From NCBI GenBank assembly GCA_943736015.1, contig OX031061.1, forward strand, positions 57,976,192 through 58,040,191: 64,000 bases of DNA. The letters are read 5' to 3'. The notes beneath the pieces were generated by a model, which saw nothing but the letters and a program-made list of their open reading frames with translations, was not told the DNA's origin and made no database searches. Positions 1 through 64,000 of this stretch are shown piece by piece. How positions within the stretch are numbered: position 1 is the first letter of the stretch; the number at the start of each line of letters is the position of its first letter. A program made the translations under genes and the position numbers. This DNA comes from Tridacna crocea (Eukaryota; Mollusca; Bivalvia; Cardiida; Cardiidae).

Positions 1-83
1 TTTGAGTCACATTTATTTTGTTGTCTGCAAATTATTTTAATTTGGACCAGTCTAAAATTTTGTCTTTGGTAAAGAGTTATACG
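1..83 (-). mobile_element. P1 element fragment, cut by the window edge
   Basis: Terminal part of a P1 copy (TTTTGTTGTCTGCAAAT... to ...GGTAAAGAGTTA). In this annotation + means the CAAAATTTTAGACTGG end comes first and - means the GGGATTGTGTGG-derived end comes first. Confidence 0.7.
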
Positions 84-86
84 CAT

Positions 87-90
<4 letters not shown>

Positions 91-126
<36 letters not shown>
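91..126. repeat. (TC)n microsatellite
   Basis: Uninterrupted TC dinucleotides, immediately after the P1 fragment. Confidence 0.95.
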
Positions 127-129
<3 letters not shown>

Positions 130-189
130 CTCATATACTTTTTTCAAGCCTACCCAAACCATTTACCATTTACATTTGCATATTTAGCT

Positions 190-600
190 ACCCACTCACT
201 TAATGAAAAAAATAACAGACTAATTCAATCACAAACAATGATAAACTCTTACACACTCACTTAATCATAAAACAACTAACTTAATCACCAATTTAGTAAT
301 TAATTGTTACTCCCTCACTTAATCATAAAATAGTTGACTAACTCGATCACAAATACAATAATTAACTCTTACACACTCACTTAATCATAAAATAACTAAC
401 TCAGTCACAAATACAATAATTAACTCTTACCCTCCCACTTAATCATAAAATAACTGCATGACTAAATCAACAATACAATAATTACCTCTTACCCCCTCAC
501 TTAATCATAAAATAACTGACTAACTCAATCACCAATACAATAATTAACTCTTACACACTTAATCATAAAATAATGGACTAACTTAATCCCTCTTTTACTT
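190..600. repeat. Tandem repeat, about 58-62 bp unit, about 7 copies
   Basis: Units built on AACTCTTACACACTCACTT followed by AATCATAAAATAACT and CAATAATT; restarts near 245, 305, 363, 421, 483 and 546. AT-rich and non-coding. Confidence 0.9.
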
Positions 601-654
601 GCTTTCTCGACCCTTAACTTAACCCTTTGACTATTAATCACGACCAACTGACCT

Positions 655-725
655 TTTGCAGATAGTGTAGATCTAGATCAGACTGCACAGAATGTCAGTC
701 TGATCTTGGATGTACACTATCTGAT
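655..725. repeat. Short palindromic dispersed repeat (GTAGATCAAGATCAGACTGCACAG type)
   Basis: The left part GTGTAGATC...ATCAGACTGCACAG is answered by GTCAGTCTGATC...TGTACACTATC. Related copies are near 23975-24010, 45265-45350 and 46395-46475. Confidence 0.6.
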
Positions 726-814
726 GAGAAACACCCCTCCCACTTAATGTACTTGTATACCTGTTTTCCAACCCCTTAAAATATCCTTTTACTTATAAAC
801 CTGACTCAATAGAG

Positions 815-1135
815 CATCATTGCAATCACCCACTCATACATTTGCCCTGTCACTCTCTCATTCACTCACTCACACTAGCCTACCCATCATTGCACCCACT
901 TTCACCAACCTACCCATCCATCCCTCTCACTCATCATCCACCCACCCACCCATCATTCCCCACCCACCACCCACCCACTCACTCCTTACCCACTCACTCA
1001 ACCACCAACCCACCCCCTCCCATTCACTCACATACCCACCCACCCACCCATTTTTTCACTCACTTGCCACTGACCCACTCTCCACACTCACTCACTCACT
1101 TACTCACTCACTCTGCTTTCTCTCTGGCATGCACA
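815..1135. repeat. CACT/CACC-rich low-complexity DNA
   Basis: Irregular CACTCA and CACCCA repeats. Long open frames here encode only His/Pro/Ser/Thr/Leu-rich translations and are not genes. Confidence 0.85.
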
Positions 1136-2190
1136 CAAAATTACTTGCTCGCTGTCTTGTTCACTCATACATTAACCCAGTGCAGTGTTGCATTATTCAC
1201 TACTCAGGAAGAAGAGGTTTGCTGCATTTGACCTTTTGGAGCCAAAGATGTAAATGTAAGTAGGATTCTGTATTATTGTATGGCGCACAGTGTGTAGAAA
1301 TCGGAATATATGAGGAAATGATATGGAGGAAAGACTTGAAATACTACCAGAAAAAGAAAGGACGGAAAGGAAATTTGCTATTTGACATCTATCTAAAGCA
1401 AGTCAGCTATACCATGGTTAAAATTGAATTTATGGGAGATCTTTATTGTATCTACTTTTCTGATTTCTATCATAGACATGAGGTGAGATTTTGACAACTA
1501 TCATTTAATGCAGGTACTGTGGAATGTGGAGCTAGGGACTGCCCATATTGCTGTTTGCAGAGCTTTTAGGGCGCAAATAACTATCACCAGAGCTGGGGTG
1601 AGTTTTCAGGTATGACATTCAAGGAGGGAAAAAGAGCAGCAATACTACGACCTTTTTCAAGATTGGCTGAAATGATAATGTCAAGAGCAATCCATTTCGG
1701 GAAGAACCTTTGAATTTATCTAGTTTGGATTTATAAAAAGAAGATCTTTTCAATTACTATTTTTGGAATCGCTTGAAAACTTGATATCAGTCCTAGATAA
1801 TGGATCAGGCATTTAACATTGTCGCCTGCAAATTTAGGAGACCATTTCATAAACTCTCCTACTGTAATTTGATTAAGAAATGGGAGTCTGATTGCAATGT
1901 TGGATTAACTTTGGATCAAGCATTTTTTATAATCAGATGGAACCAAGGAAGTTGCCAACAAGTAATAAGTGGAGTTCAGCAATATAATTTTCTAGGTCAT
2001 TTATTCTTCTTCATCTACCATTGACTGACCTTATGCAGCAGAAATTGTTCCCAAACTGTTTTAAATTGTGGAATATGCAAGCTCATTTTGGTATCCACAG
2101 CTAGAAAAATCCAGCTGCCATTGAGAAAACTGAATGAGAGAAACCAAAAGTCTTCCCTTTATCACCAACTTCCTAAATATTGAAAAGGGC
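1136..2190. other. Non-repetitive stretch with no supportable gene
   Basis: No domain or conserved motif in any frame. 1515-1595 is open with an acceptor-like start (TTAATGCAG) and a GTGAGT-like end, but I cannot connect it to anything. Confidence 0.5.
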
Positions 2191-2239
2191 TTTTGAAACC
2201 AGATACATATATGGATATATGCCACCCTAATACAAGTAT

Positions 2240-2665
2240 TCATTCCAACACCTCCTTTGTCTACTCAACAACTCGCTCTATCTTTCAGCTAGCCATCCTT
2301 TCACTCTCTTGCCTACCCACTCACTCAGCCACCAACTCAACCACCCTCACCCCCATTTATTCACTCACCTACCCACTCTTTCACCTACACATCCCCTCAC
2401 TCACTTGCCAACTCACCCACTCACCATCATAACCACTCACTCATTTGCCAACTCACCCACTCACCATCATAACCACTCACTCATCCATTCTTCTAACCAA
2501 CCCACCAACTCATCCAGCAATCAACTCACTTACCACTCATTAACCCTCATTCACCCAGCCAATCACTCACCCTTCCTTTCACTTAGCCATCCCCTCACAT
2601 ACTCAACAACTTTCCATCTCACTCACCCCTCCCTCATTCATTTTCATTCATTAATACACTCACAC
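2240..2665. repeat. CACT/CCAACTCA-rich low-complexity DNA
   Basis: Irregular TCACTCA, CCAACTCAC and CATAACCACTCA units, including an exact short direct repeat of ACTCACTCATTTGCCAACTC-type sequence around 2400-2480. Confidence 0.85.
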
Positions 2666-2666
2666 A

Positions 2667-3400
2667 CTAACTTAAACAAGAGGGCCATGATGGCCCTGAA
2701 ATCGCGCACCTGAATCTAATATTGACCAAACATGAACCATTCTCAATCTAGTTTCCCAGTGACCTAGTTTTTTATCCCACATCACCCATTATCAAACTCT
2801 TTTGAGACATCATCAAACCAACATTCTGTCCAAGTTTGAAGAGTATCAGGCCAAAAATGTGACCTCTAGAACGTACAAAGGGTTTTTCTAACATTTGACC
2901 TGATGACCTAGTTTTTGACCCGACATGACCCATTTTAAAACTCATCCAAGATATCATCAAGACAAACATCCTGACTAACTTGCAAGAGTTTTGGACTGAA
3001 AATGTGGCCTCTACAGTGTATACAAGGTTTTTCTAAGATTTGACCTAGAGACCCAGTTTTTGACCCAACATCACCCATTTTCATTTCAAACTCATCCGAG
3101 ATATCATCAAGGCAAACAATCTGACCAAGTTTCATGAGTATCGGACTGAAAATGTGGCCTCTAGAGCGTCCACAAGGCTATTCTAAGATTTGACCTAGTG
3201 ACCTAGTTTTTGACCCAACATAACCCATTTTCAAACATGTCCGAGATATTGAGACAAACATTCTGACCGAGTTTCATGAGTATGGGACTGAAAATGTGGC
3301 CTCTAGAGCGTCCACAAGGTAAAAAGTTGACAACGCACGACGGAGTCCGGACACAGCACTATCACAGTAGCTCACTCGGAGCACTTCGTGACCAGGTGAG
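2667..3400 (-). mobile_element. Hairpin-ended dispersed element with about 147-bp internal repeats
   Basis: It begins AACAAGAGGGCCATGATGGCCCTG (hairpin GGGCCATGATGGCCC) and contains about four copies of a 147-bp unit marked by GACCTAGTTTTTGACCC (near 2761, 2908, 3049, 3201). It ends with GCGCACGACGGAGTCCGGACAC-like sequence and ACTTCGTGACCAGGTGAGCT. Fragments in the other orientation lie at 23405-23706 and 54237-54620. Possibly a Helitron/Helentron-type non-autonomous element; unproven. Confidence 0.7.
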
Positions 3401-3651
3401 CTAAAAAACAACCCACTTCTCTCACTAGCTCCTTTTCACAGACTGAATTTCATTCATTCATTCATTCACAAACTAACTTCCTTCCTTTCACGTTTGCACC
3501 CCCTACCCCCCCCCCTCTTTTCCTCCCCCCCCCTCTTTTCCTCCCCCCCCTCTCTCTCTCTTTCTCTCGCTCTCTCACCTTTTTATTACTTTATCTGGTG
3601 GCTGTCTGTATGTCACTGGGTTCTGCTGTCTGTCTCCTTGTGTCTCTTTTT

Positions 3652-3880
3652 TACTCTTTACCAAACAACAAATTTCAGAATGATACAAAGTGAAAGCATC
3701 TGCAGACAACAAAAGTGACTGAAAAATTTAGATTCTTTTTTGGAAGGGTAGAAAACACTTGGGGAAAAGGAGAGAATGCTGGTTGTCAGCATTTTCTCAT
3801 TTTCCCACAATGTTTTCAAAAGGCTTCTACCTAAGAGACGTAAAGACCAGGGATTGTTTGGGAAAGGCTTACTCTGTTAA
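3652..3880 (+). mobile_element. P1 element inside the TCTG array
   Basis: Near-complete copy with an intact but imperfect central palindrome (AAAGGAGAGAATGCTGGTTG / TCAGCATTTTCTCATTTTCC). No TTAA on the left side; TTAA at 3877-3880. Confidence 0.85.
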
Positions 3881-4404
3881 TCCACGCATGCATTTACTCA
3901 TTCAAAAACCACCCTCCCATACCTCATCTTTTATCTTTCTCACTCTCTCAATAACCTTACTAAGAATCTAACAACCCAAAAACTAACCAGCTCTTTCACT
4001 CCCTTGCCTTTTTGTCTGTTTGTTTATCTCTCCCTGCCTGTTCCTCTCTATCACATTTACCTGTCCATTCACTTGTTTGCTCATCCACCTATGTCTGTGT
4101 TTCTGTTTGCCTTCCTGTCTGTATTTCTATTTGCTGTCTGTCTGTATTTCTGTTTGTCTGTCTGTATGTGTAGTATTTCTGTCTGTCGGTCTCCCTCTCT
4201 CTCTCTCTACTCTATCTGGTGGCTATCTGTATGTCACTGAGTTCTGCTGTCTGTCTCCTTGTTTCTCTTTTTTACTCACTATTACACCTCCAAAAGACTT
4301 AAAAACCCATGAACTTGCTCCCTTTCTTACTCCCTCGTCTGGCTGTCTGTTTGTGTGTCTCTCCTTCTCTGCCCCTCTCTCTCAATTTTACCCATACAGT
4401 CACT

Positions 4405-4485
4405 TTTTTCGATTTAAATTTTTGAACCGCCCATATTTTGTCATCTGCAAAAGCTTTTGATTTTGAACAGTCTAAGATTTGTTGT
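4405..4485 (-). mobile_element. P1 terminal fragment
   Basis: Only the TTTTGTCATCTGCAAAAGC...GTCTAAGATTTGTTG end survives. Confidence 0.55.
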
Positions 4486-4603
4486 TGAACACAGAATTTG
4501 CCCTTGTTTTAATTGGAAAGGTTACTGAAAAAGGAAGAAATTGCTGTTAACTTCTATTTGCTCCTTTCTCTCATAATCTTTTTTAATCTTCTTTATCAAA
4601 GTT

Positions 4604-5030
4604 ATTAACTCTATACCAAATGAAAAAAAAAAATAGATTGGTCCAAATTGAAAGCATTATTTTGCAGACTACAAAATAAATGTGACATAAAGATTGAAAT
4701 TTGTTTAATTCATTACCAAACAACAAAATTTTAGGTAAGTTCAAATCGAAAGCATTTGCAGAGGACAAAATAAAAGTGACTGAAAATTAAAAAGAAAATT
4801 TGTTTTGTGAAGGGTAGAAAACACTGTGGGAGAAGAAGAAAATGCTGGTAACCAACATTTTCTCCTTTTTTCACGATGTTTTCTGAAGGCTTCTTTCTCA
4901 GGGTTGTCAAAAGTAGGGATTGTGTGGTAATGGGTTAACGAATGGAAGAAAACATTGTGGAAAAGGGAGAAAATACTGGTTTCCAGCATTTTCTGCTTTT
5001 CCCACAATGTTTTCAATAGGTTTCTTTCTC
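4604..5030 (+). mobile_element. P1 element interrupted by a second P1 element
   Basis: The outer copy runs 4604-4704 (TTAACTCTATACCAAATG... to GAAATTTG) and resumes at 4939 with GAATGGAAGAAAACATTGTGG through its palindrome to about 5030. The inner copy occupies its middle. Confidence 0.8.
4705..4938 (+). mobile_element. P1 element nested in the 4604-5030 copy
   Basis: Complete copy with TTAA at 4705-4708 and 4935-4938. Removing it and one TTAA restores a continuous outer P1. Confidence 0.88.
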
Positions 5031-5928
5031 TCATTCCGTCTCTGTGTCTGTCTCTGTGACTGTCTTTTTCTTATTTTATCTGTCTGTCTGTTTCCTTCTC
5101 TTTCTCACTTTTTCTTGTTGCCATCTGTAATATATGTCAACGACTGTGTTCTTCTGTTTCCTTGTATCTCTCTTATACCTGCTTATCCATTCAGGCATTC
5201 CCTCATTCACCCACCCTCTCATTCTTTCTATTCTATCTTTCTTTCTCCCTCAATTAACTTCCAAAAGACCATAAACACTTGAACTAACCCCCTCTTTCAC
5301 TCCCTCGTCTGGTTGTCTATTTCTCTGTCTGTCTGTCTCTCCCTGTCTGTCACAAGCTCTCTCTCTTTTATCCGTCTACTCACTTGTTCACTTGTCCCCC
5401 TATGTCTGTATTTCTGTTTTTATGTTTCTGTCTGTGTCTCTGTTTTTTTCTGTCTGTCCCTGTCTGTCATTCTCTCTCACTTTTTATCCTTCCACTCACT
5501 TGTTCACTTATCCCCCTATGTCTGTATTTCTGTTTGCATGTCTCTCTGTGTCTCTGTCTGTCTGTCAGTCCGTCTGTCTCTTCATTTGTCTTTCTCTTCT
5601 TCTGTCTCTCCATCTGTCTTTCACTTATTGACTCCCTCTTCTGGCTGTCAGTCTATCTCTCTCACTATCTCTCTTTGTCTATCTATCTATCAGGTGGCTA
5701 TCTGAATGCCATTGGGTTCTGCTGTGCGTCTCCTTGTTTCTCCTTTTTACTTGCATGTCTGTTTGTTTGTCTGTCTCTCCTTTTATGTCACTCTCTCTCA
5801 ATTTTACCCTTCCAGTGACTTGTTTGCTTATCCGCCTTTGTCTGTAATTCTGTTTGCCTGCCTGTCCGTGTTTCTATTTGCCTGTCTGTCTGTATTTCTG
5901 TTTGCATGTCTGTATGTATTTTTGTCTC

Positions 5929-5963
<35 letters not shown>

Positions 5964-8900
5964 TTCTCAACCTTTATCTATCTATCTGGTTTCTATCTGT
6001 ATGTTACTGGGTTCTGCTGTCAGTCTCCTTTTTTTCCTTTTTACTCACTATTTCATGTCCAAAAGACTTAACATTCCATGAACCCACCCACTTTTTTACT
6101 CCCTTGTCTGCCTATCTGTTTGTTTGTCTGTCTCTCCCTCTCTGCCCCTCTCTCTCAATTTTACCCATACAGTCACTTGTTTGCTGATCTGCCTATGTCT
6201 GTATTTCTGTTTGCCTGCCTGTCTGTATTTCTATTTGCCTGTCTGTCTGTACTTCTGTTGGTCTGTCTGTATTTCTGTTTGACTGTCTGTATGTGTTTAT
6301 GTCTGTCCATCTTCCTCTCTTTCTCTATATCTATCTATCTGGTGGCTATCTGTATGTCACTAGGTTCTGCTGTCTATCTCCTTGTTTCTCTTTTTTACTC
6401 ACTATTACATTTCCAAAAGACTTCAAAACCCATAAACTAACCTGCTCTTTCACTCGTTTGTCTACCTACTTTTTGTTTGCCAGTCTCTCTCTGTCTGTCC
6501 CTCTCTCTCACTTTTAACTGTCCACTCACTAATTTGCTTATCCCGCTATGTCTGTATTTCTGTTTGCCTGCCTGTCTGTATTTCTATTTGCCTGTCTGTC
6601 TTTATTTTTGTTTGTCTGTATGTCTGTGTTTCTCTATGTATTTCTGTCTGTCTCTCTCACTATCTTCTCTTTCTCTATCTATCTATCTATCTGGTGGCTA
6701 TCTGTATATCACTGGGTTCTGCTGGCTGTCTCCTTGTTTCTCTATTTTACTCATTATTTCACTTCCAAAAGACTTTTAACATTCCATGAAATTACCCGCT
6801 TTCTTACTCCCTTGTTTGCCTGTCTGTTTGTTTGTCTGTCTCTCCCACTCTGCCCCTCTTTCTCAATTTTACCTGTCTAGTCACTTGTTTGCTTAGTCCC
6901 CTATAGCTGTCTGTCTCTCTGTCTTTCTCTTATCCTTATTCTATTCGTCTTTCTGTTTCTCTCTCTCTCTTTCACTTTTTCTGGTTGCCATTTGTATGTC
7001 AATGTGTTCTTCTGTCTGTCTCCTTGTATCTCTTTTATACCTGTTTATCCATTCAAGTATTTCATCATTTATCCACTCTTTCATTCTTTCTATTCTATCT
7101 TTCTTTCTCCCTCAACTTTCAAAAGATAAACGCATGAACTAATCTGCTCTTTCACTCCGTCGTCTGGTTGTCTGTTTGTCTATCTGTCTCTCCCTGTCTG
7201 TCATATGCTCTCTTCCTTTTACCTGTCCACTCACTTGTTCACTTATCCCCCTATGTCTGTATTTCTGTTTGCATGTCTGTCTGTCTCTCTGTGTCTCTGT
7301 TTGTCTGTCTGTCTGTCTCTCCCTGTCTGTCACTCTCTCTCACTTTTATCCTTCCACGCACTTGTTTACTTATCCCCCGTGTCTGTATTTTGCTTGCATG
7401 TCTGTTTGTGTCTCTGTCTGTCTGTTTGTCTCTCCATCTGTCTTTTCTCTTATTCTATTTCTCCATCTGTCTTTCACTTACTGACTCCCTTTTCTGGCTG
7501 TCTATCTCTCTTGCTCTTTCTCTATCTATCTATCTGGTGGTTATCTGTATGTCAACGGGTTTTGCTGTCTGTCTCCTTGTTTCTCCTTTTTACTTGCCTG
7601 TCTGTTTGTTTGTCTGTCTCTCCCTGTATGTCCCTTGTATGTCCAGTCACTTGTTTGCGTATCTGCCTATGTGTGTATTTCTGTTTGTCTGCCTGTCTGT
7701 ATTTCTATTTGCCTGTCTGTCTGTATTTCTGTTTGCCTCTCTGTATGTATTTCTGTCTGTCTGTCTCTATTTCTCTTTCTATATCTCTGTCTTTCTCTCT
7801 GGTGGCTTTCTGTATGTCACTGGGTTCTGCTGTCTGTCTCCTTTTTTCTACTTTTTCACTCGCGTGTCTTGTCTGTTAAATCTATTTTTCTGTCTCTCCC
7901 TGTCTGTCCCTCTCTCAATTTTACCATGCAGTCACTAGTTAGCCTATCTCCCTACATCTGTTTGTATGTCTCTTCTGTATGTCTTTTTCTCTTTCTGTCT
8001 GTCTGTCTGTTTTTCTCTTATTCTATATGTCTCTCTCTCCCTGTATCTTTTTGTGCTAGTATGTGCCTTTTTTTGAGTCTCTTGTTTACCATTTTGAACC
8101 AAGTCACACATTTCTTGTTCAATCATTCCTCCCACAAGTCCTCTCCTGTCTTCCTTCATCCACTCTGTCATTCTCTCCCTCTCTGTGCATCTTATTTCTC
8201 TATTCACTTATATACTTACTAATACATTCAATCTATTCACAACCTGTCTTTTGTCTCTCCCTCCCTCTCTCCCACCCTCACTCACTCACCCACCCAACAC
8301 TAACTCTCTCTTTCTCTCTCTTCCCCTATATTGCCTGCTACCTCTGTCCATCTGTCTCTTTTTCTCTTTCCTTCCCTCCTCTCTCTCTCACTCCACACTT
8401 ACTCTCCACTCACTCACCCACTCACTTGTTGCCTCTCTCTCTGTCTGTTTGTCTCTGTCTTTTCCCTTGTTATGCACATTGTTTGTCTGTATTTCTGTAT
8501 GTCTGTCTTTGTTTCTTTGTCACTATGTCTAGGTGTATGTCTGTCTGTCTATCTGTCTTCAGTCTTCCTGTGGATGTCTGTCTGTCTGTCTGTCTGTCTG
8601 TTCCCCATTCTCCTATCGTCTCTCTGTCTGTCTTCCCCCTCTCTCTTTCTCTTTTTCCATCTCTTTATCTTTCTCTACCAAAGTGTGTCTTTTCTTGAGT
8701 GTCTGTCTCACCAATTTGACCCCAATCACACGTTCCCTCTATAACAGTGCCTCCCATAAGTCTTCTATCTTTCTTCATCTGCTTTGCCTCTGCTTCACTC
8801 ACTCACTCTCTCACTCAATCACTCACTCACTCACTCACTCAAACAATCGATCACTCCCTACTTACTCCACCCTCTCTGTCTCACACTCAATCACTCATTC

Positions 8901-9109
8901 CATACTTACTCAATTGTTGTCTCTCTCTGTCTGTTTGTCTCTGTCTCCCCTTGTTATGCTTCTTACCATCTATCACTGTGTGTCCTTCTGTATCTCTGTC
9001 TCTCTTTCTTTCTTTGTCCCACTGTCTGTGTGTATGTCTGTCTGAATGTCTATCTGTTGTCTGTTTGCTTCTCTTTCTCCCCATGTCTCTTTGTCTCCCC
9101 CTCTCTTTT

Positions 9110-9141
<32 letters not shown>

Positions 9142-10181
9142 TTTTCTCTTTCTCTATATCTTTCTCTACTGATATGTGTCTTTTCTTGAGTGTCTTTCTA
9201 ACCAACTTGACCCAAATCAAACATTCCTTCTACAACAATCCCTCCAACAAGTCCTCTCCTATCTTGCTTCATCTGTTTTGCCTCTGCCTCACTCACTCAC
9301 ACACTCACTACTTACTCTCCACTCACTCACTTACTCACTTATCTGTCTGTCTGTCTGTCTGTCTCTTCCCTTGTTATGCCAGTCCCTGTCTGTCTGTTTT
9401 TCTGTCTGTCTGTCTGTTTGTCTATATCTCTGTCTCACTATCTTTCTTTGTCTCTCTGTCCGTGTGTGTGCCTGTCTGTTGTCTGTTTCTATCTCTTTCC
9501 TTGCTATGCCTGTCCTCGTCTGTCTGTGTGTCTGTCTCTCTGTCTGTCTTGTTTCTCTTTCTGTGTGTCTGTCTGTACCTCTTTCTCTCCATGTTGGTAT
9601 ATGTATTTTATAAGTTACTCACCAACTTGACTCCGGTAACACATTCATATTGACCATCCATAAGTCCTTTCCTTTCTTTTGCCCTCATCCACTCTCTCTC
9701 TGTCCATCTCACTTACTTATTCTCTGTTTGATTATACCATTATTCACTCAGTATACATTCATTTTACTGTCTGCCCATGAGTCACTCTCACTCACTCTTT
9801 CTCTCACTCACTCACTCACTCACTGTATGTGTGTGTGTTTCTCCCCTGTTTTTGCCTGTCCCCATCTGTCTGTCTGCCTGTCAGCCTGCTCGTCTCTCTC
9901 TCTCTCTCTCTCTGTTGGTCTGTTTGTCTCACTTCTCTATGTCTGTCTCACTTTGTTATTCCTCTATTCACTGATACTATAATTCACTAACTCACATATA
10001 CTTTCAACTTACTGTCAGTCCATGACTCACTCACTCACTCACTCACTCTCCTTGTTTTTGTCTGTCTCTCTGCCTCTGCCTACCGTTTTGCCTGCTTGCC
10101 TGCCTGCCTGCCTGTCTGTGTGTCTGTATCTATGTCTGTATCTATGTCTCTGTGTGTGTGTGGGTGTGTGTGTGTGTGTGT

Positions 10182-10221
<40 letters not shown>

Positions 10222-10497
10222 CTTTGATTTTCAGTATATGTCTTTTCCTGTGTCACTTACCAACTTAAGCCCAGTCGCTCATTCCCTTTTCACCATCTGT
10301 CTCTTAGTCTGTCATTTTCATCCACCACTCACTCACTCACTTTCACTCACTCACTTAACCTATATTTACCAACACACTCATTCAATAATAACTTCGTTTA
10401 CTCACCAACTCAATCTTAATTGCCCATGCACACACTCAACTACCCATGCATCCACTCACCAACCCATTCAATTACTCTGTCAATCATTCACCATTCA

Positions 10498-10650
10498 TTA
10501 ACTCATTACCAAACAACAATATTATTGTCTGGTCCAAATCGAAAGCATTTGCAGACGACAACATAAAAGTCACTGGAAATTTGAAATTTGATTTGTGAAG
10601 AGTAGAAAACATTATGGGAAAAGGAGAAAATGCTGTTAAATCTCTTTCAC
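10498..10650 (+). mobile_element. P1 element, truncated at the palindrome centre
   Basis: Starts TTAACTCATTACCAAACAAC and stops after the left hairpin arm (GGAGAAAATGCTGTT); the whole right half is missing. Confidence 0.8.
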
Positions 10651-11700
10651 TTACTGAACAAGTTAATCAATTACTGGCATACTCACCCATCCTCTATCTA
10701 ATTTGACTGACCACTGATTTATTTATTTATCTATTCCTTTTTCACTTCACTCAACCTGTGACTGTCACTCACTCAACAGCATACTAATTTACTTTTTTTC
10801 TATCCTTCTTTGTTTCTTTGTCTATTTGTCCGACTCTTTTTCTGTATCTCTGCGTCTCTTTTACATCCTTTACATTTACCCATTTGTTTGCTCTCCCAAC
10901 TATCCTTTTACCCAATCACCTCCCCATTAAATAACATGTCTTATTTACCTACTCCCTCCCTCACATATATTTTATTTGCGCATTCATATACTCCCTCCCT
11001 AAATTACCTATTAATCCAAACACCCTTTACATTTACCCATTTGTTTGCTCTCCCAACAACCCTTTTACCCACTCACTTCCCCATTAAATAACATTTCTTA
11101 TTTACATACTCGGTCCCTCACGTATCTTTTATTCGCGCATTTATATACACCCTCCCTAAATTACCCATTAATCCAAACACCAACCTTCCCATCTGTTTTC
11201 ATTCCATCAGTCACTATCTGAACTTACCCACTTAGTCCCTCATTCAATAATTTATTCACCCTTTCTACCCACCTCCTCACTCACTCACAAACTCACCTGT
11301 TCACCCATATTCTAATTTATTCTCCCACAAACTTACCTATCCAATATCAGCCCAGTTCCTTACACACTAACTCACCTAACTACCCATCATCCTTACTCAC
11401 TCATTCCTCACTCATCTAGCCACTCATTTACCTACACCACCCACTCACTTACCCTCATTTTACTCACTCACTTATATACCCATACATTCACCTACACACC
11501 CATCAGTCTACTCATTCTTTCATGTACCTACCCAACCATCAACTCACTCACTCACTAACTCACCAACCCAACCACACAGTTCACTTAACCACTCTTCCAC
11601 CCATCCACTCACCCTCCCACTCACTCACTCACTCACTCACTCACTCACTCACACTCTTTCACTCTCTTTTCTTTCACTCAGTCACTTCCTAACTAACTTC
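10650..11700. repeat. CACT/TACC-rich low-complexity DNA with a 160-bp duplication
   Basis: A 160-bp stretch starting CCTTTACATTTACCCATTTG is present twice, at about 10867 and 11027, and continues to about 11180. The rest is irregular CTCACTCA and CCCATC repeats ending in (CACT)n near 11620-11655. Confidence 0.85.
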
Positions 11701-11934
11701 ATCTCTCACTCACTAAAGAGACAGTGTGCAGGATTCCATTTTCTTTGGACAGCTGCCAGCTATGAATTGCGTGATACTGCACTGACCGAGATGCTTAAGT
11801 ATGGAAGATTCCTTGCGAGGAATCCCATGAAGCTGAAATGCTGACTGTGACATCTGTGAGGAGAGTTGCATCATGGTCTCAGGCGGAATGAATACAGGTA
11901 GTTGTATACAGTCTAACCTCAATACCATTGAGCA

Positions 11935-14900
11935 TGAAATGCAGGTTCAAATAACACCTCCCCTTCATACACCAACACCATCGAGCATGAGTCGCAGATT
12001 CTGATGTCAGCCTGTAAGATATTCAGAATTGCCAGCTCAACCTCCATACACCAACAGCATCGATCATGAGTCGCAGATTCTGATGTCGGCCTGTCAGATA
12101 TGCAGAATTGCTAGGTCAACCTCCTAACGCAAACACCATCGAGCATGAGTCGCAGATTCTAATGTCAGCCTGTCTGATATTCAGAATTGCCCGCTCAACC
12201 TCTATACACCAACACCATCGAGCATGAGTCCTGGATTCTGATGTCAGCCTGTGAGATATCAGAATTGCCAGCTCAACCTCCTTATGAAAACACCATCGAG
12301 CATGAGTCGCAGATTCTGATGTCAGCCTGTCTGATATTCAGAATTGCCCGCTCAACCTCCATACACCAACACCATCGAGCATGAGTCCTGGATTCTGATG
12401 TCAGCCTGTCAAATATCAGAATTGCCAGCTCAACCTCCTCACGCAAACACCATCGAGTATGAGATGCAGATTCTAATGTCAGCCTGTCTGATATTCAGAA
12501 TTGCCTGCTCAACATCCATACACCAACACCATTGAGTATGAGTCCTGGATTCTGATGTCAGCCTGTGAGATATCAGAATTGCCAGCTCAACCTCCTCACG
12601 CAAACACCATCGAGCTTTAGTCGCAGATTCTGATGTCAGCCTGTCTGATATCCAGAATTGCCCACTCAACCTCCTTACCCAAACACCATCGAGCATGAGT
12701 CGCAGATTCTGATGTCAGCCTGTCAGATATCCAGAATTGCCCGCTCAACCTCTTTACGCAAACACCATCGAGCATGAGTCGCAGATTCTAATGTCAGCCT
12801 GTCTGATATTCAGAATTGCCCGCTCAACCTCCATACACCACAACCATCGAGCATGAGTCGCAGATTCTGATGTCAGCCTGTCTGATATCCAGAATTGCCC
12901 GCTCAACCTCCATACACCAACACCATCGAGCATGAGTCCTGGATTCTGATGTCAGCCTGTCAGATATAAAGAATTGACAGCTCCACCTCCTTACACAAAC
13001 ACCATCGAGCATGAGTCGCATATTCTAATGTCAGCCTGTCAGATATCCAGAATTGCCTGCTCAACCTCCTTACGCAAACACCATCGGGCAATGAGTCTTA
13101 GATTATGATGTCAGCCTGTCAGATATCCAGAATTGCCCACTCAACCTCCTCACACCAACACAATCGAGCATGGGTTGCAGATTCTAATGTCAGCCTGTCA
13201 GATATCCAGAACTGCCCGCTCAACCTCCTTATGCAAACACCATCGAGCATGAGACGCAGATTCTGATGTCAGCCTCTCAGATATCCAGAATTGCCCGCTC
13301 AACCTCCTTACCCAAACACCATCGAGCATGAGTCGCAGATTCTGATGTCAGCCTGTCAGATATCCAGGATTGCCCGCTCAACCTCCTTAAGCAAACACCA
13401 TCGAGCATGAGTCGCAGATTCTGATGTCAGCCTGTCAGATATCCAGAATTGCCCGCTCAACCTCCTTATGCAAACACCATCGAGCATGAGTCGCAGATTC
13501 TAATGTCAGCCTGTCTGATATTCAGAATTGCCCGCTCAACCTCCATACGCCACAACCATCGAGCATGAGTTGCAGATTTTGATGTCAGCCTGTCAGATAT
13601 TCAGAATTGCCTGCTCAACCTCCATACACCAACACCATCGAGCATGAGTCCTGGATTCTGATGTCAGCCTGTCAGATATAAAGAATTGACAGCTCCACCT
13701 CCTTACACAAACACCATCGAGCATGAGTCGCAGATTCTGATGTCAGCCTGTCAGATATCCAGAATTGCCTGCTCAACCTCCTTACGCAAACACCATCGGG
13801 CAATGAATCTTAGATTATGATGTCAGCCTGTCAGATATCCAGAATTGCCTGCTCAACCTCCTCACACCAACACAATTGAGCATGAGTCCTGGATTCTGAT
13901 GTCAGCCTATCAGATATCCAGAATTGCCCACTCAACCTCCTCACACCAACACAATCGAGCATGGGTTGCAGATTCTAATGTCAGCCTGTCAGATATCCAA
14001 AACTGCCCGCTCAACCTCCTTATGCAAACACCATCGAGCATGAGACGCAGATTCTGATGTCAGCCTCTCAGATATCCAGAATTGCCCGCTCAACCTCCTT
14101 ACCCAAACACCATCGAGCATGAGTCGCAGATTCTGATGTCAGCCTGTCAGATATCCAGGATTGCCCGCTCAACCTCCTTAAGCAAACACCATCGAGCATG
14201 AGTCGCAGATTCTGATGTCAGCCTGTCAGATATCCAGAATTGCCCGCTCAACCTCCTTATGCAAACACCATCGAGCATGAGTCGCAGATTCTAATGTCAG
14301 CCTGTCTGATATTCAGAATTGCCCGCTCAACCTCCATACGCCACAACCATCGAGCATGAGTTGCAGATTTTGATGTCAGCCTGTCAGATATTCAGAATTG
14401 CCTGCTCAACCTCCATACACCAACACCATCGAGCATGAGTCCTGGATTCTGATGTCAGCCTGTCAGATATAAAGAATTGACAGCTCCACCTCCTTACACA
14501 AACACCATCGAGCATGAGTCGCAGATTCTGATGTCAGCCTGTCAGATATCCAGAATTGCCTGCTCAACCTCCTTACGCAAACACCATCGGGCAATGAATC
14601 TTAGATTATGATGTCAGCCTGTCAGATATCCAGAATTGCCTGCTCAACCTCCTCACACCAACACAATTGAGCATGAGTCCTGGATTCTGATGTCAGCCTA
14701 TCAGATATCCAGAATTGCCCACTCAACCTCCTCACACCAACACAATCGAGCATGGGTTGCAGATTCTAATGTCAGCCTGTCAGATATCCAAAACTGCCCG
14801 CTCAACCTCCTTATGCAAACACCATCGAGCATGAGACGCAGATTCTGATGTCAGCCTCTCAGATATCCAGAATTGCCCGCTCAACCTCCTTACCCAAACA

Positions 14901-15705
14901 CCATCGAGCATGAGTCGCAGATTCTGATGTCAGCCTGTCAGATATCCAGGATTGCCCGCTCAACCTCCTTACCCAAACACCATCGAGCATAAGTCGCGGA
15001 TTCTAATGCAAGCCAGTCAGATATTCACAATTGCCAGCTCAACACCCTAACCTCATTACCATCGAGCATGAGTTGCAGATCCTGATGCCAGCCTGTCAGA
15101 TATTCAGAATTGCCTGCCTCCCTGTCATACACCAAGACCAGAGCATGAGTTGCAGATTCTGATGTCAGCCTATCAGATATTCAGAATTGCAAGCTCAACC
15201 TCCATTTACCAACAGCATCAACATAAGTTGCAGATTCTGATGTCTGCCTGTCAGATATTCAGAATTGACAGCTCAACCTCCTTACGTAAACACCATCGAG
15301 CATGAGTTGCAGACTCTAATGTCAGCCTGTCAGATATGCAGAATTGCCAGGTCAACCTCCTTACGCAAACACCATGGAGCATGAGTCGCAGATTCTGATG
15401 TCAGCCTGTCAGATATGTAGAATTACAAGGTCAACCTCCTTACACAAACACCAACGAGCATGAGTTGCAGATTCTAATATCAGCCTGTCAGATATTCAGA
15501 ATTGCCCGCTCAACTTCCATACACCAACACCATCGAGCATGGGTTGAAGATTCTAATGTCAGCCTGTCAGATTATCAGAATTGCTCGTTCAACTTCCTTA
15601 CGCAAATACCATAGAGCATGAGTCGGAGATTTTAATGTCAGCCTGTCAGATATTAAGAATTGTCTGCTCAATCTCCATACACCAACACCATCGAGTGATT
15701 CACAC
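11935..15705. repeat. 79-bp satellite array, about 47 monomers
   Basis: The monomer includes AACACCATCGAGCATGAGTC, GCAGATTCTGATGTCAGCCT, GTCAGATATCCAGAATTGCC and a C-GCTCAACCTCC tail. The spacing of the TCGAGCATGA mark is 79 bp (11981, 12060, 12139). 79 is not a multiple of 3, so no frame runs through it. Divergence rises toward 15 kb. Most monomers carry TGATGTCA, others TAATGTCA. Confidence 0.95.
13147..15000. repeat. 791-bp higher-order repeat within the 79-bp satellite
   Basis: Ten-monomer blocks are almost identical at a 791-bp offset. The CTCACACCAACACAATCGAG variant recurs at 13147, 13938 and 14729, and an identical 70-codon open stretch begins at 13845 and 14636. The block is present about 2.3 times, indicating recent segmental amplification. 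Confidence 0.92.
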
Positions 15706-16325
15706 TCTTTAAACAGCCTGAACTGCAGTTTTTCTCACTAGCAGTAACAATGTATCTTTAGGAAACTATGAGTAATATATACTTTTGGCATACTACTACT
15801 ACTACTATATTTTAAAAACCCATGAAAATCATAATTTTGCATTAAAGGAATTGCAATTTTATTTTGGATATCAAGAATAATAATGGTTAATGGAATGAAG
15901 CTTATTATATTTTTGTATTTTGGCTCATGAAACCAGGCCATGTATATGCATAGAACTGTATAGTAATGGGGAGTTCCTGGTATTATGCCATACTTTTAAA
16001 GTATACTCATTATTTGTGTAAATGATATGTTCGAATATTAGATTATAAACAATCAAAGGTAGGGTGTAAGACGATGCTGTTTATAAATGATTCTACATGG
16101 GTTACAGTGCTGTGTTACGCGGTAAGTCTTTAACTCTTATCGACTCCAACAAGACTAGTGATGTCCTAAACAGTTATAAACCCCATTAATGTCTGGCTAC
16201 TCATATTTTAAGTCCTTCTGAAATTGGGTACCTGTCTGCTGTAATTGATATAAAATAGCTGTAATGTTTATATAGCTGCTGAGCCAGTAGTCTATTCTAT
16301 CTGATATTACCATTTTGAGATGTCT
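15706..16325. other. Apparently unique sequence, no gene seen
   Basis: AT-rich, no open frame of note; a short (TAC)n run near 15794. Confidence 0.5.
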
Positions 16326-16329
16326 TAAG

Positions 16330-16560
16330 AATAAACTCCTTAACAAAGAAACAAATTAACAAATGCAAAGCCCAAGTACAAACTGCATCTGACGGGATTT
16401 GAAACCATGAAGGACAAAGATCCTCGTTTTTCAAGGTTAAAAGACCAAATACCATAACCACTGTGCCAAAGAGATATCTCCCTAATGCAGTGGTCAGGTA
16501 TTATATTTAAATCGGGACAAAGCTATGCATATAGGAGTGGTCTCCCATAATAGATAAAAC
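16330..16560 (-). mobile_element. tRNA-like composite dispersed repeat (SINE candidate)
   Basis: In reverse complement it reads GGGAGACCACTCC... then CTTTGGCACAGTGGTTATGG (A-box-like) and GGTTTCAAATCCCGTC (B-box-like). Further copies: 46836-47050 (-) and 56465-56960 (+, interrupted by a P1), plus a partial one near 57045-57190. It has an undisturbed TTAA at 16437-16440. Confidence 0.7.
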
Positions 16561-16906
16561 AGATGTCTGACTAAAACAAGACTGGTCATAATGCTCAGTG
16601 GACAAAATTTCTGTTGGTTAAAATGGATCATGAACAGGTATGCGCTAATTTATTTTTTTTATTACTGGTCATGAAAATAATACAGCTTAGTAATTTGTAA
16701 TCTGATTTCATGTATTTTTTGAAAATATTAGTACTTAAAAGAAAATTGTATTAATAATCACAAATTTTATTAATTTGATACAATGTCCCAAACTTAGGAT
16801 ACTGGGCACAGGGGTGTACCCAATGACATAAACCTTAGTAATATGTATGATATGTACTGATATCACTTTTCATAAGTTTAAATGTAATACCCATTTATTC
16901 TCACAG

Positions 16907-17041
16907 ATGGTACAGATGGACTGCACAGGCCGGCGTGGTTCAATACTTTTTGCAGATGCATCAGGCGCTCTCTTGACAGACTGTGGATCATATACAGAAA
17001 CGGGATTAGACTCAAAAAGCAATGATGGGTGCTGTTCCTGA
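16907..17041 (+). CDS. Possible orphan terminal exon, unrecognised
   Basis: The frame after an acceptor-like TTCTCACAG is open for 44 codons and ends ...DSKSNDGCCS-stop. The C-terminal CC is reminiscent of prenylated small GTPases, but no GTPase motif or companion exon is visible. Weak call, based on splice-site look and codon composition only. Confidence 0.2.
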   Translation: MVQMDCTGRRGSILFADASGALLTDCGSYTETGLDSKSNDGCCS

Positions 17042-17170
17042 CATTATTGTACAAAATATTTGGATCTGAACAGAATATCTTCCAAGTGTGAAAGCCAACC
17101 TCTGCTAGTTTTCAGATGACAAATATGCAATATGTATCTGTTCCAGTATTCAGAGGGCCAAGTGTGGGGC

Positions 17171-17690
17171 TGCTGGTGTAAAGAGTCTTAAACAACAGTC
17201 CTACAGTACATACCACTGTCTGCGGGTGTAAAGGGTCTTAAACAACAGTCCTACAGTACATACCACTGTCTGCTGGTGTAAAGGGTCTTTAACAACTGCC
17301 CTACAGTACATACCACTGTCTGCGGGTGTAAAGGGTCTTTAACAACAGTCCAACAGTACATGCCTCTGTCCATCAGTGTAAAGGATCTTTAACAACAGTC
17401 CTACAGTACATGCCACTGTCTTCGGGTGTAAAGGGTCTTTAACAACAGTCCAACAGTACATGCCTCTGTCCATCAGTGTAAAGGGTCTTGAACATCAATC
17501 CTACAGTGCATGCCTCTGTCTGCCAGTGTAAGGTATCTTGAACAACAATCCTACAGTACATACCACTGTCTGTGGGTGTAGAGGGTCTTGAACAACAGTC
17601 CTATAGTATATGCCACTGTCTACCGATGTAAAGGGTTTTGAACAACGATTCTACAGTACATGCCATTTTCTCCAGATGTAAAGAATCTTG
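17171..17690. repeat. 50-bp tandem repeat, about 10 copies
   Basis: The unit begins GGTGTAAAGGGTCTTAAACA and continues with ACAGTCCTACAGTACATACC and ACTGTCTGC. Marks at 17175, 17225 and 17275 set the period. Later copies are more diverged. Confidence 0.92.
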
Positions 17691-17850
17691 CAGATCAGTT
17701 CCTCAATACAGGAAACAGCCGTCCTGTCACCATATATAGGGCAAAAAGGTACACAGAAAAGATGTGCCTTTTGATGGCTGTTATTTGCATTTCATTATGA
17801 ATGATGAAAGAAGAACTAGATTGATAAACTAGATAGAGAGTCCTCAGTGT

Positions 17851-18042
17851 CCTCTTTACCAAATGACAAAATTTTAGACTGGTCCAAATTGAATGCATTT
17901 GCAGACGACACACATAAAAGTGACTGAAAATTTGAAACTTGTTTAGTGAAGGGTAGAAAACATTGTGGGAAAAGGAGAAAAGGGTGGTTGCAAACTAAAG
18001 ACTTCTTCTCAGTAAAGTAGGGGTTGTGTGGTAATGGGTTAA
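17851..18042 (+). mobile_element. P1 element lacking the right hairpin arm
   Basis: Both ends are present (CTTTACCAAATGAC... and ...GGTAATGGGTTAA), but after GGAGAAAAGGGTGG the sequence jumps to CTTCTTCTCAG. The second palindrome arm is deleted. Confidence 0.85.
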
Positions 18043-19715
18043 AATCTTATTATTATGCAAAAATGTGTAGTCATAATATTTCATTTACTATAATGTAATG
18101 TGGTAAAAGAAATTCATGAGTAAATAAAGATTTGGAACCCAATTATCTAGCATCCAATATTTTATGGATTTGCCTGAAAGTGCCTAAATATGATCCATAA
18201 AGAATTACCAACTATTTTGAAATTTCACCTCTTATTTATTTTTATGATAGAGTTTTATTTTTTTTATTTGATTTATGTTATTTCATTGCTTTCTGCCCTG
18301 GATTTTTAGTATTTTTTTTTTTTTGTGAAAACCGAGAGGTCAAACTCATAGCCACAGTGTTCTGCTGCTAAACAAATCTTCATCAGTCACATTATCAAAC
18401 AATGATACTGGGTCAACAGGAATTGTTCAGGACATAGCTGCTCAAACATAACTCAAACAACCCAGCAGCAGTCAATTTTTATAATTACCATACCAGATTG
18501 TCTGTTGCGTAATTTGTAATAAGCGCACTAGAGAACAATGGTGTCAATAACTAATATGGTGTAAGAATCCTTCTTGCAAAATGATTTGACCCATACTTCT
18601 AGAGAAAAAGTGGGGCAAGATTGACAGAAGAAGAATCATCAGTAAGGTCATTGTTTCTTTTTTTTTTAACTGTCACATAATCATGAAATTCTGGAATTTT
18701 TTACCACCATAATATAAATTATCTAGGTCTATGCAAATCTATATGGACAGTAAAACCTACTTACTATGTTGCACCACTGCGAGATTGCTAAATGGGTCAT
18801 AGTATCAAAAGTAGTAGCACATGAAATTTGGCAGTAGCACTTGAATACACATTGCACTGTTTCATGGAGCTGTCAGAGAGCTTGGTGGTACATAATTTAT
18901 ATTTGCTTCAGATTTTGGCAATGGGGTACCACTAAAAGACTTCAGGTCATGACTATGAGCAGGTGTTCCTGAAAGGAAAAAATTTAGGCTGCCCAAGTTG
19001 GTTGGGATTTAGCAAAAATCACAATCAACTGACATGCATTTTTTTTTTTTTGTTGCTGCTGTTGTTGTTTATTTTTTTCATAGACAATGGATATACTTTG
19101 GAGAGCATCAGTTGAAAAAGTCAAGCTTGGGCTGTTTAGAGATGTGTGAAGTTCCATATATGGTCATTGTGGTCCAGAAACTTTCATGTAACTGAGAGAC
19201 TTTGAAATGGGATGAGGTAATGGTGAATTTATTTTCTAAATTTAATTTAGAATCTGAATTAGGGAAATTTAAAAGTTTTTGGACTGACAAGAACTTTGTA
19301 AAAAGTCCTTTGCAAAATAAAAATTCTATGAATGCTTTGTTTTCAAGTTTGCAAATGCCAAACAGTTAAATTTCTTCAAAGACAACAAATTTCTTTTTAG
19401 ACTGCTTAATTCTAATTCAAATTATTCTATTTTAGAATTTGATATTCATTTATTTACTACATAATGAAAGGGAAACTCGAAAATACATCTCAAGCGCATG
19501 CAAGTGGAAAATGCTATTTTTTCAGTTTGCAGTGCAAGACCTGATATGGGCAATACAGACTTAAGGATCCAAGAGATCCTGCTTGGGCTGGGCTTTGAAC
19601 CTGCACAGCCTATGTACAAAATGGCATTGATAGTCAATGGAAAGTTTCTGGATATTGACCAAAGTTGTATGCTAGCTGCCTCTTTAATTTCAAGCTTTGC
19701 ATTATGCAGATCATA
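18043..19715. other. AT-rich intergenic DNA, nothing supportable
   Basis: Poly-T runs and a short TGTTGCTGCTGTTGTTG tract near 19050; no gene or recognised repeat. Confidence 0.5.
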
Positions 19716-19927
19716 TTAATTTTTTACCAAACGGCAAAATTTTAGACTCGTCCACATTGAAAGCATTTGCAGATGACAGAATTTTAAATTTGTCGTGAAA
19801 GGTAGAGAACATAATGGAAAAAGGAGAAAATACTGGTTACCTGCATTTTTCTCCTTTTCCCACTAAGTTTTCTATAGGCTTCTTTCTCAGGGTCGTCAAA
19901 AGTAGGGATTGTGTGGTAATGGGTTAA
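19716..19927 (+). mobile_element. P1 element
   Basis: TTAA at both limits; palindrome slightly degraded in the right arm (CTGCATTTTTCTCC). Confidence 0.88.
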
Positions 19928-20321
19928 CCTGAAAAAAATTTTTGTATATAATGGTAGGAAATGTATTGACAGGGGCATTCGCATTGACAGTGTGAACTTA
20001 CAGTGGCAAAAGGAGCCAGACTGCTTTGGACTTGAGGGCCGCAAGTTCCATTTTGATATGTGTAAGCCTTTTTTCATATTATTTCCCATTTCATTGTTTG
20101 TCTAGCTGTCCTTCTTGAGATCTCTTAAAACTATTTCTGTGCACAGTAAGATTTGAATGATAGATGCTAGCATTGTTTAAGGTCTTTCATTATACATCTT
20201 CATCATCTAGGATTCATATCTACATGCACTACCAAAAAATGCAACTTCATGGGAGGGCCATTGATATTTTTAGTATTGCAGTTTCTATTGGAATGCTCTT
20301 TGACAGGAGTGTTTCATGATT

Positions 20322-20552
20322 TTAACTCTTTACCAAATGACAAAATTTTAGACTGGTCCGAATTGAAAGCATTTGCAGACGACAAAATAAGAGTGACTTA
20401 AAAATTGAAATATGTTTTGGGAAGGGAAGAAAACATTGTGGGAAAAGGAGAAAATACTGGTTACCAGTGTTTTCTCCTTTTCCCTCAATGTTTTCAGAAG
20501 GCTTCTTTTTCAGGGTCGTTAAAAGTTGGGATTGTGTGGTAAAGTCAGTTAA
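20322..20552 (+). mobile_element. P1 element
   Basis: TTAA at 20322-20325; right end ...GTGTGGTAAAGTCAGTTAA carries a short extra CA. The central inverted repeat is complete. Confidence 0.88.
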
Positions 20553-20774
20553 GCATTTGTCCAATTTTGATAATGTGATTCCGTCTAAGACAATTCCGGG
20601 TCTCTTTCAGATGATGTAAAGAAGATCTGACGGCCTCCATGTGGCTGTGACATCATGAATGGTTCATGATCTGTCTGTGACTGAAAATGTAAGAATGTTT
20701 TTATGTGGAGATGTTTCACCCATGTTGTGAGTATTCAGGTAATTTCTTTCTTTCTTGGAGCTAAATTCCTTTTC

Positions 20775-21001
20775 TTAACGCTTCATAAAACAACAAAATT
20801 TTGGACTTGTCCAAATTAAAAGCACTTGCAGATGAAAATTTAAATGTGACTCAAATGAGGAAATTGGCCATTGGCAGGGTAGAAAACATAGTGGGAAAAG
20901 GATTCTCCTGGTTACCAGCATTTTCTCCTTTTCCAACAATGTTTTCATCAACCTTCTTCCTTAGGGTCATTAAAAATTGGGATTGTGTGGTAAAGGATTA
21001 A
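20775..21001 (+). mobile_element. P1 element, first of a three-element chain
   Basis: Bounded by TTAA at 20775-20778 and 20998-21001; the second TTAA is also the left limit of the next element. Confidence 0.85.
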
Positions 21002-21221
21002 TCCTTTACCCCATAATGCATTTCTATCTCTAATGGACCCTAAATAACAGCAAGGAGGAAGCCATTTCTTATGTGTATATGACACCTTTTGATAGTGTAG
21101 AAAACATTGTGGCAAAAGGTGAAATTGCTCTTCACAAGCAATTTCATCTTTTGCCACAATGTTTTCCAAAGACTCCTACAAGCAATGCATAGAAATGAGT
21201 ATCTATGGAGTAAAGGGTTAA
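20998..21221 (+). mobile_element. P2 element, middle of the chain
   Basis: TTAA-bounded. Ends are TCCTTTACCCCATAATGC and ATCTATGGAGTAAAGGG. The centre is a palindrome, GTGGCAAAAGGTGAAATTGC / GCAATTTCATCTTTTGCCAC. It shares GAAAACATTGTGG with P1 but is otherwise a different sequence. Confidence 0.85.
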
Positions 21222-21443
21222 CTCTTTACAAAACAACAAAATTTTGGACTTGTCAAAATTGAAGACATTTGTCTACAAAAATGTAAACATGCCTCAAATG
21301 ATGAAATTTGTCTCTGACAGGATAGAAAACATGGGAAAAGGAGAAAATGCTTGTTACTAGCATTTTCTCCTTTTCCTACAATATTTTCAAAAACCTTCTT
21401 TGCCAGGATGGTGAAAACCAGGGATTGTTTGGGAAAGAGTTAA
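21218..21443 (+). mobile_element. P1 element, third of the chain
   Basis: Begins at the TTAA that ends the P2 copy and ends at TTAA 21440-21443. Confidence 0.85.
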
Positions 21444-21753
21444 AAAAGCTGAAGGTGAAGGGCTTCATCTTCTTCATTTGTCCAGTCTTCTTTCTTCATT
21501 CCTACATTCTGTCTGTATCTGACCAATTCTATTGCTCTGTTTTCTTCTTTTTTATTCAGTGAACCTAGATAAGTATAGTGTTTTATACGTTTCCATCTGT
21601 TATTCACTGGAATTTATCCACCCAAATGACATTCTCACTGAATACACTTTTCTGATTGGACAGGTACCTGTAAGTCCAGCTGGTCTTATGAAATAATTCC
21701 AGCTGTCCCAATATTCAAAGAGTGCCTGCTCTTATATCATAGTTATGAGCTGT

Positions 21754-21963
21754 TTAAATTCTAGGTTTGTCCACATCAAAGGCATTTGCAATCAACAATA
21801 TAGAAGTGACTGAAAATTTGAAATTTTTGTTGTCAAGGGTAGAAAACATTGTAGGAAAAGAAGAAATTGCTGCTTACCAGCATTTTCTCCTTTTCCCAAA
21901 ATGTTTTCTAAAGGCTCCTTTCTCAGGGTCATCAAAAGTAGGGATTGTGTGGCAATGGGTTAA
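21754..21963 (+). mobile_element. P1 element, left end eroded
   Basis: The first 15 or so bases are missing (starts TTTAAATTCTAGG); right end ...GGCAATGGGTTAA intact. Confidence 0.8.
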
Positions 21964-23404
21964 AAGATGAAAATATTCTGACAATTGAGCCATGTATAAT
22001 TTAATATGCAGTACTGGTATTCCATAACAGTTAAGTTAGTGTTCTGTAAAGGCCATCAACTTTTACATTTCCCACTCTCAGTTTGATTAATAATGCTTGA
22101 CTTTTAAAGAAAAAGCTGAAAAATGTGCATTTGTCTGGTCACATGAAAGATTTTAAAAAAGATGAGGAACCCTTTAATTTTATCCTTAAGAATGGAATTT
22201 TTGGTAAAAAGGCTACTTTTTATGCAATGTTATCAGTGCAACTGCTTATTGGAAAACTATTGTAACTATGATTTTCAAAATTTTTCAGGAGAAGCAAAAA
22301 ACTTCCAAAAATTTTAATTATCAACAGGTTTTGATATATTTTGGAGTTAAATTCAATAAAATGATATTTAGAATAAATTACAATAAGAATTTGAAGAAAA
22401 CTAATTTCATTTATTGAAATATGCATAATTTTTTGTAATACATTAGTATACCATTCAAAATGGCAAAAATTGTGAATGTATGTTAATGGAAAAGTATTGT
22501 ATATATAAATACAATAGTTTTCCATTGAATATTCAATGAAATTTTTGACACTTTAGTATTGTATCTAATATAATTGTTTCAAAAAACAGTAAAGTTACCA
22601 AATTGTATCAAAGAATAAACAATTAATGCTTACTAAGGGAAGAAACCAATGTAGGAGAAAAGGTCTAGATAGCAAATCTAGTCATATAAGCATTTTATGT
22701 AATTATCATGGTATTTTAATTCAAAACTAAGGGATGATTGAGTATAAATTCAGCCCAAAAGTGAAAAACATGTATTATTACTTCAAATGATAACAGAGTT
22801 TATTCAATTAGAAAGCATATAACAAATTTGTCCATGTTACCAGTCATTCCATGATTATTGTACATCTTGTGTTCAAAAGACGCACTGTTTTGCACAGTAT
22901 AAAAGAATTGCTTGAGTGACTTAAACTGGTACGTACATCATTATAGTTACATGTATATGAAGTGCACACAAAACATATTGATCTCTTTATTTGCATCAAA
23001 TATGGCCAATAAAAGTGAGATGTCATGAAAAATGTCCATTCAATTACACGATCTTCCTTGTAAATTTTAATAAAATGTAAGATCATTTCAGTTGAAATAA
23101 GCATTAAGACAGCATGTATTCGAGTTAATTCACAGAATTATCACCAGCAGAATGCAAAAGACACATTTTTTACACAACAGTGCCATGTTAAACATTACAA
23201 AAAAAATAATAGGTAAAATTTTGGAAGTTGACATAATCTTGACAAAAATGCTGCTAACATATCCACTTTGCGCAAATCCATATATATTAGTAATAAAACC
23301 AATGTTTGTTTGCCTTAAACATAGTCATTGAAAAATTTAACATATTTTGAAAAATTGCCAAAAAACTTCCATGTAACGGAGATGACAGAGTGTAACGGAG
23401 ATGA
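21964..23404. other. AT-rich intergenic DNA, nothing supportable
   Basis: No motif-bearing ORF and no clear repeat of the families described here. Confidence 0.5.
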
Positions 23405-23706
23405 AAGACTTGGTCAGAATGTTTGTTTTGGTGATGTCTCAAAAGAGTTTGATAATGGGTAATTGTCGGGTCCAAAACTAAGTCACTTAGTGAAATCTTA
23501 GAAAAACTTTTTGTACGCTGTAGAGGCCACATTTTCAGTCCAATACTCATGAAACTTGGTCAGAATGTTTGTCTTATTGATATCTCAAAAGTGTTTGATG
23601 ATGGGTAATGTCTGATAAAAAACTAGGTGACTGGGAAACTAAATGCTTCATGTTTGGTCAATAGACTCAGGTGAGCGATTTCAGGGCCATCATGGCCCTC
23701 TTGTTC
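23405..23706 (+). mobile_element. Fragment of the 147-bp-repeat hairpin-ended element
   Basis: Opposite orientation to 2667-3400: CTTGGTCAGAATGTTTGT units, ending with GGTGAGCGATTTCAGGGCCATCATGGCCCTCTTGTT. Confidence 0.7.
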
Positions 23707-24384
23707 AAACTTGAATTTTGTATGATGCATATCTCCCATACTATACTAGCTGGGGTTATGAAATTTCACCACAAATACACTGCCATTATCTTCAGTCAAC
23801 AACAAAAATTTCTGCACTACTTTTTTTCTATACCTCCCCTTTGTGATCATTATGCCCCAACTTTACAACTTGGGGTAAGACGGGCGTATCTTGCGACAAT
23901 TTGCTGCTCTTGTTAGAGTTGTTAAAAGTCAGAATTGTAGGGTAAAGAATTAAGCTGCAAAGAGCAACTTAAGGACCATTTTGTAGACAGTGTAGATCAA
24001 GATCAGACAGCACAGAAACAGGACCTTTAGTGTACAACAGGGAGATTGTTTGAACCACAAAATAACAGTAAAATAACAGAATTTATTTTTATACTATTGG
24101 TTTCACTTATTTAGCAGGATAAAATACCAGCAGTTTCTCATTTTCACTACACTATTCATCCATTTTGTATTTCCACTGAGAATGTCTATACATTTTAGCC
24201 ATGCACAATGATGAAAAAGGGGCTTAATGCGTAGATCTGCAAAAAGTATCGACCCAGGTCAGCCTGCACAGTCGGCACACGTTAACCTGAGTTGAATCTT
24301 TTTGCTTTTGGTCAATAAGCTGCATGTACAAGGATAAATCTATCTCATAATCCAGTAATTTTTTAGATAAAAATTAATCATATT

Positions 24385-24643
24385 TGTGACCTGTTATACA
24401 AAATGAGACCATCTGGGAACTGTGAAAAGTGTCAACCCTGGTCAAACTGTGTGAATTGCACAGGCTGACCAGGGCTGACACTTTCTTTAATGTATATTTT
24501 CTGTATGAAAAGTGGTCATTCTACCTTGTTATACAATCATTTTTCAACTGTCAGCTTAAATTGACCTGCATTGTCCTTGGCCTGTTTTCATCTAATTGAT
24601 GTACGGAATTCCCAGATTGTCCCATTCTGCGTGATGGGTCACA
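24385..24643 (+). mobile_element. MITE with TGTGACC...GGGTCACA inverted ends
   Basis: About 35-bp imperfect terminal inverted repeats (TGTGACCTGTTATAC... against TGTGACCCATCACGC..., both leading to ATCTGGGAA). A second internal inverted repeat, AGTGTCAACCCTGGTCA / TGACCAGGGCTGACACT, is also present. Same family at 52803-53047 and, partial and reversed, at 60227-60395. Confidence 0.8.
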
Positions 24644-24734
24644 TTTAAATGATGACCAGCGTGGTGTGATGCATCAAGGAGATGATTTGACTCTTGTATT
24701 GCTAGAGTATGGCTCATATACTTTTTCTCTTCAT

Positions 24735-25400
24735 CAGGTACAATGGGTAATTGGGTCTGCTAATGCCAGGATAGAAAAGAAACTGCAAATATTCATCCAA
24801 GGCACTTCCGACAAACCATGTGCCTTATACTGGTGATTGTGTGAGAATAGTCCTTACTATCACCAACAATTATCATACCCCTCCCATTGAGTCAACCCAC
24901 TAGTCATTCTGTGGATGAAGCTGAGGCAACAAAAATGCTCTATTTATCACAAGAAGTGAATTCACTCCAGTGCTACATAGAAGAAAAAAATCTGTTATGG
25001 AAAGCATCTCCTTGGAAGCAAATAACCAATACTCATTTTTTAGACTTTCCAACATCGAGTGAGGACCAACTGCGTGATATAACATGTGGATCATAACAGC
25101 TGAAACCTAGCTCCCCTTATATTCAAGGACACACAGACATTGACAGTGACTTACTGTTTTATAAAGACGACCCAACTTTATTGCACATTAAGATTCAGGG
25201 CAGACACATTGCTTTCAGAGAATACACAGTTTGGATATGTTACATCAATGATGAAATATTGTTTCATGGTTTTGTTTATGCTGTGCTGGAGCAAGAGTAG
25301 TTGGTGTTTGTTCCTACACTGCAGCTATGTTGTGGTATCTTGGTGGGGCTTGATTTTCAGGAAAGAAACTGTTTGGTGTTCATGACCCTCGAAAGACTGT
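24735..25400 (+). pseudogene. Decayed DDE-transposase-like / SWIM protein fragment
   Basis: Pieces in different frames resemble a DDE superfamily endonuclease tail followed by a SWIM-like domain. They are a VQWVIGSANARIEK-like stretch near 24738, a VPYTGDCVRIV-like stretch near 24820, an open segment 24887-25096, a TAA, the same frame continuing to 25303, and ARVVGVCSYTAAMLWYLGGA in a shifted frame near 25290-25350. Family members have C-S-H where this copy has C-S-Y. Multiple stops and shifts make it a fossil. The family identification rests on remembered motif patterns, not a search. Confidence 0.55.
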
Positions 25401-26091
25401 TGATGATACAGCAGTTATTAGAGTCCATTGACGAGTGTGAAAGTGATAGGATTTTGATACAGAAGAATAACCACTTGGTGTATTTCTACCTTTACTGATG
25501 TAAGCACCCTTTCATGATTTCGCAAACAGAATTATACCATGATAAGACAGCTTCTGCAGAAGTTTTCCGATCAGAGTCCTGTTTTAGCATAATGTATTGT
25601 TGACCAGAACTTATGCTATTGGCTACAATATTATAATCCATTTTTAATGACCCATTATGCAAAATCTATTTAATCTCAAGCCTAGTGGACAATGTGTTTG
25701 CATGAATGGTCGACGGGTAAATGTTAATGATTGGTATAATTCTACTCAACCTGGCATGCATTATTACCCTAGAAACCTCAATTTAGACATAGATTACTCT
25801 GTGTTTTGTCTGGTCTCAAGTGGCTCATATAGGCTTCTGTATTCTTTTTTGTCCATGAAATTGACATTTGTAAGGGAAAAAAAAAGACAATTTTATTACT
25901 TGGAGAATCTGGTTTCCATGGCAACTTAATAGGAATTACAAATATTTGAGGAAAAAAAATAATGATTTCACTGGTCAAGGAAATATAACATATTTTATAG
26001 CGTTATTTTCCCAATTTTGATTTATTTGCATTGGTTTCCATGTTATCCTGAAGTTAAACACTGCCTTCAGCATGGAACAATATTTTTTTTA

Positions 26092-27895
26092 ACTCGGCTT
26101 AGCACAAATTGTGATCGCCCTATGTCTGGCGTCCGGCATCCGTCATCTGTCGTCCGTCAACAATTTCTTTAAACATCTTCTCCTCCTAAACAACTGGGCC
26201 AATCTTCATGAAACTTGGCAGGAATGTTCCTTGGGTGAAGCTCTACCAAAATTGTCCAAAGAATTTAATTCCACCCATAACTGTGCTTGCTATGGCAACA
26301 AAAAAAAAAAAAAACGAAATCTTTGAAAATCTTCTCCTCTACAACTAGAAGGGGTAGAGCTTTGATATTTAGTATGTAGCATCTCCTAATGGACCTCTAC
26401 CAAGTTTGTTCAAATTATGCCCCTAGGGTCAAAACTGGTCCCATCCCGGGTGTCACTAGTTTGAGCATAGGAACAAAGAGAAAAACTTTAAAAATCTTCT
26501 CCTCTGAAACTTGAAGGCATAGAGCTGTGATATTTGGTATGTAGCATCTTCTAGTGGACCTCTACCAAGTTTGTTCAAATTATGCCCCTGGGGTCAAACT
26601 GGCCCCACCCTGGGGGTCACAAGTTTGAGCATAGGAACAAAGAAGGAAAACTTTTAAAATCTTCTCCTCTGAAACTTGAAGGCGTAGAGCTTTGATATTT
26701 GGTATGTGGCATCTCCTAGTGGACCTCTACCAAGTTTGTATAAATTATGTCCCTAGGGGTCAAAACTGGCCCAACCCCGGGGATCACAAATTTGAGCATA
26801 GGAACAAAGAAGGAAAACTTTAAAATTCTTTTCCTCAGAAACTAGAAAGCATAGAGCTTTGATATTTGGTCTGTTGTATCTCCTAGTGGACCTCTACCAA
26901 GTTTATTCAAATGATGTCCCTGGGGTCAAAACTGGCCCCATCCCGGGTGTCACTAGTTTGAGCATAGGAACAAAGAAGGAAAACTTTAAAATTCTTCTTC
27001 TCTGAAACTAGATGGCGTAGAGCTTTGATATTTGGTATGTGACATCTCCTAGTGGACCTGTACCAAGTTTCTTTAAATCATGCCCGTGGGGTCAAACCTG
27101 GCCCAGCCCCGGAGGTCACAAGTTCGAACATAGGAACAATGAAAGAAAATTTTGAACTTCTTCTTCTCTAAAACTAGAAGGCATAGAGGTATGATATTTG
27201 GCATGTAGCAATTCCTAGTGGATCTCTACCAAGTTTGTTCATATTGTGCCCTTGGGGTCAAAACTGGCCCTGCCTCGGGGGGGTCATAGTTTCGAACATA
27301 GCAACAAAGAAGGAAAACTTTAGAAATCTTCTCTGAAACTTTAAGGTGCTGAGCTTTGATATTTGGTATGCAGAATCTTCTAGTGGACCTCTACCAAGTT
27401 TGGTCATATAATGTCCCTGGTGTCAAAACTGGCTATGCCCCGGAGGTCACAGGTTGGAACATAGGAACAAAGAAGGAAAATTTTATAATTCTTTTTCTCT
27501 TAAACTGGAAGGTGTAGAGCTTTGATACTTGGTATGTAGCATCTTTGAGTGGACCTCTACCAAGTTTGTTCCAAGGATGCTGTTTTGGTTAAAATTGACC
27601 CAGCCCCGGGGACCACAAGTTCGAACATAGGACAATGAAGGAAAATGTAAAATTCTTCTTTGAAACTGGAAGGTGTAGAGCTTTGATATTTGATTGCCCT
27701 ATGTCCGGCGTCTGTCCCCCGTCAACAATTTCTTTAAACATCTTCTTCTCCTAACCCATTGGGCCAATCTTGATGAAACTTGGCAGGGATGTTCCTTGGG
27801 TGAAGCTTTACCAAAGTTGCTCAAAGAATTGAATTTCACTCATAAGCTATAGTCTAAGGTGAGCGTTCCAGGGCCAATGGCCCTGTTGTTATTCA
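26092..27895 (+). mobile_element. Dispersed element with eight roughly 165-bp internal repeats
   Basis: Starts ACTCGGCTTAGCACAAATTG and ends GGTGAGCGTTCCAGGGCCAATGGCCCTGTTGTT, a hairpin end like that of 2667-3400. Internal units carry GATATTTGGTATGTAGCATC near 26365, 26530, 26693, 26858, 27028, 27197, 27358 and 27524. The opening block CAACAATTTCTTTAAACATC recurs near 27723. A 50-bp stray piece lies at 29350-29400. Confidence 0.8.
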
Positions 27896-28135
27896 TTGAA
27901 GCATAGATTATAACATACAGGACATGATCACAGCCCCACCTTCCAAACTCTGTCCGAAGACAAATGATAGTCATTTGAACAGGATCAATTTTGAGAACTC
28001 TCGTTGCTTAGTATTCTTTTGACAGTGCTTATATGGGAAAGCAGCCAGTGGTTTCCATTTTAGAAAGACCAATGTGCAAATCTATGTTAGAAAACTATCA
28101 GTACATGGATTTATGAACCTTAGGAAAAAAAAAAG

Positions 28136-28483
28136 GTTTTTTAAGCTGAAAATGCTGATACCGCATTTCCTCCTTTCACCACAATGTTTACTACCTTTTC
28201 AAAGACAATTCCTATAATTTGTTGTCTGCAGATGCTTTAACCATACAGCACACTATCCCAAGTTATTAAGCCATAGGAAAAAGCTTTTGAAAACATGCTG
28301 GGAAAAGGAGAAAATGCTGTCAAGCACCATTTTCTCCTTTTCCCCACTTAGTTTTCTACCCAAATAGAGACAAAAACGACAAAAAGAGTTACATGTACTT
28401 GATATGCATCTAATTTTTCCTATGCAAATGCTTTCAATTTGGATGAGTCTAACTTTTAATCGATCATCTAAGTAAAATGTTAA
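28136..28483 (-). mobile_element. Two degenerate P1-like copies
   Basis: 28136-28240 keeps a worn hairpin and TTGTTGTCTGCAGATGC. 28237-28483 keeps GAAAACATGCTGGGAAAAGG, its partner arm and CAAATGCTTTCAATTTGG. Confidence 0.6.
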
Positions 28484-28633
28484 GGTGTGGTTCTTATAGA
28501 CATGCTTTCTATTTCTAGATTATCTCTAAAATTAGAACCACCCATTTCCCATGCTCTTTCGACGTCCCGGGAAGAAGTTAACAAAGTCCCATCTTTACCC
28601 TCCACAGAACCCAGAAACATGCATGGTTGAGTA

Positions 28634-29350
28634 TAGGACAAAACCGCCCTAGGACAAAACCCCCATAGGATAAAAGCCCCCCTAGGACAAAACCCCCCAT
28701 CATATATAAAAAGTATATAAATTTGAGAAAACACACATAATTTGCAAACAGTTTTAAAGTATTCAAAACAAGGAATTTAAGGAAAAAATATCAAACATGA
28801 AAGGCAAAAAATGATTTAGATATTGTCTTATTTTAATTTGTAACTCAAGTTTGTTGATAGTTTCTATTGATATAACACCTATACAGACTTGGGTAAGACA
28901 GGTGTTGAGAAGGGATTAAGACACCCGATTTGCAAGATTACATCTGTCATATTCACTTATGTTTAGTAGTAGATTTGAACATGACAAAGCACCAAAATAA
29001 GAAAAAAAATTTAAATGAATTTATTATGAATGTATACAGAAAACAGCACATTTTTGGTCATAAAGCACAATTTAAAAAAAAAAAACATACATTTGTGATC
29101 ATAAAGCACAATTTTAAGAAAAAAAAATTCTTATCAAATCAATTTAAACAAAAACATTATTTTTTACAACCCCCACAAGTATTTAAAGCAGTAAATTTTA
29201 TTGAACTTCAACATGATTCTACAAAAAGTATCATTTTGAAACCATGGGGATTTTGTCCACTTTTCAGTTAAGGGTATGGGGGTTTTGTCCATGGGGGTTT
29301 TGTCCATGGGGTTTTTGTCCTAGGGGGGTTTTGTCCTAGGGGGGTTTTGT
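28634..29350. mobile_element. Foldback element with tandem AGGACAAAACCCCC arms
   Basis: The left arm (28634-28699) has four units like AGGACAAAACCCCC; the right arm (29244-29350) has about six inverted units GGGGGTTTTGTCC. The 540-bp interior is AT-rich and has no transposase. Confidence 0.75.
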
Positions 29351-29464
29351 CATATGATGTCCCTGGCGTCAAAACTGGCCATACCCCAGGCCCTGGCACC
29401 TCAAGTCAAGGGCATCACGGTTACAGGAAAACCAAAAGTCCTAGTGCAAAGTAAGTACTATTAA

Positions 29465-29640
29465 ATTAGCTCTGGCTTTTTTACCTATGGCCTTATTACC
29501 TATGGCTTTTTTACCATTCTACTTTTGGCTTTTTTACCTATGGCTTTTTTACCATTTTACTTTTGGCTTTTTTACCTATGGCCTTTTTACCTATTGCCTT
29601 TTTACGTATGGCTTTTTTACCTCTGGCTTTTTTACCGCAC
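29465..29640. repeat. Minisatellite of GGCTTTTTTACCTAT units
   Basis: About ten imperfect 16-21 bp units (TATGGCTTTTTTACC, with CATTCTACTTTTGG spacers). Confidence 0.9.
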
Positions 29641-29644
29641 ACTA

Positions 29645-29870
29645 TTAAATCATTACCAAACAACAAAATTTTGATTTGTCAGAGTCGAAAGTATTTGCAC
29701 ACAACAAAATAAAAGTGGCTAAAAATTTGAAATTTGTTATATGAAGGGTAGAAAACATTGAGGGAAAAGGAGAAAATGCTGTAAACCAGCATTTTCTCCT
29801 TTTCCCACAATGTTTTCTAAAGGCTTCTTTTTCAGGGTCGTCAAAAGTAGGGATTGTGTGGTAATGGGTT
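29645..29870 (+). mobile_element. P1 element
   Basis: TTAA at 29645-29648; right end GGTAATGGGTTA(T), last base mutated. Complete palindrome. Confidence 0.87.
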
Positions 29871-30064
29871 ATCATCAAAGAGAAAATGTCCAACTCCAAA
29901 AAATGAGTTTTGGCAAGATAAATGAAAATTACCATGATCATTTAATTCCACCTCAAGAAATATGTAACTTTAACAACAAAAAACAATGGTAATTATATCA
30001 TAAGGCTTATGGTCAGTGTCAATGATAATACCGTTCAATAAGGGGGCCATAAAACCCCACCAGT

Positions 30065-30290
30065 TTACTCTTTACCTCACAACAATATTTTAGGCTTGTC
30101 CAAGTCGAAAGCCATCTAGGCTTTTAACAACCCTGTAAAAAAAGGAAAAAATAGAAAACCTTGTGGGTAAACAAGAAGTTACTGGTAAACAGCATTTTCT
30201 CCTTCTCAAACAATGTTTTTTTCCCTTCCAAAAACAAAAATGAAATATGGACCTATCAAAAATCTTTCATTTGGTAAAGAGATCAGGAGA
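30065..30290 (+). mobile_element. Degenerate mosaic P1-like copy
   Basis: Left end CTTTACCTCACAACAATATT; the central hairpin is only partly matched; right end CATTTGGTAAAGAG. Confidence 0.5.
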
Positions 30291-30326
30291 GCATCTGAAA
30301 AACAAAGGATGTTTCAATAAGTTTGT

Positions 30327-30555
30327 TTAACCCATTACCACACAATCCCTACTTTTGACGATCCTGAGAAAGAAGCCTTCAGAAAACATTGTGGGAAAAG
30401 GAGAAAATGCTGGTAACCAGCATTTTCTCCTTTTCCCACAAAGTTTTCTCCTCTATCAAAGAAATATTACATTATTTGAGCCACTATGAAATTATCATCT
30501 ACAAATGCTTCCGATTTGGATAGGTCTAAAATTCTGCTTTGTGGTAAAGGGTTAA
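30327..30555 (-). mobile_element. P1 element
   Basis: TTAA at 30327-30330 and 30552-30555; 33-nt arms with one mismatch. Confidence 0.9.
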
Positions 30556-30756
30556 GAGTTTAGTTAAGAAACACCACATCACTTTCCTTTGATCTGGGGA
30601 GGGATCTGATGGGGTCATAAATTACTCCATATCAATCAATCAATCAATCAATAAAGTTTATTTGTTCAAATCATACATACATGATATCACACAAGATACT
30701 GCAAGTAATCCAAATTCAAAGCATTTCCAGTCAGCATATACACCTACTGAAAGGGG

Positions 30757-31310
30757 TTAGCCCTTTACCAAACAATCCCTTGTTCGTATGACCCAAGGGA
30801 AGAGGCTTTTTGAAAAGATTATGGGAAAAGGAGAAAATCTTCCTGATATAATGATTTCTGACTCTGATACAGTAGAAAATATTGTAGGAAAAGGAGAAAA
30901 TGCATTTATCAGCATTTTCCCACAATGTTTTCAATAGGCTTCTTTCTCGGGGCGTTAAAAGTTGTCATTGTATTGTAAAGGGTTTATCTTTACCACATAA
31001 TCCTGATGTTCAATTATCAACCAAAAATCTTCCAAAAACAGCTTTTCTCATATGAATTACATTGTCATTTGCATCTGTTTTCAGTTTTAACTAGTCTGAA
31101 ATTATATTGTTTAGCAGAGTTAAATTTAAGTGAAAAGGGAAAAAAATGCTGGATTTATAACATATTTCAAGTTTTTCCACAATGTTTACAAAAGTGCTTT
31201 TTTTTTATTTTATTGTTAACAAAGGCATTCATTTCATTTACGCATTACCATACAGCAAAATTTTAGATCTATCCAAATTAAAAGCATTTGTAGACGACAT
31301 TTACAACACA
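30757..31310. mobile_element. Cluster of three degenerate P1-like pieces
   Basis: 30757-30987 (GGGAAAAGGAGAAAATC and a second GGAAAAGGAGAAAATGC), 30985-31240 (worn, - sense) and 31239-31310 (left end, + sense). The order suggests repeated insertion and decay. A short (ATCA)n run is at 30632-30655. Confidence 0.5.
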
Positions 31311-31318
31311 ATCCTGAG

Positions 31319-31655
31319 TTTAACCTTTACCAAACAATGTCTGGTTTTTAGACCTTGAGATAGAAGCCTTTTAAAAACATTGTGGGTAAAGGAGAAAATG
31401 CTGGTAGCCAGCATTTTCTCCTTTCCTATAGTGTTTTCTACCCTGCTGCAAAGAAATTCCAATTTTTGAGCAACATTTATTTTGTTGTCTGCAAAATGCT
31501 TTCTATTTGGACCAGTCTAAAATTTTGTTTGGTAAAGAGTTTAACCACCTTGAGGATAATGGCTTTTGAAAACATCGTGGTAAAAGGAGAAGATACTGTT
31601 AACCAGTCTTTTCCCCATTTTCCAAAACGTTTTTACCCTCCCAAAAATGAGCATG
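31319..31655 (-). mobile_element. P1 element plus an adjoining partial P1
   Basis: 31319-31543 is complete, with a degraded right arm (CCTATAGTG); 31541-31655 is a second, right-truncated copy directly attached. Confidence 0.75.
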
Positions 31656-31693
31656 ATTTTTTTACTTGGCTCATTTGCTATCAGCACATGGTT

Positions 31694-31922
31694 TTAACTC
31701 ATTACCAAACTACAATATTTTAGGGTTGTCCAAATTGAAAGCATTTGCAAACGACAAAATAAAAGTGACTGAAAATTTGAAATTTGTTTTGTGAAGAGTA
31801 GAAAACATTGTGGGAAAAGGAGAAAATGCTGGTTACCAGCATTTTCTCCATTTCCCACAATGTTTTCTAAAGGCTTCTTTCTCAGGGGCGTCAAAAGTAG
31901 GGATTGTGTGGTAATGGGTTAA
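31694..31922 (+). mobile_element. P1 element
   Basis: TTAA at 31694-31697 and 31919-31922; the palindrome has one mismatch. Confidence 0.92.
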
Positions 31923-32357
31923 TTTTTGGAATAGTCTAAAATTCTGTCATTGGGTACATAGTCAACCCTCTCACAATAAGATGAACAGAGGCTGCGGTGT
32001 TACAATCACATTGTTGTGTTTACAGGAATCTACACCAAGAAAGCCATGAAAAACTTCAAAAGTCTCGAGGCTCATCACCAGTTCACAGCTGGCTGGTTTC
32101 AGACTGTGTTTCATGTGAAGCCCAGTCACTCAACGACATTGGTGCTAAAGGTTATTGTCCGACCCTCGTGGAAAGTCAATGATGAAGCTCATAGTCCTTG
32201 GGTAGCTGTTGACCCAGACTGTACAGTCCTGACTGCCAACTGTAACAACAAGGCAGGGTAAGTTTGAATATAGATTGATTGAATGGTATTTACTTTACTT
32301 TTGGCATAATTTCAGTTGTATCATGGCAACAGCTCACATATTCATATTTGACTTGGC

Positions 32358-32588
32358 TTAAACCCGTTGCCATACAGCAGAATTTTAGAGCTATCCAAAT
32401 TAAAAGCATTTACAGACGACAATTTCAAAGTGACTAAAATGGTGCAATTTTGCTTTGATAAGGTAGGAAGCTTTGCGGGAAAAAGAAAAAAAAATGCTGG
32501 TTACCAGCATTTTCTCCTTTTCCCACAGTGTTTTCAAGAAGCTTCTTTCTCGGGTGTTAAAAGTTGTCTTAGTGTGGTAAGGGGTTAA
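32358..32588 (+). mobile_element. P1 element in the intron of the YqaJ/SWIM pseudogene
   Basis: TTAA-bounded (32358-32361, 32585-32588); it lies between the two SWIM-coding exons. Confidence 0.85.
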
Positions 32589-32910
32589 GCAGTGCTAGGA
32601 AGGTGCTATGCATTGTCATGCCCAAAAACACTCATGAAAAACCCAACCATGCTTGAACATGGGGCTTCCAGTAAACGGGCTTTACATTGAGTCCTGAAGG
32701 ACGCCATTTAAATGCTGTCCAGTGAGACGTGGCAAAATTTTGTTACATGTATGTTGCAAAGGATGAAACCAATGCAATGAGTGGTCTGTCTGGAAGGAAA
32801 TTCAGTTTATACATGTGTATCTGTAACAAGCTCTTCATTCTGTTTAGCAGGTATGAATAACTAAATTGAACCACAATTCGCAGACAACCTCAAGTCTAAG
32901 AGGCCCTTAG

Positions 32911-33490
32911 AAATAACTCTATCAAATGGCAATTTCATACACTTGTCCAAATTAATGCCCAGCATCTGCAAAGGACCAAATAAATGCAATTCAAAAATTG
33001 AATTTTTAGGGGGAAGAGAATTTATTGTGAAAAAATGAGAAAATGCCACTTATTAGTATTTCCTTCCTTTCCCACAATGTTTTCAAAAGCTTTTGTTTGT
33101 CAGTGTTGTAAACTCATGGACACAATGAAAAATTTTTGGACCTGTCCAAATGAAGAAATTTTGCACAAGAGAAAAGAAATTGGACCCAAAAGTTGATTTC
33201 ATTTTTTGAGTGGTTAGAAAAGGTGGGAAATGGAGAAAATGCTGGCTAACAGTATTCTCTCCTTTTCTCACAATGTATTTGAAATGCTTCTTTCTCGGGG
33301 TTAATGGGTTAAAGTACAAAGGCTTTCAGAAAAAATTTTGGAATAAAGGGGAAATGCTAAGAAGCAGTATTTACTCCATTTTTCAGGGTTTTGTTTCCAT
33401 GAGGCCCTAACAGTGGCAAGTTCTATCATTTAATTTTATCTACGAATGCTTTCAGTATAAAAAGAGTCTGAAACTTTGTTGCCAGATGAC
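32911..33490. mobile_element. Three degenerate P1-like copies in the same intron
   Basis: 32911-33118 (+), 33110-33312 (+) and 33309-33490 (-, badly worn). Each keeps part of the GGAGAAAATGC hairpin and the CTTGTCCAAATT or CTTTCAGT end. Confidence 0.5.
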
Positions 33491-33953
33491 ATTGTGGTAA
33501 AGGAAAAAAAAGCTGCACAAAAGCATTTTTCCATCTCTCAGTCATTTTAAAATACGGGATTGTTTGAGAGAAGGCTACTTTATGCATATACAGTAAAGTC
33601 TTATACTTTTTTTTTTTTCTGTAATTTTCAGGCTTGGAGAATCTTGTTCCCATATTGCATCTCTATTGTTTAAAGTTGAGGCTGCTGTTAGAAATGGGTA
33701 CACAAAAGTTCCATGTACAAGCGAACCAGGCAAATGGAACCAGTGTTTTGTGAAAAAGATTCAGCCCTCGACAATTTCAAAAATGTTTTTTTTATAAAGA
33801 TGAAGTGAAGGATAGGCTAAAAAAATGTATGAAAAAAAGGAAATGTTATGCACCATCAACAGAATCCCAAAAGAGCCAATTTGTTAAAGATCTAGCTGAC
33901 AGTGGAACAAGTAATCCAGTTGGTTTAAGCCTATTTAAGGAGACATACACTCT

Positions 33954-34277
33954 ATTTTCGTTCAACACCAGCCGATATAGCTCAATAGGTAGAGCGTAGG
34001 ACTTGTGAACACAATGTCCTACAGTTTGTGGGTTCGTATCCCCGGCTGGCCAACTAAAATTACTAATAGTCTTTCGGATGAGACATTAAACCGAGGTCCC
34101 GTGTGACGGTGCTATACGTCGAGCACGTGAAAGAACCAGGCGAAGCTCTCAGTAGTTTCGACCTGTATCCTTGCACTATCCCCTGTAACAACTAACTGTC
34201 TTCTGTGGGCGTCGCTCAGATGGGCAACCGGTAGCGACGATAAATAACCGCAAATAACCAAACCAATTTTCGTTCAA
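33954..34277 (+). mobile_element. tRNA-derived SINE with 12-bp target-site duplication
   Basis: The body is 33966-34265 (300 bp), flanked by the direct repeat ATTTTCGTTCAA at 33954-33965 and 34266-34277. The head is tRNA-like, with an A-box-like TAGCTCAATAGGTAGAGC and a B-box-like GGTTCGTATCC. A conserved-looking core (TCTTTCGGATGAGACATTAA) and an A-rich tail follow. It sits in the YqaJ reading frame; body plus duplication is 312 nt, so it is frame-neutral but brings stop codons. The core may be one of the shared metazoan SINE central domains; I cannot say which. Confidence 0.9.
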
Positions 34278-35265
34278 GGAATCAGAACCAGTTAAAAGAC
34301 TGCCTATGTCCATGAAGTCTCTATTTTCAGATTCTAATACAGGACTAACGACTATAGAGCTTCATGCTAATTGTCAAAACATAAAACAAATAATGAAGGT
34401 GACTCGGGCTGAAGTCGACTACCTGGAGGAAAGCACCATCAAACAGTCCGAGTCACCAGTTTGGCATGAGCAGAGAATAGGGCATGTGACAGTATCAGTC
34501 ACACACAGTGTTCTGCACACAAAGATTGATGCTCCAGCTCCTTCAGTTAGAAGAAGATTTGCTACCCCGAAAAAAGACATTTAAATACACCAGCAGTTTT
34601 GTGGGGTCGTGATAATGAGAATGAGGCTATAAAAAACTTTACTGATGCAGTCACACAAGTGCATACAGAATGTAAAGTTGAAAAAACTGGGATGAGGATC
34701 TGTGAAGATAAACCATTTATTGGTGCATCACCAGATGCTGTTGTTAAATGTACATGTCATGGAAAATGTGTTGTAGAGGTTAAATATCCCTACAAATATA
34801 AGGACTCAATAATTGTTGAAATATTCGCTAGTAAAGAGTCTTGTTTAAACCAGTCATTAGAGCTGAAGCATGGACATCCATATTTCTCCCAGGTTCAGCA
34901 GCAGATGCTAGTTTTTCAGTGTGACTTGTGCTATTTTGTCCTTTGGACTACAAAGCAGTGTGTGATAACTACTGTCCTCAGAGACAACAATTTCCTGACG
35001 GACTTGATCAGCAAAGTGGAGAACTTTTGGACCAGATACTGCTTACCAGAGCTACTGACCCATAAAATGGTGCAGGCGCAGCAGTCAGTACTATTAATCC
35101 TTGGCGCAAATGAAAGCATTGCTCACTGTGTATGTGGAAAACCAGATGAAGTATCAGACATGATTGGCTGTGATAATGCAAACTGTAAAAACAAGTGGTT
35201 CCATTTCACATCTGCAAGTATTAAAAGGATCCTGGTACTGTAAGGACTGCAGGAGAAATAAATGA

Positions 35266-36235
35266 AAATACAATCCACTCCAAACCAATCGAAAACTACT
35301 AACATGACGTCATTCGGACCCACTTCTACTTCACAACATTATCTCCCGCTAGATGGCATTCTGTAAATACTCATCTATCTAATTTGGGCATCCTGGGTAC
35401 AGAGGCGAACCACTTTCCTACGCGACAACCGTTACTTTAAATTTCAAACTGAAATAAACGTTTACTCAATAAACCGCTACCTCGGGCAAATTCACTCGGC
35501 TATGATCAGCAGGTTAGAGAAATCTGGAGCTAAAGCAGGTCTCATTTCTCCTCAAATGTATTGGTAAAAGCTATTTTCTACATTGCTACTTTATAGAGCG
35601 TAATATTACAGTCAGGCCGCTTTCGGGGCTAGTGATGCGTCATATAAGACAGTCGAATCTTTGAAGAATATGACAAACGCAGCCAACGACTTCACAACGC
35701 AAAAACGACTAACCTGTGGGATCGTACATGTAAATTTACGATCCCAGAACTAACCAATCGGATAACTTCTTTGAATGACTTATCGCTGATAGACCCCTTT
35801 CCTCTGTTGCCACCCTTATTCTGCCTTTGTGTGAAGTAAAATTTCAATGAAATAAATTCCTTTGAATCATCAAGTGTTTCAACAAAATTTTCTCTTTCAA
35901 AGAAATATTATTTTTCTTTTATCAAAGTTGTGCTTGACTTTATGATTAATGACTAGGTTATTGTTACGCGTCGGCGTAGCGGAGTTTTGATTCCGGAGAC
36001 CCATGAAAAGAAAAAGGTAAATCACAATTTGTGTCATTTCGAAGTAGTTCTGGTCAGTATAATGTACCGATGTATAGCCTGGGTTCCAGTCTGATCGCTT
36101 CGTTCCTTATATACGAGTGTGATCGGATTTTACTGCGTCAAAAATGACAATAACATGATCTGTAACCGTTTTAACACGCAAAAAGTTTTAACGTCTTCTT
36201 TTGGTCGTCACGTTGCTTAACCAGCAAGTATTCAT
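35266..36235. other. Intergenic, nothing recognised
   Basis: GC content rises slightly and no P1 copy is present, unlike most of the window; no gene motif seen. Confidence 0.5.
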
Positions 36236-36238
36236 AAA

Positions 36239-36470
36239 TATTTAACCCTTTACCACTCACTTGAAACGACTCTGAAAATCAAGCTTTCAAAAACATCGAG
36301 AGGAGAGGGGAAATTGCAACCGGAAACCGGCATTTTTTTTTTTATTTTACCACAATGTTTCTACCCTATCAAGAACAAATTTCGTCGCTGAGCCACCCTG
36401 TCATATGCATGAATCAGTGCTTTCAGTTTCAACTTAGTCTAAATTTCTTTGTCAGGTAAAGAATAAACGC
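36239..36470 (-). mobile_element. Diverged P1-like element
   Basis: Ends CCCTTTACCACTCACTT and GTCAGGTAAAGAA; the left arm is GGAAATTGCAACCGG and the right arm is largely replaced by a T run. Confidence 0.6.
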
Positions 36471-36939
36471 TTATCGCAATGAATTATTATCACAATCACG
36501 TACATCCGTCATTATTAGAACTGAAATCTTTACGTTATATATCCCATTTATTTTCCTCGAAAGAATTTCCTTCAACTGTACACTTTTTTCCAAAACTGAA
36601 TAACACAATGATAAAATTATCTTGACCGGAGAATCCCACTGTCCTAGAGTGTATCGGACGTGTTCATGATTTTCTAAGAACACGGACCAAGGGCCTGTAT
36701 CTGTGTAACTGTACACGATATTTTTTTGTCGAACAAAGGAATAGGGTGTATCTCACTATTGACGAGTTGGCAGTCATTTTGCTTTCATGTTTGCCGACAA
36801 GCTGAACGTACATTCCGGTTACGTGAGATTAATGAAAGACAAGCGTTAATGTCAATGAACCCTTAAACCGCTTACTACGCCTGTCTCTTTTGAAAACAAG
36901 GCAGATGATTCCATAGTCTGCACAGAATATGCAATCTTA

Positions 36940-38440
36940 TGTGGGATAAGCTATATTGTAATAACCCGACCAAAACAGCCCTGGGTGGAGTTGCAATAAT
37001 TCAGCATTTTTCCCCGAAATGTAAAACGCCATTTTCATCAATCCAGCACTCTTGTATATAAACGAAGAACACTTTCCGACGTTCCTTATAGGACCGAAGA
37101 AGTCAACCGTCAAATGATGTTGGTTGGTTATCCTTAATAGGATGGAAAATATTGCGCAAAAAGGAGAAAATGTTCGTTGCCAGTATTTTCTCATGTTCCT
37201 GCATGCTTTCAAAATACCCTTCCCTTTCTAAAGAGCCCCATTCTTTATGGTCATTAAAACTCAGCACGTGTATTGTAATCTAAAAGTTAAATCTCCGTTT
37301 TGAACATTGAAAGTCCTTTGTTTTGAAACTCTTTTTCAGTCTTGATAAAGTATATTTCAAATAAAATGGTAAACAAATAAATAAAAAAGACCTTTTAACT
37401 GAACGACAAAATTTTGACAACCTCAAGGGAAAAAAAGTTTCAAAATACTTTTGGAAAAGGAGAAAACGCTAGTCACCAGTATTTTCTCTTTTTACCACTA
37501 TGTTTTGTACTTTTTCCCAGCCAAACGGCACATTTTCAGCTCCTGTTAACTTCTTATCTGCTAATTGCTTTAATGTAGATGGCTCTAATTTTTTGTTATT
37601 TTCTGAAGGGTTTTGTAAAGGGTTACTAAGATGGGAAAGTCAAACAAAAGGTTGATTATCATTATCTGCTACTTTTCCTACAATGCTTTGAAAAGCCTCT
37701 TCTTCAACATTGTTGAAAGTCGGTATTATGATCTAAAAGGCTGATTCTCAGTTTCTATACTGTAAAATGTACCTTTCTAGAAACTCTTTGCTCTGTCAAT
37801 AAAATTGTCCATGGAATAAAATGGTAAAGACTTTCAAGAAATTAATCGTCTCATTACAGAGTTACAGTTTTAGACCTATCAAAATTGATTGCATTTTCAA
37901 GCAAAAACTATTCTTTAATCCTTTACCATACCTATCCAGTACAGTTTTAACAACCCTGAGGAAGAGGTCATTTAAAAACTTATTTTTGAAAAGGAGAAAC
38001 TTTCTTGATTCTTTACACCAAGAAAAAATTTCAGACTTTCAAAAATTGAATGCATTTTCAGGTAGCAACTTTTTGATCTGGTACCATTGATGGAACCTGT
38101 ATGAAATAGGATGGAAGACATTTTAGGAAAAGGAAAAAAATATCAATTTAGCACCGTATTCTCCTTTTCAGACCTAAAGTTCTCAAGCCTTCTTCCTAGA
38201 CCTTTTAAACTCATTATTGGGGTAATAGAGGGTTAGATCTAAGTTTCTATACAACTGAAGAACATATACGGGTAACGGTAAATCAAAACTCTTTGCTATC
38301 ACATAAAACTTTTCCTTCAATTGAAATGGAAAGGAGTTTCAGAAAAGTTTTAATTTTTTTCAACATACTTTCACAAGCCTTATTCAAGTTTGTTAAAACT
38401 CAGGATGGTAAACTGGTCCTCATTGCACAGGAACATTGCA
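36940..38440. mobile_element. Series of badly decayed P1-like remnants
   Basis: Fragments of the hairpin and ends recur, e.g. GGAGAAAATGTTCGTTGCC (37163), GGAAAAGGAGAAAACGCTAG (37453) and GGAAAAGGAAAAAAATAT (38125). Boundaries cannot be fixed. Probably the oldest layer of the family in the window. Confidence 0.45.
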
Positions 38441-38799
38441 CAACTCTATAGACTTCGTTGTATGAGGAGAGGCGATTTAAGTACATGAAAATGTATTGCA
38501 ATATGTTATGCTATATTCTAAACTCGCCTTCGATCAGTACTTTAAGTACTTTGATAGAAAAGATATGAATAGGCTTGCCTACTTCACACTGGAGAGACTT
38601 AACGAACTTGCTCCTGGTCAACGTTACTGCCCCTGTTAATTTTACGTACCCGCTCGAGTAAAAAACATGGCTGCGCCCACAATATTACACAAGGTAAGCA
38701 GAAAAACATACTTCTATAACAACCAGATGAGTAGATGTGCTGTAGATGGTTGTCGCACGGAATGTTTAAAGCATTTGCAGACGACGACTCCAACCCCCC

Positions 38800-38815
38800 C
38801 CCCCCCCCAACCACT
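38800..38815. repeat. Poly-C run
   Basis: Uninterrupted C run of about 16 bases. Confidence 0.9.
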
Positions 38816-38820
38816 ACCTG

Positions 38821-39590
38821 TCTGCTATAGATCTATATTTTTATTTCATAAAACAACATTTTTTCATTCATGAACCCGTAAATTTAGTTTCCAATTATTC
38901 TTTTATTCAGAGATTTGAGTAAATTCATTGTTTAAATTCATTATCAAACATGAGAAGAGAAGTTTGAAGTCCCCCTGATCGGACGATGCCACGCTGCTCA
39001 ATGTAGTGTCATGCCTTTTCACGCTTTTTTTGGCGATCTACTTTTTCGTGACAATTAATTTTTGGAGAAGTATTGCTACATGATTTTACATCAGTGTGTC
39101 AGTTTAAATAGCAAGTAACTTAAAAATCTGTCACTTTACACTAGATAAGAGGAATAACACCTTTGTTACTCTGTCATAAATGACTCGCCAGCTTCATTAT
39201 CACCCTTCTGCTATAGATCTATATTTTCATTTGATATAACAACATTTTTTTCACTCATGAACGGAATTTAGCTTTCAATTATTGCTTTATTCAGAGATTT
39301 GTGTAAATTCAATGTATAAATTCATTATTATTGATGAGAAGATAGTTTGAAGTCCCCCTGATCGGACGATGCTAAGCTGCTCATTGTATTGTCATGGGTT
39401 TTCACGCTTTTTTAGCGATCTATTTTTTCGTGACAATTAATTTTTGGAGAAGTAATGCTACATGATTTGACATCATCCAGTCAGTTTAGATAGCAAATAA
39501 ATTAAAAAAAATTGTCACTTTACACTAGATAAGAGGAATAACACCTTTCTTACTCTGTCATAAATGACTCGACAGCCTCATCATCCGCGT
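38821..39590. repeat. 386-bp tandem duplication
   Basis: The block starting TCTGCTATAGATCTATAT at 38821 repeats at 39207 and carries GAAGTCCCCCTGATCGGACG and CACTTTACACTAGATAAGAG in both. The copies differ by scattered changes, so the duplication is not recent. No ORF. Confidence 0.9.
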
Positions 39591-40560
39591 GTCATTCGCA
39601 TTTTATACTGATCGTATTTAGCCCAATTTTTTGCCGGATGCACGCAATCTAGATTTTATTAATAATACAGGGATACAAATTTCTTTCTCATTTTTCCGGC
39701 CACTTTTGATGTTTGTTATCCACTGTTCAATCGAAGATTGTGATTAATAATAATCTAATAAACCAAGAATTCAAGTTTAGGCACCAAGCGAGTTCAAGAA
39801 CCGACTACAATCGATTCCGGGTTTTCTCAATCGATTATCGGAATCGGAAGCCAAAACCAATTGACTTACGACTATAGTCGATCATCTGCCCACCACTATG
39901 TGATAGATACAAGGACTTCCTGCAATGAGCAGTTTAATTTATGGCTCAGTCCCGATGATTCAACCACAATATCTCGGATATGAAGTCGCACTTTTTCAAT
40001 GTATTATCGAGTAACATTCCCGAATAGCGATGTTAAAATTAGAGTCTAACGCATACAATCAATGATAATATTCACAAAATACGAGAATACATAACTTCAC
40101 TTTTCTTTTGTTTTAGTTTTAGAAGATTTGCAAAAAATATAGGTGCAACTTCCGTATTCCTATGAGATAGTTGGGCGCATTTCTAGGATTTTGAATGAGA
40201 CAATAGAGACGTTGTATTCCTTGTGTTTACACTATAATTTTATATGGGAGATATTTTTTTTTTTCATATTTGATCATTTATTTTGGATATAGAATGTCAA
40301 ATTCCTGTGATATAGATAAAGAGCTTGATGACAGACAGTATCATGCCAAGGATACCTATCATGACTATCGTGCAGAAGATCCATGATTATAAATACCATC
40401 TTCGATATCGTCATCAAGAGACTCGTTTTCGTTAATATGATTTAATATTGTACTTCCATTCAAATATTTATTTATTAAACTACACTACGACTGTGACTAC
40501 GATTATTAATATAGAATCTTGACCAATATACGAAAATTGTTCACTGTAACACAAACCCAT
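39591..40560. other. Intergenic, nothing recognised
   Basis: AT-rich, no supportable gene or repeat. Confidence 0.5.
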
Positions 40561-40561
40561 A

Positions 40562-40980
40562 CGCTTCAGGGGCGTAGGCAGGATATTTGTTATGTTGAAG
40601 CCAACGCCTATGGCGTTGGGCGAGTGCCGAAGGCACGAGCAGGGGGGAGAGCACGAGAGGGGGGGCAGAGCCCCCCCCCCCCTCTCGTAAGGGGGGGTCG
40701 GGGGATCTCCCCCGAGAAAATTTTGAAAATTTGGTGCGATTTGGTGGCATCTGGGGATGTCTGAACGGGTGTGTTGCGATCAAAATTTTGAAGATTTTTA
40801 GATAATTATTTTGTGAAAACTGGAGGAGAAATTGGTCAAGCCAGTAAATTCGTGTATTAAGAAAAGCAATCATGGTCATTTTTATTTTCTTTCTTAATTT
40901 TTTCTCGGAAAGACGATACTTGAAAAAATTATGTTGAAGCCCGGGCTTCAAGGCTTCCGCCTGGCTACGCGCCTGCGCTT
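40562..40980 (+). mobile_element. hAT-like MITE
   Basis: The body 40567-40975 has near-matching 16-bp ends (CAGGGGCGTAGGCAGG and, inverted, CAGGCGCGTAGCCAGG) in CAGG...CCTG form. The flanking direct repeat is CGCTT at 40562-40566 and 40976-40980. hAT duplications are usually 8 bp, so either the rest has diverged or the class is different. An internal GC-rich GAGAGGGGGG / CCCCCCTCTC hairpin lies at 40650-40690. Open frames on both strands are by-products. Confidence 0.75.
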
Positions 40981-41099
40981 ACCATAACTGCAAAAATTTA
41001 TTAGTAGATATAATAATATAAAAATAATAGAAAAAGTTAGGGTAAAAACTAAGATATATTGAAATAAATATGTAAATCAAACTATTATTTTGACCATAT

Positions 41100-41200
41100 C
41101 TGAAAAATGGGCCGTTTTGGTACCCATATTCGTGGGCCGTTTTGGTAAAGTGTGCCGTTTTGGACAGGGCCGTTTCGGAATTGGGCCGTTTTGACCCAAT
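41100..41200. repeat. Imperfect GGCCGTTTTGG repeats
   Basis: Five occurrences of (G)GGCCGTTTTGG or close variants at roughly 20-30 bp spacing. On the reverse strand they produce an NGP-rich open frame with no family resemblance. Confidence 0.75.
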
Positions 41201-42150
41201 GTGAACATTTCACGCGGAAGTTGTTATCACAGCGCCGCCTGAATATCGAAATTGGGAAAAATATTGATGAAAGTAAATTGATCCACTCTTCATGGTCAAA
41301 AAGGTAACTCGGAACGAAAAAAAGACCGTCAGTCAGTATCAACAGGTCTTCATAATAGAATCTGGTTCATATCGCCGACTGGAAACATTGATCAATATCA
41401 GTAAAATTTATCTTCAAACTGAACTTATTTATATAGTAAAGTAAAAGTAAAAAGTAAGTCAATCTGAACTTTTCGTAGAATATTTTGTTTGCTGGGACAC
41501 TGAGGTTATTGAGGTAAGGTCGAGTTACAATACCTAAATTTCAATAAGTCGGAAAGACTTGCAGGTATGATAGTAGGGACCGTTTTCATACAAGGTGCCT
41601 TTGTCAACAGTAGGATTCCAAAATGAACCGTCCGGCACCACTTGAGCTTGCTGGAGAATTTGTCATGAGTCTACCCAATGCCTACTACATTACTCTTTCC
41701 CCTCTTGATTTACTGGGAGTCACGAAACGCCCCAATATGACAAATTTTAAAAGCCATCTTCACGTTACTTGTACATCAAACTTTTTGGTAACTTTATTGT
41801 CCAATCATAGGTTTTGCACATCAGTTTTGACGCCCTTCTTATTTTGATCTTCTATTATCTATTGTGTAAGCGACCTCTGAAGTCATCCACTGCACTTAAT
41901 ACACACTATTTTGTATCCTTTGCTAATGCTAAACTATAAGGCTAATTAAAGATTTTTTTTATAAGGTTTTCCATAGTATGTCAGCTATGGGTCATTTTTA
42001 CAGTATTTTGCTAATGTGAAAATTCCAAGATTTGCACAAGTCAAAATTTTGTATATGCAGTGTCAGTTTTCATTGAACTGGGGCACTCAGAAGGGAATTT
42101 TCTATTTCGTCAGCATACTCAATTCATGAGATTGTAAAACAGAAAAAATT
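41201..42150. other. Intergenic, nothing recognised
   Basis: An open frame at 41623-41847 has no recognisable motif. Confidence 0.45.
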
Positions 42151-42154
42151 TCAC

Positions 42155-42383
42155 TTAACTCTCTACCAAACAACAAAATTTTAGACATGTCCCAATTTAA
42201 AACATTTGCAAACGACAAATAAAACATGACTAAAAAATTAAAAATTGTTTTGGGAAGGGTAGAAAACATCGTAGGATAAGGAGAAAATGCTTTTTACCAG
42301 CATTTTCTCCTTTTTCTACAATGTTAGTAAAAAGCTTCTGTCTCAGTGTCATTACAGGTTGGGATTGTGTGGTAAAGGGTTAA
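42155..42383 (+). mobile_element. P1 element upstream of the first coding ATF2-like exon
   Basis: TTAA at 42155-42158 and 42380-42383; complete hairpin with minor mismatches. Confidence 0.88.
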
Positions 42384-42423
42384 CAGGCTTTGAAAGGGTA
42401 AAACTTTGCAGTATAATAATTTC

Positions 42424-42535
42424 GTTGTACGGTCAGGTAGCAGGGGACTTGGAAACTTGTTCACGGATCATATCGCCACCTCACCTTTGGCTTAGGGCGA
42501 CATGTTTTCAGGTCCCTGCAACCTGACCGTACAAC
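42424..42535. mobile_element. Short foldback element next to the exon 1 acceptor
   Basis: GTTGTACGGTCAGGTAGCAG at the left is answered by CTGCAACCTGACCGTACAAC at the right, ending 12 bp before the splice-acceptor AG. A partial relative is at 53512-53570. Confidence 0.8.
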
Positions 42536-42549
42536 TAATACTGTTTCAG

Positions 42550-42633
42550 GTAGAGTGATGGTTGAAATGCCAAGGTGACCCCATGGCTGATGATGATAAA
42601 CCCTTTGCGTGCCCAGAAATGGGCTGTGGAATG
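42550..42633 (+). CDS. ATF2-like: ATF2-like exon 1 (5' UTR tail plus first 17 codons)
   Basis: The acceptor is ...CTGTTTCAG, so at least one non-coding exon lies further upstream; I could not find it. The start at 42583 is chosen because MADDDKPFACPEMGCGM aligns with the extreme N terminus of vertebrate ATF2/ATF7 and holds the first two zinc ligands, C10 and C15. The donor is GTATGT, after a complete codon. The context of this ATG is only moderate: C at -3, G at +4. Confidence 0.92.
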
Positions 42634-45600
42634 GTATGTGTACCTTTTTACTACTAACTCAACAAATTCTACTTTTGTTTTCGAGGTCTTGACCCTTTAC
42701 TCCATAGACACTCGTTTCTACGCATTGCGTGTATGAGCATTTGGAAAACATTGTGGCAAAAGTTGAAATTGCTTGTGACGAGAATTTTCATCTTCTGCCA
42801 CAATGTTTTCTATACTGTCAAAAGGTGTCATATAAACATAATAAATGATCATAGTTGAGTTTTGTATGGGGGATTTTGAACATCCAGGATTATTATACAT
42901 GTACATTCTAGAAAAGCTGTACAACCCTTTAACCCATTACCACACAGTCCCTACTTTTGACTCCCCTGAGAAAGGAGCCTTTGAAAAACATTGTGGGAAA
43001 AGGAGAAAATGCTGGTAACCAGCATTTTCTCCTGTTCCCATAGTGTTTTCTACCCTTCCCAGAATAAATTTCCATTTATTAGTCACCTTTATTTTGACTT
43101 CTGCAAATGCTTTCAATTTAGACCAGTCTAAAATTTTCTTGTGTGATAGATTTAACCCTTTACCACACAATCCCTACTTTTGACGCCCCTGAGAAAGAAG
43201 CCTTTTGAAAATACTGTGGGAAAAGGAGAAAATGCTGGTGACCAGCATTTTCTCCTTTTCCCACAGTGTTTTCTACCCTTCCCTGAACAAATTTCAATTT
43301 TTCATTCACCTTTATTTTGTCGTCTGCAAATGCTTTCAATTTGAACCAGTCTAAAATTTTGTCATTTGGTAATGGGTTAAGGGACATGTGTATCTTGCAA
43401 CAGTTTGCCGCTCTTGTTCTACAATGTTTTCAAAAGCAGTCTTTCCCAGGGTTGTGAAAACCCAGGATTGTTTGGTAAAGGGTTGAAATTTTATCAAAAG
43501 AATAAAAAAAAAGAATGATGATAATTACGACAAATTGTATCCATTTATAGTAGCCAACATTAACCCATTACCACATAATCCCTACTTTTGATGCCCCTCA
43601 GAAAGAAGCCTTTAGAAAACCAGCTTTTTCTCCTTTTCCCACAATGTTTTCTACCCTTCATAAAACAAATTATTTTCAGTCACTTTTATTTTGTCATCTG
43701 CAAATGCTTTGAATTTGGACAAACCTAAAATTTTGTCGTTTGGTAAAGAGTTAATACAATGCCAAAACCATAGAACATGAAATTTTATGCGGTGATGCCC
43801 TATTGTGTCCATTTTAGAGAATTAACACTTTACCATACAATGCAGACTTTCAAAGTACTATAATTGCGAATGTCTATATTGAAAGCAGTTTGCAAACAAC
43901 AAGGTCAATGTGGTTCAGATGATAAAATTTGTATTTGAAATGGCAGAAAACATTATGAGAAAGGAAGAAAATCCTGGTTATCAGCATATATATACATACC
44001 CCACAGGGAAGTGAAGTGGGGTATACTGGAATTGCCATGGCTGTCTATCTGCCCGTCCATCTGTCTGACCGTCCATGGAGACAAATTTGTCTGGAGCAAT
44101 ACTCCTACAGTTTTGCACGTCCTGAACTCAAATTTACACACAGGGTTCCTATATATGAAGTTGTGCATTTGCAATTTTTCATGACCCTGCTACAATTTTT
44201 AATGGAATTATTTCCCCTTAAACTTTTTTTAATTCTTACTTTTTTACTAAACCATTCTGCATTCTGTGACAAAGACCTGTTTTTGTGACAAGGAGCTAGT
44301 GGGGGGGGGGGGGGGGGGTATAATCACATTTAGTGATAGCTCTAGTCTTATTTTCCAACTATATTTTCAAAAGCCTTCTTCCTTGGAATCATTAAAATCC
44401 ATGAAATGTTTGTTAAAGGAAAATTGCATCATTTGAGCTGCACTAATGTGTTTTCTGCGCATAATTTTTACAACTGTTTTCAAAAGATTTCTCTGTCAGC
44501 GTATTTAACCAATTACCACGCAGCAAAAATTAAGACTTGTCCTCATTGAAAGAATTTGCCATTAACAAAACAAACGTAACTCAAAAATCGAAACTTGACT
44601 TTAGAAGAGTACAAAACATAGTGGGAAAAGGTGAAAATGCTGGCTTCCAGCATTTTCTCCTTTTCCTACAATGTTTTCAGAAGGGTTATTCCTCTGGGTC
44701 GTAGAAACCAGGGATTGTTTGGTACAGGGTTAAGGGTCATCAAAATGTAGAGTTTGTAGTTTGGTAAGGGATGGAAAGGGTATGAAATATAGTTAGAAAA
44801 GAAGAAATTGCTGATTCCTGGACTGATTTCTGGAATTCTCTCCTTTTCGGGCAGTGTTTTCAAAAGTTTTCTTTTACACGACATTGTTTGATATAAGGTC
44901 CATGTACCCTGAGGCTTGAACCTGAACCTAAAAATGTCTACCTACTTGTTATACCCACGCAAAATGTATATTTTTGGGGGTATCCTGGAATCAGCCTGTC
45001 TGTCTGTGTGTCCATCTGTGTGTGTCTGCCTGTTTCTGTCAAAGTGCAGGTGGGGGTATTAAGTCACATTCAGTGACAGCTCTAGTTTTTCTTTCAGCAA
45101 TTCACAAATGAAGACCATCTTGAAGTTCACATGCGGAAACATGACATGTCACTGGCGCTCAACTTGTCTGGAACTGGCATGCTGTCACCATCGTTTGGTG
45201 CTTTCACAGGTAGCCAATATGGTATCTTAACCCAGTCCCTTAAAGCCCCTTTTGACTATTAAAGTTGCCGTTGTGCCAGTGCAGACCAAGACCAGACTGC
45301 ATAATCTGTGCAGTCTGATCTTCAATCTACACTGTCCACTTTGCCAGGACATTCTGGCTATTTGTTACTGTTCAAAAGTTGAATCCATGTAAGAAAGATG
45401 TTTATGTCATTGTTATGCTCCTTTTCCAACTTGGAAATAAGTTGTCTAAGAACAAAACAATTATTAGTTTGGAGTTTTGTGATTCATCTTTACAATTGTG
45501 TCGGAAAGGCTTTGCTAACCACAATAATTGATAGATTAACAGGTACATCAATGGAGTTTGGGTTGCATTGTTTCATAAATTCAGTTTTTAATTGATGATG

Positions 45601-48600
45601 CTCTGCATGAGATAGAAACAAGAAATTTTTTGGAGGTCCTGCTCCCTTATTTCTGGGTACCTGGCACAGTTATATTCTTTAACCCTTTCCCAAACAATCC
45701 ATGATTTTCAGGACCCTAAGAAAGAAGCCTTCTGAAAACATTATGGGAAAAGGAGAAAGAGCTGGTAACCAGCATTTACTCCTTTTCCCACAATGTTTTC
45801 TTCCCTTCCCATAACAAATTTCATTTCTTTAGTCACATTAATTTTGTCGTATGGAAATGCTTCCAGTTTGGACTGGTCTCCAATTTTGTCGTTTGGTAAA
45901 GGGTCAACTCTTTACCAAATGACAAAATTATAGACTGGTCCAAATTGAAAGCATTTGAAGACTACAAAATAAGTGTGACATAAAAATTGAAATACATTTT
46001 GAGAAGGATAGAAAAGATTGTGGGAAAAGGAGAAAATACTGGTTACCAGCATTTTCTCCTTTTCCCACAGTATTTTCAAAAGGCTTCTTCCTCAGGGTTG
46101 TTAGAAGTCGGGATTGTGTGGTAAAGGATTGAAACCTGGACACTAACAATAATGTAATGATTTTTTTGCTATGTTTCTTTTGTATATCTTGTAGATCAAA
46201 CCCCAACACCAACTAAATTCTTGAAGAACCTGGAGGAAATGGGCCTGTTTCAAGAACTCACCAAAAACCCTTTTGATGATTCTTTCAAGAAAGCAATGGA
46301 TGATGGTTTGGAGCAGAATGCTATGGTACAGGTTTGTACTGAGAAAGTTCACATAGTTTTTCGCCCATATAGTACTGGAACCAGCTGTAGATTGTTTTTG
46401 TGGACAGCGTAGATCAAGATCAGACTGCACAGGACAGTCAGTCTTATCTTCAGTATACAATGTTTGCTAGTTCATTATATATCCTGGCCTAGAAAGCAGT
46501 GAAATGACAATAATATATCAGATGTGTCTGAGCTCCATGTAAAATTATAGAACCCGTCGTTCTTTCTTTTGTTCTTGAATGGAATTGGTTACTTATTAAC
46601 CCATTACCAGATGACAAATTTTAGCTCTTTCCAAATTGTAAGCATTTGCAGCCGTGAATTTCAGTGTGGCTCAAATGGTGCATTTGTTTATTGATTAGGT
46701 AGAAAACATTGTGGGAAAAGGAGAAAATGCTGGTTACCAGCATTTTCTCCTTTTCCCGCAATGTTTTCAAAAGGCTTCTTTTCCAGGGGCATCAAAAGTA
46801 GGGATTGAGTGGTAATGGGTTAAACACTTCTTATGAACAAAGTCCGTAACAAAGAAACAAATGCATAGCTGAAATACTAACAGCATCTGGCGGGATTTTA
46901 ACCCATGGTGGATAAGATCCTCAATTTTTGAGGTTTAAAATACCATTACCATAACCACTGAGCAAAAGAAATATCTCCCTAATGCAGTTGTCAGGTATTG
47001 TATTTAAAATAGGACAAAGTCATGCATGAAGGAGAGGTCTCCCGTAACACCCTTCACAGCACAAAGCTGACTTCAGATGACCTTGGGAAAGAAGTCTATT
47101 GAACATGTTGTGGGAAAGAGAGAATGTGCTGGTAACCAGCGTTTACTCCTTTTTTCACAATGTTTTCTATCCTATAAAAGAAAGGTTCCACCATTTGAGC
47201 CACATTGAAATTTTCATTCGCAAATGCTTGAATTCGGACATGGCTAAAATTTTGTCATTTGGTAAAGGGTTAAGTTTTTAAGTACCCAGTATCCCTTTTA
47301 TCGACCAGCTGATATAGCTCAGTAGGTAGAGCGTAGGACTCTTGAACACAATGTTTCGGGTAACTACAGGTTGTGGGTTCAAATCCTCAGCTGACCAACT
47401 AAAATTACTAATAGTCTTTCGGATGAGACATTAAACCAAGGTCCCAGCGTGATGGTGCTATACGCTGGGCACATTAAAGAACCAGGCGAAGCTCTCAGTA
47501 GTTTCAACCTGTATCCTTGCACTATCCCCATAACAGCTAATTGTTTTCTGGCGGCGTCGCTCAGACGGGCAACCAGTAGCGACAATAAATAAACAAAAAA
47601 AAAACAACCAACCATCGAGTACTCAAAAGGATACATACACTTTTGTCCAAATGTTTTCAAGTGTAAGTCATCATTGAGAAGGATAGGGTGAGAGCTATAC
47701 ATTGATAAACTAAATCCCAGTTAAGAGCTTATTAACCCCACACCAAATGACAAAATTTTAGACCGGTCCAAATGGAAAGCACTTGCAGAAGACAAAATAA
47801 ACATAACTCAGAAATTGAAATTTGATTCCAGCAGGGTAGAAAAAAATTTTGGGAAAAAGAGAAAATGCTGGTTACCAGCATTTTCTCCTTTTCCCACGAT
47901 GTTTTCAATAGGCTGTTTTCTCAGGGTCATTAAAAGTCAGGATTGTGTGGTAAAGAGTAAAATAGAAATTGGAAATAACTTTAATATGATCGAAAATAGT
48001 TTGTTAATTAAGTTAGTTGTGAGATATTCATGTACATGTTAATTTTCTTTATCTGACAGTGGTGTCTGTAACATTAACATCTGCAGTCAAACCAAATAAT
48101 TCTTTTTTTGCTTCAGGAATGATCAGCTATGATTAACAAGTATCATTAATTTTGAACTGTTAACTGGAAGTAGGATTGTTTCTTAACTCTTTACCACACA
48201 ATCCCGACTTTTAACGACCCCTGGGAAAGAAGCCTTTTGAAAACATTGTGGGAAAAGGAGAAAATGCTGCTCCTTTTTCCACAATGTTTTCTACCCTTCT
48301 CAAACCATTTCAATTTTTCAGTCACATTTATTTTGATTGTTGGCAAATGCTTTCAATTTGGACCAGTCTAATTTTTTCTTGTGTGGTAAAGAGTTAAATG
48401 TCTGATTAGCAAGGTCGATAAGCCTGTAAACCTCACAGACATTCAATTGGAATACATAAACAGAGTGGCAGGTGTTGATGTCAGTGAAAAAACCTCAAAT
48501 TGCAAACTGAAAAGCATTGCAAAATAAGTATCAATTATGGTAGATTAAAGGCTAGTTAGATGGTAAGGTGTTGCACCAAGCTGAACCCTTCACATATCCT

Positions 48601-51600
48601 TTTTCGTATTCATCAATCTCAAAAATTCAAATATAATATGATTTTGAATCAGAAAAGCTGGAAATATTTAATCCTTTACTCCACAGACACTCATTTCTAT
48701 GCATTGCTTGTAGGAGCCTTTCGAAAACATTGTGGCAAAAGGTGAAATTGCTCGTGATGAGCAATTTCATCTTTTGTCACGATGTTTTCTATGCTATCAA
48801 AAGGTGTCATATACACATAAGAAACAGGTTCATCCTTGCTGTTATTTATGGTCAATTAAAGATACCATAGAAATGCCTTATGGGGTAAAGGGTTAAAAAA
48901 AGAATAGAGATGAAAAATCAAATTCTTAATTCCCCCTCAATTACTTGTTTCCATCCCTAATTTCTACCATTTCAGATCAGCCTTCCTATAACAGACACAC
49001 CTGAGTTGGACACACCCCAGCCCCAGTTACCCAGAATTGTGATAGGGGACGAGGACTCTGCTTTAAAAGGAACTGATAAAGCGAAGGATACCCTTTCTTC
49101 TATTGTACCTAAAAAACGGAAAAAATTCTTGAGACAGGTATTGTAGAACATTGTAACCTTTTACTGCACAATCACACATTTTAAAATGCTGAGAGAGAAG
49201 GGTTTTAAAAATACATGGAGAAAAGGAGAAGGTCGCTTATCTATAAAATGGTTAATAGTTAGAATTGTCAAATTATCTGTTAGTCAAAATACAAACTATG
49301 ACCTTCAAAGAACAGAGAACATTGGGTATAAAGGAGAAAATGCTTAATAGGGTCAGTAATTACTTGAAGTACTAACTTTAGGAACCTTATTCCAGATGGG
49401 TTTGAAAAGCTGGTTGTTTTTAATTCCTTACCAAAAGACGAACAAAATTTGGTCTGGATTAAATTGAAAAGTTATTTGGAAAAGAAAATTGTAATGAGTA
49501 TACATGCAATGAAATGAGCTGATTATTGAATATCTAAAGAGATATATAGCATCTGACATAAGAGGGCTTTTGAGATAGGATTTTATTAAACGAATCAAGG
49601 GAAATGTTATTAAGCAAGCCTTTGGCGAGCTTAATAACATTTCCCCTGATGAGTTTGATAAAATCTTATCTCAAATGCCCACAAATGTCAGATTCTTTTT
49701 ATCACATAATGATATGTCAGGAAATATAGATCAGATGATGCAAAAACATCCATAAATGCACCCGCTGTATTTTCTGTGAGACCCATTCACTTGTATGAAA
49801 TGCGTGGAAAATGACATCAAAAATGACATCACACAAGTGTGATATCAAACGTGAGTAAGATATGAAAATTTGTAATGGGTATATTACACTGAAAACAAGG
49901 GAGGTTATGTGATAAATTAATATTCTATCAAATGTACCCTGATTTTATGACACTGATGGGAAGAATTTTGAGTGTTTTGAGGGAGAAGATATAAATGCTG
50001 TTTACCAGCATTTCTTCCTAAACTCACAATGTATCTTAAACTTCAGAAGAGAAATGCAACCATTTTAGATTGTGAACAGCTGCTAGTATTTGTTGTCTAT
50101 GAATACTTTTTCTTTTGGAGAAGTCTAATGAGTATTACTTAGTAAAGAGTTCCTATGTGGATCCCTGAAATACGCCCCTTATCTTTCTGTCTGAGTTCTT
50201 AACCTTTTATTCCATAAGGAATTTCTATGGTATCTCTAATTGAGCCTAAATAACAGCAAGGATGAAGCCGTTTCTTATGTGCATATGACACTTTTTGATA
50301 GTGTAGAAAACATTGTGGGAAAGGGTGAAATTGCTCGTCCCGAGCAATTTCACCTTTTGCCACAATGTTTTCCAAAGGCTCCTACAAGCAATGCGTATTA
50401 ATGAGTATCTATGGAGTAAAGGGTTAAAATTGGTCGTTACTAGCATTGTTTTGGTTCTTTTCTTCCAATTACTACTGTCATATGCATTTCCCCAGCAGCA
50501 TTAGGGGTAATAAAGTCCTTTCTTATTCATGACAGCATAGCATGCCAACCTCCACAACATCTGAGGATGAGTCGGAGTCTGTGATTGGATCTTCCTCCTC
50601 TGTTGATGTTGGCCCCTCCTCCTTGGAGACAGAGGGAGGGGCTACAGGTGATGTTGTGCTGGAAGCTCCACCCTCCTCTGCACAGGAACAAGTAACCTCC
50701 ACACAGACTGTTTCAGCAAACCCCACAGAAGCTCTAAATATCCCAAGTACAGTTCCTGTTGTTGACACAAGTGCTATGGCAGAGTAAGTACATAGAATTT
50801 TTTTTTTTTAATACCCTTTTATAACCAGCATTTTCTCCTTTTCCCATAATATTTACTACCCTTCCAACAATAATTTCAAATTCTCATCCACATTACAAAT
50901 GCTTTGAATTTGGGCAAATGTAAAATTTTGTTGTTTGGTAAAGATAAATGTAAAAGATATTTTTAAGTGCAGTAAACTGTATATCCAGGTTCTACTGTAG
51001 TCTAAAACACGCATTTTATAAGCTCAGCTGTTTTTGGAAAAAAAAAAATCAAGGTATTGTTATGACTCTGGCATTGTTCTTGTCTACTCCATCGTATGAA
51101 AACTTTTGACATTTTAGAATATTTAACTTTTTACCACACAAGCCCGACTTTTAAAGGTGGGTATTTAGAATTTTCACATCACACAAAATTAAAAAATATA
51201 TATGTCACTGGTATTTATATGAAAAAACAATACAAATCATCCGTAATTTAATTGAAAAAAAAAGTTTTTTTGGTGGTATTCCCTTAACAGGCTACGTAGC
51301 CTCTTAAGCTATTTTTAGATTTCCCGCCAAAAACAAAAAAGAGCATTGTGGGAATGTTCAGTGACTTGCACATGACTAATGACTATTAAATTCCGTAAAG
51401 TAACAAATAAGTAATTATTTTCCATAATGTCTAGAACTTTGGATGCTATGTTTGAAGCTTCGTCTGTATATTTCTGGTATGTAAATGAGTGAGTTGCTAA
51501 TGTAAAAATAGACAGTATTTCCCTTCAGTGTCGACCTGGGCTGTAGTAAATCTCTAATTTATCTAGCTGTCGGATGGTTTTTGACTGTTGGGGTTTTATG

Positions 51601-54600
51601 AATGAAAATGATTAGGCTTAGGGAGTACAAGGATAGGATAATTTTTTTCTATTTTTGTAAAATTTTCGCCCAAAAATCTGAAGGGCCACCTTTAATGACC
51701 CTGAGAAAGAAGCCTATAGAAAACATTATTGGAAAGGAGAAAATGCTGGTAACCATCATTTCCTCCTTTTCCCACAATATGTTCTATCCTATCAAAGTCA
51801 GAAGTCATCATACTAACAAGATTTAATTTGTTGTCTGCAGATGTTTTGAAGTAGGTCCAGTCCAAAAATTGTCATTTGGTAAAGAGTCAACCCATTACCA
51901 CACATCCCTACTTTTGAAGACCCTAAGAAAGAAGCCTTTGGAAAACATTGTGGGAAAAGGAGAAAAAGCATTTTCTCCTTTTCCCACGATTTTTTCTACC
52001 CTTCACAAAACAAATTTCTAATTTTCAGTCACTCTTATTTTGTCGTCTGCAAATGCTTTCGATTTGAACAAACCTAAAATTCTGTGGTTTGGTAAAGAAT
52101 TAAATCATTCATAAAGACAGTTGCTTCATACATCAGCAAGTTGTTTAGTATCAGAAGGGAAACCTTCACTTTTCTCTTTCTTTATGATTTAGACCGCAGA
52201 CAAGCAAAACCCAGTTACAAGCTCTAGTCCAGGTTCTTCTGCAGCTGCCAAATGGTCAGACAATCCCTGTACAAGTCCCAGCATCCAACATAGCTTCTCC
52301 AAGACAGCAAGCCTTGTCCTCACAGCCAGTCATACAAAACAGTGCTCCGGCACCAAAATCTCAAATCACACAGACTTTGCCTCAGAATGTGTCTTCCTTG
52401 ATTGTGCAAGGGAGCCAACCTGTAGTGCAAAATGTAGTACAAAATGTGCAGGGAACCATTTTGACCCCACAGCAGGCAATAGTTAAACAGAACCCACAGT
52501 CCAGTATACCATTAACTGTGAGACCAATACAACTGGGAACTGGCCAAGTTGTTGGAAATCAAGCAGCCAATGAGAAACCAGGAAATTTCAAGACAATAAT
52601 GATTCAACAGAATCCTGGTCTTCCAAACACAGGGATCCAGTTTGGTCAGAATGTGGTGACAGTCTCGCCCCCTAGGGTGACTTTATCACAGACAAAATTG
52701 CAATCAGGGAGCCAATCATATACTAAACAGGTAAGCCTTTTTTTTTTCGTTGGACTAAAGAATATATTGTAAAGTGAAGGAATTCTACGAAATCTATGTA
52801 TGTGTGACCTGTCACACAAAAAAGGACCCATCTGGGAACTGCGAAAAGTGTCAACCCCGGTCAGCCTCTGCGATTTGTGCAGACTGACCAGGGTCAACAC
52901 TTTTGGCTTTTATAATATTTTCTGTATGAAAAGTGGTCATTAATCATTTTTTAATTATCATCTTAAATTGAACCGCACTATCGTTGATATTTTCATGAAA
53001 TTGATGTAAAGAATTCCCATTTTGTCCCTTTTCGCATGAAGGGTCACCTATTTTTATCTAGAAATTGCATATCTGCAGGATACAAAAAAGGATTTTTGTT
53101 CTCAAGCATTTAAAAGAAGAATTTTTTGAGAATAATTATGCTAATTATACTGCAAACAACTTTATCATCATCTGATTGGACAATATGCCCACAACATAAT
53201 ATATATCGTGTACACTGGCAAAACCAATGAAAAATCAGTTTTCCTTTCGATAGCCCTATATACATGACTACACTATCAACACAACATTCAAAATGGTGTT
53301 GTCGATCAAAATTAATATCAAGATTATGCGCCAAGCTGCAAGTTTTAGCACATATTACCAATGTTTCAGTGACGTCAGTTCCCAGTGATTTCAATTTTGA
53401 CTGAATTTGGGCACTCAGAAATTGAGTAGAAATTTTACTTTGTCAGCATACTCAATTGTATAAACCGAAAAACAGGCAAAATTCCAATAAAAAATGTTGG
53501 AATGGTTATTGTACAGTCAGTGGCAGGGGACTTTGAAACTTGTTCAAGGCTGTGGTGAATCATGTCCCCCCAAGCTTTCTCCTTTTTTGAACATTGTTTT
53601 TTTGCCCTATCAAAGACAAATTACATAATCTGAGCAACATTGAAATTTTCGTCTGCAAATCCTTTCAATTTAGATAGGTCTAAAATTTTGGTATGTGACA
53701 GAGGATTAACCCTTTCCCAAACAACAGAATTTTAGACAGGCCCAAATTGTAAGCACTTTCAGATGACAAAATAAATATAACTCAAAATTTGAAATTTGTC
53801 TCCAGCAGAGTAGAAAATAAATGTGGGAAAAGGAGAAAATGCTGGTTACCAGCATTTTCTGCTTTTCCCACATTTTTTTTTTTAAAAGGCTTCTATCTCA
53901 TTGTTGTAAATACCAGGTATTGTGTGGTTAAAGAGTTAAATTATCTGCATACCCTATCTTTGCCTTCAGAGATTAAAAGAAGCTCTACAGCAGCAGAATA
54001 GTCAGAAAATCTCACAACTTATCCAGGCCCATGAAATCAAACAGGAACACCGGGAGCAGGACAATCACAGTGTTGTGTCATCTTCAGGGTCTGTGTCGTC
54101 CCCAGAAGAACGACCATATTCACTTTTGCTTGGGTGAGTAATTAACTGTTTTTGAGAAAAAATGTCAAGGTATTGTCGTTGCCTTGGCAATATTAGTTTG
54201 CCTCTTCTTTGTCATGGTGTTTGTGCAAAACCATGACATGTTTGTCATGGGATATCTCAGATGAGTTCGAAAATGGGTCATGTTGGGTCAAAAACTAGGT
54301 CACTAGGTCAAATCTTATAAAAACCCTGTGTATGCTCTAGAGGCCATATTTTCAGTCCGATACTCACGAAACTTGGTCAGAATATATGCCTTAAAGATAT
54401 CTCGCAAGAGTTGTAAAGTAAGTCTCGTTGGGTCAAAAACTAGATCACTAGGTCACATCTTAGAAAAACCTTGTGTACACTCTACAGGCCACATTTTCTG
54501 TCCAATACTCCTGAAAGATGGTCAGAATGTTTTTGTTGCTGATATCTCAGATGAGCATTAAAATGGGCCATGTTAGGTCAAAAAACTTTGTGTACACTCT

Positions 54601-57600
54601 AGAGGCCATATTTTATGAATCCATAATCATGCAGTAACTTGCTTAGTAAGGAGCTTCTTGCAAAAGGGGGCTTAACTCATAACCAAACGACAATGTTGTA
54701 GGCTTGGCCAAATCGAACGCATTTGCAGACGACAAAATAAAAGTGGCTGAAAACTTGAAATTTGTTTTGTGAGAGTAGAAAACACTGTGGGAAAAGGAGA
54801 AAATGCTGGTTACCAGCATTTTCTCCTTTTCCCACAATGTTTTCTAAAGGCTTCCTTCTCGGTGTCGTCAAAAGTATGGATTGTGTGGTAACGGGTTAAT
54901 ACATCTCGGTGATGCATGATACCTTGCTAGCTATCACATGACTATGGATGCATAAAATGCATTTAATCTAAAAATTTAATGGATTGGAAGGTAGATGGAT
55001 CCTTTGACATGCAGAAAATTTACAAGTAGCAAGAAGCATGGGCTCGTGTTTGTCTGTGCAAACGGAGCAGACTGACAAGGGTCGGTACTTTTTGTAGATG
55101 CATGAAACCATATCTCCAAAGGGGATTTCTCATATATTTGTTGCTTTTTGTTTGTTCAGAAATGAAGGCAATCCTCTTTTCTATTTTTTTTTTTTTTTTT
55201 TTAACCCATTACCACACAATCCCTACTTAAGACTACCCTGAGAGAGAACCCTTTAGAAAACATTTTCTCCTTTTCCCACATGTTTTCTACCATTCACAAA
55301 AGAAAAATTCAAATTTTCAGTCACGTTTATTTTGTTGTCTGCAAATGCTTTCGATAGTCCTAAAATTTTGTCGTTTGGTAAAGAGTGAACTCTTAACCAA
55401 ATACCAAACAACAAAATTTTAGACTGTTCCAAATTGAAAGCACTTGCAGACGACAAAATAAACGTAAAAAAATAAACGTAAAATAAAAAAAAATGAAAAT
55501 TGTTTTGGGAAAGGTAGAAAATACTTTTGGAGAAGAAAATGCTGGTTACCAGCATTTTCTCCTTTTCCCACAGTTTTTTTAAATGAGTTTATCTTGGGGT
55601 TGTAAAAACCAGGGATTGTTTGGTAAAGCGCTAATTGGATATTTAAAAGAAGAAACCTATAGGTTGTATATGTTAAATTTTGCAGTACTCATACACCAGA
55701 CTCAATGGAATCGGAGTCCAAAAGGAAGAAGTTTTTGGAAAGAAACAGGTAAGAATTTCAAGCCTTTCTGTTGATTCTAACTACATAAATTCTTTATGTT
55801 GTGATCAGCCTTTAGATGGGGAATATGTAGGCGAAATTTGTTTTTTACAGTAAGACAGACCTCCGGATAGAGGGAGTGATTTTGATTTCAAAATTGAAAA
55901 TATTAATTATTCTCCACTAAACTGTATGTTATGGGCACTCATTAGATTCGTCTCATTGAGACAATTCTAATGAGTAATCATAACATAGGGTTTGGAAGAG
56001 AAATAATGGATTAAAATTACAATCACTCCCTCTTATCTGAGCTCTGGTAAGAGATCGAAATTTATTTCATCGAGTAATCATCATCGTAATATTTTCAGGA
56101 GTGCCAAAGCCACAAGTAAAAATATTACGGAATCTGATTAAGTTAATGAGATGAAATAAATGTTGATCTTTCACTTTAACCCACTACCACACAATCCCTA
56201 CTTTTGACGCCCCTGAGAAAGAAGCCTTTTGAAAACACTGTAGGAAAAGGAGAAAATGCTGGTAACCAGCATTTTCTCCTTTTCCCACAGTGTTTTCTAC
56301 CCTTCCCAGAACAAATTTCAATTTTTCAGTCACCCTTGTTTTGTCGTCTGCAAATGCTCTCAATTTGGACGAGTCTAAAATTTTCTCGAGTGGTAAAGAG
56401 TTAAACTCAGTTTATGTGTTAAGAATCATCAAACATTTTATAATAACTTTGTCATTACTAAGATTTTACATAGAACTTGGACTAGTTATTGAAGACCACT
56501 CCTTCATGCATCACATTGTCTCTATTGAAGTACAATACCTGACTACTGCACCAGAGAGATATCTCTTTGGCTCGGTGGTTATGGTATTGGTCTTTTAACC
56601 CATTAGCACACAATCCCTACTTTTGACGCCCCTGAGAAAGAAGCCTTTTGAAAACATTGTGGGAAAAGGAGAAAATGCTGGTAACCAGCATTTTCTCCAT
56701 TTCCCACAATGTTTTCTACCCTTCACAAAACAAATTCCAAATTTTCAATCACTTTTATTTTGTCGTCTGCAAATGCTTTTAATTTGGACCAGTCTAAAAT
56801 ATTGCCGTTTGGTAATGGGTTAATCCTCAAAAACGAGGTTATTTGTCTCTTCAAGGGTTTGAATCCCGCCATATGTGGTTTGTATTTGAGCTATGCATTT
56901 AATTGTTTCTATGTTATGGACTTTGTCCATAAGATGGAGGCTTGTCCGGGATTGGCCATTGAGCCATTAATCCCATTTGTTGTCTGAAAACAGACTTTCT
57001 GCCTAATAAGGCTTTGAGTCATCAATATTTGACGACTTTAAGAGGGGGTGTGTTACGGAGACCACTTCTTCATGCATGGCTTTGTCCCGATTTAAATACA
57101 ATACCTGAATACTGCATCGAAGAGATGATGGTGTTTGAGCTATGCATTTTTTTTATTTTTATATGTTACGGACTTTGTTCGTAAGATTATTAAGTATCAA
57201 AAGAGTTTGGTAACTATCAAATTATGTTTTGCTTAGTTATACAACTTTTTGATACGCAGTTTTCACTAAGAATCAACCTACTTCTAAAAGAAACTGTAGC
57301 TGGGCATCAGCACCAGTAATCGGTACTCATGTTCAATTTTATGCACTTTTTCAGAGCGGCAGCAGCAAGATGTCGGCAGAAACGGAAATACTGGATTTCA
57401 AACTTGGAAAAGAAAGCGGATGATTTAACCAGTCAAAACACCAAACTTTGTGTATGACAACTTAATCTCATAGCTGTTATGTATTGAAATTTGGATTTTA
57501 ACTCTTTACCACATAATATCGACTTTTAACGAACCAGAGGAAGAAGCCTTTTGAAAACAATTGTGGGAAAAGGAGAAAATGCTGGTAACCAGCATTTTCT

Positions 57601-60600
57601 ACTTTTCCCACAATGTTTTTCACCCTGCCCTACACAAATTTCAAATTTTCAGTCACTTTTATTTTCATGTCTACAAATGCTTTTAATTCCGACAACTTCA
57701 AAAACTTGTCGTTTGGTAAAGAGTTAATTTGATTCTACATCCAAATGATTCTGTCAAAAGGCAGTGGGCTTTGCTTGGGAGTTTTTTCAGGCAGGGAGCT
57801 CTGAGCCTCAAACCAGTATTGCTAAATCCCAGGAAACACATGAACAAGTGAGCTGTCACAATATGAGAGCAATAATGTGTAACCCTTTACTAAATGACAA
57901 AATTTTAAACTGGTCAGTGTTGAAAGCAATTGTAGACAACAGAATAAACTTAACTCAAAAATTGAAATTTCTTTCCAGCAGGGTAGAAAACATTGTAGTA
58001 AAAAGGAGAAAATGCTGTTTTCTCAAGGTCGTAAAAAACAGAGATTTTTTGGTAAAGGGTTAAGTCTTTACCATACAAGTTTAAGTCTTTGGAAGACAAG
58101 AAAATTTTAAACAGGGCCATATTCAGAGTGCAACACGCGAAAAGGTGCATTCGGACATTTGCGTAAAGTGTCGTCTCGGATCAGCGTGTGCAGTCCATGC
58201 AGGCTAATCCGAAACGACACTTTCCAATTTTATGTGATTTTCTGTTTCACGCAAGTCTACTGTAGCACAAAATCTAATGTAGTCGGAAAGTGGCGTCTCG
58301 GATTAGCCTGCGCGGACTGCGCAGGCTAATCCGAGACGACACTTTACGCAAATGTCCGAATGCACCTTTTCGCGTGTTGCACTCCATTCAATACATACAC
58401 AGGTGACATTTTAAGTGTGGCCAAAATTATGGGATTTGACTGTAACAGGTTATAAAAAATTGCGGAAAAAGGAAAAAAATGCTTTTATTGTTTTCATATT
58501 ATATGCTGTTTGTCAGAATTGTTACAAGTTGGGATTTTGTGATAACAGGTTAAACTGGCATAAAGCAGCATATAGCCATTAACTCATTACCACATGATCC
58601 CTACTTTTGACGACCCTGAGAAAGAGGCCCTTAGAAAACATTGCAGGAAAAGGAGAAAATGCTGGTAACTAGCATTTCCTCCTTTTCCCACAATGATTTT
58701 TAACCTTCACTTAAAAAAATTCAAATTTTCAGTCGCTTTTATTTTATCGTCTGCAAATGCGTTTGATTCGGACCAAAATACAATACTGTCCTTTAACTCT
58801 TAAGCAATCATTCCAGACTTTTAACAACCCTGACAAAGAAGCCTTTAACCAGCATTTAACCAGCTGGTAACCAGCATTTTCTCCTTTTCTTGCCAGGTTT
58901 TCTACCCTTCACAAAACAAATTTAAAATTTTCAGTCGCATTCATTTTGGACAAACCTAAAGACAAACCTAAAATTTTGTCGTTTGGTAATGAGTTAAATC
59001 CTCAATCCCAGGTTTTAATGACATAAAGAAAGTGAGCTTTTGATGGTGGAAAAAAGAGCATTTACTGGTAACCAGCAATTTCTCCTTTTCACTCAACATT
59101 TTTAACCCATTGAGAGATGAATCCCCACACTTGATTTATTGATTGATTTTATGGTGTTTTCTACATTATTTCAGTAATATCACAGTGGCTAAAGCACCCA
59201 TCTATGTATTTCATGGCAATATTTATGTTGTCTGATCGTATATTGAAGATTTGCAAGTTGCAATTTTCAAGTGTCAACTCTTCCTGGTTGAGGAATTATC
59301 TCCCTTGAACTTGACACTTTTTTTTCTATCAAAGCGGTGGCGGTGGTATTAAATCACATTCAGTGACAGCTCTAGTTTCTTCAGCAAAGTGTTTATCATT
59401 CAACAATGTTCTTTTCAGGATGAAGTGAAATCTTTAAGGAAAGAGGTGGCCCAACTCAAAACTCTTCTCATTGCTCATAAGGACTGTCCAGTTACTATGC
59501 AACAAAGGTCACAAGGTCATATTACTGCAGAAACTTGTGAGTAATCGGGTTGATATAGATATTTATTTCATGCTTTCTGGAAGGTTATTGAGAAATATCG
59601 GTGAAATACTCTTTGATACTTCATGGTTGCGACCACTGAAAATAAATGTACTAGTTTTTACATTCTAGTTACCTTGGTAAAATGTGCGTGACTCCCAACT
59701 AGATGGAAAATGTGACATCATTTACCTTACATTTCTCGCCCTTGATGTAATATTGTAATGCATTACTATGTGGAGGAGGTACACAACGGGGAAAAACTGA
59801 AAAGAATTGCACTGGTTTTTGATCAAGTTCCTCCCAGAAAAGGGTAAAAGCATGAAATAAATAGAATATTTGTGGTTTTTTTTGGTTAAAGATCGAAATT
59901 TATTTCATTGATTAAACATCATTAGTAAAATTTTCACGAGTGGCACAGCCACTCGTGAAAATATTACCGATGATGTTCACGAGATGAAATAAATTTGGAT
60001 CTTTTAGTGAAAAAAATAAATATCCTTTCTATATAGAGAAATATAAAATGACATTAGCATCAGTCTGCTACTACGTGTGGATCTTGGGCTTGTTGAAGGT
60101 CATCACTATCAACATTGTGGTTTAACCCTTTACGGGACGACAAAATTTTAACCTAGTCCAAATTGGAAGCATTTTCAGACGCTTAAATGGTGCAATGTCT
60201 CTAAGACAGCATAGAAAACATTGTGGGTGACCCATCATGCCAAATGGGACCATCTGGAATTCTGTATATCAATTAGATGAAAACAGATCAACGATAGTGC
60301 ATGTCAGTTTAGGCTGATAATTCAAAAATGATTGTATAACAAGGTACAATGACAAGGTACAATGATTCATACAGAAATTGTCATTAAAGCGAAAAGCGAA
60401 ATTGCCTCATCTGGTAAAGAGTTAAGACAATTAAACAAACCCTTTCACAGTGCTCCAGATAGAGGGAGTGATTTTGATTTCAAAATTGAAAATGTTAATT
60501 GTCTTCCAGTAAACCCTATGGTGTGGGTACTCATTAGAATCGTCTCATCGATACAATTCTAATGAGTACCCACAACATAGGGTTTTGAAGAGAAATGATG

Positions 60601-61130
60601 AATTTAGAGTACCATCACTCCCTCTTATCTAGAGCTCTGCTTTCATAAATCTGATTTTCCATTTTTGGACTTTTACAGTGAAGGAAGATCATCACCAAAA
60701 ATCAGAGGAAACCGCAGTTGTTCATATATTGGAAGAAACGTCAGAACCAGTCTCCATAAGCACCAGTCTACCAAGTGTGATATTAACGGAAAGTCCAGAG
60801 AAATCCTCCGCCATCTCAAACACAAACAGTGTAGTCCCAAAAGTGATATCCGTGAGTAACATCCCAATGACCAACAATATGACACTGCCGAATATAATTT
60901 CTGTTGAACGACAGATGAACGGATCAGCTTCAGCGGCATCAGCAGTGTCCGCTGCTTCCGCTACGGTCAATCAATTTGTGATACCTAGCTTTGTGACAGT
61001 CAATCAGCCGACAGTGCAGGAAAATCAGAAAACCTTCAGTGTCATCACGGGACCAAACTCGATTGGACTTATCCCAAAACTGATCAATCTAGATCAGCTG
61101 GTTCAAGGAAATACCAATCAGCCATCTTGA
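42550..61130 (+). CDS. ATF2-like: ATF2/ATF7/CREB5-like bZIP transcription factor, complete coding region over 11 exons
   Basis: Nuclear transcription factor of the ATF2 family, which binds CRE/AP-1 sites as a dimer and is activated by p38/JNK. Joining 42583-42633, 45098-45209, 46195-46331, 48976-49137, 50536-50783, 52193-52730, 53970-54133, 55686-55748, 57355-57451, 59419-59536 and 60679-61130 gives 2,142 nt, i.e. 713 residues plus TGA, with every junction in frame and all ten introns GT-AG. Visible in order: C2H2 finger (C10, C15, H28, H32); TPTPT at 57-61; an FLKN..E..GLF transactivation/docking segment; LPNGQTIPVQVPAS at 255-268; RLKEALQQQ at 417-425; basic region N491..A494 A495..C498 R499; zipper leucines 509, 516, 523, 530 and 537; HKDCPVT at 544-550. 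It is longer than human ATF2 (505 aa) mainly through the Gln/Ser/Thr-rich middle and tail. Whether it is orthologous to ATF2, ATF7 or CREB5 individually is not resolved; a single invertebrate co-orthologue is likely. Confidence 0.95.
42558..42578 (+). promoter_or_regulatory. Upstream ORF of 6 codons ahead of the ATF2-like start
   Basis: Within exon 1, an ATG at 42558 opens a six-codon ORF (MVEMPR, then TGA at 42576-42578) that ends four bases before the main ATG and is out of frame with it. It has G at -3 and G at +4, a better start context than the main ATG. If transcribed as predicted it could reduce or gate translation of the main ORF. Regulation is inferred only. Confidence 0.55.
42690..42850 (-). 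mobile_element. P2 element, far end lost
   Basis: Starts CCCTTTACTCCATAGACAC and has the P2 hairpin (GTGGCAAAAGTTGAAATTGC); the terminal part after CAAAAGGTGTCATAT is diverged. In intron 1. Confidence 0.75.
42929..43155 (-). mobile_element. P1 element in intron 1
   Basis: TTAA-bounded; the right limit TTAA (43152-43155) is shared with the next copy. Confidence 0.9.
43152..43380 (-). mobile_element. P1 element in intron 1, chained to the previous
   Basis: Same orientation as its neighbour. Left arm ...ACTGTGGG and right arm CCCACAGT... carry matching changes relative to the common ATTGTGGG / CCCACAAT. Confidence 0.92.
43417..43485 (+). mobile_element. P1 right-end fragment
   Basis: Only ACAATGTTTTCAAAAG... 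to ...TTGGTAAAGGGTTG remains. Confidence 0.6.
43560..43754 (-). mobile_element. P1 element lacking one hairpin arm
   Basis: TTAA at both limits; AGAAAACCAGCTTTTTCTCC shows the left arm deleted up to the loop. Confidence 0.87.
43825..44420 (+). mobile_element. P1-like element split by a GGGGTATAC-type element
   Basis: The P1 left half (43825-43988) runs to the hairpin loop; the right half resumes about 44346 with TTTTCCAACTATATTTTCAAAAG to about 44420. The insert lies between. Confidence 0.7.
43989..44345 (+). mobile_element. GGGGTATAC / AGCTCTAG-type dispersed element
   Basis: Begins around CATACCCCACAGGGAAGTGAAGTGGGGTATAC, contains GTCTGACCGTCC-type sequence and ends GGTATAATCACATTTAGTGATAGCTCTAG, with a G18 run at 44300-44318. 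Related pieces at 44951-45088 and 59335-59380. Confidence 0.7.
44504..44733 (+). mobile_element. P1 element in intron 1
   Basis: TTAA at 44504-44507 and 44730-44733; the palindrome has few mismatches. Confidence 0.87.
44745..44900. mobile_element. Degenerate P1-like remnant
   Basis: AAAGAAGAAATTGCTG and CTCTCCTTTTCGGGCAGTG are the surviving arms. Confidence 0.5.
44951..45088 (+). mobile_element. Short copy of the GGGGTATAC-type element abutting exon 2
   Basis: TTATACCCACGCAAAATG... through GGGGGTATCCTGG, a CTGTCTGTGTGTCC tract, to GTGACAGCTCTAG. It ends about 10 bp before the exon 2 acceptor. Confidence 0.75.
45098..45209 (+). CDS. ATF2-like: ATF2-like exon 2 (rest of C2H2 zinc finger)
   Basis: Residues 18-54. 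It supplies H28 and H32, completing C-x4-C-x12-H-x3-H. The QFTNEDHLEVHMRKHDMSL stretch closely matches the family's FTNEDHL-H-KH-M-L block. Acceptor TTTCTTTCAG, donor GTAGCC, ending in phase 1. The splice in the middle of the finger falls between phase-0 codons. Confidence 0.94.
45679..45907 (-). mobile_element. P1 element in intron 2
   Basis: Left TTAA at 45679-45682; the right boundary TTAA has become TCAA, shared with the next copy. Confidence 0.88.
45904..46133 (+). mobile_element. P1 element in intron 2, tail to tail with the previous
   Basis: Opposite orientation to its neighbour, joined at TCAA (45904-45907); right end ...GGTAAAGGATTGAA (TTAA mutated). Confidence 0.88.
46195..46331 (+). 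CDS. ATF2-like: ATF2-like exon 3 (kinase-target and transactivation segment)
   Basis: Residues 55-100. It opens with DQTPTPTKFLKN, in which T57 and T59, each followed by Pro, correspond to the activating p38/JNK sites T69 and T71 of human ATF2. E..GLF..L and F...FKKA follow as in the vertebrate activation domain. Acceptor CTTGTAG, donor GTTTGT, phase 0 at the 3' end. Confidence 0.95.
46596..46823 (+). mobile_element. P1 element in intron 3
   Basis: TTAA at 46596-46599 and 46820-46823; hairpin nearly perfect. Confidence 0.9.
46836..47050 (-). mobile_element. tRNA-like composite repeat, second copy
   Basis: Same order as 16330-16560: AACAAAGAAACAAATGC..., CGGGATTTTAACCCATGG, ACCATAACCACTGAGC, GAGAGGTCTCCCGTAAC. 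Unoccupied TTAA at 46935-46938. Confidence 0.7.
47066..47274 (-). mobile_element. P1 element, left end missing
   Basis: The hairpin and right end (...CATTTGGTAAAGGGTTAA) are intact; the first 20 or so bases are replaced. Confidence 0.75.
47304..47611 (+). mobile_element. Second copy of the tRNA-derived SINE, in intron 3 of the ATF2-like gene
   Basis: Same head (GATATAGCTCAGTAGGTAGAGC, B-box-like GGTTCAAATCC), same core and tail as the copy at 33966, ending in an A-rich run. It is a few percent diverged from that copy. I could not identify a clean target duplication. Confidence 0.85.
47732..47959 (+). mobile_element. P1 element in intron 3
   Basis: TTAA at 47732-47735; right end ...GTGGTAAAGAGTAA (one T lost). 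Confidence 0.88.
48183..48397 (-). mobile_element. P1 element with a shortened hairpin
   Basis: TTAA at both limits; GGAGAAAATGCTGCTCCTTTTTCC shows the palindrome tip deleted. Confidence 0.87.
48668..48896 (-). mobile_element. P2 element in intron 3
   Basis: TTAA at 48668-48671 and 48893-48896; reverse of the 20998 copy. Hairpin arms are GTGGCAAAAGGTGAAATTGC and GCAATTTCATCTTTTGTCAC. Ends about 80 bp before exon 4. Confidence 0.88.
48976..49137 (+). CDS. ATF2-like: ATF2-like exon 4 (acidic/Pro segment ending in a basic cluster)
   Basis: Residues 101-154, fully open in the frame set by exons 3 and 5. It has several Thr-Pro sites (T108, T113) and ends with PKKRKKFLRQ, a basic cluster like a classical nuclear localisation signal. 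I do not recall a counterpart of this cluster in vertebrate ATF2. Acceptor TTTCAG, donor GTATTG. Possibly alternative, since both ends are phase 0 and skipping would keep frame. Confidence 0.85.
49155..49480. mobile_element. Degenerate P1-like remnants in intron 4
   Basis: Worn pieces such as CCTTTTACTGCACAATCACAC, GGAGAAAATGCTTAATAG and CCTTACCAAAAGACGAAC. Confidence 0.4.
49552..49693. mobile_element. Foldback element in intron 4
   Basis: The left arm ATCTGACA...GAGATAGGATTTTATTAAAC...GGGAAATGTTATTAAGC is answered by GCTTAATAACATTTCCC...GATAAAATCTTATCTC...TGTCAGAT, with arms of about 65 nt. No other copy in the window. Confidence 0.8.
49925..50152 (-). mobile_element. Degenerate P1-like element in intron 4
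   Basis: AAATGCTGTTTACCAGCATTTC keeps the hairpin tip; TTAGTAAAGAGTTCC is the worn end. Confidence 0.5.
50199..50427 (+). mobile_element. P2 element in intron 4
   Basis: TTAA at 50199-50202 and 50424-50427. Hairpin tip GCTCGTCCCGAGC differs from other P2 copies (GCTCGTGACGAGC, GCTCGTGATGAGC) but still pairs. Ends about 110 bp before exon 5. Confidence 0.88.
50536..50783 (+). CDS. ATF2-like: ATF2-like exon 5 (Ser/Glu-rich linker)
   Basis: Residues 155-236 plus two bases of codon 237. Low-complexity Ser/Thr/Glu-rich linker with no recognisable domain; supported by an open frame across the whole exon, a GACAG acceptor, a consensus GTAAGT donor and phase match to exon 6. The reverse strand is also open here (50523-50768), but that is a composition shadow. 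Confidence 0.85.
50821..50945 (-). mobile_element. P1 right-half fragment in intron 5
   Basis: Starts at the loop (ATAACCAGCATTTTCTCC) and runs to GTTTGGTAAAGATAAA. Confidence 0.7.
51123..51890 (-). mobile_element. P1 element interrupted by another TTAA element
   Basis: 51123-51154 carries the left end (TTTTTACCACACAAGCCCGA); the copy resumes at 51696 with GACCCTGAGAAAGAAGCC and ends at GGTAAAGAGTCAA. Removing the insert and one TTAA restores the usual P1 sequence. Confidence 0.85.
51151..51695. mobile_element. P3: TTAA element with AGGTGG...CCACCT ends
   Basis: The body 51155-51691 (537 bp) lies between TTAA at 51151-51154 and 51692-51695. Terminal inverted repeat AGGTGG, then weak similarity (GTATTTAGAATTTT against CCCTTCAGATTTTT). 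AT-rich interior with no recognisable protein. Only copy seen here. Confidence 0.75.
51887..52103 (-). mobile_element. P1 element in intron 5, chained to the previous
   Basis: Shares TCAA (51887-51890) with its neighbour; right TTAA at 52100-52103; part of the left arm is missing (GGAGAAAAAGCATTTTCTCC). Confidence 0.87.
52193..52730 (+). CDS. ATF2-like: ATF2-like exon 6 (Gln-rich region with LPNGQT motif)
   Basis: Residues 237-416, the largest internal exon. It begins with a leucine/glutamine segment and LPNGQTIPVQVPAS at 255-268, matching the LPNGQTMPVAIPAS block of vertebrate ATF2/ATF7. The rest is Gln/Val/Asn-rich, typical of an activation region. Acceptor GATTTAG, donor GTAAGC; the out-of-phase codon joins exons 5 and 6 as GAA. 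Confidence 0.94.
52803..53047 (+). mobile_element. TGTGACC-ended MITE, second copy, in intron 6
   Basis: TGTGACCTGTCACAC... to ...AAGGGTCAC, with the internal AGTGTCAACCCCGGTCA / TGACCAGGGTCAACACT inverted repeat. Confidence 0.8.
53575..53709 (-). mobile_element. P1 right-half fragment
   Basis: CTTTCTCC...AACATTG...CGTCTGCAAATCC to GGATTAA; chained to the next copy at TTAA 53706-53709. Confidence 0.7.
53706..53939 (+). mobile_element. P1 element just upstream of exon 7
   Basis: TTAA at 53706-53709 and 53936-53939. The right arm ends in a T run. Its end lies 30 bp before the exon 7 acceptor. Confidence 0.88.
53970..54133 (+). CDS. ATF2-like: ATF2-like exon 7 (RLKEAL motif)
   Basis: Residues 417-470 plus two bases. 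RLKEALQQQ corresponds to MRLKAALTQQ upstream of the vertebrate bZIP; a charged helix-like stretch and a Ser-rich tail follow. Acceptor TGCCTTCAG, donor GTGAGT. A P1 transposon ends only about 30 bp before the acceptor. Confidence 0.93.
54237..54620 (+). mobile_element. Fragment of the 147-bp-repeat element in intron 7
   Basis: Repeating GGTCAAAAACTAGGTCACTA, CCACATTTTCTGTCCAATAC and CTTGGTCAGAAT blocks; hairpin end absent. Confidence 0.7.
54672..54899 (+). mobile_element. P1 element in intron 7
   Basis: TTAA at 54672-54675 and 54896-54899; 33-nt arms with one mismatch. Confidence 0.92.
55201..55389 (-). mobile_element. P1 element lacking one hairpin arm
   Basis: TTAA at 55201-55204; GAAAACATTTTCTCC shows the left arm deleted; right limit TGAA shared with the next copy. 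Confidence 0.85.
55386..55633 (+). mobile_element. P1 element, ends about 50 bp before exon 8
   Basis: Starts at the shared TGAA, has a short internal duplication (AAATAAACGTAAA twice) and ends GGTAAAGCGCTAA. Confidence 0.83.
55686..55748 (+). CDS. ATF2-like: ATF2-like exon 8 (start of the bZIP basic region)
   Basis: A 63-nt exon coding residues 471-491 and two bases of R492. It carries KRKKFLERN, the first half of the basic DNA-contact region. Acceptor TTTGCAG, donor GTAAGA. The intron interrupts the arginine codon of the N-R-A-A motif. Confidence 0.95.
55865..56047. mobile_element. Palindromic MITE, GAGGGAGTGATTTTGAT family, copy 1
   Basis: GATAGAGGGAGTGATTTTGA at the left and AATCACTCCCTCTTATCTGA at the right; the centre is CTCATTAGATTCGTCTCATT / GAGACAATTCTAATGAG. 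Other copies at 60450-60640 and 61234-61423. Confidence 0.82.
56051..56170. mobile_element. Palindromic element, GATCGAAATTTATTTCAT family, copy 1
   Basis: GATCGAAATTTATTTCAT at the left and ATGAAATAAATGTTGATC at the right, with ATATTTTCAGGAGTG / ACAAGTAAAAATATT in the middle. Other copy at 59888-60005. It sits between a MITE and a P1 with only a few spacer bases. Confidence 0.8.
56176..56404 (-). mobile_element. P1 element in intron 8
   Basis: TTAA at 56176-56179 and 56401-56404. Arms ACACTGTAGG and CCCACAGTGT share the ATTGT to ACTGT type change on both sides. Confidence 0.92.
56465..56960 (+). mobile_element. tRNA-like composite repeat split by a P1 element
   Basis: Left part GAAGACCACTCC... 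CTTTGGCTCGGTGGTTATGG...GGTCTTTTAA; right part TCCTCAAAAACGAGG...GGGTTTGAATCCCGCC...GGACTTTGTCCATAAG. Confidence 0.8.
56595..56823 (-). mobile_element. P1 element with demonstrable TTAA target duplication
   Basis: Body 56599-56819, CCCATTAGCACACAATCCC... to ...GTTTGGTAATGGG, between TTAA at 56595-56598 and 56820-56823. Arms 56650-56682 and 56684-56716 pair with one mismatch. Confidence 0.95.
57045..57190 (+). mobile_element. Partial tRNA-like composite repeat
   Basis: GTTACGGAGACCACTTCTTC..., then ...GTTACGGACTTTGTTCGTAAG; the tRNA-like middle is largely gone. Confidence 0.55.
57355..57451 (+). CDS. ATF2-like: ATF2-like exon 9 (basic region and first half of leucine zipper)
   Basis: Residues 492-524. 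RAAAARCRQKRKYWISNLEK completes the NxxAAxxCR bZIP signature; zipper leucines L509, L516 and L523 fall at seven-residue spacing. Acceptor TTTTTCAG, donor GTATGA. Confidence 0.97.
57498..57727 (-). mobile_element. P1 element in intron 9
   Basis: TTAA at 57498-57501 and 57724-57727; near-complete hairpin. Confidence 0.9.
57879..58063 (+). mobile_element. P1 element lacking the right hairpin arm
   Basis: GGAGAAAATGCTG runs straight into TTTTCTCAAGGTCG; right TTAA at 58060-58063 is shared with a decayed neighbour. Confidence 0.82.
58060..58552 (+). mobile_element. Decayed P1-like element holding another MITE
   Basis: The left piece TTAAGTCTTTACCATACAAG... and the right piece ...TGCGGAAAAAGGAAAAAAATG...GGGATTTTGTGATAACAGG flank the insert at 58126-58384. 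Confidence 0.6.
58126..58384. mobile_element. MITE with about 55-bp perfect terminal inverted repeats
   Basis: Left end GAGTGCAACACGCGAAAAGG and right end CCTTTTCGCGTGTTGCACTC, matching for about 55 bases inward to CGTCTCGGAT / ATCCGAGACG. Two internal hairpins are built on GGATTAGCCTGCGCGGAC-type sequence. ATTCA occurs on both sides (58121-58125; 58386-58390) as a possible duplication. Very high arm identity indicates a young insertion. Confidence 0.9.
58579..59110 (-). mobile_element. Chain of three P1-like elements
   Basis: 58579-58797 has a full hairpin; 58794-58997 has short duplications (AACCAGCATTTAACCAGC; GACAAACCTAAA twice); 58994-59110 is a remnant. They join at TTAA sites. Confidence 0.72.
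59335..59380 (+). mobile_element. End fragment of the GGGGTATAC-type element near exon 10
   Basis: GGTATTAAATCACATTCAGT plus GACAGCTCTAG, the same terminus as at 45058-45088, about 40 bp before the exon 10 acceptor. Confidence 0.7.
59419..59536 (+). CDS. ATF2-like: ATF2-like exon 10 (second half of leucine zipper)
   Basis: Residues 525-563. EVKSLRKEVAQLKTLLIAHK gives zipper leucines L530 and L537 with H544 at the next heptad, then DCPVTMQ as in vertebrate ATF2 (HKDCPVTAMQ). Acceptor CTTTTCAG, donor GTGAGT. Confidence 0.97.
59888..60005. mobile_element. Palindromic element, GATCGAAATTTATTTCAT family, copy 2
   Basis: The centre TTTTCACGAGTGGC / GCCACTCGTGAAAA is a perfect hairpin; the outer arms match the copy at 56051. 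Confidence 0.82.
60122..60425 (+). mobile_element. P1 element split by a TGTGACC-ended MITE
   Basis: The P1 left half ends ...GAAAACATTGTGGG at about 60227 and the P1 tail resumes near 60400 (CTGGTAAAGAGTTAA). Confidence 0.65.
60227..60395 (-). mobile_element. Partial TGTGACC-ended MITE, third copy
   Basis: GGTGACCCATCATGCC...AATGGGACCATCTGGAAT..., reverse of 24385-24643 and shortened. Confidence 0.65.
60450..60640. mobile_element. Palindromic MITE, GAGGGAGTGATTTTGAT family, copy 2
   Basis: GTGCTCCAGATAGAGGGAGT at the left and CTCCCTCTTATCTAGAGCTC at the right; the central GGGTACTCATTAGAATCG / ATTCTAATGAGTACCC is nearly perfect. Ends about 40 bp before exon 11. Confidence 0.85.
60679..61130 (+). 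CDS. ATF2-like: ATF2-like exon 11 (C-terminal tail and stop)
   Basis: Residues 564-713, stop TGA at 61128-61130. Ser/Thr/Val/Asn-rich tail with no recognised domain, including an Ala/Ser run. Acceptor TTTTACAG. The 3' UTR begins with a TCTG-rich stretch; no convincing poly(A) signal can be assigned, because the first downstream AATAAA (about 61660) lies inside a P1 copy. Confidence 0.9.
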
Positions 61131-61233
61131 TGCCTTGTCTCTGTCTCTGTATCTGTCAGTCTGTTTCTCTCTTTCTCTCCCCCCTTCCTCCATGGTTGTG
61201 AGAAAATCTCAGAAACTCAAGCCTTGGAATATC

Positions 61234-61423
61234 GTAACCAGAAGTGATGGAATTCTAACTCCATTATTTCTCTTCCAAACCCTATGTTGTGGGTACTCAT
61301 TAGAATCATCTTGATGAGACAATTCTAATGAGTATCCACAACATAGGGTTTAGCGAAGAATAATTAATGTTTTCCATAATGAAATCAAAATCACTCCCTC
61401 CATCTGGAGCACTGCAAAAATGA
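61234..61423. mobile_element. Palindromic MITE, GAGGGAGTGATTTTGAT family, copy 3
   Basis: In the 3' flank or 3' UTR of the ATF2-like gene. The left end is diverged; the right end TCACTCCCTCCATCTGGAGC is clear. Confidence 0.78.
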
Positions 61424-61469
61424 CATAACTTACTGTCCATGACCCTGTTTGTCTTACTTCAGATCTTTT

Positions 61470-61560
61470 TCTTGAAACATTGCAACTAAAGAGGAAATTG
61501 CTTATGACAAGCAATTTCTTCTCTTGTCACAATATTTTCACATCTACCCTGTTATCCATG
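61470..61560. mobile_element. P2-like hairpin remnant
   Basis: GAGGAAATTGCTTATGACAAGCAATTTC and CTTGTCACAATATTTTC. Confidence 0.5.
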
Positions 61561-61596
61561 TATTTAATCTGACTCCTTTATCAAATGACTTTGTGT

Positions 61597-61772
61597 TTAA
61601 CTCATTACCAAACAACAAATTCTTGGCTTGTCCAAATTATAAGCATTTGCAGACGAAAAAATAAAAGTGGCTGAAAACTTGAAATTTGTTTTGGAAAGGG
61701 AAGAAAACATTGTTTTCTAAAGACTTCTTTCTCAGGGTCGTGAAAAGTAGGGATTGTATGGTTATGGATTAA
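61597..61772 (+). mobile_element. P1 element with the whole palindrome deleted
   Basis: TTAA at both limits; GAAAACATTG is followed directly by TTTTCTAAAGAC, so both arms have been removed cleanly. Confidence 0.88.
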
Positions 61773-61835
61773 AAGACCCTGTAGAAGATTGCCTTTGAAA
61801 CATTGTGGAAAATGCTGGTAGCTGTCATTCTCTCT

Positions 61836-62208
61836 TTAACTCTTTACCACACAATCCTGACTTTAATCGACCCTGAGAACATTATGGAAAAAGGAGAAAA
61901 TGCTGGTAACCAGCATTTTATCCTTTTCCCACAATATTTTCTACCCTATCAAAGTCAGAAACCACCATTTTAACAAGATTTAATCCTTTACAACACAATC
62001 CCGACTCTTAACGGCCCTGAAAAAGAAGGCTTTTGAAAACAATGCGGAGAAAGGAGAAAATGCTGGTAAACAGCATTTTCCCCTTTTCCCACAATGTTTT
62101 CTACCCTATGGTAGACAAAAATCATGAATTTAGCAACATTTATATTTTCGTCTGCAAAAGCTTTCAATTTGGTTCAAGCCATAGCTTTGTTGTTTGGTAA
62201 AGGGTTAA
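61836..62208 (-). mobile_element. Two chained P1 elements
   Basis: 61836-61983 (right end truncated) and 61980-62208 (complete), joined at TTAA 61980-61983. Confidence 0.82.
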
Positions 62209-62381
62209 TTTGTCATCTACAGATGCTCTGAATTTGGTCCAGTCCAAAATTTTGTCTTTGTGTTGGAAATAATTCTTATATTTTTTACCCTTTCAAATAT
62301 AAATCACAGCAAATACTTGTTTTTTTGTGTTTCTAATATGAGTTAGTTTGTGTTGTCTTGTTCACCTTACAGTTCTGAGTG

Positions 62382-62610
62382 TTAACTCTTTACCACACGA
62401 TAATATTTTAGGCTGGTCCAAATTGAAAGCATTTGCAGACGACAAAATAAAAGTGACTGAAAATTTGAAATTTGTTTTGTGAAGGGTAGAAAACATTGTG
62501 GGAAAAGGAGAAAATGCTGGTAACTAGCATTTTCTCCTTTTCCCACAATATTTTCTAAAGGCTTCTTTCTCAGGGGCGTCAAAAGTAGGGATTGTGTGGT
62601 AATGGGTTAA
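62382..62610 (+). mobile_element. P1 element
   Basis: TTAA at 62382-62385 and 62607-62610; arms nearly perfect. Confidence 0.92.
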
Positions 62611-62760
62611 AAAACCCAACAGAAAAGGCTTTTTGAAAACATCATGGGAAAAGGAGAAAATGCTGGTTACCAGCATTTTCTCCTTTTTCCATAATGTTTT
62701 TGAAAGGCTTCTTTTTAAGGGTTATTAAAAGTTTGCATTGTGCATAAAACGGATAATTAA
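62607..62760. mobile_element. P1-like element with two similar outer ends
   Basis: Complete hairpin (GGAAAAGGAGAAAATGCTGG), but both flanks derive from the AGGCTTTTTG / AAGGCTTCTT side, as if half the element had been copied over the other. Confidence 0.6.
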
Positions 62761-62943
62761 GACGGTATTTCTGAGTAACAAGGTTGTAATAACTATATAC
62801 ACTATTGTTTAACTGTAGTTCTTGGCTTCAGCCCCTATTCGTTTGAAATATTATTACATGATGATTACGTGATGTCAGTTATTAAGTCCTGCTTGATTTA
62901 ATGGTGTAGGAATTGTAATCTGGCTTGATCCCTGCTAATAGCT

Positions 62944-63199
62944 TTAACCCACAATCTTGCGTTTTAACGGCCTTGAGGAAAAAACTTTTTGAAAACATCG
63001 TGGAAGAAGAAAATGCTGGTAACCAGCATTTTCTCCTCTTTTCACTATGTTTTCTAACCTATTCCCTTTTTCCACTATGTTTTCTGTTTTCTAACCTATC
63101 ACATACTCAAACAGTCATTTGAGCTGCATTTAATTTGTCGTCTGCAAATGCTTTCAATTTGGTAGGCTTTAGAATTTTTGTTTGTTGGTTAAAAGTTAA
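62944..63199 (-). mobile_element. P1 element with an internal duplication
   Basis: TTAA-bounded; CCACTATGTTTTCT...AACCTAT occurs twice in the right half. Confidence 0.8.
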
Positions 63200-63207
63200 T
63201 GGTATGT

Positions 63208-63421
63208 CTTCATCAAATGACAAATTCTGTACTTGTCAAAATTGAAAGTATTTGTAAATGACAAAGTCAATCTCATTCAGGAAATGAAGGTTGTTTTGGA
63301 AGGGTGGAAGAGATTGAGGGAAAATGAGAAAATGCTGGCAACCAGCATGTCTTCTTTGACTTCAGTATTTTTTAAAAGTCTCCTCTGGTGTAAAACTCAA
63401 AAAAGTTTGGTAAAAGTTTAG
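63208..63421 (+). mobile_element. Diverged P1 element
   Basis: CATCAAATGACAAATTCTGT...CTTGTCAAAATTG at the left; worn hairpin (GGAACCAGCATG) and ...AGTTTGGTAAAAG at the right. Confidence 0.65.
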
Positions 63422-63874
63422 GTTATTGTCTCTTGTGCTGGAGTGCCCTTTGGAAAGACACTTAGCTATGAATGAACTTGTGACCCTTGATAAAATGGGA
63501 CCTTTATGGGTCTGTCACAAAGATGAAGCCAAATTACATCTTGAACCATTGCTGTGATATGACTGTGTGATCATTTTGAAAGCAGTATAATTATCATTTG
63601 TTTGTTTGATCTGCAATAGCTGTTTTTGTCCAACAAGGTAAACAAAGAACATCTTAAAAATGTGTGTGTTTATATATCAAAAACTTTAAAAAATCTTCCT
63701 GTTCCTAACGGTGAGAGCTAGAGCTGCAGTCATGTACGTCAGCTTTGCATGTGAAAAATAACTGACTCATTTTGGTGCCTTGCCTATTTTCACTATGAAG
63801 TTTTATTCCAATGCAGATTTCTTACAGTTGAACAACTGCCAACGTCAATAACATATATAGCACATAAAATATGT

Positions 63875-64000
63875 TTAATTCATTACCATACGGCGAAATT
63901 TTAGGTTTGTCCAAAATGGAAAGCATTTGCAGATGACAAAATAAAAGTGACTAAAAACTTGAAATTTGTTTCGCGCAGGGTAGAATATGTTGTGGGAAAA
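63875..64000 (+). mobile_element. P1 element cut by the window end
   Basis: TTAATTCATTACCATACGGC start; sequence stops in the left hairpin arm. Confidence 0.85.

What the first reader, a model, noticed from the sequence alone, without database searches (positions are those of the whole stretch)
1..64000. P1: a very abundant TTAA-flanked element with a 33-nt-arm central palindrome
About 55 full or partial copies of one roughly 225-bp element lie in 64 kb. Ends are CCC(A/T)TTACCA... and ...TGGTAA(T/A)GGG inside TTAA, as expected of piggyBac-type mobilised MITEs. Unlike typical MITEs, the inverted repeat that dominates is in the middle: GAAAACATTGTGGGAAAAGG continuing to CTGGT, loop A or T, then its complement. 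The density implies a very large genome-wide copy number. I know of no named description of it, but cannot search.
Basis: partly seen in the sequence, partly recalled or inferred. Interest (0 to 1): 0.85.

Follow-up and report, generated by a model that had tools for sequence, protein, structure and literature searches.

The report
Million-copy mobile DNA with central palindrome
A 229-base mobile DNA element makes up roughly a sixth of this animal's genome, and the mirror-image sequence in its middle stayed symmetrical in the copies that spread, which suggests that the palindrome helps the element multiply.

Summary
A profile search finds 85 non-overlapping copies (38 full-length) of a 229-bp element covering 23% of the window. 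Twenty 10-kb samples of the 1.05-Gb host genome scale to about 1.09 million copies (SE 0.19 million), 17.5% of the genome. Empty sites carry a single TTAA: this is a non-autonomous TTAA cut-and-paste element.

The central 67-bp palindrome (33+1+33) is the unusual part. Rare, post-insertion variants are at least as frequent there as in the flanks, but variants shared by many copies are rarest there: it was conserved in source copies. Its arms covary: exact genome-wide counts at one position are 26,428 and 8,369 for the paired states, 1,312 and 1,571 for the one-sided ones. Family B has near-random flanks but the same length, ends and palindrome, with all 8 arm differences in 4 complementary pairs. 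A rare TA-flanked family (C) carries a related palindrome.

piggyBac transposases are present (118 matches), but no ends I resolved match P1. Closest published case: coral CMITEs. Repbase and Dfam were not available.

The parts
1..64000 (.). Whole population: 85 non-overlapping P1 copies, 38 full-length, 14,669 bp
   Evidence: nhmmer with an 18-copy profile, E<=1e-3
56595..56823 (-). Full P1 copy inside an unrelated repeat; gives the clean empty-site comparison
56650..56716 (-). Its central 67-bp palindrome; RNA fold of the whole element -86.8 kcal/mol, z -8.3
16369..16511 (-). Uninterrupted (empty-site) copy of the repeat that hosts 56595-56823
   Evidence: 82% identity across the junction, one TTAA
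46866..47008 (-). Second uninterrupted copy of that repeat
   Evidence: 80% identity, one TTAA
4705..4938 (+). Full P1 copy nested in an older P1 (4605-4704 plus 4940-5030) at a TTAA
61980..62208 (-). Full P1 copy nested in an older P1 (61836-61981 plus 62206-62258)
62382..62610 (+). Full P1 copy
   Evidence: E 1.2e-75
43152..43380 (-). Full P1 copy; paired change at arm position 8
42929..43148 (-). Near-full P1 copy in tandem with 43152-43380
56176..56404 (-). Full P1 copy; same paired change at arm position 8
   Evidence: E 6.5e-76
31694..31922 (+). Full P1 copy
   Evidence: E 4.2e-75
54672..54899 (+). Full P1 copy
   Evidence: E 1.2e-71
20322..20544 (+). Full P1 copy
   Evidence: E 5.5e-72
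46596..46823 (+). Full P1 copy
   Evidence: E 1.5e-65
20998..21221 (+). Family B copy: same palindrome place, different flanks
48668..48896 (-). Family B copy
50199..50427 (+). Family B copy
42690..42847 (-). Family B copy, partial
43560..43754 (-). P1 copy with a deletion at and beside the palindrome centre (others at 17852, 48183, 51888, 55201)

Best explanation
P1 is a non-autonomous cut-and-paste DNA element (MITE) that inserts at TTAA and duplicates it. It was most likely moved in trans by a piggyBac-type transposase that recognises the outer ~13 bp (CYC(A/T)TTACC...GGTAA(A/T)GGG). The central 67-bp palindrome is a second cis-acting site that source copies needed in order to multiply: its sequence and its symmetry were kept in the lineages that spread, and it decays freely once a copy has landed. 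Shown here: TTAA insertion with empty sites, copy number by sampling, conservation of the palindrome in source lineages only, paired changes in the arms, absence of coding constraint. Inferred: the transposase class. Inferred with less confidence: that the palindrome acts as a dyad site for a dimeric protein (transposase C-terminal domains or a host factor), as in piggyBac and piggyBat whose paired C-terminal domains bind palindromes, rather than as an extruded hairpin or a transcribed RNA.
For: TTAA at both ends, and single-TTAA empty sites in an unrelated repeat and in two nested P1 hosts. In 141 near-full copies of 292, common variants per site are 0.15 and 0.24 in the arms, 0.38 in the outer ends and 0.62-0.84 elsewhere, while rare variants are no fewer in the arms; 43 window copies agree. 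Paired changes: 51 against 19.8 +- 4.6 in 500 arm shuffles; both arms changed in register 87 times against 40-56 when slid by 1-3. Genome-wide exact 67-mer counts 26,428 / 1,312 / 1,571 / 8,369, odds ratio 107. Family B keeps 12/13 at each end and 58/67 in the palindrome with all 8 arm differences in 4 complementary pairs, 8/12 and 9/12 just beside it, but 39/112 in the rest. Codon positions vary alike. piggyBac transposases with TTAA+CCC ends are in the genome. piggyBac and piggyBat C-terminal domains bind palindromes (PMC11707139, passages seen).
Against: No transposase with P1's ends was found (16 of 118 matches read). The left end is mostly CTC, not CCC. 67 bp is far longer than the 19-bp palindromic sequences described for piggyBac. 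Copies are a median 14% from consensus and the closest pair among 124 differs by 4.4%, so present activity is not shown. The profile was built from copies chosen for having both arms, so copies that lost the palindrome may be under-counted, although flank-only fragments are found too. Variants shared by descent are not independent, so the Fisher values are guides only. In the window alone and without family B the pairing signal was weak: 21 against 13.6 expected. Arm copying during transposition could also keep the arms alike.
Confidence: 0.7

Rival explanations
1. The arms are kept alike by a copying process, not by selection: during transposition or replication one arm templates the other (hairpin repair or template switching), so every new copy starts symmetrical.
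For: One-sided states are rare among otherwise perfect 67-mers and paired changes are common. Internal deletions pile up at and beside the palindrome centre (7-9 per site at 136-165 against 0-3.4 elsewhere), as expected if the arms pair in vivo.
Against: Copying explains symmetry but not why the arm sequence itself varies less than the flanks in source lineages. After insertion the arms decay independently: 558 one-sided cells in 141 copies.
Confidence: 0.2
2. The palindrome acts as a transcribed long hairpin (small-RNA source or structured RNA) whose product favours the element.
For: One element folds far better than its shuffles (z -8.3), and paired changes are the classical sign of a conserved stem.
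Against: No Rfam family reaches its gathering score in the window. A DNA dyad leaves the same pattern. No expression data could be examined.
Confidence: 0.1
3. The open frame through the element (VENIVGKGENAGYQHFLLFPQCF in its middle) is a conserved small protein.
For: The consensus is open from near the left end to near the right end. I recall similar spurious proteins in other animal proteomes; no call supports this.
Against: Codon positions 1, 2, 3 vary alike (0.170, 0.149, 0.167). Paired changes at arm positions 8, 26 and 31 alter amino acids (my reading). No Pfam match at E<=1 and no PDB match at E<=10.
Confidence: 0.03
4. The transposase is not piggyBac but another TTAA enzyme (Kolobok, Sola2/3).
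For: TTAA is shared by these groups (for Kolobok, PMC9587614, passages seen; Sola recalled). The left end is mostly CTC.
Against: Kolobok ends are 5'-RR and YY-3' (PMC9587614); P1 starts with C and ends with G. CCCTT and CCCAT starts are reported for piggyBac (PMC10813416, passages seen).
Confidence: 0.12

Closest known systems
CMITE families of Acropora corals (Wang et al. 2010, PMC2872659; abstract, sections 10 and 15, and passages seen)
   Same: TTAA target duplication, CC[C/T]T ends, several families whose internal region is more conserved than their inverted repeats, tandem arrays, suspected mobilisation by piggyBac-like transposons, and the authors' own suggestion that the internal region matters for transposition.
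   Different: CMITEs are about 100 bp with a 75-bp internal region and an estimated 1,600 copies in A. millepora; the word stem 'palindrom' does not occur in the text. Their internal sequence is printed in a figure only, so homology with P1 could not be tested. P1 is 229 bp and about a million copies, and its symmetry and paired changes are shown here.
piggyBac and piggyBat transposon ends (PMC11707139, passages seen)
   Same: Palindromes near the ends bound by paired C-terminal domains of the transposase; TTAA target (piggyBac).
   Different: Their palindromes are short and near the ends; P1 has one 67-bp palindrome in the middle.
T2-MITE / Xmix of Xenopus (PMC6004289, passages seen)
   Same: Abundant, long-lived TTAA MITEs.
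   Different: Kolobok-type ends (AGGRR); 'palindrom' does not occur in that text.
Unclassified MITEs of bivalve genomes (PMC10294476, passages seen)
   Different: MITEs were not classified further there and 'palindrom' does not occur in the text; that P1's host is a bivalve is my recall, not a result.
PALTTAA palindromic repeats of C. elegans (Repbase names, recalled, no call)
   Same: Palindromic repeats at TTAA.
   Different: As recalled, the whole element is the palindrome; in P1 it is a central third.

Membership tests
MITE (non-autonomous cut-and-paste DNA element) | Short, uniform length, no coding capacity | tested here: met
   229-bp consensus; codon positions vary alike; no Pfam match
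MITE (non-autonomous cut-and-paste DNA element) | Terminal inverted repeats | tested here: met
   Outer ~13 bp mirror each other apart mainly from position 6; the next ~20 bp are imperfect (consensus; read by eye)
MITE (non-autonomous cut-and-paste DNA element) | Target-site duplication with empty sites | tested here: met
   Single TTAA at two paralogous empty copies and at two nested P1 hosts
piggyBac superfamily, non-autonomous member | TTAA target | tested here: met
piggyBac superfamily, non-autonomous member | CC[C/T] termini | tested here: inconclusive
   Right end mostly CCC (read inward); left end CTC in most copies (T 22, C 14, G 1)
piggyBac superfamily, non-autonomous member | Ends shared with an autonomous piggyBac element | tested here: inconclusive
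   16 of 118 transposase matches read; 5 end types resolved, none matching; the other 102 were not read
Kolobok superfamily | 5'-RR and YY-3' termini | tested here: not met
   P1 begins with C and ends with G; definition from PMC9587614
CMITE | Conserved internal region shared between families with different inverted repeats | tested here: inconclusive
   Families A and B share the palindrome and the outermost 13 bp but little of the rest: like CMITEs in kind, except that the outermost ends are conserved too
CMITE | Homology of the internal sequence | not testable with these tools
   The CMITE sequence is printed only in a figure

The most novel reading that the evidence does not exclude
The palindrome is a transferable amplification module: one 67-bp dyad, kept symmetrical by selection in source copies, used by at least three element families, two at TTAA (A, B) and one at TA with Tc1/mariner-like ends (C; the type is recalled), so that it works with more than one transposase, perhaps through a host protein. 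P1 reached about a million copies by combining short TTAA ends with this module.
Probability: 0.25. Interest if true: 0.85.

Novelty: new variant of a known kind. Interest (0 to 1): 0.62.

Why it matters
Why a few MITEs explode to enormous numbers while their relatives stay rare is an open question. Here one family reaches about a million copies in a 1.05-Gb genome, and the record in its own copies points to a specific internal sequence that source copies had to keep. Because copies decay freely after landing, hundreds of thousands of them form a natural experiment on which bases mattered for spreading. That makes the role of an internal palindrome directly testable with a transposition assay.

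Tried and rejected
Exact search for a 31-place palindrome core in viral and prokaryote contigs: 0 hits. Search of viral contigs with the translated frame: 11 stretches matched a pattern, none confirmed. Blastn against phages and plasmids: none. Text search for fragments of the frame and of the DNA: 0 papers. Other text searches: 11 (0 papers), 26 (1), 31 (108, 20 listed), 32 (0), 55 (18, 15 listed), 59 (28, 12 listed), 104 (1), 105 (3, all listed); in what I saw of these only the CMITE paper was close. Rfam and tRNA scans of the window: 0. Search for the palindrome in other contexts: in 338 kb (window plus L009-L049) 273 palindrome loci were 238 A, 13 B, 8 C and 14 unclassified, which I take for remnants, so it is not free-floating there; all strong C matches lie in loci read for their transposase or fetched because of C. 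The idea of post-insertion arm repair was rejected: one-sided changes dominate in landed copies. Rows dropped: one search used 57 of 85 copies, searches used 43 (near-full, family B left out), one search used 141 of 292, one search used 124; the sets were not filtered for family B.
Full report
WHAT IS THERE. The window lies in an unnamed 1,048,827,098-bp genome (C6:57976192-58040191). I take the host for a mollusc, probably a bivalve, from its repeats and genes; that is recall, not a call. A profile of 18 hand-picked copies (from 31 oriented ones) finds 151 raw matches in the window, many of them the palindrome read on its other strand. After removal of overlaps 85 copies remain: 38 are full-length (profile start at or before 15, end at or after 215), 44 lie on + and 41 on -. 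The matches cover 14,669 bp, 23% of the window. The consensus is 229 bp including both TTAA.

ANATOMY. TTAA; outer end CYC(A/T)TTACCA; a left body; a 67-bp palindrome at 108-174 (33 + 1 + 33); a short right body; outer end TGGTAA(A/T)GGG; TTAA. The palindrome sits 103 bp from the left TTAA and 51 bp from the right one (read from the consensus). The inverted repeats extend imperfectly to about 35 bp by eye. Folded as RNA one copy gives -86.8 kcal/mol, z -8.3.

INSERTION. Twenty of 38 full copies have exact TTAA on both sides. Copy 56595-56823 interrupts an unrelated repeat whose uninterrupted copies at 16369-16511 and 46866-47008 carry one TTAA; copies 4705-4938 and 61980-62208 interrupt older P1 copies, again with one TTAA left after the flanks are joined. 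Seventeen adjacent pairs of copies or fragments lie within 6 bp of each other, several at a shared TTAA but not all. In the genome samples 46 of 92 full copies have TTAA at both ends, with up to 2 bases of shift allowed.

COPY NUMBER. The exact 20-mer occurs 144,012 + 142,978 times; reversed control 0. Twenty 10-kb samples at set positions on 11 contigs gave 207 copies (0 to 31 per sample, two samples with none), 92 full, coverage 17.5% (SE 3.3). This scales to 1.09 million copies (SE 0.19 million), 0.48 million full, 183 Mb; the reversed sample gave 0 hits. The same sample predicts 267,451 exact 20-mers against 286,990 counted, so it is not far off.

CONSERVATION IN SOURCE COPIES. In 43 near-full window copies, singletons are 64 at 66 palindrome sites and 114 at 154 flank sites, but variants shared by 4 or more copies are 14 and 106. 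In 141 near-full copies of 292, variants shared by 11 or more copies per site are 0.15 and 0.24 in the arms, 0.38 in the outer ends and 0.62-0.84 elsewhere, whereas variants seen once or twice are 1.48 and 1.85 per site in the arms and 0.63-1.31 elsewhere. So landed copies mutate freely while the lineages that produced copies kept the palindrome, more strictly even than the outer ends. Variants are not independent, so the Fisher values (1.9e-6 and 2.6e-12) are only guides. The profile was made from copies with both arms, which favours such copies, though flank-only fragments are also found.

PAIRED CHANGES. In the 141 copies both arms carry the same complementary change 51 times; shuffled arms give 19.8 +- 4.6, maximum 34 of 500 shuffles. 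Both arms are changed at the same pair 87 times, against 40 to 56 when one arm is slid by 1 to 3. One-sided changes are 558, as expected of decay after landing. Without family B the window alone was weak: 21 against 13.6. The genome-wide test is decisive for one position: exact 67-mers with T centre number 26,428 (T/A in both arms), 8,369 (C/G in both), 1,312 (left only) and 1,571 (right only); odds ratio 107, where independence would give about 78 for the double state. From the transition rates I estimate that decay alone would give about 1,100 of each one-sided state, so no large asymmetric source lineage is needed. Only this position was counted genome-wide.

FAMILY B. Its consensus is also 229 bp with the palindrome in the same place (three copies used). 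A and B agree at 12 of 13 positions at each end and 58 of 67 in the palindrome (the centre base and 8 arm positions differ). All 8 arm differences form 4 complementary pairs (121/161, 128/154, 133/149, 138/144). The 12 bp on either side of the palindrome agree at 8 and 9 positions. The remaining stretches agree at 39 of 112 (10/27 + 19/55 + 10/30); for the left part 29 of 82 against 22.6 in shuffles. In window plus samples the B profile beats A in 15 hits, 11 of them full or nearly so.

FAMILY C. In one locus with a piggyBac frame (L040) I found a third palindrome. It belongs to a unit of about 285-310 bp, in L047 and L048 flanked by TA with ends CAGTAC(T/G)GAAACT, which I recall as Tc1/mariner-like. 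L047 and L048 have the same flanks and so count as one insertion; no empty site was found for C. Its better arm matches A at 26 of 33 positions; the best of 298,062 other 33-mers outside P1 matches 23. The unit recurs near the starts of four contigs, in copies of the L040 3' region and dispersed (whose counts are lower bounds). It is rare: a 16-mer of its arm occurs 19 times in the genome. Common origin of the A and C palindromes is likely but rests on few copies.

INSTABILITY. Of 148 spanning copies, 27 have 34 internal deletions of 8 bp or more; they concentrate at 136-165 (7-9 per site against 0-3.4 elsewhere), at and just right of the palindrome centre; 9 midpoints fall in the central 20 bp against 3.7 expected. 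This fits slippage or extrusion of the arms.

NOT CODING. One frame is open through nearly the whole consensus, but codon positions vary alike: 0.170, 0.149, 0.167.

TRANSPOSASE. PF13843 gives 118 matches in the genome, many with open frames (a lower bound by the tool's own note). I read 16 loci. Eight have TTAA+CCC ends in five types: CCCTTTATATAC, CCC(T/A)(T/A)GTCATGC-like, CCCATTTATGCC, CCCTTTCAG(T/C)GC, CCCTCTAGA. None has P1's ends, and in seven of the eight no P1 match lies inside; the eighth is L040 with the C unit. Of the other eight loci, L035, L039 and L042 align with resolved types, and the ends of L030, L032, L034, L038 and L041 stayed unresolved. So the class of enzyme is inferred from TTAA and the end bases, not shown.

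MECHANISM. The simplest reading is a two-part requirement: outer ends for cleavage at TTAA, and a central dyad for assembly or capture. In piggyBac two C-terminal domains bind a palindrome, and piggyBat binds an unrelated one (PMC11707139, passages). P1 differs in having a single long palindrome in the middle. Whether the dyad is read as duplex DNA, as an extruded hairpin or as RNA is open.

KNOWN OR NEW. The coral CMITEs share TTAA, CC[C/T]T ends and an internal region more conserved than the inverted repeats; their authors suggested a role in transposition and could not explain its origin (PMC2872659). P1 is best filed as a new variant of that kind. A survey of bivalve transposons already notes that unclassified MITEs take up much of those genomes (PMC10294476, passages). 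What is added: the palindrome, the paired changes, the split between source and landed copies, and the copy number. That no description exists is not claimed: Repbase and Dfam were not available, and the text searches are.

I recounted against the calls: B hits full or nearly so are 11 (not 10); the empty copies carry a true TTAA; the left C unit of L040 keeps one palindrome arm; the conserved strips beside the palindrome, the slid control, the single-locus basis of C's TA flanks and the selection of profile copies were added.

Noticed in passing
window 11968-15695: Satellite-like array of a 79-bp unit, about 47 copies, 86% matches, next to about 11 kb rich in simple and short tandem repeats (1-11900).
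   Followed up: no
window 34551-35243 (+): Open frame with a YqaJ recombinase domain (PF09588, E 1e-11); recalled as a companion gene of some DNA transposons.
   Followed up: partly
window 52188-52772 and 60633-61130 (+): Open frames of low complexity; the first recalls ATF2/CREB5-type factors (LLQLPNGQTIPVQVPAS), by recall only; no Pfam match for either.
   Followed up: no
window 60511-60585, 61275-61353, 58280-58352: Other, unrelated palindromic repeats; 33 palindromes with arms of 18 or more lie outside P1 in window plus samples, 129 inside.
   Followed up: partly
window 56535-56594 and 56824-56883: The repeat interrupted by P1 copy 56595-56823 reads like a tRNA-derived SINE (GGGTTTGAATCCCGCC), by recall only.
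   Followed up: no
L029 926-3690 and L044 948-3711 (oriented): Complete piggyBac elements 99.86% identical over 2,765 bp: this host has had recent piggyBac activity or duplication.
   Followed up: partly
L040 (oriented 838-1090 and 2959-3269): A piggyBac frame lies between two inverted C units; the left one keeps only one palindrome arm.
   Followed up: partly
G000 C1:17-39 kb, C2:15-19 kb, C3:43-48 kb, C8:7.7-11.8 kb: C units recur near contig starts, the main matches all on the - strand; L045 shows them spaced by about 520 bp.
   Followed up: partly
genome samples L009-L028: P1 density is very uneven: 0 to 57.5% of a 10-kb sample. The cause is unknown.
   Followed up: no
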